Shown here: positions 1 through 64,000 of the stretch, piece by piece
Layout: every line of letters starts with the position of its first letter
Position numbering within the stretch: the stretch's first letter is position 1
Source: Hermatobates lingyangjiaoensis
Taxonomy: Eukaryota; Arthropoda; Insecta; Hemiptera; Hermatobatidae
Direction: 5' to 3'
Assembly (NCBI GenBank): GCA_026182355.1
Contig: JAPFBL010000229.1
Span: 130,001 to 194,000, forward strand
DNA: 64,000 nucleotides
Position numbers and translations under genes: made by a program
The notes under the pieces: generated by a model
What the model saw: the letters and a program-made list of their open reading frames with translations, nothing else
The model's database searches: none
Told to the model about the DNA's origin: nothing

Positions 1-1382
1 GATAATTTCATATAGCTGCCAGAGATTCGCACTTCAGTTTTGTTCTTCTTCAGCACCGCCACTATCAGTGAACACGCTCCCATTAACCCCAAGTCTAGCA
101 CTTTGCTAATTTGATCTTTTGTTTCTTTTCTAAGGGTTCTTGGAATATTCTGGAAAATGAAAGGTTTTTATGAATATTTCATTTCAATATGATGCCTTTC
201 TGAGAAAAAGCCTGACAAGGAAAAAAAGTTGCAATACCTCTCCTCTCTATTTTTTTTTTTAATATTATGTTCATGGTTCAAACAGACTTTTGAATCTGAA
301 GAAGTTAATATCAGTTTATTTAAAGCTGCACTACCCAAAGTGGTGTCTTAATACTTTTAGATAAATGTATTTTCTCCTTGCATACTTTGTTTTTGTTTGC
401 ATTGTGTTAACTGCCTCTTCCTTCAACAGGTATTTATTTAAATTATGGCGTAATAGAACTAAAGCTCTTGATTTGAAATACAATTCTTTTATATTGCACA
501 AGCAGCCTAACCTTACACAGTTACACCAAAATGATAGCATTTTACAACAAGACCGAGGCGTTAAGAAAAAAAAACTTTTAAAAAATACTGTTCACTGGCT
601 TAGAGATAATAAAGAGTAATCAGTGTAAAATAAATTACAGCCTAATATAAAACTACACGATTGAAATACCTGTATCACTTATAGATGACTGTGAAAATGG
701 AAAATACGGCGGATCTCAGTTCACTCTTTCACTGTTTCATAACATGTAGAGAGTTTAGATTGGGTCACATAGAAAAAAATTTCAAATGTTGTAAAGAATA
801 AAATTTCTGATCTGTACTTCTTGACTTTCAAATTTTTCTAAATATACTTTTTTTTAAAATAATAAAAGTTGAACAATTTGTTTATATATTCTATTGCTTA
901 TGACTGTTAGTATCATAGACTCCATCAAAAATGTTTTGACATAGATCTGGTAACGATGTATGAAAGTTATAGTTATGTTATTCCACGCTAATGTGGGCTC
1001 GTGAAAGTGATGAAAACCCGCCGATGAAAACAAATTACCCGCCAAGCGCCCTGGCTGATGATGTATGCTTCGGTTCTTACAGCAGTACCGCATTTAGGAT
1101 TTAAAATCACACTACAAATTCAACTACTATACTTCACCAGTTACTCATTCTGATATATTTACCTTAATTTTATTAAAATATCAGTGTTCAGAATATTTAA
1201 CTTATTAAATGAAAGTATCTTTCAAAAATTTTGAGTTAACATAACTATTTACAAATTCAAAACAAAATTTTCACCTTTAGAATAGTACAATACTTGAAAA
1301 CAAAATGAATAGCCTTGCACTTCATAGCTTCACTCATGGAATTAAGTTCAGACGAATGTAATATTATTAAATCTTATATTGA
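1..1382. other. No gene recognised
   Basis: AT-rich single-copy-looking DNA. Short open frames at 331-619 lie on both strands and have no recognisable domain. A somewhat less AT-rich patch (970-1090) has no supported feature. Confidence 0.6.
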
Positions 1383-1500
1383 AAAATCTGGAGTGGTCTT
1401 CACTCAACTTTACTATAAGTAAACTTAATATCAATCTTCTTGGGTATATAATTTATAATGTCTCATTTAGGCATAATATAAATGTATAAATGTGAGCAAT
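1383..1500 (-). repeat. Repeat R2 right-end fragment
   Basis: AAAAATCTGGAGTGGTCTTC, CAACTTTACTATAAGTAAAC and GGTATATAATTTATAATGTC are the inverse of about 39895-40003. Confidence 0.7.
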
Positions 1501-2697
1501 TCTTACTCCATCCAAAAGAGGTGATTTTAAAGATAATTGTGACCTGAAATCAATTTAAACAATCAAAACTTTCAGGTTGTTCACGGGAATGTAATTGTCC
1601 TCCACTGTTAGCAAGTCTCATAGAATCCAAATTGCTTTGGTCCCTCGATAGATTCCTTAGTATACTCTTACTGAACCTCTGATTTGTCATTTTACTCACT
1701 TATAAGTCAGAGTATATTACAGTTGTGCATTTCACTCCCATGCTACGTCATTCTCATAAAGCAACTACAGTAACACACAATAGAGTTTAATAATAATAAT
1801 AATAGAGTTTAATATGAGTCTCAACTCGAAAGCTGATTTCATAAGATACCAGCTTAATTCCAATAGCACCTACATTGCTAAAGAACATTTTCACACTCCC
1901 TATTTCATTCAGATAAATCCTTGTTGTTACTCTTATTCAAACTCGGACATGACTTTTTTGTTTTAATTTTCATATATTTTTTTACACCTAATTTATTTTC
2001 ATTTCGCATATTATTTTTTATTTTGTAAAATGACTATGTGTATCTTACTCAGTTGTAGCTTGACTGTCTTAGGACACTATTGGTTTATTTTGTACATCAA
2101 GTAATATCTGTCTTCTAAAAGCCGTACTTATAGGCATAGCATGAGATATATCAGATTAAATGTATCAGTATTGTTGTTTCTCTTCGAAATATAGGCTGAG
2201 TTATCAAGGAATTATTAAAATGCAATAAATATTTCTTAACCGACATGATAATGAAACTATGACTGTTTTTTAAATTGGCTTCAACAATTTGAAAATCAGT
2301 TATTGCAAAAAAAGTCATTAAACTTATATTATTTTGATGCAAGGAGCAAATAGAAGGCTGGCAATTCTCATGTATTAACTATTCATTATTCACGTTGATT
2401 TTTCGCTTTCATCAATTCACGTCACAACCAAAAACCCACCTAAGCTAGTTATTAATTGCTTTGGCCCAATCAGCTAACATTTCTGTATTTATTCCACGTC
2501 TCCAAACTGCAAACCATTAATCAACTAAGGGATTTTATACTACCTTGTGTATTTGTAATGCTTTGGTGGTTTTCATATCAACAATTTTAGAAAAAAAGTA
2601 AATTTAAATAATAATATTCTGATTGATGTTTATTCAACTCCTAACTTTATTGTTGATGTGATGAAATTATTTTTTTTTTCTGAACTGACATGTTAAG

Positions 2698-2700
<3 letters not shown>
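1501..2700. other. No gene recognised
   Basis: AT-rich sequence with a short AATAGAGTTTAATA direct repeat around 1780-1812; nothing else supported. Confidence 0.6.

Positions 2701-2701
<1 letters not shown>

Positions 2702-2732
<31 letters not shown>
2702..2732. repeat. (TA)n microsatellite
   Basis: A pure TA run of about 31 bases next to the inverted repeat 2769-2946. Confidence 0.95.
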
Positions 2733-2736
<4 letters not shown>

Positions 2737-2768
2737 GTAAAAGTTGGGAGCAGTCCTTCTTCAATGCA

Positions 2769-2946
2769 TGCTTTTAAAAACTGCATGTCTGTTTCCACTT
2801 GGTTCAGTTTCGTCTTATATAAATTAAAAAATTATGGTGATTTAATTTTTAAGTTGAGCTCTGAATTAAAGAAAAAAATTCGTAATTTGGAAAAATATAA
2901 GACGAAATTGAACCAAGTGGAAACAGACATCCAGTTTTTAAAAGCA
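2769..2946. repeat. Inverted repeat beside a TA array
   Basis: TGCTTTTAAAAACTG, CTGTTTCCACTTGGTTCAG and TTCGTCTTATATA (2769-2821) are inverted at 2895-2946. The loop is about 73 bases. The right part can encode ELKKKIRNLEKYKTKLNQVE, coiled-coil-like, but too short to assign. (TA)n at 2702-2732 precedes it. Confidence 0.75.
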
Positions 2947-4163
2947 CATATATATATACTTTGAAAACTTTGAGAAACACGAATGAAAAACAGAAACTAG
3001 GATTCTCATTCAATATTTCCACCCTTTTAACGGTCGTCCTCAAGAAAGGAAGTTGAGTGGCAGGAAGACAAAAGCCAACTGGATAGCTTCACAGATTATG
3101 TACAGGTTGGCCACAACGAAAACGAAAAAAAAGTAGTAGAAATGCTGAAGAAGAATAGCAACGAGGAAAAATATAATAATAAAAAAATTAATATATATAT
3201 ATGTATATATATAACATTATATACATTTAAATGTATCATTATATACTAATATCTATATAAATGAGTATATTACATGGGTGTACTTGGTGTCATAATAGGA
3301 TCTTCTTAGAGAGAGTTCATTGATTTATTCTTTGTGGATCACAGTTTTAACGTTCTTTCAGGATGTGCTTTTTAATGCCTAACAAGGCTTCAGAAATTGA
3401 TTTACCGGTTTATTGATGTTATTGTTAATGAATAAATAATTGAATTCCAAGTTGTTAACTTTGTATTAAGAAATTCATGGGAATGTATTTATCTATTTAG
3501 GTGATTACCTAATAGATGATGCAGATGGTGGTGTCCACGCTATTCTCACGTGACTGCCATGTAACCATAATATGAAAGCTAAGCAATCGCTATAAAAGTA
3601 TTATGCCAGCAATATCTACTTTCTAGGAAAAACATATACTAGCAGGAAGTGAGGCCAAAAATGTTTACTGGAAAGGTACGTTTCATATTTAGATGTATGT
3701 CTCAGAATCTCATTGTAGAATCTTTTGTAGTTTGAATAACTTTACATACTCTGAACTCAGTAATACCTTTGCATAAATATTTTAGTCTTGCAGTAGTTGT
3801 ACATGCAAACATTGTAATCTTTCTTAAAGACTGTGTCTCATCAAGGCCTCAAACTTTTATTAAAGGACAGACTAAATTTTCATCAATATAATAATTTGAT
3901 ATGCTTGTAACGAAATATGAATGTTATGGTAAAAATAGTAAAAAAAATTACACTAATTGAACTGTAGTTAAAATACTGTGTACATCGAATAAAGCCATCA
4001 GATGCATGAGGAGTCATGAAGCATCTGGTCAGCGCACTCTCGAGTTGGGTTAATCGAGAGTAATCTATGGTTAAGAACTCGTGGAGACAAAAGCTTTAAA
4101 CCATCTTACTACCCAATTACTTAACTCTTTCATCCACTCGAAACACATATCTTGATTTCATTT
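2947..4163. other. No gene recognised
   Basis: AT-rich sequence; a TA-rich patch at 3190-3260 and otherwise no repeat or exon that I can identify. Confidence 0.6.
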
Positions 4164-4174
4164 AATCTAATTTG

Positions 4175-4670
4175 ATTTATATTAGAAATAGGTAAAACTG
4201 TCATACTTAGTAAGATGATCCTGGAGTTGTAGCGCTTTCGGACATTGTCCATCTTCGATCGCAACAAACCTACTGAACTGTTATATAGGGGGTTGGTTAT
4301 CTGTTAAGTCCACTGCTATCCTGATATTATTATTTTGATTTTATTTAGTTATTTTGATTTTTTTTTGGTTTTTAGCTATTATGTAGTTTGGGTTTTTTAT
4401 ATTTTTTAACTTCGTCATCCTGCCTGTCCAGTCGTCTTTTTATTTACTCTAAAAACCAAAAAAATCAAAGTAACTAAATAAAATCAAAATAATAATATCA
4501 GGATTGCAGTGGACTTAACAGATATATAACAGCTTAGTAGGTTTGTTGCAATCGAAGATGGACAACGTCCGAAAGCGCTCCAACTCCAGGATCATCTTAC
4601 GAGGTATGACGGTTTTACGTATTTCTAATATAAATCATACTAACCTCAGTGGTATTAACAATATGCATGT
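4175..4670. mobile_element. Foldback element with hammerhead-like arms and 11-bp target duplication
   Basis: This 496-bp element is a large imperfect inverted repeat: the arm at about 4175-4335 matches the reverse complement of about 4470-4635. AATCTAATTTG occurs on both sides (4164-4174 and 4671-4681), a clean target-site duplication. Each arm holds a hammerhead-like core; on the right arm, plus strand (4552-4580), it reads TCGAAGA, T, GGAC-aac-GTCC, GAAA, then palindrome AGCGCT. The loop (about 4395-4445) resembles the 3' coding end of PLE-1. The right end is TAACAATATGCATGT, shared with the elements at 20347, 43498 and 62178. Confidence 0.75.
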
Positions 4671-4681
4671 AATCTAATTTG

Positions 4682-7107
4682 GTAAAAAAAGTGAAAATAT
4701 GTCCTTGTGATATTGCATGAGGTTTAAGAACATATGGACCAAATAGTTCGCAAAGCAATTTAACACATCTCAAAGAATGAGTGGGAAAAGTAGAAATCGT
4801 TTTGCTTATTCCATTTGCTAATCTCATAAGACTGTAACGTTGCTAGTGAAATAACTGAACACTCTGATAATTTGGCAGAATTCATGAAATTCCAAAAGAA
4901 ATTTGTAACTTCCTAAAGAGGATTAATTTACTTTAATCGTGCATTATACAAATATGTTGTTTTTACTTGAAACATAGAACAAAATCTCAAAAGCAGGGTT
5001 TCATTCAGGTTAGAAATAACAAAAGTGTCTCCATCAGTTTCTGTCCATGGAATCTGATAGTTTGCAAAGATTATGATAAGCTGCTGTCAGTACTACTGGG
5101 AGTGAGAGGCATATGCAATGGCCATGCATCAGTTAGTTGCATAAATAATTCTATACAGGAATAACATACTAGAAGAATGCATACTAATTACATGACACTT
5201 TTGAAGACTTCTACCTGCACCATGGTTATTCAATCAAAGCATAATTAAGTATTCTACTTACACGATTTATAATGAAAAAATATTTCGGATAGATAATTCA
5301 TAATTTTTTAGATAATAGTACAAGCGTCCTCTCAATTCAAGTTGAAGGAACAGCTACCAACAAGCATTAAAAAATAGATAATTCTATTTTGGTGACAGCA
5401 ATATAGTTCAAATTCTAGTTAATGCAATTTTATAAAGAAAAAAATATTTTACTAAAACTTTTTACTAAATAACTCTCTTTTGTAATTTACAATATTAGTA
5501 CTGAAAGTTGAGAGTTTTTTTTCGATTTAGGATCGAAAAAGGATTAAATTATAAAAATTCAGATGTTGGATGGGTGGGAATTTAATTCGATTTGGCACTT
5601 TAGTGGATGCAGTGGGAGGGATTTTAGATTTCTGAGCAAGGTAGCCGACAGCTGGAAGCAGACCTCCCCTGTTTCCAGCTTTGTGCCCTCTCCCCTTCCG
5701 GAAAAATATGTCTTCAACTTAATTTACTGTTTCCATTCAAAAAAAAATATTACTTAGATTCAATTTAGAGAGATATTTTACTATAAAATGAAGGATATAT
5801 TTAATATACAGGTGGAACTGTGCTGATATTTTGAGTATTATAATCCTTGTCAAATAGTGAACACTGTCATATAAGGAATGATAGCATTATAGGTTTAATA
5901 GGTTTTCCTAATTTGGACTAGTTTTATGGTGTATAAATTGTACATTCACTAGATGTATAATATTTTTTATAAAAGTTAATAAAACAACAGTAACTAATTA
6001 CATTCTTATGAATCTCTGTTTAATCGATCATTTAAAAGCAGAACCTATAGATACGTAACTTTCTTATATATTCATAAAAAACTCACGTCACAGTAAAAAA
6101 ATACAACTCAAATGTGAGACAGTAACAAACTTTACATATTTTGATGCCTTCTCAGTTCATTTTTGAAGTTTGTTGGTGATGTATGCATAAAAACGGGTGA
6201 GTGAATCTTTGTATATTGAAAGGACTATAGTCAAGCTAAAGGAGACGTCGTTTGATTGATGGATGCTATCATAAAAAAAAAATATGATCCTTAACCCTGT
6301 AGAAGGTAGTTATCCCTCCTTAATCTACATTGGAACTTGCATAATCTACTTTATTGCTAAAAATTAATGTTATATAAATTCCTTGTTTTCTCTTCACGGA
6401 CTTGTTTTCAATTACCAGACGATTGTATTTGATTACGTAATATTAAACTAACATAAAGAATAACAGGAAACAAAATCTGGAAATGTTAGAGCCCTCTACT
6501 AAAGGTATACTGACAACAAACCGATTATTTGTTTTATTTTAATGTAGCAGTTGTTTTCATCTGGCTATCTACATTTTATCAGTTATAAGAAACATGAAAC
6601 CATTCATCAATCTTACATATTAATAAAATTACTAAATGAAAGGTCTGAACCGCATAGTTATCTTACACTCTGCGACTTTACCTGTCATATTGTACATAAC
6701 ACTGTTGTAACTAAATTCAACTTAAGATTTTATGTTCATTAATGATCTTCATAAATGCGCATAGAGAAGTCTTGCTCACTTTTATAGCTTTAGATATTAG
6801 TTGACAAAAATCTTTCTTCATTCATTGGCTTGAATACAGATATAATCTGATCAAAGGTTACTTACCACTTCTGCTAGCCAGAAATTCTGAATTATTCCTA
6901 TGTTGTCAAGTATAAATTAAGCAATATTAAGCTTTTTTAGAAGTTGATTAAAGAAGAAATCTAAGTGATGTTTTACATACTTTACTGAAATCTTTTTTTG
7001 AAGACCATGTATTGTTTACAGTTTCATTTGCAATGAACAGCGTGAACCAAATTAAGCTGTCAGCTTATTAAACTAAACTAAATACACTGGTCAGTGCTAC
7101 CTGGTCT
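4682..7107. other. No gene recognised
   Basis: AT-rich sequence. A G+C-richer patch at 5570-5705 gives a 64-codon frame without a known motif and without convincing splice sites. Confidence 0.55.
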
Positions 7108-7265
7108 CTCCTTTTTACTTTACTATAAGTAAACTGATTATCACAGTAATCATAGTGGTTATGAAAAAAAATTGATCTAAATTTTGACGAATTTACATAT
7201 TTGAGTTCCTTTCCAAATCAAACCCACTCAAAATATTGTCGTAAGTTTTCGTCATGTGAAGTTTT
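7108..7265 (+). repeat. Repeat R2 left-end fragment
   Basis: TTACTTTACTATAAGTAAAC, then ATGAAAAAAAATTGATCTAA, ATTTTGACGAATTTACATAT and TTGAGTTCC match 37899-37980. Confidence 0.6.
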
Positions 7266-8330
7266 TTCTTTCTGTTAATTTGTATATATATATATATATA
7301 TAAAGAGAATAGGTAAATTGAATGTAGACAGTTTCTCAAATTTCAAATTAAAATTTAAATAGCTATGTTTTTATCTTTATTAAAATTATTCAAATCTTTT
7401 TCCAAAAAAATGAAAAGAATATTTTGATTAAAGATTGAAACTTTGGCGTCTAACGTGTAATTTGAAATTTAAGACTACCCGAATCCCGATATATCTCCTC
7501 TACGTATATTTACATATCAAACGGTTGAAAACTTCTTATTGTTTTTATGTATATATATATATATTCTGCAAACACTGTGTACTGAAATTTTGAATCTATT
7601 ACTTAAATATTTTATACTACTATAGTTTAAGTAAAACTTATAATTAAAGAAAAAAAAATTTTGTGGTATGTTTTAATTGCTTTTCTTTTGTGGTATAAAA
7701 GTCACAATGGAAAATGTAAGTTAGTGCGACATGGATGGTGTTTGCTCGGTAACATTACTGTGATCGATGCAACATGTTCTCTCTAGTCATTAGCTAGAGC
7801 AGTCTCAATAGTTTGCAGGCTGAAGTAAAAATTTTACTGCGAACTAAAAAATGAACTCTATTTATTTCAAGAGAATGAAGTCATTCTCTTCTTTCTCTGG
7901 ACAGAGTGTGTCCTTAGCAGCAACAAAACGACTGTTTTCATAAATCGGCTGCATCCATCCCAGTAACCAAAATCTCACAACCCCAAACAAATATTCATGA
8001 AACAATAAAATATTAACAATAAAAAATATTTGTGAATCATTGGATTTGAACTTAACTTCTGCCATTATCACAACTATTAAATAATAGTTTAATATGCAAA
8101 AGATTCTCTTATAAGTTGGGTATGCCAGGCTTTCAGTTCCGTACGTAAAAGTATGAAATCTACCTGCACTAATTGACAATCATATGGTGTGTATAAACTT
8201 CATAAGTTATGAAGCAAGGTTTTAATTTGATATTCAAAGTTTTTAGTTGCTTGTATATATGTATTGTAACGGCAATCTCCCAGACAAATGTTGATCAGCC
8301 TACTTCTGATCTACTCTATGCCGCAGTACC
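7266..8330. other. No gene recognised
   Basis: Two short TA runs (7284-7302, 7548-7562). A 105-codon minus-strand frame (8179-7862) was inspected; its composition is AT-driven and no family was recognised. Confidence 0.55.
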
Positions 8331-8515
8331 TCTCTCTCACTCCCTCTCCCTCTCTCTCTCTCCCTCTCTCTCACCTTCACTCTCTCTCTCTTTCTCTCTC
8401 TCCCTCTCTCTCTCCTTTCTCTCTCCCTTTCTCCCCCTCCCCCTCTCTCTCTCCCCCTCTCCTCTTTCCCTATCCTCTCCCTCTCTCCTCTTTCCCTATC
8501 CTCTCCCTCTCTCTC

Positions 8516-8613
<98 letters not shown>
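8331..8613 (+). repeat. Long pyrimidine tract (CT)n followed by (CA)n
   Basis: About 260 bases are nearly all pyrimidine on the plus strand, mostly CT, with one CTCTTTCCCTATCCTCTCCC block repeated in tandem at 8460-8510, and about 20 bases of CA at the end. Open frames across it are artefacts of the dinucleotide repeat. Confidence 0.98.
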
Positions 8614-11498
8614 TTTACGCATCCATTGCCCTTTACAAGTCCCCCCTCTCATTTACACGTATTCTCTCAGCATTAAAGAAGTCTGTCGTGTATTGATCAA
8701 ATCAATTCAATTGCTCCCTTCTTGATAAATGTGGGTTGATAAGTCAACAGAGAGTATTTTTTGAAAGCTCCCTGTTCCATCTATCTTGTTGAGATATTGA
8801 TGTCACTAGCAGCTCTCTTGAGGTAATCCTTACTCTGTCCACCGTCAACTAACGCCATTCCATTAAACAATATATTCTAAATTTTTTGGAAATTTATTTC
8901 AAACATAAAGCAATGAATTGATTTTTTATACAGTTGAAATGAATTTGAAAATAGTTTGTTTAGATATTGTATGGAAAATGACAAAACGTAGCTTAGTTTG
9001 TCAAAATAATAATTTTGACATAAATATAAATAAATAATAAAAATAATAATAATAATAACTAATACAAATTATCATAATTTAATCATTACTAGTTTGATGA
9101 ATATTTTAAGAAACATTTAAGAAAAAATGTAATTTTAAGATAATTTTTAATTTAATATGTATGATGATTTCATTTATTTATTTTTTAAAAATTGTTCTCA
9201 ATTTTGAAAAATGTTTTACACATCTGGTCTTTTATAAAATTATTATACTGGGAATTTTATCCATACTGATGTTTTTTAAAACATCTAGTTTACTCTGAGC
9301 GAGTGTTATCTTTTCACGCGTTCTGTACTGTTTTATAAGGTTGCTGTAAATGTATATTGAGAAAAAATAGTAATTAGTATTTGTATGCCAGATTTGTATA
9401 TCCGATTAAAATTCAATACCGGCTTTTCAGTATACCTAATTTAGGTGTAACTTTCTTCTCATATAGTCCGTTTGTTAGTGACGACGGGGATATTCTAGTA
9501 CGAGTAATGTACAATTCATTGCGTTATTTCAGTACAATTCAGTGTTATCGATGCAAGCATGAATTAAGCTTCACTAAGGTTTAGCCTTTACAATAACTAA
9601 CTTAGGTAATAGTAGATAACTTAAGGCCTGACAGGTCTTAATATGATCAAGTTACAGAACCTTGCTCAGCACTCCAATTCATTAAACAAAGATTTAATTT
9701 CTTTTTTTCTGAAATGCAGAAAATGATATGTTTTTTTTTTAAAATTTCATGTTTTAGTATAAAAGTAAATAAAAAAAAAGTCTTGACACTGAAAAAGAGT
9801 AATTAACAGAAGTAGGTAAGTTGGAGTTAAAAAATCATCTAGTCTAAACGCCAGGTGAGATAACTGGTAACGACTTTTTTGATAACTGTTCGAACTTGCT
9901 TTAACTTTTAGAAGGGTTGTTAAAGTAGTAATAATACTTATTACTTGAAAGTAAATCAGCTTAATATTGGTCGACTAATGGAAGGTACAAACTTTTGAAC
10001 AGACTGCTGGGCCAGCAGTAATGATGTTTTACCCAAAAAATAAGCATTTCATCCCAGCCTGCTGCTGTTAACCGATTAAAGCTTTCTATTAATATTATCT
10101 AAAGAGTGAATATTTAATCTTCTTTCCTTTTTAACTTTAATTCTGCTTTCTTCTTTTTATACGCACCTCTGTAAACAATAGAATTAAATTCTGCGAGGTC
10201 TTTCACTTTATATCATTAGAGAGAAAACGAAGTAAAAACAATGAAAGTAGCATAGACGTATCGTATGAAAGAAGGAAGGTATCGGAACAGCTGAAAAATT
10301 CAAGATAATATAGCATGATAACAAAAAATACCCAAAAAAATGAAACAATGCAAACTTAACAGTAACAAAATAAACAATAATATCAAATTAATGTAAAAAA
10401 TATATATAATTTCTAAATCATGTAAATATTTTTTTAAATATAATATACAATAATAAATAAATAAAGAAAACAAGAATACAAGGATAAATAAATTAAGGGA
10501 GACATGATGCTATGTGTTTAAACTCAACAATCTAGTCGAAGTTCAAGTCCTAATACACATTTCGGAAATCACCCGCAGACCAATATGGAATCTTCCTATT
10601 TCATGGAATGATTGTTCAAATTAACATATTAAAAGAAAGCACTTAACTCTTCTTGTCTTCCAATAGAATATTTATATTCTTTCGTCTGAGTAAGTCTGAG
10701 TAAGAAACTTTTGCCTGTTTGTACGACATATGAAACAACACAACCTCCTCTTGGAATGCTATAGACACAACCTTCCTTTTCTTTCTTTTCACTATTATTG
10801 ACAAGTCTATTAAATAATTGATCACAACTACTAAAAACAACTAAGATATCATTTCAATGTACAATTGACAACCACTTTTCTTAGTTGAACTTAGAGTGGA
10901 ATTACAGGGGTAATTTATTATGGAATATGTCTATCAGTTTCAGAGAAACATTAAAATTATTTTCTCATCAAGTAAGTTACATATTCTTCAAAGTTCAGTT
11001 ACTTAAGGTGAAAATTACTAATTGAAACTTTATTTTGTTGTTTTTAACTTTTAAGAAACATAAAAGTTTTATTATGCTTAACTTTCTTAAAAATAAACTT
11101 TTGTTGTTCGTGCAGACAGTGTAATCACTAACATATTTATCTAATTAATATTTTGGGTGAAAAAGATATTTCTTGAATATCTTCATACCACATATAACTG
11201 CTGAACTCCTCTTTACAGTCTTCTTTTGTAGTTTTACTTTTTTATTCCGTAACTCACAGTGGTGTCTGCTCAATAACTCATAAAATATACTTGCTAAACT
11301 GTCATAGACCATGACTATTGCTTATCTCCACCAAGTTTGTAACAATTTCTGGGCCATTAATTTAAACATTTAAATTTTACTTTCATTTACAGTAGATGCA
11401 TACAGTATAGAGTAATGACGAGATTCCATTCAAGTCAAGTTTATATTATTGAGTTTGCGATGAAATACTTATTTTCGAAACTTATGAAAAAGCACAGA
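8614..11498. other. No gene recognised
   Basis: AT-rich sequence with an AAT-type low-complexity run at about 9020-9065 and A-rich runs at 10320-10490; no exon or transposon end seen. Confidence 0.6.
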
Positions 11499-11644
11499 TG
11501 TGTGTGTGTGTGTGTGTCTCTGTTTTCCACTTCATGCTCCACTTTATTGTATTACATGCAAGTGATACATTCTTGTCATACGTTCTTTACAACCATATAA
11601 CTTAAAACTATAATTTGGCTATACACAATGTTGACAATGAAGAA

Positions 11645-11692
<48 letters not shown>

Positions 11693-11781
11693 GTGAACCG
11701 TCATACGTTAAGTTATACGTTCTTTACAACCATATAACTTAAAACTATAATTTGGCTATATACAATGTTGACAATGAAGAA

Positions 11782-11822
<41 letters not shown>

Positions 11823-11832
11823 TGTGTGTGTC
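11499..11832 (+). repeat. (GT)n tracts within a tandem duplication
   Basis: CGTTCTTTACAACCATATAA through GACAATGAAGAAGTAT plus a GT run occurs at 11581-11691 and again at 11718-11831, an offset of 137 bases with only a C/T difference in the shared part (TACACAATG against TATACAATG). A further short GT run is at 11499-11518. Confidence 0.95.
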
Positions 11833-13242
11833 TAAGTGAACCTGAGAGTGATCTAAAACTGGACAGCTAAAAACCAAAAGAGTTAAAAACAACAAAACTC
11901 AATTAAATTTTCCCCTATTTATGATACTCAAGAGCAAACTCAGTAGTGATATAACACTTTTAGGAGCTGCTTTCTGTGGAAATAATTTTTTTGGTTTGAT
12001 TTAATAAAACAAATCTCTGCAGACGAATTTTATTAAAATAACTGCGATTTTAGTGTTTTAATTAAGATTTAAAGTTTATAGAATGGAATCCGAGTAGAAA
12101 TTAACCACCAAGTTCAATTATTTAAAACATTGTTTTGGTATTAAACTAATTTTTCTTATTTTTTTTTTCGATATTAAACGCTTTGATATAGATATTTAAC
12201 AACGGATAGTAAAACATATAATAAACTTGACCCAAGTGCAAGTTTCGAAAAATTGACCATGAAAGAAAGATTGATAGGGAATGATTTATACTTAAAAATG
12301 ATAACTTACTCTAGAAAAATTTAAAAAAAATTAATATAGATTTTATTGTAAGCCTTTATACACGTTTTTCTCATGAACCTGAAGAACTCAGTGAATCCTG
12401 ACAACAATTTTGTTTTGTTTCTACTTTTTACAGATTTTTTTTATATCTGAAGTAAACAAAGATACAAGGTAAAGCGGGAGGTAAATCATTTTTACATCAT
12501 AAATAGCACCTTAAATTATCATAAGGATAATACCATCGAAATTTATAATGTTATATTATTAAGAAATAATATATAATAGTTTCCTTTCACAAAAAAATTG
12601 TAAGATATTTCTGGAGTGTGTATTATGTTAAATACTGTGCTTCCTCACGAATAAGGATATATTATTTGACAACATCTTTTCGGAAAGGATTTACGAAAAT
12701 TTTATTTCCTACTGAATGTCAAGATTTATTTTTCCATTTTTGTAAATGTGAAAGTAATATTTCTTGAGCCTTTGCAAATATCACCGTTGGTAAAGCCCTT
12801 CTGACGGATGTCATTTGACCCCCCACACCATTACTTTTCTATCAAATAAATTCCATGACATAATTTTATCAGTGTATATTCTAAAGAGTTTAATTTTAGT
12901 TTTACGTATGGTACCTTTAGTGTTATCATAACAATGGTTCTTTTATTTCTTTTGCTATATTCTTATTCCAAAACAACGGAGTTAATTCTGTGGATGGTTT
13001 TTTGAAATTCTAATTTTCATTTCACTTATGAAGAAGTATTTATGTATGCTGTATTATTTTGTTTATTACTTTACTTTATTAGAATGCCTACAGAGGTTAC
13101 AAATAATAGTTCTGATTATTTGACAGATAATAGGTGGTCACTCAATGATGGTACCGTGCACCACCCTGCCCAGTTTTCTTGTTACGTTCTTTAAAGTCAT
13201 TGACAGTATTTTTTTTTAAATCCATTTATTTAGCATACTCCT
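11833..13242. other. No gene recognised
   Basis: AT-rich sequence without recognisable repeats or coding signal. Confidence 0.6.
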
Positions 13243-13266
13243 TTATATATATATATATATATATAT
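13243..13266. repeat. (TA)n microsatellite
   Basis: This TA run opens the 13.2-14.0 kb ribozyme-repeat cluster; further TA runs are at 13447-13460, 13740-13770, 13876-13893 and 14001-14024. Confidence 0.95.
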
Positions 13267-13319
13267 CAAAAATTAAAACGGTCCAAACCGGACAGATATA
13301 TAAATGAAAAAAAAAACAA

Positions 13320-13445
13320 CATATAGAAGAAGCGAGAAAACTTACTGGATCGATATTTCGAACTGAAGTTCGTCGTCAGAGAGAGAGTAGAAGGGAAGAA
13401 GAAGAGGTACGTGCGTTCACTTGTACCGGCAGAGAGCGACTGAAA
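13320..13445 (-). repeat. Hammerhead-like repeat fragment, family C
   Basis: The minus strand of 13350-13380 reads CTGACGA, C, GAAC-ttca-GTTC, GAAA, TATCGAT. Stem II is intact, but stems I and III are not obvious. GA-rich DNA and a TA run (13447-13460) adjoin. Confidence 0.5.
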
Positions 13446-13460
13446 AGTATATATATATAT

Positions 13461-13738
13461 ACTTTTTCGATGAAAATACGATCTGAAATGGACAAATACA
13501 GTTCAATGTACATAAAGAAACATAGAAATTAAAAACATACACTTACAGCCTCTAATATTTGGTTGAACCGTCTTGAGGAGAGATAAGAGAGGGAAACCAA
13601 GCGCACTGGTACAGAGACGGTTGGATACTCTCCAGTGCGCTTGGTTTCCCTCTCTATCTCTCCTGAAGACGGTTCAACCAAAAATTAGAGGCTGTAAGTG
13701 TGTGTTTTTAATTTCTCTATGTTTCTTTATGTAAATTA
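13461..13738. repeat. Foldback repeat, family C
   Basis: The left arm (about 13510-13612) and right arm (about 13630-13734) are inverted copies with a short loop; GAGGGAAACCAAGCGCACTG faces CAGTGCGCTTGGTTTCCCTC. The right arm has CTGAAGACGGTTCAACC AAAA, a decayed hammerhead-like core. A TA run follows. A single-arm relative is at 27131-27292. Confidence 0.7.
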
Positions 13739-13770
13739 AAATATATATATATATATATAATATATATATA

Positions 13771-14000
13771 TACAAAGATTTCACATAAACACGTGAAATA
13801 ACAATCAATGATCAAACCACAATAAGAAATGGGAAAACAAGACTAAGATCTTTCAACCGTAACAAGCGGTCTTCGTATATATATATATATATAAAAAGAT
13901 TTCACATAAACACGTGAAATAACAATCAATGATCAAACCACAATAAGAAAATGGGAAAGCAAGACTAAGATCTTTCCCATTTTCTTATTGTGGTTTGATC
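13771..14000 (-). repeat. Family A terminal repeats: one truncated copy and one foldback
   Basis: The first copy (13771-13877) has the family A body and the core up to ...CGAAGACCG, and is cut within the CTGACGA box by (TA)n. The second (13894-14000) starts with the same 3' body and then folds back directly at the ribozyme: AAGACTAAGATCTTTCCCATT joins the inverse to a short opposite arm ending in GTGGTTTGATCATT. TA tracts separate and flank them (13740-13770, 13876-13893, 14001-14024). Confidence 0.75.
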
Positions 14001-14199
14001 ATTTATATATATATATATATATATTACATGCAATCGACTGTATTTAACAATAACATACATTACATTCAGATTAAATTAAACCTTTCCTTATTTTAAGTTA
14101 AACATTGAGATACACAGTATCAAAGTTTTTGAAAGTCTATAAGGTCTATGAGTTTTTTAAAATTTTGAAATATTTGACTGTTTTGCATTATCATACTAT

Positions 14200-14536
14200 T
14201 TGCTGGAGGCCAGTCAAAGCCGGTTATTATTGTGAATTTCATAAATCGTTGTCACTCTTGGTCAAGAATTGGGCAGCTGAAAAGTATATGGTTTCAAGTC
14301 TGTGGTGATAAACCATCACAAAAACACCTGTAATTGTCTATGATATGGAATCTATTGAGGTAAGATGTAGTCTCACCATGACTTGTAAGAGCTTGTGTTA
14401 TCTTGTGTGAAAGCTCTATGTCACACTTTTTCCTCTCTTTCATAGTAGGAAAGAACGTTTTTGTATACAATCCTTTTAACGAGGAAGACCATTCTTGTTC
14501 CCATCGTTGTAATGATGCCTCATACAAAATATTCAT
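14200..14536 (-). pseudogene. LINE (R1-type) ORF2 C-terminal fragment
   Basis: The minus strand encodes LYEASLQRWEQEWSSSLKG, YTKTFFPTMKERKK, THKITQ-like SHKITQALTSHGETTSYLN, RFHIIDNYRCFCDGL, then after a stop HILFSCPIL. The W-x-x-x-W-x-S-x-x-G spacing, the LT-x-HG-x-x-x-YL-x-RF-x-I segment and the C-x-C-x9-H-x-x-F-x-C zinc-like end are typical of the region after the RT and RNase H in R1/jockey-like LINEs. Only the 3' end is present. Confidence 0.75.
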
Positions 14537-16569
14537 TGACAGTATTATACTTAAAAATTTAGATTGAATGTAATGGTAATATTGTTGAAATAGTTTGTAA
14601 TATTACATTACATATTTAGGAACAAAGGTAATCATGAAATTTTGGTATGATTTTGTTTCATTCGTAAGTAAGAGAGTGTTTTAAGGATTTTGAATTTGAA
14701 TGTTTATGACTGGTTTATATTAAATTTCCAGCGACAAATGTATTTAAGTCAAAGCTACTTAAACATATTGCAATTGATATACTGGTGAAAAGGCACAGTC
14801 ACAATGTGTTTCTTCCAACTCATTAGCGAATAATTTAAGCTGCAGAACTAAGAAAGAGATCTTAGAAGAGTACTAATTAGATGAGCTTTGCTCTCCAGTC
14901 GGAACAAAAATAGACTGAAGTTAATAACTTCACTTCTTTAACTTTATTTTAATGCAACATCTTTGATTAACTCAACGTTTAAATATCTTTTAAATACCTT
15001 TCATTTACTTGAAATAGTAAAAAGGCATTCTGACTCCTAAACATAATTTCCTTATAATTTAAGACTGTTATGTAAACTATTTCTGAATATCATTACTACT
15101 ATATATGTTTCCCGTATTAAAGCAAAAATTAACCAAGTTTATGAAAAGAAAGATAAAGAAATACTTCTCTAAATGGGTTGTTTCAGAAAATATATCTTGT
15201 ACTAGGATTATAAGGCACAACATATTCATATCACTATTATATTGTATTGTTCTGTAAATTCAGTAATTTCAGTGGTTTATTTTTATAACATTTTGACGAC
15301 TAGTGATTCAGAGCAACAACATGTTGTAGTTAATTAACTTGTAATTGAAATGGCAGGAAATACAATGCTTAAATTTAATGAAAATAAAGAATATTAACAG
15401 GATTCTGTTAGATATTTGAGACATATGTTTTCTATATAAGACAAAACGTAATAAGGAAATTTAATGTATGTTATTCAATGTTTACCTGAGTCGAAGAACA
15501 AAATTTAAGTTTTTTTGTGAATAATAAATGTATGTCCACATTTGTACCTAAGCTTACCATCGAGTTGATAATGTGTGATTATATTCCCTCCTAAGCCAGA
15601 ATATTCTATTAAGGAAATGTATCTGAAAATATATAATCCAAACTGCTAAGGTTCCAAACGTGAGTTTGGAAAAGAGACCCACTTTAAAATTTACAACAAT
15701 GAAACCAGTTAGGCGATTACCGCTGATTCACGAGACATAACAACTTTCAAATTAATGTGATGAATGATATGCTATTTTAGTAAATTATTCTAAACTTTAA
15801 ACTCTATCTTCTGGATCTGATAGAAAAATTTAAATGATGAACCAACTTCAATATTCTAAAAATTTCTTTTTCATTATAATCAAATTTTAGAATCTATACT
15901 TCCAACAACTCTTTCGTTCTAAAGGTAGTGTAGGTGATGAATGCACCTATTATCCTTTGAAAGATTTGTCTGCGTAGTTTATTAAGTGTAATATTGACAC
16001 ACTCTTCATTTATCTTAGGATAGCTAAAGAATTTATTTCTAACGTAGTGCAATCACTTTGTATGTGGTATTTACTCATTCTAGGGTAAAAAGTTACTGAA
16101 ATGGTCTACACATATAAAAATTTTACGCTACAATAAAGAATTTTTCTCAAATCATAGTTTTCTCACAGCAGTAATAGTAATTTTGTAGAGCCGATTAACT
16201 GATTTTTTAACATATAAAAAACCACATATTTTAATAAAGAATTTCTTACAGTACAGCAGTACTCAATGTAACTGTCGTAAGCTATTCAATTTAGTCCTTT
16301 AAATAAGAAGACTGTAAGTTTATTTTCAAATCGTTGACAATTATTGCATTATGTTTTTTTATTTGCAATGTGTTGAAACTATGCACGTGCATTTTATTTG
16401 AGAAATGTATAAGGACCGTTTTAACAGGATAAGTCCGTACCATTTTGCTTCATTTATATGTCAACAATTTGGAGAGCTTGCTGAATAAATCCAAAGTGTT
16501 ACTATCCAGCGTGGCAATTCTGGTAATAATCATTCCGTCTAGCTATCCCAGTGTTTAAAAAATCTGATT
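14537..16569. other. No gene recognised
   Basis: AT-rich sequence without recognisable repeats or coding signal, up to the hAT target site. Confidence 0.6.
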
Positions 16570-16577
16570 GTTTAGAG

Positions 16578-17028
16578 CAGTGTTTCCCAAACTTTTTCGA
16601 GTGACCGCCCCCTTGGGTCCATAAACCTATAACTCAACACACTTGAATAATAATCAGATTCTTAGACTAAATAACCAAATGAGTGACATTTTAATAATTA
16701 AATTAACATAATTACTAATCGAATATTTATTTAGAATCCAATAGATGTATTGTTTCATAGCATATTTATGCAAAAGAATTAATACACAATAAAAGAAACT
16801 TAGGTGAGAATATACTTTTAACGTAAAAATGAATTATCAAAACAAAAAATTTTAAGAAACTGTTTCCTAGAAGTTTACATGTCGTGTTTTCACTTAAATT
16901 TAGAAATTATATTGCATGAACAATTTCAATTTATGGAAATAGAATCCCCGCTCTTTTTTGTATTACCGCCCCCCGATATCAAATCACCGCCCCCAGGGGG
17001 GCGGTACCGCCCACTTTGGGAAACACTG
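16578..17028. mobile_element. hAT-type MITE with 8-bp target duplication
   Basis: The element begins CAGTGTTTCCCAAACTTT and ends CTTTGGGAAACACTG, inverted hAT-like termini. GTTTAGAG is duplicated exactly at 16570-16577 and 17029-17036. The subterminal regions are unusually G+C rich (CCGCCCCC, then CAGGGGGGCGGTACCGCC) while the centre is AT-rich. At 451 bp with no transposase frame, it needs a transposase supplied elsewhere. Confidence 0.9.
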
Positions 17029-17125
17029 GTTTAGAGTATCAAGTAGGCTGTCTGAAACTAATCACACAATGGCTCTGACTACCGCAGGAGTGACAATTCC
17101 AGCTGTGGTTGACTATCCAACAAAT

Positions 17126-17410
17126 GGGGCAAGGTTAGCCCAGTGGGGTTCAATACCCACTCTGACCCTCGATATATTCACGTGGGAGGTGAATAAATCT
17201 GAGCCTGTTGTCCCTCGGAGAGGAAGTTAAACAGTCTTTCCCTAGCCTGTACAATGTCAGGTATTCGTTAAAGATCCCCAATCTAAATACATTTGAGTTA
17301 GGCAAAATTTAGGACTCCCAATGTAGAATATTCATTGTGCAGTAGCACAGAAGGCCAATGTGTGTTCCCTTGTGAGACTGCCACTGCAATCTACCCTAAC
17401 CTGGATCTGA
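17126..17410 (+). mobile_element. tRNA-derived SINE, copy 1
   Basis: The head has a decayed tRNA-like pol III promoter: AGGTTAGCCCAGTGG (box A, about 17132-17146) and GGTTCAATACC (box B, 17147-17157). The usual middle of the tRNA is deleted, so the boxes touch. The body (CCCTCGATATATTCACG, GTCCCTCGGAGAGGAAGTTA, CCTGTACAATGTCAGGTA, TTTAGGACTCCCAATGTAGA) matches copy 2. It ends GACTGCCACTGCAATCTACC with CCTAACC. Confidence 0.8.
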
Positions 17411-18769
17411 GAATTAGATTAATTATTATTGCATTCAATTAATTAATATTATTCATTATAAGTTCCTGTATGAAGACATCCATATATTAGTTCTTATTTA
17501 ATGGAATCGATGACATGTTATAAAAAGCCCATTCGATACCCATGAAGTAGTCAAGAGTATTTCCTATCATAATTAAATAATTTTCTAATTTATTAATAAA
17601 ATATATTAGAACTAGTTTTGCTGATTTGCTCTTCTGATAAGAAAGTTTTTCATTTGGATTATGTTTACTTACCAGAAACATTCTTTATCAAATTTAGTTC
17701 ATAAATATTTTTTCAGGACAATGAAATCACTATTAAGTCCATCAAATCACTGAAAACTTATTTTAAAGTCAGTATACATTTTATAGTAAAAAAGACTACC
17801 ATTTATATTCTTTAATATTAACCAAAATCAATGAAAGTATTAAATACATAAGGAAGTGGATACTTCACTTTATATTTTAAGAGTTCAATATGTAGTTTGA
17901 TTACAACACTTAGACAACAATCCATCATACCTTGAAAAACATACCATAAATATATTTAATTAGCGTTCATTTTCTTGTATTTATAATCTTATTCTACTCT
18001 TTATTCTATTCCTATTTTATTAACTCATAAACATTTTTAAATTAACTTTCATATATTTTTTTTACTAAACCTTAATTGAGCTATTTCATAATACTCAATT
18101 CTTGTTAAACATTTGTTAATAGTACATGTAAATCTGTCAAAGTCTCGATACACATTTCTCTCGTGATTACTATACTTTGATTATAAATGGTTCTAGTCAA
18201 AATCTCGAGCGTGCTTAGGAATTGAGTCCAATGTCCTATGGCGTCGCAAAACTGATATAGCATGACATCAGATTTCTGTTATAGCATTGGAGAACACTTT
18301 TTTTAGTACCCTTTGAAGCTTTCTATATTTATGAAAGGAGATATTTTAATGAGAAGTAAATAGAAATTATGACAGCAAAATTCAACTTTGAGAGGATCAA
18401 ACTTTTAACTCTCTTAAAAGCAGATGTCTAAAAAAGTCATATTTAAACATTCCTTGACAGACAGAATAAAACTAAGCAAAAAACAAGTACATTGGTAGGT
18501 TTTCAGTAGACAGTAAAATGTGTCTTTTCGGTAATATCTGGATAAGGATATCCATGAAGGGTCATTTACAATTTACTTCTTCTTCTATTCTGAATTGGAT
18601 TTTTGGACCTAATGACTTTAATTTTATCAGAAAGATATATTAATTCGTAGATTAGGCATGGATGTACAATACATCGTTAATATATTTGAAGCATATAACT
18701 GAAATATATGTCGTCAAAACATCTGCCTAATCAGGTTAAATGGCCGAGATATATGTGGATTTGTAAATA
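17411..18769. other. No gene recognised
   Basis: AT-rich sequence; the small minus-strand frame near 17487-17681 has no domain. Confidence 0.6.
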
Positions 18770-18890
18770 CACACTTACAGGCCCCTACTTTTTTGTTATC
18801 AAAAATTATTTCTTCTGATGAGGGTTCAAACCAAAATTCAAAGTGTGTGTTATATTTGTTTGCCGAGTCCGGATAAACTTTAGTTTTGTT
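18770..18890 (+). repeat. Hammerhead-like repeat fragment
   Basis: CACACTTACAGGCCCC (minus sense) faces TTCTGATGAGGGTTCAAACC (plus sense). CTGATGA, a GGTT/AACC-type hairpin and AAAA resemble family C. CCGAGTCCGGATAAAC follows. The unit is short and decayed. Confidence 0.4.
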
Positions 18891-18959
18891 TTTATTTCAT
18901 GGTCGATACTTTTATCAATATATTTATATGTATAATTGAAGTTTCAACTAGAAAACAAA

Positions 18960-19140
18960 AAAAGGGACTAACACTTACGATGCTCTATCATTTCGCCTTG
19001 TCTTCTTTAGGAGAAGAGCAAAAGAAAAAGAAGAGAAAACACAGGAGTGGAAACGTGAAAGCGTCCACCGACCGACACAAATTGACACATAGGGTAGTCA
19101 ATGACGGTGTCAATAGGGTAGGGTAGACGGTGACACCTCA
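18960..19140 (-). repeat. Possible family C hammerhead-like unit
   Basis: Minus strand of about 18973-19016: CTAAAGA, AGACAAGGC, GAAA, then a stretch ending GTAAGTG, the same end seen after GAAA in other family C units. The rest (GTGTCAATAGGGTAGGGTAG, GGTGACACCTCACC) is unique here, with small inverted and direct repeats. Confidence 0.35.
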
Positions 19141-19210
19141 CCGTCGTAGACCATTATACATATATACATATATATATTGTAAACAGGAAAACGATCCAAA
19201 AGGACAACAA

Positions 19211-19459
19211 ACGTTTCACGATGAATCACAAATACAGAACTAAGGAACAAACAGACCTACTGTCTCTAATTTTCAGTTGAAACGTCATCAGGAGAGTTGA
19301 GATAGGGACACCAAGCGATAGGGAGACCGGTCTCCAACCGTCGCTTCACAAGTGTGCTTGGTGTCTCAATCTCAACTCTTCTGGTGACGGTTCAACTGAA
19401 AATTAAAGACAGTAAGTCTGTTTGTTCCTTAGTCTGTGTTTGTGATTCATCGTGAAAGG
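19211..19459. repeat. Foldback repeat, family C relative
   Basis: TTTCACGATGAATCACAAA at the left pairs with TTTGTGATTCATCGTGAAA at the right. The arms continue through AACAAACAGAC.. and ..AGTCTGTTTGTTCC, AATTTTCAGTTGAAACGTCA and TGACGGTTCAACTGAAAATT. The right arm core CTGGTGA, C, GGTT-hairpin, GAAA is hammerhead-like. TA-rich ends. Confidence 0.75.
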
Positions 19460-20223
19460 TATATATATATATACGTAAAACTGTCAGGAGACTGGAGCAG
19501 CTTAGTTTGAAAGTCGTGAACGCCGAAGCTGCGGCACATTTTAATAATATATATATATATATAATTGGCATTTACATATAGGACATGAGTACATTTCATT
19601 AATGCAGTGTCAAAAGTTTCAAGTAAAAATACAATAATAAACAATTCATTTTGGTTTATGCTCTAATAAGAATAGATTAAATGCCTTGCCAAAAGCCTTG
19701 CTGTACTCGTTATCCAAGTAAACAAACAGTTGTTGGCATACGTTAAAATAATCAGGTCGACCCGTCTCTTATTAAGTGGAGATATAAATTGCCTCGGATA
19801 TTGTCCTATATCACGATGCCTCCATCCCTTTCATGCCAGTTCTGCGTGATAGCACCTAATTATATAAATATTACTCGCTACCTCAACAATATCTAAATGT
19901 TGTACTTACTCATCAATTACATTTCGCATGTGTTTGAGATAAATTATCAAACTCCTGTTTGGATTTACTTTCATGAATTAATATTGTAAAGAGCAATAAA
20001 GCTACAAAACTGATTATTCGTCCTGGATTAATGAATCACCTGCTATATTTGTCGGCTTTTTATACATTTATTTTTATTACTCACATTGATAGATTGACTC
20101 GCGTAGTACAAGATGTTGAAGAATAAAATTCTTACATATAAGAAATCAACGCCAATCAATCATATAATTTCTCATGCCTATATATTTATAATGATATAGC
20201 GTCTCTACCACTGATTTTTGAAG

Positions 20224-20285
20224 TTCACAGAAGGAGTTGTTGAGGATTTTTATTGATCAAAATCCTCAAGAACCCCTTCTGTGAA
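20224..20285. repeat. Hairpin within R2 copy
   Basis: TTCACAGAAGGAGTTGTTGA and GGATTTT are inverted at 20259-20285 with an 8-base loop. A piece of it (ACTGATTTATCAAGAACCCC) also occurs at about 43409-43430. Confidence 0.75.
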
Positions 20286-20346
20286 TTTATATATTTATAT
20301 TTAAGATAGATTTATCTAACAAAATGCTCTAATCAATCAGTATTTT

Positions 20347-20748
20347 AAGATATTATTATTAACCGTCATACCTCGTCTGTCGCTGGTGAAGTCGCCCGAC
20401 CGGTTTCGCAATGGCTACATCATCAATGGGACTAATGTTATCTTCTAAAATCACGGATATAAATACCTATTTTAACTCAATGGTGCCAATATATATGCCT
20501 AAATTTCCTACCTAACAGTTTTATTTTGTTTAATCTGTTTTTGTCTTTTAAACTTTAAGTCGTCTCTGTCCTGTCTGTTCTGTCGTCTTATCATGTTTTT
20601 TATTGGTTTAAATATTATATCTGCCTGGCGCTTAATTTCTTCGTTTATTGCAAAACCGGTCGGGCGACTTCACCAGCGATAGACGAGGTATCTCGGTTGA
20701 TAATAATATCTTATTTATTAACCTCTGTGGCACTAACAATATGCATGT
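20347..20748. mobile_element. Foldback element with hammerhead-like arms, 12-bp target duplication, nested in R2
   Basis: AATCAGTATTTT flanks this 402-bp element at 20335-20346 and 20749-20760. The arms hold CCGTCATACCTCGTC, then GTCGCCCGACCGGTTTCGCA and its inverse. On the minus strand of the left arm (20398-20427) the motif is TTGATGA, T (or A), GCA-loop-TGC, GAAA, palindrome ACCGGT, C, then GGG, which can pair with the upstream CCC. The centre includes a CTGTCCTGTCTGTTCTGTC run resembling PLE-1 DNA near 35650. The insertion interrupts a copy of repeat R2. Confidence 0.75.
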
Positions 20749-21290
20749 AATCAGTATTTTGCATTTTTGAACAAAAGATATTATCAGATCTAGATTTTCT
20801 TCTCTATATAAGTCATATTACCTTTGTGTAATATTGGAGTATGAAGAATGTACTCTTTTGTTTTATAATACAAAATGGATACTAGTTTTAAGGTAATTGT
20901 TTGGTGATTAGATGGCATTGACTTTTTTTGTACATGTTTCTAACAGTTTTAAGAAAAAACGTAATTTTACAGATGGCCATCTAAGAGATCCACTGGCTAT
21001 TGGAACAAATGTCATTTCTCCAGTAAGAAATTATTTCGTAACACGAAGTCTTCAATGTTTGCTTTGGATAACTTTTATTACTCCTGTAGTAATACCAAGG
21101 GTTTTACATGCATCAGTTATGCTTTATACAGAAATATGGGTATTCAGTGATAACTGGATCAATCACTATGTGTACTACCTCCAAGAATGATAAGACTAAT
21201 AAGCATTATATATTATATATCCAAGAAGTTTGATATTATGTTTACTTATAGTCAAGTATAGTGTAGGCTACTCGAGAGTTTTATTAAAAT

Positions 21291-22001
21291 CATCAGAAGG
21301 TGGTTATTAAGTTTTAATTCCTCTTAAATTTTTTTTAAATTACATAATACAACATAATTTAATATGTCAAATGCTTAAAATTGTATTCTGTTATAATACT
21401 ATGCGGTATTATATATTGTATTGTGCTGTGCCTGGTAGTATTTGGTTGTTGAAAAGGATATTAAAGTCTATTTACATACTGTACAAATTCGTTAAATAAT
21501 AGGGGATGATTATATATGCAATATATATGCAAACCTAGCTTTGATTACATGTAGAGACTTCCATGAAACAGTAACAAGCTGCATCGAACTAAAATATCTA
21601 AAAGTATTAAGTGTGTCCCACGGTCTTCAGTGTGTCTAGTCATGCTATATGAAAACTGGCTGAACATTTTAAAACATTACAAAAACAAGTCGGTCAACAA
21701 ACTTTTAAATCTGCTGATATCAGATTATGCTATGGATAAAACCTTTGATTGCCACATATTGCATCCAGTTTAGTAACGGTGAATCCTGTGTCAGACTATT
21801 CAATACTCTGGTACTTTTTACAAAATTTCTTTTGATACAGAAAGAGTAAAATATTGACACGTGTTAACTTCTGTCTGGAAACTAAAACGAAATTTAATAT
21901 CTCCACTCTATATATTTAGGAAAATCATAGTTGTACCATTAAATAAAATTCTTCATGTGGACAGCATTTTAGTCTGGATAAATAGAATGTGTTTATTACA
22001 G
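21291..22001 (+). other. Intron upstream of the dpr-like exon
   Basis: AT-rich sequence leading to the acceptor; no second exon visible. The branch-point and pyrimidine tract are weak (GTGTTTATTACAG). Confidence 0.6.
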
Positions 22002-22163
22002 ATCACATGGGTGAGAAGAAGAGACTGGCACATTCTCACTTCAGGGCTCCTCACGTACACCAGCGATGATCGATTCCAAATGCTTCATCCTGACAATTCC
22101 GATGACTGGACTCTTCAGATCAAATTTGTTCAAAAGAGAGACAGTGGAGCTTATGAATGCCAG
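22002..22163 (+). CDS. Internal exon of a dpr / zig-8-like Ig-domain protein
   Basis: This 162-base segment (54 codons, phase 0 at both ends) is bounded by a TTATTACAG acceptor and a CAG|GTATTC donor. It encodes the second half of an Ig V-type domain. It opens ITWVRRRDWHILTSG, continues with YTSDDRFQMLHP, and ends DWTLQIKFVQKRDSGAYEC-Q. The D-x-G-x-Y-x-C motif holds the strand-F cysteine of the Ig disulfide; its strand-B partner would lie in the preceding exon, outside this window. The W-x-R-x-R-D and DDR/ER-F signatures are typical of arthropod Dpr proteins (defective proboscis extension response), which bind DIP receptors at neuronal surfaces; such genes are often named zig-8-like. The frame stays open upstream and downstream, but the splice sites fit the family boundary. 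No neighbouring exon was found, so introns of many kilobases are implied. Family membership is strong; the paralogue is not resolvable. Confidence 0.9.
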
Positions 22164-24562
22164 GTATTCAAGACAAATCTATCTTTTTTTCCTTTTCACT
22201 GGAACCAATAACGATGGGTGTCTTTCCAGCATTCTTCTACTTCTAGTTAAGATATATCTATTCATTTCTCTCATATCTAGATCAGGATGTTAGCATCATC
22301 CCAGCAGAGTATTTCTGATATCTTCTCGTTTGGTATTTCAATGAGCTATAACTTACACTGAGATAAAGTCTCTTATTAAAAGGTCTACAACTTACTGAGA
22401 CTGAACAAGAAATACTACTTTGCTCTGGCTAACAAAGCTAGTCATCTCAGTATTTCGTGCACAGTTGCAACTAGAGTCAACACTCAAAAATAATTATTCA
22501 CCTACTTCTGTATTGCTGCTTGTTATATTAACGACTTCGTATTTATAAGCAGCAAACGATTCCACTTTTATTATTTTATTTTATTTTTTAATTTTAAGAC
22601 ATACTGGACTCGTTAATTGGTTAAAGCAAGCAATAGATGGGCATGAAAGAGCGAGGTGTAAGGCTAAAATATATGCCAGGTATAGGTGTTAGAAAATAAC
22701 TGGACTGTGAGCCAGACCTGATTCTTGTTCATTCTTGTGAACTTGCAAGATCATCTTGGGTCTTGATTTTAATAAGCGATACTCCCACTGTTCGTATAAA
22801 TCTTCTGAGGAAAGTGTCTCAAATGTGTCTATTAATCAAGTCCTCATTCCTTTTTAATCATATCACAACCAAACCTGCCATAACTGTTGAGATTAAAGTG
22901 TAGAGTTAATGGCACTTCCTGCAGACCTCAGAGATCTGAGTCATTCGGGTTAGAGTAGAGTGTGGCCCTACTTTTCTGATTCATTGTGACATCACTGATA
23001 TTTCATTTATTCCACTTATAAAATGTTTTATAACTTTTTAACATTTGTCAAACTTATAAAACATAGTTTTAAATAAGTTTTTTTTTTAAATTGCGATCTA
23101 ATATTCTGTGGTGAAGACATATTTCTTTTTACATTACTGTTTTATTTAATAAGAAATATGAAGCTGTAAATCTTCAGGATAACAGATTCAAATTAATAAC
23201 TATTTTGTAGCAAAAAATGATAATCTCGCATTTTTTAGATAGAAATACACGTGAGAACTATGCAATAAGCTTTTTTCCCTCACCAGAAATCATAAACTGT
23301 CATACATCTTTATAACATATCAAATCCTATTTGTGGAGTCCAAGCAACGACTAATGATTATCCCCGCGCAGTATCGTGAAGTTTGTGATTAGACATCCAT
23401 ATCCCAATACTGCTGCCTTTACATTGTGGGATTAGTGGCACAATGTGGCACAATATTTCTGCTTCAATTATGACTAAGCCTGTCTCTGCTGAAGATGTTA
23501 AATGTGCGATTAAATAAACATACTAGTGATGTTATATACTCAATTCACTGATCAACATTATGTGCTCGGATAATGATGTCTTCGGATAGTGTAATGTCAT
23601 TATTTTCAACTCTGTTTTCACTAATATTTATTAGAAAACTAGAATATTTCCCACCTTCTTCTTGAAATCTAATATTGCGAGTTAAATAAAATTTAATATA
23701 TTTGCGCTACAAGTAAGAACCTTTGATCCAAGAATTATAGACGTCAGAGTCACTTCTTTCTTGACAACTGCAAGAAACTTGCCTAAAAATCACCACTGTT
23801 TACAGTCAATATTCCTCTGAATGATTCATTATTATTACATATATCTCTGCGAGTCAGATTGACTTTTTCAAAAGTTGTTTTAGTCATGATTGCACATTCG
23901 TCCGAAGTAATAATTTTTGCTGCCCTTACTAACTATTTTTATCAAAATTAAAAAAATGATTCTTGAATGTAGAATGTGCTGTTCTACCTACCACCACCAG
24001 TAAATGTAGCACTAATTTCTGAGGAGGTTACAGCCAATGCACTTTATCCTGAACTCCTTAATTTAGAGAGAATTAGTTTCACTTACAAGATCTTTCCTGA
24101 GCCTTCTCTATAATTTTTATTGAAATAGATATTTCAAAAAGAGAAAATATAGCCATTATGACAAAGCGTTTTTCGATTAATTATATAACTGTATACTGTT
24201 AATATTTTACTTATATTAACTTGATCATTTTGAAAACTTCTAGTAATTATAATTAATATCGTTTGTTGGTATATTAAATAATCATTCCATATTCTCGTCA
24301 ATTATTTATTAAATTTCCTCTTTCTAAATTTGTTATGGTAAATATGCAAAGAAAGGGCCCCCCCTCCATCTGAAGTGTCCAGCATCTATGTATCGTACAC
24401 AGGCCACAAATTATAATGAAATAATTATAATTTAGACCAAAAAACTGATAACATTTAATCTGCTTGATGTTCAAAATCACTTTATGATAATAAAAAGGCT
24501 TCATCTTTATACTTTTTCTTTGTTAGGTCATTTTATTAGGTTCTGAGGCCCTATTGCAACAA
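22164..24562 (+). other. Intron downstream of the dpr-like exon
   Basis: Starts at the GTATTC donor. No following dpr exon (the family's next exon would continue the Ig domain past YECQ) was found. Sequence is unremarkable. Confidence 0.6.
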
Positions 24563-24635
24563 GGTCGATCTGGCGCAGAGTACAGTGCGTTGGACTTCCA
24601 ATGCAAAGGTCGCCGGTTCGACCACCACAAGTTTT
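24563..24635 (+). repeat. tRNA-like fragment
   Basis: GATCTGGCGCAGAGTACAG resembles box A and CGCCGGTTCGACC box B, spaced like a tRNA, with a CTTCCAA loop that would read TCC. The T stem does not close properly and no acceptor pairing is seen, so this is more likely a SINE head or tRNA pseudogene than a working tRNA. Confidence 0.4.
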
Positions 24636-26704
24636 AAATATTTCATTATTTATTCAGCTCAAAGCGTGTGCAAAAATAAGTTATCAAGGTCAACAGAGTT
24701 TTATAAGTATACGAATACAGCATTTAAGAGTAGAATGACAAATATTATGTTTCTTCTGCTGTAAAGAAGCATCTATCATTGAATAAATAAAAACTTTATA
24801 AGAGAGAATACCCAAACTATCGGAAAGCCAAATAAATATTTGGAAAGCTTCATAAGTCTTAAAGGAATCATTGGGCGCAGGTTTTTGGTTATTGAAGAAG
24901 CATTTGATAACTAACACCTTATAAATCTATTTAATCAACACAATGATATAGATGTCTTAATCTAGAATCTATAGAATGGATTACAGAAAATAATACAAGG
25001 ATATTCAGTTAATTATAAGTTCTAAAACAACTGAAATTGTGACCACTAAAAACTGTAGGGAGAGTAATTTAATTCTAATTTACTGCAGGTAAAGTAAAAT
25101 TTATTTTAAACTATGGTTAACGAAACTTTTTGTTTTATTATCATCTAACCTAAAATTATTCAACTTTTCTACTTTGTTTACCAAAGGGAACAAGGTTAAG
25201 AGAGATAAAAGAGAGTTTAAGTGCGCAAGATGCAAGAGGAGTGTGATAGAGTGATAAGGCCGGAGCGGTTTGGAGCGTGGCCAAGCTGAGATTAGTGTCA
25301 ACACCCAGCTGTCCTGCGCCCGATAGCCGACTTGAAACATCATCTCGCTTTGTAGATCTCACTAACCAGTCAAAAACCTTCTCCGCCTCCCCCGCCTTCC
25401 TTGTAATTAATACTTGTTTAGAAATATTCCTCTAATTAAAACCATACTTTTACTACAACTAACTTATTATTTCTTAAGTAATTCAACTGGCTTTTATTAC
25501 TCCAATTTATCTCAATTTCAACGAATTGATAGTTGAGAATAAATAAATTACAGTAATGTCGAAAATATAAATTTTTGACATATTGACGGAAATACCTGCT
25601 ACCATTAATGACTTTTCCTTTGCATATGTTTGTACCCTATAATTACTTCTACAGTGTGGATATTTATTGATCCGGGTTATATTTAATCAGGAAGGAAGGT
25701 TATATTTAATCGTTCTACCCCAAATATAACTGGTTTATATTTGCTCATTACTTAAGTTCTGTTGGCAAGGAAACTACGTCGTTCTTTACTTTATAGTAAT
25801 GTTCAGATACATTTTTGTAGAATAAATATACCCATTATAAGTATTTTATAAAAGGAGTGTGAGATACCATCATAGTCCGTTATATTTACTGAATATCTGT
25901 ATAATTTTTCGATTTTTAATATCTACAGTGTCATTCTTTTATTAATGACGCATTAATGATGACATAGAAAATGTATTCGGAAATTTTAACCGATATACAC
26001 ATTTATGTGCGTATAAATGCTTTTCAGATAAAAAATCATGCCAAACTGCTTAGATAAACTCTGAAATATTTTAGAAAAGGTATCACTGACTCAATACGAT
26101 ATATATATGATGCAAAGAAAATATATGAACTATTAATGTGAATATGATGTGACTGTATAACTTCAATCTTAGGGATAATGTTTGCTTCTTTTCATTGAAC
26201 CACGATTAGATCATTCTTTTGATCTTGAGCATATTACCCTTGAAATCATTGGACGCGGTAGATATCCTTTAATTTTATTTTTATTTATATTGTTTTATAC
26301 AAGTTCTGTGATCTAAAATTTCTTCTTCCACCAAGCCGGTAAACATGTTTGGAATCTCCAGAGATGAGGTGATTGCAACGTTGTGGACTTCGGAGATCTC
26401 TCAACTGTCATATTGTTAATTCTGAGTCTTTGTTCAAGCTTGAATTTAAATCATTAGTTTCTCTTGTTTTTGTAACTTATTTTCTTTTATTACTTGAAAA
26501 AAATATTTGTTATTATTGCATTTTATGCTATTACAGTTTGTGTTCAAACCAGAGGAAAATGTTGATAAACTGCATATTTTAGAGGCTTTATATATTAAAG
26601 AAAGAAACCCCTCAATTAATATTCAGGTGAAAGGAATGTTAGTAATTACAACAAGTAAGAACGTAGAGCCTAACATGAAGTGGAATAAGAACGAAAACTG
26701 AAAC
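24636..26704. other. No gene recognised
   Basis: A G+C-richer patch at about 25190-25400 (overlapping small frames on both strands) may be a decayed transposon or a conserved element; no motif found. Confidence 0.5.
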
Positions 26705-27112
26705 CTGTACTCTGATTGACCAATAAGTCTATTGGACCAATCAAAAAAACGCATCCGCTAAGGAAGTTTAGATAACCATCCGTCCATAAGCAAAATTTTA
26801 CCTGAGATGATTAACGGAAATTTGGTCGAAAGGTCACATGTATTGATATCTCTTGGACAATGAATGTGGAAACTTCAACCGCAAGACAGAAAAAACGCCC
26901 GCAAGATCCAGGCAAGTGTGTATATAAGTTAGCGGAGTTGGCGGTGGCTGTACCGCCGGCGTCGCGGGTCAGAGTCTTTGTTTACGCACAGAGACAGATT
27001 ATCAAGGCTGGCCTCGAGGAGGGGGTCAGCCAGTCAGTGTGTCGCGCTTGCATAATAAACATTACCTTTCATTCCTGTGTCATTTACAATTCAAGTTCCT
27101 ACTCACTCAAAT
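26705..27112 (+). mobile_element. LTR-like promoter segment, possible solo LTR
   Basis: The 3' half is clearly more G+C rich than its surroundings and contains TATATAAG at 26921-26928 and AATAAA at 27054-27059, about 130 bases apart, followed by a T-rich stretch. That is the U3-R-U5 layout of an LTR. CCAAT-like boxes sit upstream (GACCAATAAG, GGACCAATC, about 26718-26745). No clean TG...CA ends, target duplication, primer-binding site or gag/pol were found, so the limits are approximate. Confidence 0.35.
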
Positions 27113-27130
27113 TAATATATATATATACAC

Positions 27131-27292
27131 TTTTTTGATGAAAATACGATCCGAAATGGACAAATACAGTTCAATGTGCATAAAGAAACATAGATAAATT
27201 AAAAACACACACTTACAGTCTCTAATTTTTGGTTGAACCGTCTTCAGGAGAGATAAGAGAGGGAAACCAAGCTCACTGGTACAGAGACGTAT
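27131..27292 (-). repeat. Single-arm copy of the 13461 family
   Basis: TTTGATGAAAATACGATC and the following sequence through GGTTGAACCGTCTTCAGGAG and GGGAAACCAAGC match 13465-13605 with few differences. The right arm is missing. It abuts the LTR-like segment through a TA run (27117-27126). Confidence 0.75.
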
Positions 27293-27349
27293 ATTTTCTA
27301 TGTTCTTCCTCTTTATTCTTCTTTAAATTTCCTTCATTCTGAACTCCTT

Positions 27350-27490
27350 AGTTTATTTATTTATTTTCTCCTTCGCGGCAACACTGCTACCCTCTTACCA
27401 GAATGTTCTTCAGTTGACTGTCCTCCCTAGAACATTCTGGTAAGAGGGCTAAAGCAGTGCTGCCGTGAAGAAAAAAATAAAAAATAAACT
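27350..27490. repeat. Inverted repeat
   Basis: GGCAACACTGCTACCCTCTT and CCAGAATGTTCT (27371-27409) are inverted at 27429-27470, extended by TTTATTT/AAATAAA stretches. The loop is about 20 bases. Confidence 0.8.
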
Positions 27491-27630
27491 CAATTTACTT
27501 CTTCTTCTGAGAACGACCACCATAATGGTTAAAAATATTGAAAAGTGAGTCCTTTGTTACGTTTCTTTCTATGTGTCACAGTTTATTTGAAGTGTTGTCA
27601 GTTCTTCTGGATCGCATTTCGTTTATTACA
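27490..27630 (+). repeat. Hammerhead-like repeat unit, family D
   Basis: CTTCTGAGAACGACCACC, a GACCA-like hairpin and AAAATATTGAAAAGTGAGTC are followed by TTGTTACGTTTCTTTCTATG, TGTCACAGTTTATTTGAA and ATTTCGTTTATTACATATAT. The inverse unit is at 45818-45940, so this is a dispersed family. The core is decayed (CTGAGAACGA for CTGATGAACGA). Confidence 0.5.
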
Positions 27631-28395
27631 TATATATATTCACTATACAGTTGGTACCTAAAACTTAATCAAGATACGTTTTATTTTCTGTCGCACGGTA
27701 TTTATTTTTTCTAATGCTAATATTTATTATTATTATTATGTCTCTTCTTATAATCAATTAGTAAGTGTTAAGAATAATTATCAAATTTTAAAGCTATATA
27801 TCTTGAAACAAACATAAAATGATTTAAGTCAAAAAGAAATAGAAAAAATAATGTTTCTAAGCAATATATTGGTCTCAAAGGAAATCAGAAAGTTAGCTGT
27901 GCGATGGAGAATCAATGGTAAGAAACTGCAGCGTTCTGCGTACGTGAAGGCCACCTGAAGTGATGGATCACCCTTGCTTAACTCCCTGCCCTCAAAAAGC
28001 TGTTTTCTTTTTTATAAAAAAAAAAAAGTCATAAAGTATTGAAGAGGTGTAAAGTAAGTTGGTCTATTATTGAACACAAAGCCCTTCTTTACAACACAAA
28101 GCCATCAATCAAACTGCTACACTATTTGCTCAATTCTTTCGTCACCTCTAGAACATTTACCCTAAAAGATGATCTTCTCTTTCAACACACTGCTTTCTAA
28201 ACAATGGTTTTATAATTGCGCTGGATGTAAAACTTACAACATATTCCTTTCGAATTTCATATATAATAAGAATTTTTGAGATGAATTCATGTAAGAGCAA
28301 CGAACTATTGAAACCATGTTTTTTTAGTTCTAGGAGAAGTTTTCATATTTATTAATTTTTTTTAAATTTTTACTTAATTTTAAGTTTATATTATA

Positions 28396-29010
28396 GCAAA
28401 AGGTGGCCCAAAAGTCACTGACACTTTTAAATGTTCAATAGCTCCTGCAATTCATAAGTTATACTCACCAAATTTTAGCAGTAGGTAAACTGATCCTTCC
28501 GATATTTTTGGCAATATATATGGTTATAATTATTCACTTACTCTTAAATTTATCACTAATTAAAATAGGGAAGTAAAATTTACCTAATTTTTAAAAATAA
28601 TGTTTTTTAAATGTCCACCATTTTCGGTTTCGCACTGAATAGCCCTATCCAACACATTTTGCATAACATTTGAAAGCATTTTCGGGCTTATGTCTCTTGT
28701 TTGATCTTCGATATTACGTTTTAAGTTGTTTATTGTCCGAGGTTTATTCCTATACACCCTTCCTTTAATGACATTTACGCTTGGGGCATTCCTGGTATTA
28801 AAATGTCGACGGTAACAACGCTGTGTTTCTGAATTTGAACCATGTGACTCAAAGTACCACTGTACAATGAGGATTCGTTCCTCGGTGCTATATTTGTTCA
28901 TAATAATGTCGGAAGGGTAGTTGTAAATGCTCTGAAAAAATATAAGAAAAATAATCAGAAACAAAAGAGTTATGAATTTTTTTTAACTGTTAGTGACTTT
29001 TGGGCCACTG
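28396..29010 (-). mobile_element. Non-autonomous mariner-like element
   Basis: The ends are inverted: GGTGGCCCAAAAGTCACT at the left and AGTGACTTTTGGGCCACT at the right, each next to a TA (28394-28395 and 29011-29012), the Tc1/mariner target. The 615-bp element carries a remnant transposase frame on the minus strand with its centre missing. Confidence 0.8.
28584..28901 (-). pseudogene. Internally deleted mariner-like transposase, ends fused in frame
   Basis: The 105-residue frame starts MNKYSTEERILIVQWYFESH and continues through YRRHFNTRNAPSVNVIK, the N-terminal helix-turn-helix found in a group of arthropod Tc1/mariner transposases. It then jumps straight to GRVYRNKPRTINNLKRNIED, ISPKMLSNVMQNVLDRAIQC and ENGGHLKNIIF, the C-terminal end of the same proteins. 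The whole DDE catalytic core, probably over 200 residues, is missing, yet the join is in frame. The start chosen is the methionine of the conserved block; the frame is open 21 codons further upstream. It cannot be catalytic. Confidence 0.8.
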
Positions 29011-30782
29011 TACATGTTAGCGCGCATCTACATTTAGCTAACGTACATGTATCAATGTATTTCAGGCATCAATGTTTCCAGTGACACTACTTAACAACTG
29101 TTTTTCGTTCACTGCATCATTTTATTGAGATCATGAGTAGTTAATTAACATCGTGTCAATATAACAACTTTAAAAAATCACAGATTGCGCTGTTTTATTC
29201 TGAGGAGGGCTCTAAAAATTGTTAAAATTTCTTTATGCTTTATATTTATATAGGTGCATTATACAACGGGATTCGGTCAATTTTTACATTTTTTAATTTT
29301 AATTACAGATTGTCAAAGTGAGAAGTTGAACCACTGAGTTTCATTCTTTGCTCATGTGCATCGATGTCATTGCGTAATTTATTACTGCATATGCCTGTTA
29401 CGCATAATATGCGTAGTTGTATATTTGTAAATAAAGATGATAAAAAAAAATTACAGATTGTAATTAAAGAAGTTGTGTTCATTCCAATATTAAACGGATT
29501 TTTTGAACCCCCCCCCCCTCCCTTCTACTTCTACTTCCGATTTTTTCTGATTCAATTTAATCTTACTGTTAGTGGCCTCTTCTGGTAGTTAGTTGAGTGC
29601 TCTCTCACTTTATTTATGTCAACAACTAGACTAGATTTCTCTTTTATAAAGCACAGCAAGTTGTTAGCACATGCTGCAGCTGTACAATGTGGAAGGTAAT
29701 CCAGCTTTGACAAAGATTCGAATAGTATTACCCAATACCCTGGAACCTTGAGTATTGAGTATTGAATAAAACTTCATTTGTGTGGAGACTTTTGTTTGTT
29801 TATCCATTTTACCTCAGAATTATAATTATTAGTAAAGCATATTACTTTTAATATTTTCCTCAGGTTATTAGTGTTCATATATGGAATTTGTTAATTTTTT
29901 TTATTGAAAAGTTAAATTAATTGAAGAGATTCAAATATGTCAATTATACATGAGGACGGTTTTATTACAGAGGGAGTATTATATACTTTCACCTCACTTC
30001 TTCCAGGATTTAATATATTATGCTATTTAAATCTTGTCAAATAAGACAACGTTTATTAACTAAATACCTTTCTCAAAACATGATTTCATATATTTAATTA
30101 TTGCTGAGCATGTTACGAAATATTAAGGAACATGTTGAAGTGGCTTTGATTCAGCTGTTAATTGAACATAGCTAACTCTAGAATTTAATTTACAGGATTT
30201 GCGGCAATTAAGGCACTCTCTAATGCACACCCCTTTAAATAAATCAGATCGACTACCGCAAAAGTTAAGCTCCCTTGGCGTTGGATGGTCTACGTCGTGT
30301 CTCCATTAAAAGGATTAGGGTAGTCGATAGCCGTTCACCGTTCACCATCTCTTATTCACTGTCAATTTTTTGTTGACTGTCTTATGCAATTCACCAGTTC
30401 GAGTTGTGGCATCTGTATATTATTGCAGCACAAATATAGGACATGAGCCAGAAAACTTCGGATAGGATATACCAAAGTTTGAAACATATTTTTTTTTCTT
30501 TTATTTTTAACGTCGTCCGTTGTAGGTGTTTAGCAATAACATCAAAAAAGGCTTAAAAAAAACTAACTTGTTTCGAAAATTCAAATGATATTAATTCACA
30601 AAAGATGTTCTACGTTAATACGTCCATCGTATTTAAATGTTATATTTTTTTTCACAGTCAATATTTTAAATACATCGCTTCACATTCAAGCACACTGATA
30701 TAAAATACTTCAGTGAATACATTCAGATATCTGCAAAACTCATCAGGTTTGCTTCATGATTAATTACAGTAAAATGATAAAC
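29011..30782. other. No gene recognised apart from the 29756-29825 fragment
   Basis: Contains a nine-base C run near 29510 and a G+C-richer patch at 30225-30300 of unknown nature. Confidence 0.55.
29756..29825 (+). repeat. Fragment of the 30783 foldback family
   Basis: TGAATAAAACTTCATTTGTG and the following GGAGACTTTT...CATTTTACCTCAGAAT match the outer end of the right arm at about 31049-31104. It is truncated 3' of the hammerhead-like core. Confidence 0.7.
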
Positions 30783-31107
30783 TCATTCTGAGGTAAAATA
30801 AACAAAGAAAAGTCTTCACACAAATGAAGTTTTATTCAACAACAACAACGCGTTTCGAACACTTTGTGTTCATCATCAGGAAGACACCAAAGGATGTGGT
30901 GATGAAGAATTGGTCCACTAAAAACAACTAGTAGGAAATGAAAGGAGATTTCCTTCTAGTTGTTTTGACAGGACCAACCCTTCATCACCACATCCTTCGG
31001 TGTCTTCCTGATGATGAACACAAAGTGTTCAAAACGCGTTGTTGTTGCTGAATAAAACTTCATTTGTGTGGAGACTTTTCTTTGTTTATACATTTTACCT
31101 CAGAATG
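30783..31107. mobile_element. Foldback repeat with strong hammerhead-like arms
   Basis: CTCATTCTGAGGTAAAAT at the left is matched by ATTTTACCTCAGAATGAG at the right, and the arms stay paired inward to about 30930/30970. Each arm carries CTGATGA, T, the hairpin GAACAC-aaa-GTGTTC, GAAA and the palindrome ACGCGT (minus strand 30849-30880; plus strand 31008-31041, where GAAA has become AAAA). A single-arm fragment of the family is at 29756-29825. No coding capacity. Confidence 0.7.
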
Positions 31108-34029
31108 AGTAAATACCACACAATTATGGATTGCACAACTAATGATTTAAAAATGATATACTTATTCCAGTTATATTTTTGAAGAAAATCATATACAAAT
31201 CAAATATGTACAAGGCATGTAATGTTCAATGTTTTGAAATTTTAATTGCAAGTATCCTTAAAAAAGTAATTTGGACTTGTAAAAATATTCTATAGTAGCC
31301 TTTGCTCAACTTTATCACGAGTAAATGCAATAAAAACAAGTTAACTACTAATAAAGATGGTTTTGACTTTAATCTTGCTTTAGTTCAAAGATATTATCAA
31401 ACGGATGGTAAATATTATAAAGTTATATTTGATCAGTGTAGTGATTTCATTAATTGTATTGCGACTATATCTATGTGATTAGTAAAACAAACTAGCATAC
31501 ATTGATATAGAAGAATATGACAAGTTATTATTATTATTGTCACTGTTATTATTGTTATTATTATTATTATTATTGTTATACAGAGACACTTAAACTCATA
31601 AGATTCGTGTACACCGCTACTACATCCGTTCTTTGGTATTGCATTCTCTCCTTTCTGAAATCAACTTTAGATTTTATGTTCTCTACTCAACTTCATCATT
31701 ATCCTGAGGGAACTAAACCTTGCTTATACTGATTTTAGGTATGTTTTGTGAAAAACCTTGTGTCCATGACCTACACATTTTTGACTCATTGGTATGCTAA
31801 ACTTAGAACAACAAGTCCCCTTTGTTTCAGATAAGGAAGATAACCGAAGTTATTATTATAGTCACTTTGACGTACTTTTAGAATATTTTATAAACGGTAA
31901 TGTATCTGGTAGCATATAACAAATTAATAATGTTCCATTTTATTAAACTGTTTTATGCTTTATCTCAAAAACAGTTATTTCTATTTTGAACCAATGTCAA
32001 TTATCTAAAAATTGTCTTTTCTTTCATAGAAGTATCTAAAAGATACATAGAACATATCTACATAGAACTATTGAAAAATAGTTCAATAACATATCCATGC
32101 TAAAGGAGTACAGTTTGTCATTTCTGCTGAAACCCTTTAGCACACTTATCAGTGTTGTTTATTAAGACTTCTATGAATAGTGTCAATTATTTTGGGATAG
32201 CATACAACCATGCCATGTATGGTTACATACAAACAACCGAGCCATGCGTGTGATACCATCGGCTCTGCGACAGTAGTAAGAGAAATTTTCTAGAGTCAAG
32301 TTGTTGATTTGTGATTTAGACCCAGCGATATAAAAAAGAATTTCTTCCATTGCAGCAGTCCGATTCTGACATTGTCACTGAAACTCTTAAAGTCGTTTCT
32401 AGTTTATACATTAAACTAAAATGACTCTGTGAGGATTAATACTTCTTGGACATTTCTTGCATTCTTAATTAGAAAGATATTTATTTACCTTCTTTCCCTT
32501 GAGAAAGGTATAAGGACCTTTTTGCAAAATTTAAATTCAGATTATTCTCTCCCGATCTTTCAACAATTATGAGTGAATTCTGCATGATTTCAAAGGTATT
32601 AACATCTAGCGTGGTTTTTTTTTTCTTATAGCTATTTCATCTTCCTATACTTGCGTATAGCAAAGCTGGTAATTTACCAGTATCCAATAGGTCATCTACT
32701 AAAATGTCCTAACTATTCTGGAGACAGAACAATTGTGAGAAAAGCCTTTAGTAGTCATAGTACCAGCTGAGGTAGATCAGTACTGCCTCAGGACTATACT
32801 TACTGACTTACTTATACTTATAAGTATTAGTATATAAGTATACTTATACTTACATATACATGACTATACAGTACTGAAATGCTGTAATAGTACCACTTAT
32901 TACAGTAATCATTAATGCATTCGGTTGTTTTAATCCATAATTTAGTTCTTGGATAAATACACTTGTGTATTAGAGCTGATTCAATGGAATTGAGAGTATA
33001 TTTTCAATATATCTCACGCCGTCTGGAATAATTCATTGCACAGTGTCCAATTAGGTTCAAAAATTCTTTTTGGAACTTATTCAGTTTATTTGCTTCTTTG
33101 ATATGGAAATTGTTCCTTATAAAGGAATTTATTAATCAAAAAGCTTGTTATCATAGACAGCAATTAATAGTATATTGCTCGTCTAATATGTAACCTCATA
33201 GATATTTGTAAGAAGTCAGTACCTAATAAAAAGTGTCAGGTTCAGATAAATCCCCAACGAAGTATCTTAATATAAACTATCCATTCTGAAATAATGAACA
33301 AAATAGTATACTTTTCATACTTCAATATTACATATTTAATTCAATATTACATAATTCAAGAGAATTATGTTCATAGACTTTGAATATATCTGTCATTTTG
33401 AGTCATTCAAGGGTGCAACATGTAGTTTGATTTGATGACTAGTTAGAAAACTATCTACCATACCATTGAAATTATCATAAAATATATGTTTTATTGGCGT
33501 TCGTTTGTATATACAAGAATTGTATTCTTCTTTCATCTGATATTAATTTATTAAATATTTAAAATATTTTTTTACTAAACAATTAGAGAAGAATTTTCTT
33601 CTACTCGAATCATTTAAAAATTTTCTTTTTTATTGCTATATTGCTTTTTAGTTCAGATTAATATTTATGAATTTTTTAGAATTTGCTAATTTTAGATTAA
33701 TGTTTTAATGTTTTAATGTTTTAGTTTAATGTTTGGGCAAAATCTAATTGTTCTCAATGTACCTGCTTGACGTTCAAAATATATTTTCTAAAATAACAAA
33801 TGTATGACATTGCCCCTTTTTGTTAAAATGATATTGAGAAAAATATCCTACATCAAGTGTTTTTCTAGTTAAAATTGTATCTTGAACAGTAAAACATCGC
33901 GCCACGTATCATCCTTACAATCTTTGAGATTCAATTAGTCAAAATTTGTACAATTATCTAAAAAAAAGTACCTTATTAATTGATTTAAAAATTCTTAGGA
34001 TTTTTTTCGTTTAATATTTCTTGAAACAT
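31108..34029. other. No gene recognised
   Basis: AT-rich sequence; an ATT/GTT low-complexity run at 31525-31577 and a small TATACTTATACTTA-type direct repeat around 32800-32860. Confidence 0.6.
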
Positions 34030-35165
34030 TAAATAAAAAATCTGGAGTGGCCTACACTCTACTTTACTATAAGTAACTTAATGTCAAATTTCTTGAGTAT
34101 ATAAAACATAACGTCTCATTTAAGCATAACGTAAACATCTAAATGGGATATAATTATTAGCCTTTCATTCCTGAGGTAGTACAGTTAGTGATTGAAGGAC
34201 ATATCAATTTATAAGCTTATTTTTGTACATCACAAATAATTTATTATTTATTATTATAATAATAATAATAATCTTCTTAGTATTTAATAAGATCATTTTC
34301 CTTCCCCTTTGTCAAATAACATATATACGAATTTTTTCTGAGTGAGTGTTATTATTTTCCTGCACAATATTATTCCTCTTACATCTCTTATAAGTCAATA
34401 ATATATTTTCATTTTTCCATTAGAAACATCAATTTTATCTCAGTGGATTCGCTCAAAAAATTTCAAAGTCAATGTAAACAATGTAAAAAAATACAAAAAA
34501 TTCGACAAGTATAGCAGGTGATCTCTTAGTCTAGGATAAACAAAGAGTTTTTATATCGTTATTGCTCTTTCCCGTAATTGAAACTTCATGATTTTTTTTT
34601 ATGAATGGCTAATTTTTTGTTCCATTTTTGGTCAAATTTTCATTATTTTTTAATGAGCCGTTTCGCGTCAAAAAATCATTTTCTGAAAACAGAAATCGTA
34701 CTGTAACGCCCCTTTAGCGAATGTAATTTAAAAAAAAAATATCTCAACTCATTCTCCACATAATGTTCTATTTTTAGGCATAGTTTCATTGTGATCCGTC
34801 TAACAGTATGGCTTGTATCGCTCTCACAAGGTTTGAGATTGAATTAAAAGTCAAAACTTGTACATTTTAGTGAAAAAAAATATTTCCCGTTGTTTTAGAA
34901 TTCTGAATATATTTTTCGTTTGTTCCATTTGTAACCTCAAAGATAATGTCAAAATTTCAAAACTCTAGGGTTATCAGTTTAGGAGAAATAAATGTTTAAA
35001 AAAAACGGTTTTTGGCAAAAAAAGTGACTTTCCCATCATGCATAATTCTTCGCAAACAATAGGGATCTTCGTCTTTATGAGGCCCAATTTTGTGTAAAAT
35101 ATCAACTTGATCCATCAAAGATTCTGGACCGTAGCGTGGTAACAAGCAATGCTAACACACGAAAT
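34030..35165 (-). repeat. Repeat R2 copy with internal deletion
   Basis: AAAATCTGGAGTGGCCTACA and CTTTACTATAAGTAA (34062-34076) are the inverse of R2's right end. 34440-35165 matches the inverse of 38040-38760 at high identity (landmarks: CATCAAAGATTCTGGACCG, TAACAAGCAATGCTAACACA, GAGCCGTTTCGCGTC). About 1 kb of R2 middle is absent, and the left end stops before the GT run. Confidence 0.8.
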
Positions 35166-35456
35166 CAAAATTCTCCTTCGAAGATATTGTATTCTTTCCA
35201 AAAGTAAGTTCAGTGGAACTGGGGATTTTCAACTAAATTTGACCTAGCTTTTTGACCCTTGCTAGACTATTTTCTTCTTGATCTACTTGTGAATTCTTCT
35301 CCCATAAAAGCTAATGTGTTGAGTATATAACTGCTCCGTATTCAGAATATTAGTATCATCCCAAACATTTCCAAACTGTTTGCTAACTCCTTCCCTAGGA
35401 TTCCCTTGATTTGCATCAAACAGTAAGGTTTGTGTCCTGTCTGCGAGCATGCAAAA

Positions 35457-35681
35457 TTAATCATTAATCAAAATTTCTAAATTGTTTTCAAAAAATATCT
35501 TCACTTCGTCATATTGTCTCTCCAGTCGTCTTTTTATTTTTATTAATGGTTTACATAAAATATCGGTTTGGTAGTTTATTTGTTCATTTATTAATTTACC
35601 CGCATTTTTATGTTTATATATTTCTATCTGTTCAGTTATGTTGAGTCTCTGTCCTTTCTGTCCTGTCTGTAGCAAGTCCAT
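35457..35681 (-). pseudogene. PLE-1 C-terminal tail
   Basis: This frame reads MDLLQTGQKGQRLNITEQIE, IYKHKN, and ends IFFENNLEILIND. The MxLL-x-KG-x-LN-x-xE-x-IYK pattern is the usual end of GIY-YIG-bearing PLE proteins. Its DNA (around 35505-35545) resembles a piece inside the foldback at 4400-4440, which ties that foldback to this PLE lineage. Confidence 0.7.
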
Positions 35682-35734
35682 TGTGTTTGCTAAGGTGTAT
35701 GTCCGCGTTCAGTCAGGTGGTTTGCAAAATTTTA

Positions 35735-35953
35735 TTACTTTGTATTATTTAAATAGTCCTTAAGATGTTCTTTAAATCTTACTTTTAGGGTTCTTCCCGT
35801 CTGTCCAATATATATTTGATTACAATCATTACATTTTAATTTATATACTCCGCTTTTTTCATATTTATTAATTACATTTTCTGTTGAGGAAGTTAATATT
35901 TGACTTATAAAATTATTAGTTTTAAATCCTACTTTGATGTTGTATCGTTTCAT
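35735..35953 (-). pseudogene. PLE-1 GIY-YIG endonuclease segment
   Basis: The frame holds SGVYKLKCNDCNQIYIGQTG, then RTLKVRFKEHLKDY. The G-V-Y, Y-I-G-Q-T-G-R and R-x-x-E-H motifs are diagnostic for GIY-YIG nucleases of PLEs, and the C-x2-C after VYKLK is the usual zinc-knuckle-like insertion. A frameshift separates it from the tail segment, where MDLLQTGQKGQRLNITEQIE follows. Confidence 0.85.
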
Positions 35954-36715
35954 TAAGTTTGCTATTTTATGACTAATATTTCCTAGTTATGTTATAGACA
36001 CGTATTTATTATTGCTAGGGCTTTCGTATTTGTTATTAATTTTATTCTTTCTATTTTTTAATATTTATCTATTAAGCTTGCATTATAACCGTTATTCGTT
36101 GCTATTTTTTTAATTATATTTAATTCCTTATTATAGTTGTTTTGATTCATCGGAATTCTTATTAATCGATCTATCATATACTGAAAGGCAGAAATTTTTT
36201 GTTGCTTTGGATGAATTGAAGAATTACCATATGTACAGTTACATCGGTCGCGGTTGGTTTTCTATATATTTTAAATTTAAGTTTATTTTCGGTTTTTTCA
36301 ATAGTTAGGTCTAGAAAATTTATTTTGTTTAATTTTATTTCGTGAGTGTATTTAATTTGATTATTTCTCGAATTGAGATAATTTTTTATATTTATTATAT
36401 TCTCTTCGTTAGGGTTATTTATGATTAGGAACTTTTATTTATCCACGTATCTGCTATAATGAATTAAATTTAATTTCTCTTTTAAAATATTGACAAACAG
36501 TCCTTCTAGTTGCTGTAAGAATATTTCTGATAGAATAGCAGAGGTTGAGCGTCCCATTCCTAATTCATCTTTTGCTAAATAGAACTCGTTATTAAATTTA
36601 AAATAGTTTTGTTTTAAAGTTGTTGTTGTTAAGTTTATTATTTCATCTATATCTTTACTCTGACCATATTGCTTACCTGTTTTTTGTATTAGTTTTATTA
36701 CTTCCGAACCGGAGA

Positions 36716-36959
36716 AATAATACTACGTGTTTCGTATAAGTTTTTTGCTTCTACCCCTTTTCATAATAATAATATATTTTTTTTTGTCTAATTTCCAAAA
36801 ACATTTATAATAGGAACAATGGAATGAACAATGAAAATCATATATTTGCCTCACTCATAAATTATTATAAACATTTTTCCACTGATAATATCACTATACT
36901 ATACATGATAGCATATATTCTTATTTGTTTCGAATTTAATTCCTTCATGGATTGATTAG
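36716..36959. other. Between PLE-1 and SINE copy 2
   Basis: AT-rich; the PLE-1 frame dissolves here and no N-terminal PLE part is recognised. Confidence 0.5.
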
Positions 36960-37284
36960 TGGTTAGGTTAGGTTAGGTTGCAGTGGCAGTCCAACAAGGG
37001 AACCACGTGGGACGAGCATTGGCCCTTTGTGATACTACACTATGAAGATTGATTCTACACTGGGAGTCCTAAATTTTGCTTAACTAAAGTGTATTTAGAG
37101 TAGGGACCTTAAAGAGTACCTGACATCGTACAGGCTCGGGACCGACGGTTTAACGTCTTTCTCCGAGGGAAGACGTGTTAGATTTATTCACCTCCCGCGT
37201 GAATAAATCGAGAGCCAGGTGGGGATCGAACCCCGGATCTATCAGTTTAGAGGTGAGCACGTAACCACTGAGCTAACCTGGCCC
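36960..37284 (-). mobile_element. tRNA-derived SINE, copy 2, intact tRNA head and TTAGG tail
   Basis: On the minus strand the head (37283-37211) begins GCCAGGTTAGCTCAGTGG and ends GGTTCGATCCCCACCTGGC; acceptor arms GCCAGGT and ACCTGGC pair perfectly, and boxes A and B are canonical. The body follows, and the 3' tail is about four units of CCTAA (TTAGG on the plus strand, 36962-36980), identical to the arthropod telomere unit. GGATTGAT near both flanks may be a target duplication, but it is not cleanly placed. Confidence 0.85.
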
Positions 37285-37819
37285 CTAGGATTGATGACTG
37301 ACTGATTTATAATATAAAACAAAAGTCCTCTGTTTTATAAAAGTGTGTGAGGATAAGAAGGGAAGCATGGACAGTGTGAATGTGAAGAATAAATCGACTG
37401 AAAGCAGACTGACGTCTAGGGATATTGGGCCCTCTCCATATCGACGGGTCGAATATAAAGAATCCATCTTATTATTTTGCTGCCGGCCGCTCCCCGCTTC
37501 TTCAGCTTATAACGCATAATAAAATTCATGGGGCTGGCCAGAGAAAGCCTTTCTTCAACATTCATGCTTACAGGCGTCGTGTGTTTTAAATGTGCTTGTT
37601 ACACTTAAGCGCTAAACAACCATTCATTACTTCATTATTGCTAATTTTAAGCAGACAATACCTTTCATTTCCCACTCATGCTTTGATAGTACAAGAAATT
37701 TTCTCAGGATATTTATTTATATGTACATAATTTTGTTTCGATAGAATTATGTAATTTAATGTACTTAATATGTTTAATAGATTTCATCTTTCTAGTAGAC
37801 CAACGCCAGGAAGTGTAGT
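37285..37819. other. No gene recognised
   Basis: Includes a less AT-rich patch (37430-37560, with CTGCCGGCCGCTCCCC). No domain, promoter or repeat assignment. Confidence 0.5.
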
Positions 37820-40005
37820 CACTGGATTGCTTCTTCCCTCCTGTATTCCCTCCTACATCTGTATTATCAGTGTCACTGGTAATGTAAACTTACATTGTTA
37901 CTTTACTATAAGTAAAGTATAGTGAACGAGAAAAAAATCGATCTCGAGATTTTGACGGAATTACATGTTTTGAGGTCCCATAAGTCGTTTTATGACGTTT
38001 TTTCGATGATGTCTCTGTGTGTGTGTGTGGGTGGGTGGGTGAGTGTGTTAGCATTGCTTGTTACCACGCTACAGTCCAGAATCTTTGATGGATCAAGTTG
38101 ATATTTTACACAAAATTGGGCCACATAGGGAACAAGATCCCTATTGTTTGGGAAGAATTATGCATGATGGGAAAGTCACTTTTTTTGCCAAAAACCGTTT
38201 TTTAGAAAACATTTATTTCTCCTAAACTGATAACCCTAGAGTTTTGAAATTTTGACATTATCTTTGAGGTTACAAATTAAACAAACGAAAAATATATTCA
38301 TAATTTTAAAACAACAGGAAATATTTTTTTTCAATAAAATGTACAAATTTTGACTTAGAATTCAGTCTCAAAGCTTATGAGAGCGATACAAGTCATACCG
38401 TTAGATGGATCAAAATGAAACTATGCCTAAAAATAGAACATTATGTAGAGGAAGAAATGAGATAATTTTTTTTTAAAATTACATTCGCCGAAGGGGTATT
38501 ACAGTACGATTTCTCTTTTCAGAAAATGTTTTTTGACGCTAAACGGCTCATTAAAAAATCTTGAAAATTTGACAAAAAATGGAACAAAAAATTAGCAATT
38601 CATAAAAAAATGATCAAATTTCAATTATTGCAAAGAGCAATAAAACTATAAAAACTGTTTGTTCATCCTAGACTAAGGGATTACCTGCTATACTTGTCAA
38701 ATTTTTAATATTTTATTACATTATTTACATTGACTTAGAATTTTTTTTTAGTGAATTCACCGAACTAATATAATGTTTAAAGGTATAATGAAAATGTTTA
38801 AACGATTTAAGGACTTGTATGTGATGTATGAAGAATAAAATTCTTATATGTAAAAAATCAACAACAGTAGAGCATATGCACATATAATTTCTGATCCTTT
38901 TTAAAGTATGATGGGTTTGTCTAACAAAATGTTCTAATCAATCTATATGTTGCACCATTCTACGAGTACAAAGGTTAATATCAGATGCTGATTTTTTTAC
39001 TTTTATGAATAGCATTATTATTGGGTAATATTGAAGTTTTTGGAATGCATTTTTACGTCCTATAGAAGGGCTTCTATGTTTTTTTTCTAATTTCCAGTTT
39101 TTTCACTATTCTAATCTAATAGTTATACCATTATTTCTAAAAATTTCAAGCTTCTAGCTTTTAAATTTAAAATTATACAGAGAAGTTGACTTTGAGCCAG
39201 ATTTAAGAACGAAAAAGTGGCTAATTACCAATATATTATTTCTCAATATACATTTATAGCAAACTTATAACAGTGTACAGCACGTGGGAAAAAATAACAT
39301 TCGCTGAGACTAAATTGGTTTTTTATGATTTTTGACTAAGGGAAAGAAAATGAGTTTTTAAAAACCCTAGCATGCCATAAAATTTCCAGTACAATAATTT
39401 TATAGAAGACCAAAAATATAGCACATTATTCAGAAATAAAAAAAAATCTTTTTAAAACTGATTATTTTTAAATCATTTAAAAATAATAAATTAAATTATC
39501 CTACATCTTAAATTAAAAATTATCTGAAAGCGACAATTTTTCTTACATGTTTATGACATTTCAGACAAAAACTTTTTAATGTTTTTAAAATACTTAAAAT
39601 AGTTTTAAGTTCTAAATGGGAAAATTTGACTTAATTTTTAAATGTAGAAGGAGGTCAGATAAACTATGTAAGAGATCCACTGGCTATTGGAGTAAAAGCC
39701 ATGCTCTCTTGTAGGAAATTATTTCCTACAAGCAAATTTTCACTTTGGCTTTTCACAATGTTATTACTGCTGTAGTTATACTAATGATTGTATACCCATT
39801 AATTCTGTGACATGCAAAAAAGGCTTATCTATTGATAAGTGGATCAATAACTATCTGTACTACCTCAGGAATGAAAGACTAACAAACAACTCCCATTTAG
39901 ACGATTATATTATGCTTAAATGAGGCATTATATATTATATACCCAAGAAGTTTGATATTAAGTTTACTTATAGTAAAGTTGAGTGTAGGCTACTCCAGAT
40001 TTTTG
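37820..40005 (+). repeat. Interspersed repeat R2, longest copy
   Basis: This is an unclassified repeat of at least 2.1 kb. CTTTACTATAAGTAAAG (37901-37917), itself nearly palindromic, recurs as GTTTACTTATAGTAAAG at 39962-39978, followed by TTGAGTGTAGGCTACTCCAG and a T run that marks the right end. 38040-38760 is nearly the inverse of 34440-35165. 38635-38945 matches 19985-20340, and 39655-40000 matches 20970-21280. No ORF over 70 codons and no RT, DDE or other known motif is visible. A GT/GGGTG run sits at 38016-38048. Confidence 0.75.
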
Positions 40006-41714
40006 TGACTTTAAGCAAATAAAATTAAAAAAAAAAAATCTTTCTAATTAACCTTTAAAATTAAGACGACACTTATTTTAGTACTAGACTACCCGTGACC
40101 CTTTGAGTCACTCAGAAGTTATAACAATAGGTATTGAAATTAATTCACTGAACATGATTGACACGGATAATTTTAATTGTTGTTTCTTGTTATCAAGGTA
40201 CGGAAACAGATTCTTATATGGCCCAAGCTATTTATATGATATTCTTAACATGATTTAAGATATATACAAAGTAAGTATATTTAGCAAACTAAAAATCATT
40301 TGAGTGAAAAAAAGCATTTATAAATCATCAATTCAAGTTACGTATACAATAAAATATATTTAAAAAAAACTGAAATATATATAAATTCAATTTCAGGTCT
40401 CTATCTCACAAAAAATAGGTGAAAAAACTCACGAACATTATATATAGAGTCAAATAAGTTTGTATGAAATTTACGTAGTGCATGGTAGATATAGATATTA
40501 CGTACTTTTAATTCATATAATCATAAAGTTGGTTGAAATACATAGTTAAATATTTTAGCTAAGGATTCAAGGCACTTAAATCTCATTTTAAAAGTCTTAT
40601 CGGGCAGATATGTTTTACTGAAGCATTGATTAGAATACTATTTTATATGTAATAGTATGACAGGCAGGCTACAACGACATCAACTTAGTCGAGTGGTATG
40701 CTTTAACTTCGCTATATGCAAACATGCCATTAACCCTAAAGCTGATAATTTACCGATTATTTATATTTTAAGTGCTTAATGCTATTTTGACAGCAAAACC
40801 TGAAATAAAAGTACCAGTTACGCCTCTGAATGGAAAACTGATTCATTTAATGAATGTTTCTACTTCGACGTTATTAAAATCATAAAATACACAAATTTGA
40901 TTGTACAATTAACTCAAGAATAATATTGGAGGTATTGCTAATGCTTTTTGATAGCAAACAAATATCTTCCACACTGATCAAGCCTAGCAGGGAAATAAAT
41001 CCCATGGACTCTAACTGAGCGAGACTTGCTTGGATAATGGATTGCTACTTAACTTTCAATCTGATAAGATATCCAATGTTAAATCAGCTAAATTTCGTTT
41101 ACTGTCTGCAGCACCGTGTACTTGGGTGTGTTAGCACTTGTTGAACATTCGCAATGCTCCTAATAAGCTAATACAAAACCACCTTAATATATTCATATTA
41201 ATAATATTTATATGAATACATAGAATTTACATACGTATATAGAATGGACATAGAATGCGTATTTTGGTTTTCAATAGCTGGATGAAATATTTGTTTTTTT
41301 GTAATTCTATCTGCCTAACTGATGCCGGAGTTAACCCAGTTCAATAACAGAAAATTCTAATTGACAGTAATACTCAGATAGTTATAACGTAATTGTACCT
41401 AAACACTGATTCACTACTAGTGATGATTTAGCCATTGCTAAATAGATCCTCATCTTCAGATTAGCTAAAATCATGATTTCATGGTGAACATGAAAACCTC
41501 TTCTTAGGATCAGGGCCAGATACATCTGTTTCAATATACTTTCAATACTCATAAAGGTTATACCGGCTTAAAATATCAACACTTTTATAAATCTGTTTCA
41601 AATTTGTATATATGTCATTAAATTTGTTGAATGGATGCGTAACTGTGCCGAGTTATTATATAACAAATATAGCGAATCCAAAACTTAGAAGCAATTATAA
41701 CATTCAATAATAAA
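40006..41714. other. No gene recognised
   Basis: AT-rich sequence, nothing supported. Confidence 0.6.
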
Positions 41715-42330
41715 AAAAAAATCTGGAGTTCCTTAACTTGACTGTATGTAAACATAACATCGAAATAACTATTTAGGTGTAGGGAAAACGAAAAAGATTA
41801 AGTCCTATGTTTAACTAAGTTTAACAGTGTCTTATAACAATTATTTCAGTTTCATAATTACTGGTACCACTTTTCTCATCAACTAATACTTAGGATTCAT
41901 CCATAAGTCAACAATTTTATATTTTATGAAAATAATAAACGTTTCCAGTACCTAGATTTAAAAACTTGTTACGGTTACATTTGTCACTTTAATTATCAAA
42001 AATCTTATCTAAAAATACATTTTAACATAAAAGTGATTTTGCCATTATGTAAAATTACACCCAAACAATTAGACACTTCTAAATCATAAGGCCCATTTAT
42101 GTGTAAACTATGAATTTGATCCATCAAAGATTGTGACCTGTAGCCCGGAATAAATTTTTAGATAAACGTCCACCCACCCACTCTGACACACACACAGACA
42201 TCATTGACAAAGTGTCAAAAAAGAACTTTGGAGACCTCGAAACATGTACCGTCAAAAAACCTTGAGATCAGTTTTTTTCATGATCTTTAAACCTTAAAAA
42301 AGTTTAAACTTAAACTTTTTTAAAGTAAAG
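41715..42330 (-). repeat. Repeat R2 copy, diverged
   Basis: AAAAATCTGGAGTTCC is the inverse right end. GATCCATCAAAGATTGTGAC, CCACCCACCCACTCTGACAC and ATGTACCGTCAAAAAACCTT are the inverse of 37935-38110. Only the two end regions, about 600 bases, remain. Confidence 0.65.
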
Positions 42331-43258
42331 TAAAGTTTACTTTAAACTTAAAGTGCAAGAGTTAAACATTTAGAATATTATAACAAGAATGACAATTATT
42401 AAATTTATCAAATACATAAAGTATATACAAATTATAAGTTTAGTTTGCATGGTCCAGAAGAACTAAATTAGTATTTTAGTCTAAAAACAATCCAGGTACA
42501 AAAATTTGAGTCAATCGAGTCATCGATAAATTGTTTGGAAGAACCGGAAATATTTTAACTGGTAAAGATATTAAAATACATATGTACAATATGTAAAACA
42601 AACGTCTTAAAATGCATAAAAAATGTATTCTAAAATACATTTCTGATCATCACTACTCATTATATAAATATAAATAAATTCCCCCCTCTCCCCCCCCCCA
42701 AATTAGGTTAAGTACACTGGACTTTAAAGTAAACTTATTATCATTATTATTGTTAAATTATAGCAATGCTCAATGAGCTATTACTTAAACAAATGTACTT
42801 GTTTTGATGTGGCTTTTCTATTTGTTAACTATGATGAAAATTGTTTACGGACGGTTTGACGAGTTGCTTTAAATGTAATTAAAAATAATTCTTTGAAAAT
42901 AACAATCCCTTTTTCTTGCAAATTTATTCTAAATCTCTGTACCTTTTCATCCAAACTATTATTGCGACTAAATTATGTGATATTTGAAGATTTCGGAAGG
43001 ACTAATTTAAAATTAATATCCGTTTATTAATTCTGATAATAAATGTGGATTATCTCACATTGAACTTTAATGTAACAAGATACATTATCAATTCACTGAC
43101 AGTACAATCAATATTGGTATTATTTTAATGTGACTATAATTTATACGTATTATCAATCCTGAGGTTTATGAACGATTTAATCATAAATTTATATCTATCT
43201 TTATATTTATTAATATCAATTACAATTTACATTGATACATAAAAGTTATATATGTATA
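42331..43258. other. No gene recognised
   Basis: AT-rich with a C-rich run at 42681-42700. Confidence 0.6.
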
Positions 43259-43345
43259 TATATATCATAATGATTAAACCACCATAAAAATGAAAAAAAA
43301 AGACTAAGATCTTTAAACCGTAACAAGCTGTCTTCGTCAGAGTCG
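43259..43345 (-). repeat. Family A terminal repeat fragment
   Basis: The minus strand shows GACT, CTGACGA, A, GACAG-loop-CGGTT, TAAA (GAAA mutated), AGATCT, T, AGTC (43344-43302), followed by a decayed body (GGTGGTTTAATCATTATG) that ends at a TA run. Confidence 0.65.
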
Positions 43346-43448
43346 ACAAAACACAACTTGTTTGAAATCTTGTTTTATATAAATATATATTGATATAGTT
43401 TTCCAACCACTGATTTATCAAGAACCCCTTCTATATATACAAAAATAA

Positions 43449-43912
43449 AGTTTATCGGGACTCGTTCAGTTCTTCAGGTTCAAATTAAACTCTCATTTAT
43501 ATTAGAAATAGGTAAAACCGTCATACCTCGTAAGATGGACAACGTCCGAAAGCGCTCCAACAACTCCAGGATCATCTTACGAGGTATGACGGTTTTACCT
43601 ATTTCTAATATAAATCATACTAACCTCAGTGGTATTAACAATATGCATGTATTAAACTCTCATTGCCAACGTTTCGGTCTTTATTTAAAACCTTTTTCAT
43701 AAGCAGAAGTATAAATTTTGAAACAGAAAAACTAGGTATGAAATTACAAATTATTTTTCTTTGTAAAATAATTTATAATGTAATACTTAGTTTTTATGTT
43801 TCAAAATTTATACTTCTGCCTATGAAAAAGGTTTTAAATAAGGACCGAAACGTTGGCAATGAGAGTTTAATTTGAACCTGAAGAACTGACCTAGTCCCGA
43901 TAAACTTTTGTT
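43449..43912. mobile_element. Foldback element interrupted by a younger insertion
   Basis: The left arm (43449-43497 plus 43665-43735) and right arm (about 43797-43912) are inverted copies. Both contain CCGAAACGTTGGC preceded by a potential hairpin GGTTTT / AAGACC and the box CTTATGA, again a hammerhead-like arrangement with a short palindrome (ACGT). The insertion 43498-43650 lies within the left arm. A (TA)n run follows at about 43933-43951. Confidence 0.65.
43498..43650. mobile_element. Short foldback copy nested in another foldback, 14-bp target duplication
   Basis: This 153-bp element is the short form of the family at 4175: same ends (TATATTAGAAATAGGTAAAA at the start, TAACAATATGCATGT at the end), same AAGATGGACAACGTCCGAAA core and AGCGCT palindrome. 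ATTAAACTCTCATT flanks it exactly at 43484-43497 and 43651-43664. It splits the left arm of the surrounding foldback (43449-43912), so it is the younger insertion. Confidence 0.85.
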
Positions 43913-43951
43913 TATATATTATCGAGTTCCGAATATATATATATATATATT

Positions 43952-45235
43952 ATATTCTTTATTTTTAAGAAATCGCAATACATTTGATAGTTAACTTACA
44001 AACTCAACGATGAAAAAATAACAAAAAATTCTCACAATTATTTTAAAGAGGATAATAAATCATTATAACTATGTATTAATATAATTATTATTTTGCCTTA
44101 TGGTCAGAGGAATGGTCTTTATGGCCGAATATAAAAAAAGGAATTATTATAAAGTGGTTTGTTTACTCTAAAGTTTGTTTCACCGAGATAATATTGGTTG
44201 GTTTTGGCTTTATGGAATGGTTTATAGATGTTTGGAGTAGTATAGGGTTATCTGTGAGTATCGATCATGAACTAAAAGCGGGGACTGCCACTAATTGAGG
44301 TTATAATGTTGTAGCTAGGGAGATCTCTTCAGGCCTGAATGCTAAATAAGGCAATACGTGCTGATCAAACCGTCATAAATAGCGACTCAATACTGGCAAC
44401 ACATGAACACCCAACACATTGTTTAATAAACTTATATCCAACTGCACCTCACTCTTATATTGACCTTACAACATTTACATTTCTGATGCAATACTGATCC
44501 AGTTATTTACTTTATTCATATATAATCTCTGACAATAATCAAAATATTCAATCAAATACAGTACGAAATATAATTCTTAAATTATTATCAAGATAATATT
44601 TTTTTTACCTGTTTTGGTATTATTTAGCGCTCCCAGCTTATTCAGCCATATCGCTGAAAACAACAAAAAAACAGACTGATGCCTTTTTTACGTGAAATCT
44701 CTTTTGCCGCATCTCGGGAGCTACAAGCTCTAGCCTAGGATAGTGTCAAACAAAACCTCCGAGATACGCCCGATGTGGACCATGCGGAGGCGAGCTTCCA
44801 TGACCCTACTCGTACATCACAAAAAAAATAAAAATCTTTTTTTTTTTACCACTGTAAAACTGACTGGTGTTTTTAGTGAAATGAAGCGATTCTTAAACAT
44901 AATTGAATTGGCAAAGCTGATCTGATGAATGGTCTCCATACTGAATATGTTTCCATGCTAGTATAATTTAACACTCCGTCGTCATGAATAAACGTTTATG
45001 CCTCCACTATTTGTTTTTCTCATAGCAATTAAACCTTTGTCATTGGAAAGTTATTTTCTTTTATAAGCTACATTATGATATTGTATTTACTGTACTGTAT
45101 ATTCTACTCTTACATGAAACAATGAATAATGAGTATTTAATGAATATTTTTCTACAGTCACTGCATTCGTTCTTTTTTATATTACACTTTAATAATCTTG
45201 TCTAATTTCATTTCATATATATTTTTTTCATAATA
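43952..45235. other. No gene recognised
   Basis: 44280-44475 has moderate complexity with an AATAAA (44427-44432) and could be the end of an LTR, but no ends are defined. 44690-44810 has an imperfect ATCTCGGGAG / CTCCGAGAT palindrome. Confidence 0.5.
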
Positions 45236-45258
45236 TATTTTATATTATATATACATAT

Positions 45259-45291
<33 letters not shown>
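45236..45291. repeat. (TA)n-rich array
   Basis: Interrupted TA repeats immediately 5' of the family A foldback at 45291. Confidence 0.95.
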
Positions 45292-45475
45292 AATGATCAA
45301 AACACAATACCAAATGGGAAAACAAGTGGTCTTCGTCCGAGTCAACAACCCAACTGGACTCTGACGAAGACCGCTGCTTACGGTTGAAAGATCTAAGTCT
45401 TCTTTTCTCATTTCATATTGTGGTTTGATCATTGATTGTTGTTTCTCGTGTTTATGTGAAATCTTTATATATCAT
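45291..45475 (+). repeat. Family A terminal repeat, foldback copy
   Basis: The right unit (45345-45475) is hammerhead-like core, then TTCTTTTCTCATTTC, TTGTGGTTTGATCATTGATT, GTGTTTATGTGAAATCTTT and a TA run. The left unit (45291-45345) is a partial inverted copy (ATGATCAAAACACAATACC...). (TA)n blocks lie on both sides. Confidence 0.7.
45357..45399 (+). ncRNA. Hammerhead-ribozyme-like motif, family A (best copy)
   Basis: The order is GACT, CTGACGA, A, hairpin GACCG-loop-CGGTT, GAAA, GATCT (with the preceding A forming palindrome AGATCT), A, AGTC. GACT pairs with AGTC as stem I, GACCG pairs with CGGTT as stem II, and the A...T pair around GATC is a minimal stem III. This matches a type I hammerhead with a vanishingly short stem III, which would act as a dimer through the palindrome, as described for animal PLEs. 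One extra base (A) lies between the box and stem II, unlike the textbook core. Confidence 0.65.
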
Positions 45476-45504
45476 CACTACTACTACTACTGATCAATTT
45501 TTTC

Positions 45505-45510
45505 TATCTA

Positions 45511-45562
<52 letters not shown>

Positions 45563-45590
45563 ATATAATATATATATATATAATAATATA
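45505..45590. repeat. (TA)n array
   Basis: TA repeats with a few interruptions between two family A copies. A second pure run follows at 45776-45817. Confidence 0.95.
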
Positions 45591-45644
45591 ACAAATGGAA
45601 AACAATATAATATCTTTCATAAATAGGTCTTCTAATATATAAAC

Positions 45645-45772
45645 AACTCTCAGTTGGGTTTTTGACTCTGACGAAGACGCTTGTTACGGTTGAAAGATCT
45701 TAGTCTTGTTTTCCCATTTCTTATTGTGGTTTGATCATTGATTGTTGTTTCACGTGTTTATGTGAAATCTTT

Positions 45773-45776
<4 letters not shown>
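45645..45776 (+). repeat. Family A terminal repeat with hammerhead-like core
   Basis: The core is at 45655-45716. TGGG (45655-45658) can pair with CCCA (45713-45716) and GACT (45664-45667) with AGTC (45702-45705), leaving a T-rich internal loop in stem I. The box CTGACGA is at 45668-45674, GAAA at 45692-45695 and the palindrome AGATCT at 45695-45700. Stem II has lost one C compared with the 45357 copy. The tail ends in GTGAAATCTTT next to (TA)n. Confidence 0.7.
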
Positions 45777-45817
<41 letters not shown>

Positions 45818-45818
<1 letters not shown>

Positions 45819-45940
45819 ATGATAAACGAAATACGGTCCGGCTGGAGAGATTACATTTAAAATAAACTGTGACACATAGAAAGAAACATAACAAAGAATC
45901 ACTTTTCAATATTTTGACCGTTTCTGTTATGTTTCTTTTG
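45818..45940 (-). repeat. Repeat unit, family D
   Basis: GATAAACGAAATACGGTCCG, AATAAACTGTGACACATAGA, AAGAAACATAACAAAGAATC and ACTTTTCAATATTTTGACCG are the inverse of 27510-27625. It lies directly beside (TA)n (45776-45817) and a GT tract (45940-45962). Confidence 0.7.
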
Positions 45941-46224
45941 TGTGTGTGTGTGTGTGTGTGTATGTTTGTGTGAGTGTCTCTCTTATTATTTAAAGTTGTC
46001 ATTAATATATTTAGATTGAATTTATAAAGCGTTTAATGGATAACTAAGAGTGTACAGGATAACTCTGTATAGGTATAATGAAATCAGGATTCGGTCAATT
46101 ATCTAGGTTCAAAAATCAACAAAAAACAATCGTTAAGTATTTGTGTTGGGAAAAGGTCACAGATGATTTGAGAATATATTATGTTATATGAACATATAAC
46201 ATATATGAATATATGGAGATATAA

Positions 46225-46390
46225 CTTCAAATTACACAAAGCACGACACAGAAAAGAGAATAAAAAGAACACTTACAGAATTCAATATTTCGAACTGTTG
46301 TTCGTCATCAGGAGAGTAGACTAGAAGAGAGGACGAAGTGAGAGAGATCTCCCCACGTCGAAGAACGGAGCGCGAATATATGGAGATATA
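46225..46390 (-). repeat. Hammerhead-like repeat unit, family C
   Basis: Minus strand of 46288-46311: CTGATGA, C, GAAC-aaca-GTTC, GAAA, then TATTGAATTCTGTAAGTG. Stem II is perfect. The upstream GAGAGTAGACTAGAAGAGAG is like the 13380 unit. Confidence 0.55.
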
Positions 46391-47650
46391 TTCAGATATA
46401 TAGTCTGTAAATTCACAGCTATTACCGGATTTGTTAATTGATCAATTTTTCCAAAAAATTGATATTAGCAGCCAAAAACAACGATATCAACACAAAACTC
46501 GAATTCAGTACTGATTTCCAGATAACACAAAGTTCACGTCCATCGATACTGTAATTGATTAAGCAGAAATTGTCAATTATCCACCTGAATTTCAAAATTG
46601 ATTTGTCTGGCATGCTACCACACGTACTAACATTCAAAATTGGTGTGCTCATTATTCTTCTATGAAACATTAATCTACTACAATTCTGAATTGAAAATAG
46701 TATTTCGGCAAAAAAATTGATGAACAATATAATCGAATCTAAATTATTAAAAAAATAATTTTAAGGTGAACATTTACAGTTGCCACGTCAATTACAGCTT
46801 ACGGACACACACTGTAACCATGTACCTCTTCTCTCGACTGATGAGTGGTCTCCAACTGAATATATCTCCATGGACATATGTCTGAAGAACGCTGGGAATC
46901 ATCTACCTCTGGTAGACTAAACAAGAAGATGGCTACCATAGCTCCAACATCATGTGTTGGGGCTATTCACTTTGGCGAAGTTGAAGCTGATTGAGCCGGA
47001 CAGGGCAATCAAAGAGCCGGTTGGCCAAAGAAGCTTCAAGATTACTTTGAAATCCGAACTGAATTTTATCAGAGTACACCACTAGCTGTGACCATTTTTC
47101 AATATATGCAGTTAAAATTCAATTATCTAATTCTGGTATCAATATCTTGAACTAAGAAGACTTTGGACACAAATGATGTGACCATTTGTTTCTTATCAAT
47201 GTACCATTCCCAGAAATAACTTGAGAATTTAAAACTAACATACAAGTGGCCTTGATTATTGAGTTGAAATATTAGGTATATATAATGCTAACACAGTATT
47301 TAAGATTTTTGTCGGTCAACTTTGCTTCTGTCATTGAAGAGCCACTAAGAGCTTGTATCACATAATAATGGAATGCAATTAACACACCGCAAATTCGTCA
47401 AGTGGTGCTTCATTCTGCTCCCTTGCCACCAATTTATCTTAATCAGTCGCTGATATCAAAGCTACTAGTTTCTATGTTCAAATGAATTTTTGATTTTGGC
47501 TGACTAGCGCAGTGAGATTGTGTTTTATAATTTAATATCAATTGTGAAACCTGCATTATTTTATTAAAATTGTCCTTAATTCATGCAGTATTGTAATATC
47601 AAGCATGCCATAATAATGGTTATTCAAACAAGGCTCATTCAGCACCCATT
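46391..47650. other. No gene recognised
   Basis: A 97-codon minus-strand frame (46727-46434) was inspected and not recognised; its residues look composition-driven. Confidence 0.5.
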
Positions 47651-47679
47651 CACACATACACACATTTAAATCATAAAAC

Positions 47680-48253
47680 AAGATTCGCTGATATCAACAC
47701 GTGAAATAGTTATCTATGTTCAAACCGCAATATGATGAATATGAAAGACTGAACTATCTTTCAACGTGAGATTGTAGTCTTCGATCAGAGTTAAATATCT
47801 AATTGTGAAACACTAGCATGCATTTTATAACATCATTCCTCAATTCATTCAGTTATTTTAATAACCCCTCACCAGCATGTTTCTGCATAATAGTGTTCAG
47901 TTGCGTTTTGACTCTGACGACAACACCGCTTGTTGCACATTGAACACATATAAGATATTTTTCAAGCTTTCATATAAACACGTGAATTACAATCACATGA
48001 TCAAACACAATATGAAATGATAAAATAAACTAATATCTTATCAACGTAACAAGCATCTTCGTCAGAGTCAAAACTAACTGATAACACTAGATAGAAAATC
48101 ATCATTACACTGAAATCCTTTTATTTTTATTAAACCCTCACCATAGAAATGGATAACAGCACCTAGTGTTCAGTTGCGTTTTGACTCTGATAAAGACCGC
48201 TTGTTGCTATTGAAAGATCTTTGTCTTGTTTTCCCATTTCTTATTGTGGTTTG

Positions 48254-48256
<3 letters not shown>
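47680..48256. repeat. Cluster of decayed family A repeats in both orientations
   Basis: At least four units are visible. One is a minus copy at about 47680-47800 (ACACGTGAAATAG, CTTTCAACGTGAG). A plus core at 47910-47945 reads GACTCTGACGACAACACCG. A minus unit is at about 47965-48075 (ACACGTGAATTACAATCA, then CGTAACAAGCATCTTCGTCA). A plus unit at 48166-48256 has GACTCTGATAAAGACCG and AGATCTTTGTC. All have point changes and small deletions in the ribozyme core. The cluster ends in (TA)n at 48257-48292. Confidence 0.6.

Positions 48257-48292
<36 letters not shown>
48257..48292. repeat. (TA)n microsatellite
   Basis: A pure TA run directly joined to the ...TTTGATCAT end of a family A unit. Confidence 0.95.
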
Positions 48293-48293
<1 letters not shown>

Positions 48294-48572
48294 ATTAAAA
48301 ACTTCAGAAAGCCCATTCAAGGTATCTCAAAACGTGTGATTGAGTCAAAAAATCTATTGAGATGTTTGTCATGATCACTTATAGTAAAAAATAGTGCATA
48401 TAAAATTCATATATTCTTTTTATGTAAAAATTTAAGTATTTAATTAAGGATAACTTCTTCGTAGTTAGTTTATTAAGTGATTTTTTTAAGATCTATAACA
48501 GCAAGCTGTTCTGTATCTAGCAAAGGTTAGGAAAAAAGGAACATTGTAAAATGCTAGAATAAAAGTAGGGAT

Positions 48573-48743
48573 ATGGCTTTGGAGAATAGGGATTCTGTCA
48601 GCGGGAGCCAGTCTAGGGCTGAAGAGATATTAAGGTCAGTGATGATGGCTTTACAGGCCATCAAGGAGGGCTTAAAGGAGATAACAGAGCTGCCACCTGC
48701 AGCCACAACTCTCCTCAGCAAACCTTATAAAAACAAATATTAA
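48573..48743 (+). CDS. Small 56-residue ORF of unknown function
   Basis: It starts MALENRDSVSGSQSRAEEIL and contains LRSVMMALQAIKEGLKEITE and LPPAATTLLSKPYK. Base use is more balanced than the AT-rich surroundings, and the sequence looks like a helical N-terminus, perhaps a retrotransposon Gag start. No family was recognised. A LINE fragment lies about 570 bases downstream, but no link is shown. Confidence 0.3.
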   Translation: MALENRDSVSGSQSRAEEILRSVMMALQAIKEGLKEITELPPAATTLLSKPYKNKY

Positions 48744-49317
48744 CTCTTATTATACACAAGAATGTTTAAAGTCTGTCATAAAAGAAGTAAAACTCTTCTA
48801 TAAACCTTACTGAGTCATCTCCTTACAATAGAGCTTAAATGGAAGCCAGTCGTGAAAGTTACTCAGACATTCCCATCTTAGAGGCTGTTATGTTCCATGT
48901 ATCCATCCAATTAGCTTTATAACCACCATTTATTTTTAATAAATAAAAGGTATTTATAAATAAATGAGACAGGGTTTTTTTAAAGAGAAATTTTATGCAC
49001 TTGTGGCGGGTTTCTGTTGGAGTACAGAGCTGCTCCATGATTATGCTTAGCAGCATACAAAACCTAAGTAAAAACATAAGAAGCCACAAAACAAGTTATT
49101 TAAATCTTATGTTCATATTAATACTGAAAGAGAGGTTTAAGCGAAATAAAACACTCAATTTACTCGTATCTTTGCTGGATAGACCAGGTCCTATACCACG
49201 ATCGTGTTAATAACACCTGATGAAAAAATTAACAAATATTTATCTTTGTGATATAATATAATATTTCAATTAAATAATTATATAATATTTCAACTGAACT
49301 AGAAATTTCAAGAAAAT

Positions 49318-49527
49318 AATTGTCAAACTTGGTTACAAGCCGCAAGGAAAAATAAAACCCAGATACAAATAGTTCAAAATAAATGTGCACTCCTTATGGC
49401 TGGGGCCAATAGACTAGTGGCCAATGAGGACACGAAAATCCCACCCCATCCAAACCCCCTTGTACAGAGCCTATCCCAAAGAACTCCCCAACCATATGGA
49501 TGGGTCCATCATGGACGCTGTTGTTGA
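49318..49527 (+). pseudogene. LINE (jockey/CR1-like) ORF fragment
   Basis: The frame reads NCQTWLQAARKNKTQIQIVQ, then NKCALLMAGANRLVANED and PYGWVHHGRCC before a stop. The W-x-x-A-x-K-x3-x-x-Q-x-x-Q-N-K-x-x-R/L-L segment is the familiar patch following the RT thumb in jockey-like LINEs. Downstream frames (GDHK-like, about 49530-49620) are too broken to read. Confidence 0.55.
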
Positions 49528-49879
49528 AATATAAAGCCAAACCCTAGACCGACAACATTTCTCGACTCAAGAAGACCAGACGACCACAAAATAATGTATA
49601 CCGAATACCAAATAAAACATTACAGATTCTTACTGACTCCACAAACACAGCAGTATAAAACTTCAGTAGTAGTAAGTCCATGACCTGAAACTGCTAATTA
49701 CAACGCGCACTATAGTGCGTGGAAAGAATCGTTGGTCCTTGATTGGTAGTTTTAAGCTGATTATTCGTTGATTTGATGACACTGACAATTTTTTTTACCT
49801 ATTTCTGACATTTGTCAAATAAAATAAGAATATTTTGAAGTTTTTAAGGGAAAACATTGGCATAAATCTTAAATGCAGA

Positions 49880-50155
49880 AGGTCAGATAAACGAAATTAA
49901 ATGTAACAGTTCCACTGGCCATGTAACAAATCCACTTACATGTTACAAATGGCCATGTAAGAGATGCACTGGTTATCACTTTGGCTTTACAAACGTATTA
50001 TGACTGATGTGGTAATACTATCTGTGGTAATAGTAAACATATCCATTCAGAAATTTATATTATTTCTAAACTGGACATTATTTATTTTATCCTCAAGATG
50101 TTTAATATTTTGTTTACTTATATTAAGATTGAGTGTAGGCCACTCCGGATTTTGT
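49880..50155 (+). repeat. Repeat R2 right-end fragment
   Basis: ATGTAAGAGATGCACTGGTT, TATTACTGAT-like and AAGATTGAGTGTAGGCCACT with CCGGATTTTG match the right end at 39668-40003. Confidence 0.6.
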
Positions 50156-52074
50156 TTAAAAGTTTTTGAGTCAACTACAAGCTACAGCGTTTTTAAAGAA
50201 TGATATGATATGTGTTGCTGTGTGATTCCTAAAGTATATTGCAAAGGTTTCAATTTGGTCTTAACAGATGAGGTAGCAAGGGTTTCTAGGGATCATAGAA
50301 ACCATGACAAACTGTCCTTCTTCAAGCATTGAGAAAATAGTAATGGTCGCTCACTCAAACACTTAGATCAAATAAGACCATTTACTCCTTATTAAGCTAG
50401 GTACACGATTAAAATTTTGACAAAGTTAATAGAACGAAACATATATGTTTTACTATTTAAATTTTCTGATAGAATACCTTTTACAGGTAACATTAAAGTG
50501 ATCTCAAATGATATCTCAAGTGGAAGAATGTTGATATCTTGAAGCAGCTCTTGTACACTTAAAGGCCAAAAAAGTAATAAGGAAAGGTAATAATAATAAC
50601 TTTGATGTCGCTGCCTCGTCACAAAGAAATAGAACAGGATGAAGCAGTGGGCTGATTCGGAAAGGTTGGATAAAAAAAAAGCCTACTCTAGCCTGGAGCT
50701 TTTTTTTGCATAATAGAAACCTACTGTCACAAAGATTCAATAAACGAATGGATTAAGAACTATTATACCTTGATCATGCAACTAGCTATTATTTGGTCTA
50801 AAAGTTCATTGTAACTGAACTTAAATTTAAAAAAAATAATTTTTTTTTTAATTTTAATTCTTATTATTTAAGAGTACAGAATGCTCTTAAATAATAAGAG
50901 TATTCTGTGAGTTGTAGTCAATTGCTTATAAAAAATTAAAGTGGTTTGGGAATTCACATCTAAAATCATTAAAAATGAAAATATTTCTTAAGAGATAATG
51001 ATGAAGTCCATTAAAGTACTTAAAATCTAACATTAATTTGAAAACACAAAGAGAAGCATAACAGGTTGTTTGGATGCGCTATCCAAGGGGGGCTTTCTAT
51101 TAAACTAAGCCCCCCCCCATGCTTAATAATAGAATCAGTAATAACAAAAAGTGAAATTGTTCTAGATTCATTATTTCCAGTTTTTTCTAATTGATGAAAA
51201 TGAATATAATGGTGTTAAAATAAATAAATTATTAAATTCATTATTTAGGGTTATTATAATACTTCACCATACAGTCTGATTTTGCATCTACCAGACAGCC
51301 AGATTAAAATAAAACCAAAACTCATTTTATGGTCGTTGAGATTGATATTTTCTTTACTTATAGGAAAATTTAAACGTTGTCTATTCCAAATTTCTTTACC
51401 TTTTTTGAAAAATACAAATGATTGTATTCCATTGAGGTCAAAATTTCTAATAATAATTGCAACAAAAATAATGGTTTAAGGCTACTGGATCAAATAAAAT
51501 AAGGATTACTAGTTTTGATTCGCATGTTTGTCCATGTGTAAGAGCATAAGTTTTAATTACAAAAGGTGCTATACTCCCATTCCTGAACACCAAAGTTACA
51601 ATATAATACTAATATATACCATATTATAATACATATGATAATATTATACGTATAATAATCACGTTTTGCTAGAAATCTCTTTACACGATATCGCTTAAAA
51701 ACAATGCATTCTAGATTATTTGTTGACAGTAATTATACTCACATGCATCTTATGCATTCATCAGAGAATAGGAGAATACTTCAGGATAAATATTCAAAAG
51801 ACTGTTTTCAAATTACGATAAACGAAATTTTAAAAGAGATTTGTTTGCGTTGATACGAGTACAATGCAAAAACTGTAAAATCTATATATCAATATTTACT
51901 TATATTAAATTTGATGAAAATTGACTTTTTTACCCAAAATATTATTTGAAAAAACATTAAAGTTAATTGGTGATACAAAAACACTATTATAATAAATTTA
52001 CTACAGTTTATGATTATGTACATGAAAGTTGTGTGGCTTCACAACAGAATTTTTACTTAAAACATATGTAAGTA
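50156..52074. other. No gene recognised
   Basis: Contains a small hairpin at about 50858-50905 (TTATTATTTAAGAG / CTCTTAAATAATAA) and a C-run at 51110-51117. Small frames at 50392-50740 are unassigned. Confidence 0.55.
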
Positions 52075-52160
52075 AATTATATTAGTCATTAAAAATTTCT
52101 ACCTCGAGATTTGGACAGATTTGCATGTTTTCAGATTTCAAAGTACCTTTTTTCAATCAG
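52075..52160 (+). repeat. Repeat R2 left-end fragment
   Basis: CTACCTCGAGATTTGGACAG and ATTTGCATGTTTTCAGATTT match 37950-37985 in the same orientation. Confidence 0.45.
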
Positions 52161-52205
52161 GTCTGAATGAGGTTGGGTGGTTATGAGGTCTATCTAAAAG
52201 GGTTA

Positions 52206-52400
52206 TGGGAGCCATGTTAGCTCAGTGGTTTTCGTACTCGCCTCTGAACTGGGAGGTCTAGGGTTCGATCCCCACTTGGCCCTCGATTTATTCAAACGGG
52301 AGGTGAATAAAAGTGAGTTCGTCGTCCCTCGGAGAGGACGTTAAGCTGTCGGTCCCAAAACTGTACTCGTCAGGTACTCGTTAAATGTACAATCTACAGG
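52206..52400 (+). mobile_element. tRNA-derived SINE, copy 3, 3' truncated
   Basis: Box A TTAGCTCAGTGG (52217-52228) and box B GGTTCGATCCC (52262-52272) lie in a tRNA-like head starting at GCCATG. The body has CCTCGATTTATTC, GGGAGGTGAATAAA and GTCCCTCGGAGAGGACGTTA, then CAGGTACTCGTTAAATGTA. After that the sequence departs from the other copies. Confidence 0.8.
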
Positions 52401-52604
52401 TAATCTCACTGGCTCATCACTAAAATGGGTGTCGAATAATAAATGAGTCAAAATTTCCGCCCCCATAACAGCACTAAAAGGAGAAAGCCTTAAGTGTAGG
52501 AGTTGGAAAAGAAACATGCAAAACAAGTATATGACAGAAGATATATCAACGTCTAAATATATATTCCTAGTGCAAAATATATATGTATGATTGAGGTTTA
52601 ACTG

Positions 52605-52690
52605 TAGGTAAACGGTAAATACAGTAAACTCAGTCTTACAGTCTCTAATTTTTGGTTTAAACGTAATCAGGAGAGAAAAGATAGGGACTT
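52605..52690 (-). repeat. Fragment of family C repeat
   Basis: CTTACAGTCTCTAATTTTTG then GTTTAAACGTAATCAGGAGAG matches the 13560 and 27220 arms in minus orientation. It is short and truncated. Confidence 0.5.
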
Positions 52691-52970
52691 ATTAATAACT
52701 TAATCTGTCTTCTTAAGTTTGAAACTTAATAAGAAGCAAGTTTCTGGGAATTATCGTTACATTTTTAACAACATCTGCTTACAGTAAGGACCTATATTAA
52801 CAAATAATCAATATATATATATATAATATAATGTTAAATAACGCCCCATATTTGACTTTTATCTAGTATATTATATATAATTTAACGCCTCAGTTTCTGG
52901 AATTTTATCTCGTTCTCTTCAGTTTCTGAAATCTTTTCTCTTCACTAAAACTATAAAGCTTATCACCAAT

Positions 52971-53016
52971 GTTACTAGTCGACATGTTTCGAATGTACCA
53001 CATTCATCACCAGGAC
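52971..53016 (-). ncRNA. Hammerhead-ribozyme-like motif, 3' end of PLE-2
   Basis: On the minus strand this reads CTGGTGA, one T, a six-base-pair hairpin (GAATGT / ACATTC), GAAA, the palindrome ACATGT (sharing the last A of GAAA), C, then GACTAG. The GTC before the box pairs with the GAC after the C, giving a short stem I. The core differs from CTGANGA by A6 to G. It sits where PLE terminal repeats with minimal hammerheads are expected. Self-cleavage is inferred, not shown. Confidence 0.6.
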
Positions 53017-53236
53017 AATAATTAAAATAACAGTGAGTTATTCAGTTTTTATAAAGAAAGTGGATTATGGTGGGTTAAGGTAGGGTGGTTCAACCCACCT
53101 ACGACCTGGCTAATCTGGGTTGGTCTGTTGGATGTTTATGGCTAGTTACTTTTCTTGTATTACGAGTATTATTGATTTATCAATTGTGATTTAAAATGGA
53201 TCCTTTCTCTTGCAATAATTTTCGTGGTGCTGGTTG

Positions 53237-53476
53237 TCATCTCTCTGGTGAGTTTTGGCTTATGTTCTGATGCAGTATGTCAATTTGGACACCGGTGGAA
53301 AGGTGCATACATATTCTTTTGCACAATAAAGTTGTAGTTATACCTATATATGAGCTTTTACGGGCTTCGCAGCTCCCGATATTACATGAATACTCATGTA
53401 ATAGTCTCTCGTCTGATGTTGAAAGAAACTTGCAAGAAAGTGCCCTAATTAAGTATAATTTTGAAAAACTAATCAA
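53237..53476 (-). pseudogene. PLE-2 GIY-YIG endonuclease fragment
   Basis: In frame are YSCNIGSCEARKSSYIGI followed by TTTLLCKRICMHLSTG. The layout (C-x5-C, then S-Y-I-G, then K/R-R-x3-H) matches the GIY-YIG domain found at the C-terminus of PLE proteins, which nicks target DNA. It lies about 280 bases 3' of the linker segment on the same strand and about 220 bases 5' of a hammerhead-like motif. Confidence 0.75.
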
Positions 53477-53760
53477 TATAAGTCATGGGTTATTTAAATT
53501 AGATGAATTTTAATTCAAGGGATAGTTAAGTAAATTGGACCTGGGGGAGGTCTAGGAAATATGCGAGTATCTTTGGACATGAACTCTGACCAGATAGTTG
53601 ATTCAAATAATATAGCTTAATAATTTGTTTTTTTTTCTACTTCTCTTTTAATTATTATTGAATTATAATTCTATTTAATTTTGTAGGGTATTTCTTCTTA
53701 TCAAGCTATATTGTCATATTGAGTTTCCAGCTGTTTTGTTTCCTTCCTTCTCCATTAATT

Positions 53761-54548
53761 TTATTTTAGCTTCTCAGTTTTTACTTTGTTTACTCTCTGA
53801 TGACATACATTGAAAGCCCTCAGAGCATTTATTTCTATTGTTTTCCTTTTCCATTGTGGTTTAAACTTCATTGATTGCATCACGTGTTTATTTATTGTGA
53901 TTTTTCTGCATACATGATTGGTTTCTTTTGACTCCATGACGCTTGGAGTATTCTTCCTGATCAAACTGCCTTTTAAAGGGCTTTGGTAATAAGTTATCAG
54001 TTATAATGCATTTAACATTGCTTTTTAATACACATTCATCATTCTTATATTCATCCATATACTGGTTCTTGTAGTATAGTTTGTGATTTGTGACTGTTAT
54101 TAGGCTCACATTGACAGGGATGAACTATTCTCCAGGTAGCATTTTAGAATATAGTCAAAATATTTTTGAATAACCATTGTTAATTAGCTGGGTTAAAGAA
54201 ATATTCCAGTTAAAAAGGTCCCAGGATAAAGTGGTCTTATAGGTTCTGTGAATCAGGGATCTGATAGTGAAGTCTTCATACCGTTGAGGTCATTCACTCT
54301 TCGCATTTAGGTAAGTTGCTGTGTTGGTTGGTTTTCTATAGATAGAAGTTTGCAGTACGTTATTTTGTTGGTTGATATTAACTTCAAGGAAGTTTTTTTT
54401 CTTTTCTATTTCTGTTTCTATTGTCAATTTCAGGTAGGAGTTGTTTTCAAATGCTCATTTTTGGTTTATTAATTGTACACAACTTGCTACAAAAAAGCAA
54501 TCATGTACAAATCAACGCTAGATAGAAGGCTTTAATTCAGAACTGATG
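53761..54548 (-). pseudogene. PLE-2 RT C-terminal / linker remnants in several frames
   Basis: This stretch connects the RT and endonuclease parts of PLE-2. Minus-strand frames show FLEVNINQQNNVLQTSIYRK with RKPTNTATYLN, then NHKLYYKNQYMDEYKNDECV and INALRAFNVCHQRVNKVKTE. The FLDVxI-x-YRKPT and L-x-RAFxxC patterns are PLE features downstream of the RT catalytic box. Stops and frameshifts separate them. Confidence 0.7.
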
Positions 54549-54549
54549 T

Positions 54550-55032
54550 TTAAGATTTATTTTCAACGTAGCACATATAATAGTTTGCTAATGTGACTCC
54601 TAGGGGCGAACCCATGGCCACTTCGTCTATTTCAAGGTACATCAAACCATCTATGTGCGTGAAGGGACTTCTTCTCGTACATGCTCGCAGAAAATTTTCC
54701 ATATCCTTCCTGCTGATGGATGCAGGTGCCATGTTTCTCTGATTTAAGTAGTGGCAGTCACAAGTAATTTTAATCGTCTCTTCTACTAGAACATATATAA
54801 ATAATGATTCAAGATCGAGAGATCCGACAGATCCTTCTGGGTTTATAGTTTTCACTACGTCAAGGAAATCATCAGTTGATTTTAAAAAATAATTCGCTGG
54901 CATATATAGAGTGATGGGTTTATTTAGTTGTCTGGCTACAGCGTAGGTGGGCGTGGTAACCTGCGAGATTATAGGGCACAGTAGATATCCTGTTTTATGT
55001 AGCTTAACTGTGCCATAAATATATCCTGGAGT
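54550..55032 (-). pseudogene. PLE-2 reverse transcriptase fragment
   Basis: An open stretch of about 160 codons lies within PLE-2. Residues visible in order are the GTVKLHKTG box, the PIISQ and TPTYAVARQLN segment, a SLDLESLF motif in place of SLDVxSLF (first catalytic aspartate retained), CTRRSPFTHIDGLMYLEIDEVAMGSP (given here only as the segments TRRSPF, YLEIDEV and AMGSPLG), and LANYYMCYVEN. The downstream YxDD catalytic box is not in this frame. The start is an arbitrary in-frame methionine, because the true N-terminus is lost. Confidence 0.85.
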
Positions 55033-55037
55033 GCATA

Positions 55038-55168
55038 TATATAAAGATTTCACGTAGACATGTGAAATAGCAATCAATGATCAAACCACAATATGAAATC
55101 GGAAAACAAGACTAACATGTTTCAACCGTAACAAGCGGTCGTCATTAGAGTCAAAAACCCAACTGATC
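55038..55168 (-). repeat. Family A terminal repeat, variant palindrome
   Basis: On the minus strand the core (55161-55110) is GACT, CTAATGA (one mismatch to CTGATGA), C, GACCG-loop-CGGTT, GAAA, palindrome ACATGT in place of AGATCT, T, AGTC. CCCA/TGGG pairing in outer stem I is kept. The change of one six-base palindrome to another is the kind of substitution expected if the palindrome matters. It abuts PLE-2 on one side and (TA)n on the other. Confidence 0.7.
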
Positions 55169-55170
55169 AG

Positions 55171-55202
<32 letters not shown>

Positions 55203-55277
55203 TATATTATAATATTATATATTATTTAATATATTATATATATTTAAATATTATATATAATATATTATATATATATA

Positions 55278-55322
<45 letters not shown>
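55171..55322. repeat. (TA)n-rich array
   Basis: About 150 bases of only A and T, mainly TA, with TTATAATATTATATA interruptions. A second run, pure TA, is at 55435-55492. Confidence 0.95.
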
Positions 55323-55328
<6 letters not shown>

Positions 55329-55334
55329 GAATTT

Positions 55335-55430
55335 AAAAAGAACACATCGAAAGGAAATCACTGAACTCACTACTATATTTCAATGTCCTCGTCTTCAGGA
55401 AAAGAAGTGAATCGCTCCAAAGGCTGATAA
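55335..55430 (-). repeat. Hammerhead-like repeat unit between two TA arrays
   Basis: Minus strand: CTGAAGA, C, GAGGACATT, GAAA, TATAGTAGTGAGTTC. Stem II is decayed. (TA)n lies at 55171-55322 and 55435-55492 on either side. Confidence 0.45.
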
Positions 55431-55433
55431 CGA

Positions 55434-55492
<59 letters not shown>

Positions 55493-55493
<1 letters not shown>

Positions 55494-56540
55494 CTTAAGT
55501 TATAATTTATAAATTTACTTTACTAGTTGTACATTATATTTTGACGCAAGTATATGGAACTCAAGTTTATTAAAAGTATTGTTATCTTCTCTTTACAAAG
55601 ATTCGTAATTGAATTTCAAAATTTTTTTCTAGTAATATGTTAATTATTTGTCAAAGATATGCTTCAGAAAAACAAGAGGCTTTTAAATGAAAATCATTAC
55701 TTATATTATGTATTATTGATTAAATCCATCCGAGATGAGGACTCGCTGGATAAATTACCGAGAAAGCCTACCAGTGTGAAGCCTTCTTGATTGTGGCTGT
55801 TTAATTAGCCGAAATGTAAATCTAACCGAGTAATTATAGTGAACCTAGCATCCAAACCACCTCCTGCTGCCTTACTGCATTCTGCCCAAACTTTGCTTAC
55901 TTATTTGCAATTTATTAGGCAATTATTATTTGCAGTAAACTGCAGTTCAAGATGCTTTGTTGATGCATCTTACAACTTGTTCCATTAGATAGAAGGTTAA
56001 TGGAAAGCACAACTTGCTGGCGGTAGTCTGAGTGGTATATAGAACGAATTCATAGATAAGGCACATCCCGTACATACTCAGTAATTGAATATTACGATAC
56101 ATGTGTACCGGTGTATATTACTTCACAGTAATAGTTTTTATCCCCAATACAGTGATATTCTATTTATAATATAATCAAACTTTTACTCATAATTAATTTA
56201 CCTATCTTTCAACAAAGTATAAAGCTTGATGCATGACCTCAAAAGCAGGACCAACAAGCATTCGTCTTCATGTAATGACAAAGTCATCTGCAAGTCCTTG
56301 CGTATCATAACCTTGATTATTTCGTGTACCAAGAATGTCTCCACACATGTAACCTGTGTTGACCTTTATACGCACCAAGCCATATTTCAGGCCATATCGT
56401 TTCCACACATGTAACCACCACAAGTGCAATGCCACACCACCCAAGCATAGAATTTAATGGTCAACATTTCAGTTGTGGTAGATGCCACAATTTATTCTTA
56501 CGCATAAATATAGCAATCCATTCTATAGTTTCAGGATTAC
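55493..56540. other. No gene recognised
   Basis: 55730-56000 is less AT-rich and contains GTTTAATTAGCC and TTTGCAATTTATTAGGCAAT, homeodomain-like AT cores. It could be a conserved regulatory segment, but nothing in the sequence alone proves it. Confidence 0.35.
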
Positions 56541-56577
<37 letters not shown>

Positions 56578-56578
56578 T
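56541..56578. repeat. (TA)n microsatellite
   Basis: A TA run on the left of the long hairpin; its partner on the right is at 56855-56876. Confidence 0.95.
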
Positions 56579-56607
56579 CAAATACTTAGGTAACAGTTCT
56601 TCGTTAA

Positions 56608-56855
56608 TACATGTGAGATTGAATTTACTGCCTATTGTTTTTTAATTAATTTCTTGGATAACTTTTCCAAATCCCTTAAGAGTCTTTTAAATTCACCATG
56701 AACTAGGTACATCAACTCACCATTTTTTGGTGACATAAAAAAAATGGTGAGTTGATGTACCTAGTTCATGGTGAATTTAAAAGACTCTTAAGGGATTTGT
56801 AAAAGTTATCCAAGAAATTAATTAAAAAACAATAGCCAGTAAATTCCATCTCACA
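56608..56855. repeat. Near-perfect long hairpin
   Basis: Arms of about 115 bases (56608-56733 and 56741-56855) are nearly perfect inverted copies around a loop of under 10 bases, with ACCATTTTTTGGTG at the centre. Example pairing: CATGAACTAGGTACATCAAC with GTTGATGTACCTAGTTCATG. Both outer ends reach a GAGATTGAATTTACTG-like sequence and then (TA)n. One arm has a 29-codon open frame of coiled-coil-like composition (FKRLLRDLEKLSKKLIKK), perhaps a PLE N-terminal scrap; that is a guess. Confidence 0.85.
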
Positions 56856-57391
56856 TATATATATATATATATATATTTGTAAAATTTTAGAGCAACACTT
56901 CATTTAGACATATTTCGTTGAATAGTTGACCTTATTTCGCGGAAGTCATTTTTTTAGAAAACAAAAAAAAAACAAAATAATTAGAAAAGAAAATAACTTC
57001 AATCGGTTACAAATTGCAGAAACAATAATAATTAAACCAAATAAACGTACAATAAATATTCAAATAGGTAGCAGCGAGAGAGCGCTCAAATTATATGTCT
57101 CTGATAACACCAGGAGAGCCCTACTGCCCACTCCTTGAACTTTTTTTTTAATGCTGCTGTAAGCTTGATCTTAATTCCAAACTTTAGCACCCTATAAATT
57201 AATAGTTTACAAAAAAAAAATCAAAATAACATCACATTTTGGAAATAATGTGATCTATCATTTATGCAGTATTAACAAAACAAAAAAAATTGGAATACTT
57301 ACAATCTTCGGCCAAATTGTAGTAGAATCAGAATTTGAAAAATAGTATAGCCTGTAGTGTGCCCTGAAACAACCACATATACATATACATC

Positions 57392-57510
57392 ATAAAAAGC
57401 TTTCACATAAACACGTGAAATAACAATCAATGATCAAACCACATAAAGAAATGGGAAAACAAGACTAAAGACTAGTCTTGTTTTCCCATTTCTTATTGCG
57501 GTTTGATCAT
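57392..57510. repeat. Family A foldback hinged near the predicted cleavage site
   Basis: The left arm is the inverted 3' body (CACATAAACACGTGAAATAA through GGGAAAACAAGACT). The right arm starts AGTCTTGTTTTCCCATTTC and runs to GTTTGATCATTTATATATAC. The arms meet around 57463-57476 at the AGTC that would be the 5' end after hammerhead cleavage, with only a few bases between. The ribozyme core itself is absent. Confidence 0.7.
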
Positions 57511-58887
57511 TTATATATACATCATGAGAAAAAAAAAAGAAAAAAATGTACTTTGGTGACATCAAAAAAAAAGCACATCCGTCAAAATGTTGACTTGTTT
57601 TTTTTCTCTCTAACAAACATTATGTTAGAGATAAGATTGATTATGGTTAAATGTATATAATAAAGTGGAGTATACGCCAATATAGATTTTGTCTTATTTC
57701 AATTACGATTACATCTCATTTATTTAAGTATTATGATAAAATTCTGTTTAAATGAATAAGATAGAATTTTCGGTAATCTTTTGTTTTATATAATATTCAG
57801 AGAAAGTAAATCATAATGGATGAGTGAAATGGGAATCTTTTAATTTCAAGTCTGAAGCAAAACCCTGTGAATAGAAGAAACAAGCTTCTCTTGTTGCAAC
57901 TAACAATGCACTCGATTCCATAAATCTTGCTCTTTTTGCTTCTTAACGTTTTTTGATTTTCTACTAAATCATCAAACTTGCGATTCTGTTATTTCATAAA
58001 AGCAGAAATATAAATCTTCTTAAAATAAACGTTTTATTTACCCGTTCTTTGTACAAAGTTAATAGAATAATTTTTAAAAATGTGATTGTTTTTGGAATAA
58101 ATTTATAAAAATTTAGTGTTACATTTCATTAAAGTACATTTGAGATTGATTTTTTTGTTAAATGATATTGAAGAAATGTTTCATGTGCCATGCGTAACTC
58201 CAAACGCTCTCAAGTATGATGGACACAGTGCGATTATATCATCATATTGTCTGAAGCATCGCATTTGACTCAGAAATGGCTTAACCTCAGTCATTTTCCC
58301 TTTCCTATCATCTTTTACATAACTTTTTGTATATTGTTCATGACTTCTTCACTCATTTGTCATCTTATCAGTGCTTACATAAAACTTATCATGTTGTGTG
58401 AGCAAATCACACCTAGTTAGTTGATTTCTTTGCTAAGTGGCATGGTTATTGTTAGTCATCAAGATTTAAAGTTTAGATCTTGATAACGATTCTATTTCAA
58501 TAGTCTTTCTTCAAACTTTATCTGCTCTTCTAAAAAGATTTTGTTTTGTGGTTCCCATTTAACTGATACAGAAATAACAAGAACAACATATGAATATCGC
58601 AAATGAGGTTATGTGCATAAAACAATATATAGATCAATTTAATCATATAAATTACATCACTTACAATTAATTTGATTATTTGTCTTGAGGTTGGTTAATT
58701 TCAGAAGAAATTTCTGTGAATTTCCTCCTGTACCCTTAATGTGATGGCACACTCTTTCAATTTCAACACAAAACAAATAGATTCTGGATCTTTTGTGGCT
58801 TACCAAATAGTCTAATATGACTGGTTTGAGTATTTCAGAAATTACCAACTTTTCTGTGATAAACAATACTTTTTTTTTAAATACATG
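57511..58887. other. No gene recognised
   Basis: AT-rich sequence with A-runs near 57530-57570; nothing supported. Confidence 0.6.
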
Positions 58888-59700
58888 CTTATTGTTATTG
58901 CCACAGAGGTTAGTAAATAAGATATTATTTACCTCCTCTATCGCTGGTGGAATCGCCCGACCGGTTTCGTAAAGGCTGCATTATCAATAGGACTAAACTT
59001 ATGTCCTAAAAAAGAATTAAAAAAATAAATTTTATAATTTTAAAGTATCGGTTCTAAATATTAAGCAAACTAGAATTGCTTAACATTAACGAATTAAATG
59101 AACATTAATAGATTTTATATTTAACCCATCTTCATCTGCCGGATGTATGGATATTATAATACTAAGTTTAAAATCAAAGTACTAAATTGTTTTATTTTAA
59201 TTCAACTACCCAATCCTATTAGTGATAGCAATAATTTAAGCAATATTATAGCAAAATTTTAAACGTACCCACTCATGGAACATAAAATTAGTTTTTTTTC
59301 CATATTTTGTCTCCTTAAATAAGTAATATTGCGGTTTCGCAATGGCTGCATCATCAATGAGACTAAACTTATGTGCTAGAAAAGAAAGAAACAAATAAAT
59401 TTATTTTAAAATAGATATTTGAATGCTTGACATCTGCAGCTTAAGTTTAGTCCAATTAATTTGTTTTTTAATTTGAAGAATTTAATGACTTGTATATGCG
59501 TTCTCTGTAATAACTGAAAAAAACAAAAGTTAATTAATATTTACTATCCTTCTTGAACCTTACTGAAAACTAATAATTTATTATTTAGTTTGATTAAATA
59601 ATATTAGTTATAATAAATAAGCAACACTGCTGTCCTTATCACAATCACAAGTAACTTCAACAAAACATACACCACAATGGTACCAACGAATTATTTTTTT
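58888..59700. repeat. Second copy of the 61.9-62.6 kb repeat region, partly deleted
   Basis: 59110-59700 matches 61955-62585 over about 600 bases with scattered substitutions. It lacks about 55 bases that hold the left end and part of the hammerhead-like arm, at the junction near 59330. Upstream, 58888-59030 is a reverse-oriented terminal piece (GCCACAGAGGTTAGTAAATA is the inverse of the 62178 element's end), including ACCGGTTTCG. It is a rearranged copy of the same non-autonomous family. Confidence 0.7.
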
Positions 59701-60241
59701 TTTAATAAAAGTAATGAAAAAGCATCTAAAAGTACTGAATGAACACTCATTCGAAAATATCAAATTAATATTGACTATGCACAAAGGAATATAAAATGAA
59801 CTGGAAGATACCAGCAGAAAGTCACATATCCAATACTGAACATATTCAGAGCAGCGGTGTTTTTCAGAGCTATTGTCATCCTTTTATAAAAATGCTAAAA
59901 TTAAAACATTGCAAAACGATTTCCACAGTAGGCGTAGACATTTAGCACTTTTTATCAGAGGAACTTGCTACACTAACTCTACCGCAATTCAACTTTACGA
60001 AACGTTACAAGCATATAATGCTGATTCAGTTTAATTTATGAAGTTTAGTGACGTTTAGTGAAGTTTAGTGAATTGATTAATATTTATTATTTCATTATTA
60101 AAAGCTAATATATTTCTTATATTAAAATAAAATAAACATAAAATTTTATATTAAATTTTTTTTTATTTTTTACAGTAAAACAAATATATGTAAAGTATGA
60201 CAAAAATAAAACGAAACACGATCCAAACTGGACACAATACA

Positions 60242-60481
60242 AGTTCAAAATTCAAGAAGAGTAACACACAGAGTAAGGAAACACACTTACAGACTCAAAT
60301 TTTCGGTTAATCCGTCTTCAGGAGAAAAGAGAAAGGGAGACCAAGCACGTTGTAGACGCAACGGCAAGTAACAGTAACTTGGTCTCCCTTTCTATTTTCT
60401 CCTGAAGACGGGTTAACCGAAAATTTGAGTCTCTAAGTGTGTTTCCTTACTCTGTGTGTTACTCTTCTTGAATTTTGAACT
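60242..60481. repeat. Foldback repeat, family C relative
   Basis: AGTTCAAAATTCAAGAAGAG and CTCTTCTTGAATTTTGAACT are the outer ends. The arms are paired almost throughout, with a loop at about 60352-60385. The right arm core reads CTGAAGA, C, GGGTTAACC, GAAA (60404-60423). The left flank ACACGATCCAAACTGGACAC resembles flanks of the 13 kb and 19 kb units. Confidence 0.8.
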
Positions 60482-61739
60482 CTTATATAGTATATAACCT
60501 TGAAAAGTCAGTAAAATACTTCCATATCAAGCTGTCAAATTAAACGGAACATTTAAGTTTAAAGAAAATGTTATCAAGATTTGAAAGTATTAGAAACGTC
60601 TTGTGTCTTTTGTCAGGCTTAAAGAGAAGGGATTTGTTTTAATTTGCATTTGGTTTCCCTTAACTCAGAACTTTGCACCGTCTTGTACCCCCCTCTCTCC
60701 ACGACAAGCCGACTGACACTCTAAATGTCCTCCATAATTGTTTCCCTTTATTTGAGTTGCCAGTCAGATCCCATAATAAAATGTTTCACTAATCTTTTCA
60801 TATGTACTGCACTAGAACACATCTGCGTTCTTTGTGTACGCAAGAATTAAATTTGTATTTTATTTCAAAGTTCATATATTTTAAAATAACCATTTTAACG
60901 AGTTCATAATTATAATATCTGTTGTAGATACATAGCAGCAGTTGTACATCAATAATTTTATTTTTAAAAATTTCTTATTCTCCTTTTAAAGTTTGGATTT
61001 TATTAAAAGAACTAAAAATCAGAGTGATTGAATTTTATTAATGTAGAAATATTGAGCTGACAGGGATACAGGGTTGTGTGAAGTCTGCGAGAGTTGCATT
61101 CATTGTGGAAGAAATGCCAAGTCAAATGAATATATTATACTGCTCGGGGCAAGTATAAATCAATCAGTGCCTGCAAACATTGGAACTGTTTGAAACACGT
61201 TTAAAACTCCTACAGAAATATTTTCCTTTGTTTCTACTATAATAAACTATTGTTTAATATAGTAAAATGAAAATATTTGAAATATAGTTTAGTAGTCACC
61301 TTCACTAAAACACATACATATAGTTTTCAACATTTCCAAACAAACTATATTCCTGACAATTTTATTAGTACTTAGTGAATAATGACGTAAGTATTGTTGT
61401 ATTAAGTACTATATAAGTATCATTTACCATTCGGAATGGTTTTCAACATGGTGTGAACATGAAAAATAAGAGTTCATGCTTGGTATTTTGCATTAGAATA
61501 AGAACTAGCAGGATTTCTAAGAACAAGAAGTTGATGCCTTTATTTAAAGGCCTCAATAGCTTGTTTTTATACCAAAGATCTGACAGGAAACACGACATAA
61601 CTTTACTTTGCCCTATAGTCTACTGGCAGTCCTTTCGATGCCACGAGCATTAACAACAAATAATCATAATAATTAATTTGACAGCCCTTTTGGCTTAAGG
61701 TACTGCAGTATCTTTTTAGCCATTTCTAATTTTAGAGTG
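60482..61739. other. No gene recognised
   Basis: 60640-60770 is less AT-rich (GTACCCCCCTCTCTCCACGA); no exon or repeat identified. Confidence 0.5.
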
Positions 61740-62135
61740 TCGGTTCTAAAATGTATGTTCCATGGTTGGGTATGTTTAAAATTTTGCTATAATATTGCTT
61801 AAAGTATTGCTATCATTATTAGGATTGAGATAGTTGAATTAAAATAAAACAATTTAGTAATTTTATTTTAAACTTAGTATTATAATAATTATACTTCTGG
61901 CAGGTGAAGATAGGTAATAAATTTAAGAAAATAAATGAAATGAAAATTAATAGATTTCATATTTGACCCATCTTCACCTGCCGGATGTATGGATATTATA
62001 ATGCTTAGTTTAAAATCAAATTACTAAATTGTTTTATTTTAATGCAACTATCTCACTCCTGTTAATGATAGCAATAATTTAAGCAATATTATAGCAAAAT
62101 TTTAAACATACCCACCCATGGAACATAAAATTCGT
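61740..62135. repeat. Foldback sequence upstream of the 62178 element
   Basis: The stretch at about 61750-61925 is the inverted copy of about 61967-62130 (shared landmarks: CACCTGCCGGATGTATGG against CTTCTGGCAGGTGAAGA, and CCCATGGAACAT against TGTTCCATGG). The right arm is duplicated at about 59110-59300. No target duplication was identified and no protein is encoded. Confidence 0.7.
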
Positions 62136-62177
62136 TTTTTTTTTGCCATACGTTGTCTCCTTAAATAAGTAATATTT

Positions 62178-62728
62178 AAGATAATATTATTAACCGTCAT
62201 CCCTCGTCTATCCCTGGTGAAGTCGCCCGACCGGTTTCACAATGGCTGCATCATCAATGGAACTAAACTTATGTCCTAGAAAAGAATTAAACAAATAAAT
62301 TTATTTTAAATAGATATTTAGATGCGTGATTTCTACAGCTTAAGTTTAGTCCAATTGATTTGTTTTTTAAATTGAGGAAATTAACGACTTGTATATGCGT
62401 TCTCTGTAATGTCTAAAAAAACAAAAGTTAATTAATATTTACTATCTTTATTCGACCTTACGGATAACCTAATAATTTATTATTTAGTTTGATTAAATAA
62501 TATTAGTTATAATAAATAAGCAACACTTCTGTCTTATGACAATCACGAGTAACTTCAACAAAAACATGCACTACAATGGTACAAAGATGATGAACAATGA
62601 TGATACCATTGATGATGCAGCCATTGCGAAACCGATCGGACGACTTCACCAGCAATAGACGAGGTATGACGGCTAATAATAATATCTTATTTACTAACCT
62701 CTGTGCCACCAACAATATGCATGTATTT
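62178..62728. mobile_element. Foldback element with hammerhead-like arms, 11-bp target duplication
   Basis: This 551-bp relative of the 20347 element is flanked by AAGTAATATTT at 62167-62177 and 62729-62739. The right-arm motif on the plus strand (62609-62637) reads TTGATGA, T, GCA-loop-TGC, GAAA, ACCGAT (a mutated ACCGGT). The left arm has the inverse at 62219-62256. The right end is CAACAATATGCATGT. Its interior (about 62225-62585) also occurs at 59335-59695. Confidence 0.75.
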
Positions 62729-62739
62729 AAGTAATATTT

Positions 62740-64000
62740 TGTAAAATGTTTTGAAAACCCCATTCGTATTTGAACGATTACACTACAAATAACAATAGAG
62801 ATGTTAATTTATTGACACAAGAAGGGCAGATTAAAGTTATCATCTAGTTTGGCATATACTACCATAATGAATCAATAATAGATTCCAGTATCCCAAATCT
62901 ATGAAGGCACTAAGAATAGAAGTGTCAACTTGTAAAATTGCATTTGAATCGTAAAATTGTGAGACAGATGGATTTGTTCCAACATTTTCGCTACATAAAA
63001 ATGAAAAAAGCGTTGAGCAAAGTTCAAACTATTTCTCTGTGTAATATGCAAAAGACTGGAAAGTGGACTCGTTTTATGCACTATGTTTTATCATACATTT
63101 ACGACTAAAGATCAGCACGTATGAAACGTATTGATTCGTAAAATACAGCTTGTTCACTCAATAATATACGAGTATGTAGGATAGCATTTATATGTTCAAA
63201 TAAACAACCGCATATGTCAAACATATTTATAATTAGTTTACTACTGTTGTAAACATTATTATACAAAAGGCATTCTACGTGGAAATGTTTTACTTCTCTA
63301 TTGCATTGTCCGAATTTGGATACAACTTGAACATATTTTTTTCATTACAAAATTACTTTAAATAATTTTATAGTTTTAAAATTAATTGTTGTTATATTTT
63401 TGATAAACAAAATTCTTCCTTGAATAAATAAATGACTCAGGTAGACGACCAATACTTTAAGCAAACCATCATTTCTGCAGACTTTTTCATAAGTTTTCAC
63501 GCCATGAAGTATAATTACTGGATTATTTCTTCCCTCCTGCCTCCACTTGCAAATGTATGTATTTCTTTCATCATTGTCACTGGGAATGTTACATTTACAT
63601 TGTCCGACTATGTGAAATGAAAATAAAAAAAAAACTTTGTCATAACATCCTACTTTTGTTTAGAAGCCACATAAAAGTTTTAAGGTTACTTCTACATTAT
63701 TTTTCAAAAAATATATATACGAAAAGACAAGGTGTGATATAACGCGCTTATTTTATGAAATGATTTTGTTAAAACAATTTACAGCTTATCTTCTTGTAAG
63801 GAGCTGTTTGTATTTAACTTTCCTTTTCATAAAAAAAGAGTCAATATAAATTGCAATATAAAAAAAAATCAAACTCAACCTCTTAAAAATTTCTAATTTT
63901 GCTCTAATGTCATTAAACTTTCTCGAAAGTTGTGACATGGATCTTGTCAAAATACCTTTGTGTTCAATCATAAGTCAAGATTTTATATTTTATCTTACAA
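62740..64000. other. No gene recognised apart from the 63500-63605 fragment
   Basis: AT-rich sequence; short frames on both strands have no domains. Confidence 0.6.
63500..63605 (+). repeat. Fragment related to the R2 left flank
   Basis: GAAGTATAATTACTGGATTA, TTCTTCCCTCCTGCCTCC and CATTGTCACTGGGAATGT match 37809-37890 (the R2 left side), with some length differences. Confidence 0.45.

Follow-up and report, generated by a model that had tools for sequence, protein, structure and literature searches.

Repeats and coding pieces in the window

The window is a stretch of 64,000 nucleotides from Hermatobates lingyangjiaoensis (contig JAPFBL010000229.1, positions 130,001 to 194,000). Dispersed through it are repeats that share one layout: a CTGANGA box and a single extra base, then a hairpin whose sequence differs from family to family, GAA, a palindrome of the form A-N2/4-T, and a base other than G. 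The original prediction of a recurrent hammerhead-like architecture named eight loci, all of them real and essentially as described, and the architecture exceeds what shuffled sequence yields; its list of copies was valid but left out many, since BLAST with seeds from 14 families finds 31 copies in the window (104 in 254 kb, decayed copies counted). Bit scores below come from a custom covariance model, R2, built from 14 local sequences, three of which lie in the window and eleven in the flanking DNA, so that they do not amount to independent evidence.

Family F1 is represented by a candidate minimal hammerhead at 45351..45404 (+; CTGACGA-A-GACCG/CGGTT-GAA-AGATCT-A, stem I of 5 bp; 24.4 bits), by a copy in direct tandem with it at 45658..45710 (+; 26.9 bits), and by a copy with box CTAATGA and palindrome ACATGT at 55105..55158 (-; 33.7 bits). 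Hairpin GAAC/GTTC and palindrome ATAT are common to F9 at 46275..46321 (-; CTGATGA-C-GAAC/GTTC-GAA-ATAT-T, then GTAAGT; 39.7 bits) and F9b at 13343..13389 (-; CTGACGA-C-GAAC/GTTC-GAA-ATAT-C; 34.5 bits), both of them R2 building sequences. An F13 copy lies at approximately 20390..20440 (-; TTGATGA, GTA/TGC, ACCGGT, C); T replaces C3 in the F13 copies seen in the window. A decayed F7 copy occupies 27497..27548 (+; 23.5 bits). The F4 copy at 52972..53023 (-; box CTGGTGA, GAATGT/ACATTC, ACATGT, C; 40.3 bits, E 2.2e-10) sits 3' of an endonuclease-like ORF.

Many copies form inverted, head-to-head pairs. The F2 pair at 30783..31110 consists of a left arm at 30838..30889 (-; CTGATGA-T-GAACAC/GTGTTC-GAA-ACGCGT-T; 38.4 bits) and a right arm at 30998..31049 (+; AAAA in place of GAAA; 28.3 bits), with a 3' extension on the right arm alone and a centre whose closest counterpart among 20 other copies differs by 12 edits. 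The F14 pair at 60237..60486 has its left arm at 60288..60331 (-; CTGAAGA-C-GG..CC-GAA-AATT-T; 33.2 bits) and its right arm at 60392..60435 (+; 33.8 bits, an R2 building sequence). Two further F14 pairs with different centres lie at about 13507..13746 (13577-, 13664+) and about 19221..19440 (19291-, 19381+). An F10 pair spans 4168..4642 (4258-, 4552+; GGAC/GTCC, AGCGCT, stem I away from the core) and an F13 pair 62170..62696 (62257-, 62609+).

Most of the hairpins named in the original prediction are present as described: GACCG/CGGTT (45361+), GGAC/GTCC (4552+), GCA/TGC (62609+), GAACAC/GTGTTC (30879-), GAATGT/ACATTC (53013-), and GAAC/GTTC (13379- and 46311-). The GCA/TGC reported at 20398 proved instead to be GTA/TGC with one G-U wobble, at 20426-. 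All five six-base palindromes (AGATCT, AGCGCT, ACCGGT, ACGCGT, and ACATGT) follow GAA, but 13379- and 46311- carry the four-base ATAT; C, T or A then follows at the named loci, as expected. The box within one mismatch of CTGANGA fails at 4552, where TCGAAGA has two (the F10 copy C229:74521 reads CTGAAGA).

Few copies of the repeats have Penelope coding pieces nearby, and most seem to be short and non-coding rather than full Penelope elements. Penelope-like elements combine a telomerase-like reverse transcriptase with a GIY-YIG endonuclease. A GIY-YIG domain of a second Penelope-type element lies at 35738..35986 (-; Pfam 26.5 bits, cut-off 22.6). Sequence motifs suggest a Penelope-type reverse transcriptase fragment at 54553..55080 (-), and 53240..53482 (-), judged partly by eye, resembles a piece of a GIY-YIG endonuclease that may belong with it; Pfam gave no match for either piece. 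No coding body was recognised downstream of F2 arms in six 3-kb flanks, which gave no match better than E 0.18 to eight protein pieces from the window. In 36 of the 104 copies a run of (AT)5 or longer lies 3' of the box at a distance of 60-160 nt, compared with 3.3% of 5000 random places. The motif was also considered as a start-codon device, ATG occurring in the box or at A9-x-G10.1 in 37 of 60 loci sampled elsewhere (described below); the idea was set aside, since visual inspection showed early stops in several families.

Core, stems, and palindrome

Genome-wide, CTGANGANGN{6,16}CGAAA has 143,250 matches and the reversed control pattern 615; the pattern itself fixes the core letters (C3 U4 G5 A6, G8 A9, G12 A13 A14). 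Within the window, CTGANGAN{4,26}GAAA occurs 13 times against 2.93 expected, a count that none of 100 shuffles reaches (maximum 8). The complete architecture occurs six times against 0.46 expected (maximum 3) and, with a stem I of at least 3 bp, three times against 0.05 (maximum 1; 100 shuffles in each case).

Structure was assessed on 60 loci, the first to be listed for contig C1 (57 on the + strand), selected by the core pattern alone with structure disregarded. They fall into 24 hairpin clusters, the largest of nine loci. The type I hammerhead core C3 U4 G5 A6 N7 G8 A9 / G12 A13 A14 is accompanied by an unconstrained N7 (T 25, A 23, G 7, C 5). A palindrome begins precisely at A15.1 in 49 of the 60 (two to nine at shifts of 5-13), and position 17 is a base other than G in 47 of these 49, so the loci have the A15.1-U16.1 pair at the palindrome's end and the H17 of a hammerhead. 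Core rules, free N7, closing pair and non-G at position 17 together support the predicted hammerhead-type ribozyme, as far as sequence can. Eleven kinds of palindrome, differing by family, retain self-complementarity at this one fixed place; the loci thus show the reduced stem III with a palindrome that marks the minimal hammerheads associated with Penelope.

The extra base that had been predicted is present and turns out to be nearly constant: of the cores in 254 kb around the window, 26 have one extra base and none lacks it, and stem II of at least 3 bp begins at offsets 0/1/2/3 in 0/30/1/0 cases (1/1/2/2 for the backwards control). The direct join of A9 to stem II that defines a canonical hammerhead was thus not found in the 254 kb.

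Stem II reaches at least 3 bp in 44 of the 60 loci. Across 44 distinct hairpins, pairing is 83% compared with 49% when partners are swapped (0 of 10,000 swaps as high). A 20-row alignment (A3) gives a covariation of 0.620 versus 0.193 shuffled and at most 0.148 slid, with double changes at five of six pairs and up to four or more standard pair types at one pair. The covariation predicted as a sign of selection on structure is therefore significant both on 60 loci unselected for pairing and in A3, and stem II covaries as that of a hammerhead does. It is very improbable that one ancient repeat family has merely drifted, its pairing inherited rather than selected: many copies do fall in a few large families, as that would have it, but the swapped-partner test on the 44 hairpins, the same test on 18 rows, and the A3 pair counts all call for compensatory change. 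The 18 rows were hand-chosen as cluster representatives, with sub-branches of a single family sometimes entered as separate rows; they leave out 11 singletons and the cluster members 58726, 121229, 133145, 182922, and 185398, of which some do not pair. A short stem I is seen in many families, though not next to the core in F10 and F13. Among the 49 palindrome-bearing loci it has at least 3 bp in 25 and at least 2 bp in 41, and none of 5000 swaps on 16 rows matched its pairing.

Rfam hammerhead families gave no match at gathering cut-off in the window or at the 20 of the 60 C1 loci that were searched, and a genome search with RF00163 returned no hammerhead among 73 scored of 122,588 candidates; in our view the models are thrown off by the shortened stem III and the additional base. 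The original prediction held that failure to score under hammerhead models would count against it, which in effect happened with the stock models, whereas R2 scores the loci. A very common ribozyme variant can thus escape stock Rfam models. The silence of Rfam counts against our preferred explanation (given below), as do stem I not being adjacent to the core in F10 and F13, the T at C3 in F13, and the scarcity of coding pieces nearby.

Head-to-head pairs and insertion

Adjacent copies of the same family within 600 bp are head-to-head in 25 of 30 cases (three tail-to-tail, two tandem), while those of different families are divided 4, 5, and 6 among the same arrangements. The head-to-head arrangement is found in 9 of 14 local families. 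Of 24 F2 pairs, 23 have a 3' extension on exactly one arm (20 of the 21 copies first retrieved and all three of a further set); by eye, the same is true of 14 of 17 pairs in other families, the remaining three, among them the single F7 pair, not being scorable, so that six families (F2, F1, F14, F10, F5, and F6) have it. Pseudo-LTRs (pLTRs) with an inverted copy and a one-sided tail, as in Penelope-like elements, are therefore present. The head-to-tail tandems and canonical type I motif of non-LTR retrozymes are not what was found, only 2 of the 30 close same-family pairs being tandem. Each strand of a head-to-head pair carries only one ribozyme, with the antisense of that ribozyme next to it; this neighbour could prevent folding, a point against our preferred explanation.

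Three other accounts of the pairs deserve consideration. The initial reading was of old, foldback-like units that move whole, their layout saying nothing about insertion. The same one-long-arm layout does recur in nearly every F2 copy read, and one-sided extension is expected under whole-unit movement as well, so that only the differing centres argue otherwise. Some F2 centres are close: 4 of 21 differ from another by no more than 5 edits, a distance that mutation could account for, as the 10% arm divergence predicts roughly 5 edits per 50 nt. But 14 of 21 are at least 8 edits from any other, which argues against whole-unit movement for most F2 copies if not all and leaves it quite improbable. 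Fold-back, in which a single cDNA or antisense RNA primes itself, has been proposed for Penelope elements of rotifers; here it is less likely than not. Of 41 variants carried by exactly two of the 42 arms, 10 have both carriers in one copy (1 of 41 by chance), both arms of a copy have minor alleles in common 10 times compared with 3.7 when permuted (68 of 5000 as high), and the fillers at pair centres hold short inverted copies of arm sequence; yet fold-back alone gives no extension on one arm, and the minor allele is confined to one arm in 37 of 47 instances, some of which later mutation explains. An arm's own partner is its nearest relative for only 6 of 42 arms, which has also been counted against our preferred explanation.

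The palindrome might, alternatively, serve mainly to link two template RNAs for two-sided insertion and so template head-to-head cDNAs, with cleavage secondary or lost. Family-specific palindromes kept self-complementary at one place would suit this, as would the frequency of arm pairs with unlike 3' ends, and in one published case catalytic mutants left in vitro insertion unimpaired (PMC11167929). On the other side, the catalytic core letters are kept although a mere dimer site would not need them (a weak argument, because the sampling patterns demanded those letters), and self-priming has also been offered as an explanation of head-to-head Penelope pairs (PMC3846280); on balance, a primarily linking role is rather unlikely. 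We likewise give little credence to palindromic stem III as a family-specific dimer linkage whereby two template RNAs of one family prime different strands of one cut target at different initiation sites and their cDNAs are joined head-to-head, though if true, the ribozyme would serve insertion as a pairing device, answering what minimal hammerheads are for.

The explanation we hold to be highly probable is that Penelope-like retroelements gave rise to the repeats, as short and for the most part non-coding copies made up of pLTRs and a tail. Their 5' region would specify a minimal hammerhead of type I, with predicted dimeric cleavage and two-site insertion. A single RNA would be unable to close stem III; in the ATAT, AATT, and ACGT families, A15.1-U16.1 is the only pair that one RNA could accommodate there. 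A double hammerhead may therefore form through the palindrome, either between two RNAs from one family or between a pair of direct pLTRs within one transcript, and would cleave after position 17. At insertion, an AT-rich target would be cut and each of its strands would prime reverse transcription, at one or the other of two sites lying 3' of the ribozyme; the 5' ends of the two cDNAs would afterwards be joined with filler. The one-sided extension of F2 together with the distant centres suggests that most head-to-head pairs probably arose anew with each insertion, their two cDNAs having started at separate sites. Computed dimer folding energies were uninformative, and reverse-transcription stops at the predicted cleavage site came from about one locus (57377-57528), too few to weigh. 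The rule of one long and one short arm, with mostly different centres, offers a genomic footprint of the insertion mode.

Relation to known hammerheads and retroelements

Minimal type I hammerheads of Penelope-like elements were reportedly described by Cervera and de la Pena in 2014 and by Lunse, Weinberg, and Breaker in 2016/17. The motifs here are likely of this known kind, minimal hammerheads active as dimers; they are unusually numerous and apparently shaped for pairing two RNA molecules. As citing papers describe the Penelope motifs (PMC7761336, PMC6466107), they too have the type I core, a reduced helix III whose terminal loop is palindromic, and a proposed cleavage as dimers, and come as dispersed copies with pLTRs. 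The number of exact cores in one genome sets the present case apart, and the extra base after A9, nearly always present locally, may do so as well. Those cores, about 143,000, and some two dozen hairpin types in 60 loci provide natural variation for comparing structure, dimer specificity, and insertion.

Penelope of Adineta vaga similarly has inverted pLTRs, most frequently head-to-head, with a tail on one and palindromic junctions (PMC3846280); the local families differ in being mostly without a recognised ORF, and their arrangement has been counted (nine of 14 head-to-head, six with one-sided extension). The Anolis Poseidon element PAc also has a hammerhead in its pLTR/ORF-start region, and its protein initiates at two neighbouring sites in the RNA and extends each strand of the target, to which the two initiation sites and two extended strands suggested by sequence alone are likened here; PAc itself is autonomous, and its ribozyme required protein in vitro (PMC11167929). 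Animal non-LTR retrozymes are likewise non-autonomous, hammerhead-bearing, and very abundant (126,247 motifs in axolotl), but they form head-to-tail tandems with canonical helices, in contrast to the head-to-head, minimal motifs with an extra base found here (PMC7229834). An unpaired extra residue after A9 is also known in the plus-strand hammerhead of Chrysanthemum chlorotic mottle viroid (PMC3705267); in the viroid it is A, whereas among the 60 loci it is C in 32, T in 22, and A in 6.

Recurrence of the motif and its extra base

One hammerhead-ribozyme-like architecture had been predicted to recur in many otherwise different repeats, and when the sequence was re-read, the contents of the loci named by the original prediction essentially matched their description. 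Recurrence exceeds chance in the window (contig positions 130001-194000; G+C about 30%), where the stretch from the CTGANGA box to GAAA occurs 13 times against 2.93 in shuffles, and the whole architecture was seen 6 times against 0.46. With 200 kb of flanking contig added (254 kb of known bases in all), a scan open to stem II at three offsets gave 18 instances with a stem I of at least 3 bp, and in all 18 stem II sits at offset 1, leaving a single base unpaired next to A9 on its 3' side. Independently of that scan, stems II of at least 3 bp abutting GAAA at offsets 0, 1, 2, and 3 numbered 0, 30, 1, and 0 in the 254 kb; the control read backwards gave 1, 1, 2, and 2. A G/C-closed stem pattern with no, one, two, or three extra bases matched 0, 26, 7, and 0 times (backwards, 1, 1, 0, and 0) in the same sequence, and because pairing at offset 2 was seen once, the seven matches with two extra bases are probably stems starting GG. 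An extra A after A9 is on record in a viroid hammerhead (PMC3705267); an extra base at this place is common to that viroid and the local motifs.

Across the 909.9-Mb genome, CTGANGANGN{6,16}CGAAA has 71,364 exact forward and 71,886 reverse matches, where the reversed pattern has just 302 and 313; for CTGANGAGN{6,16}CGAAA, a near-control count is expected. Minimal dimeric hammerheads of Penelope elements were already known, with thousands reported per animal genome (PMC7761336), and published totals include over 6000 motifs, either minimal or canonical, belonging to 16 families in a coral and 126,247 motifs of retrozyme type in the axolotl (PMC7229834). The set in this genome is a very large addition to the known minimal Penelope hammerheads, and its regular insertion signature is worth testing. 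The double hammerhead formed through a palindromic stem III is a literature proposal (PMC6466107, PMC7229834, PMC7761336), and for the local motifs cleavage in that form is a prediction.

Covariation and covariance models

The genome-wide pattern test is stronger than one on 18 family rows, which were chosen by hand for box, GAAA, and repetition and are partly related. Among these rows, stem II pairing was 0.907 against 0.695 when hairpin halves were re-paired at random between hairpins, and stem I pairing (16 rows) 0.771 against 0.53, with 0 of 5000 swaps reaching the observed value in either case; a palindrome starts at A15.1 in 16 of 18 rows and at other tested starts in 0 to 3. Sampling the first 60 places listed on another contig (C1), we found a palindrome at A15.1 in 49 loci, with 16 and 18 at shifts 2 and 4, probably due to self-overlap of ATAT and AATT, and 2 to 9 at further shifts. 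The 49 comprise ATAT (17), AATT (12), ACATGT (5), ACGT (5), ACGCGT (4), AGGCCT (3), AGCT (2), and ATATAT (1), with T (24), C (13), A (10), or G (2) at position 17. Stem II reaches at least 3 bp in 44 of the 60. The pattern puts no constraint on base pairs 2 and 3 of the stem, and there 44 distinct hairpins show a pairing of 0.83; swapping partners lowers it to 0.486, the maximum among 10,000 swaps being 0.659. An alignment of 20 distinct equal-length cores, assembled from listed 27-base cores and two local ones, has 89.2% of its cells paired. Its covariation is 0.620, compared with 0.193 after shuffling and between 0.011 and 0.148 when slid. The stem II swaps and this covariation support the view that the hairpins are under structural selection rather than chance products.

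The covariance-model search proposed alongside that view divided. Stock models found nothing: with Rfam release 15 the window yielded no hammerhead, either at gathering score or with E allowed up to 10, and 20 of the 60 small C1 loci yielded none, while RF00163 gave none among 73 scored of 122,588 first-look genome candidates and no match in any of 14 control genomes. A custom model (R2) built from 14 local motifs did score the loci, with 12 window matches at E 3.3e-4 or better and 71 in the 200-kb flanks at E up to 1, both sets including sequences used to build it.

Head-to-head pairs and their origin

BLAST with seeds of 14 families located 104 copies across the 254 kb, or one every 2.4 kb; 31 of them lie in the window, and some copies are decayed. 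Same-family neighbors less than 600 bp apart are 25 head-to-head, 3 tail-to-tail, and 2 tandem, against 4, 5, and 6 for different families; nine families account for the 25, of which 3, with boxes only 8 to 16 bases apart, are less certain.

Family F2 was followed genome-wide with a 331-base query that is itself palindromic, so that both-strand matches are to be read with that in mind: among 2445 first-look candidates, at least 41 places were listed, with 82 matches, each place on both strands and 40 near full length. Comparison of 20 fetched copies and the window copy (21 centers, 42 arms) showed a nearly identical arm 5' end kept across copies. The 21 centers are all different strings, and their fillers often repeat arm fragments. 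Arm identity is 0.898 between copies (about 10% difference) and 0.916 within a copy, and the nearest arm is its own partner for 6 of 42. With arms this divergent, about 5 edits are expected in 50 bases. Of the 21 centers, 4 have another center no more than 5 edits away, and for 14 the nearest is at 8 or more, so most centers, though not demonstrably all, probably arose separately.

Arms also end unequally. The short F2 arm stops at CTCAGAAT and the long one continues through GAGTAAATACCACACAATTACG, an extension of which the query included just the first few bases. Of the 21 copies, 20 have it on one arm and not the other, one lacks it on both, and none has it on both; it is also one-sided in three further pairs on the contig stretch. 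By eye, 14 of 17 pairs from six other families have one short and one long arm (F14, 4; F1, 4; F10, 3; F6, 2; F5, 1), the arm ends at 114221 (F14), 175633 (F1), and 120802 (F7) being not scorable. The few matching F2 long flanks lose mutual homology after tens of bases and have no match below E 0.18 to the window's protein pieces, so the copies look like short non-coding elements. By eye, Mariner-like transposase reading frames adjoin one F2 copy (L103, 532-1222).

The layout matches Penelope pseudo-LTRs, which come with an inverted copy, one of the two bearing a tail (PMC3846280). Self-priming, as proposed there, accounts for variants common to both arms (10 of 41), but alone leaves the unequal 3' ends unexplained; movement of inverted pairs as whole units would account for those ends but leaves most centers unexplained. 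The Anolis Penelope protein is described as cleaving and extending both target strands, with two adjacent internal start sites (PMC11167929). We propose that two cDNAs would be primed from two sites, one per target strand, extended as far as the RNA 5' end, and joined with filler; near-constant arms, variable centers, and one long arm would follow from two such separately primed cDNAs. An (AT)n bias (36 of 104 copies against 3.3% in the control) fits the AT preference described in PMC11167929.

At window 57377-57528 (-), two head-to-head F1 arms, by eye, both start at the predicted cleavage site (AGTCTTG...) around a 7-base filler, a single locus that looks like reverse transcription reaching a hammerhead-cut 5' end.

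Other features of the locus

A splice-donor-like GTR[AT]G[TG] lies 8-26 nt past G12 in 30 of 60 C1 loci (reversed control, 6 of 60), and, split by extra base, in 26 of 32 with C, 3 of 22 with T, and 1 of 6 with A; it also occurs 3' of local families with extra C (e.g., 46311-, 60321-), and some families may splice directly past the ribozyme. Inverted repeats at 34075-35160 and 38043-39964 flank a Penelope-type element with a Pfam GIY-YIG domain, and the window scan with R2 gave no hammerhead match at them. Further inverted repeats, long and near-perfect but showing no clear core, lie at 2781-2934, 56607-56860, 43651-43871, and 61749-62132. The window also holds a transposon-like DUF4817 helix-turn-helix ORF at 28587-28982 (-) (40.2 bits) and, at 21858-22208 (+), an exon of a dpr-like immunoglobulin-domain gene, for which fly Dpr is the best match (6nrw_A, E 2.8e-22), making an arthropod the probable host, and the match list also includes a nematode protein.
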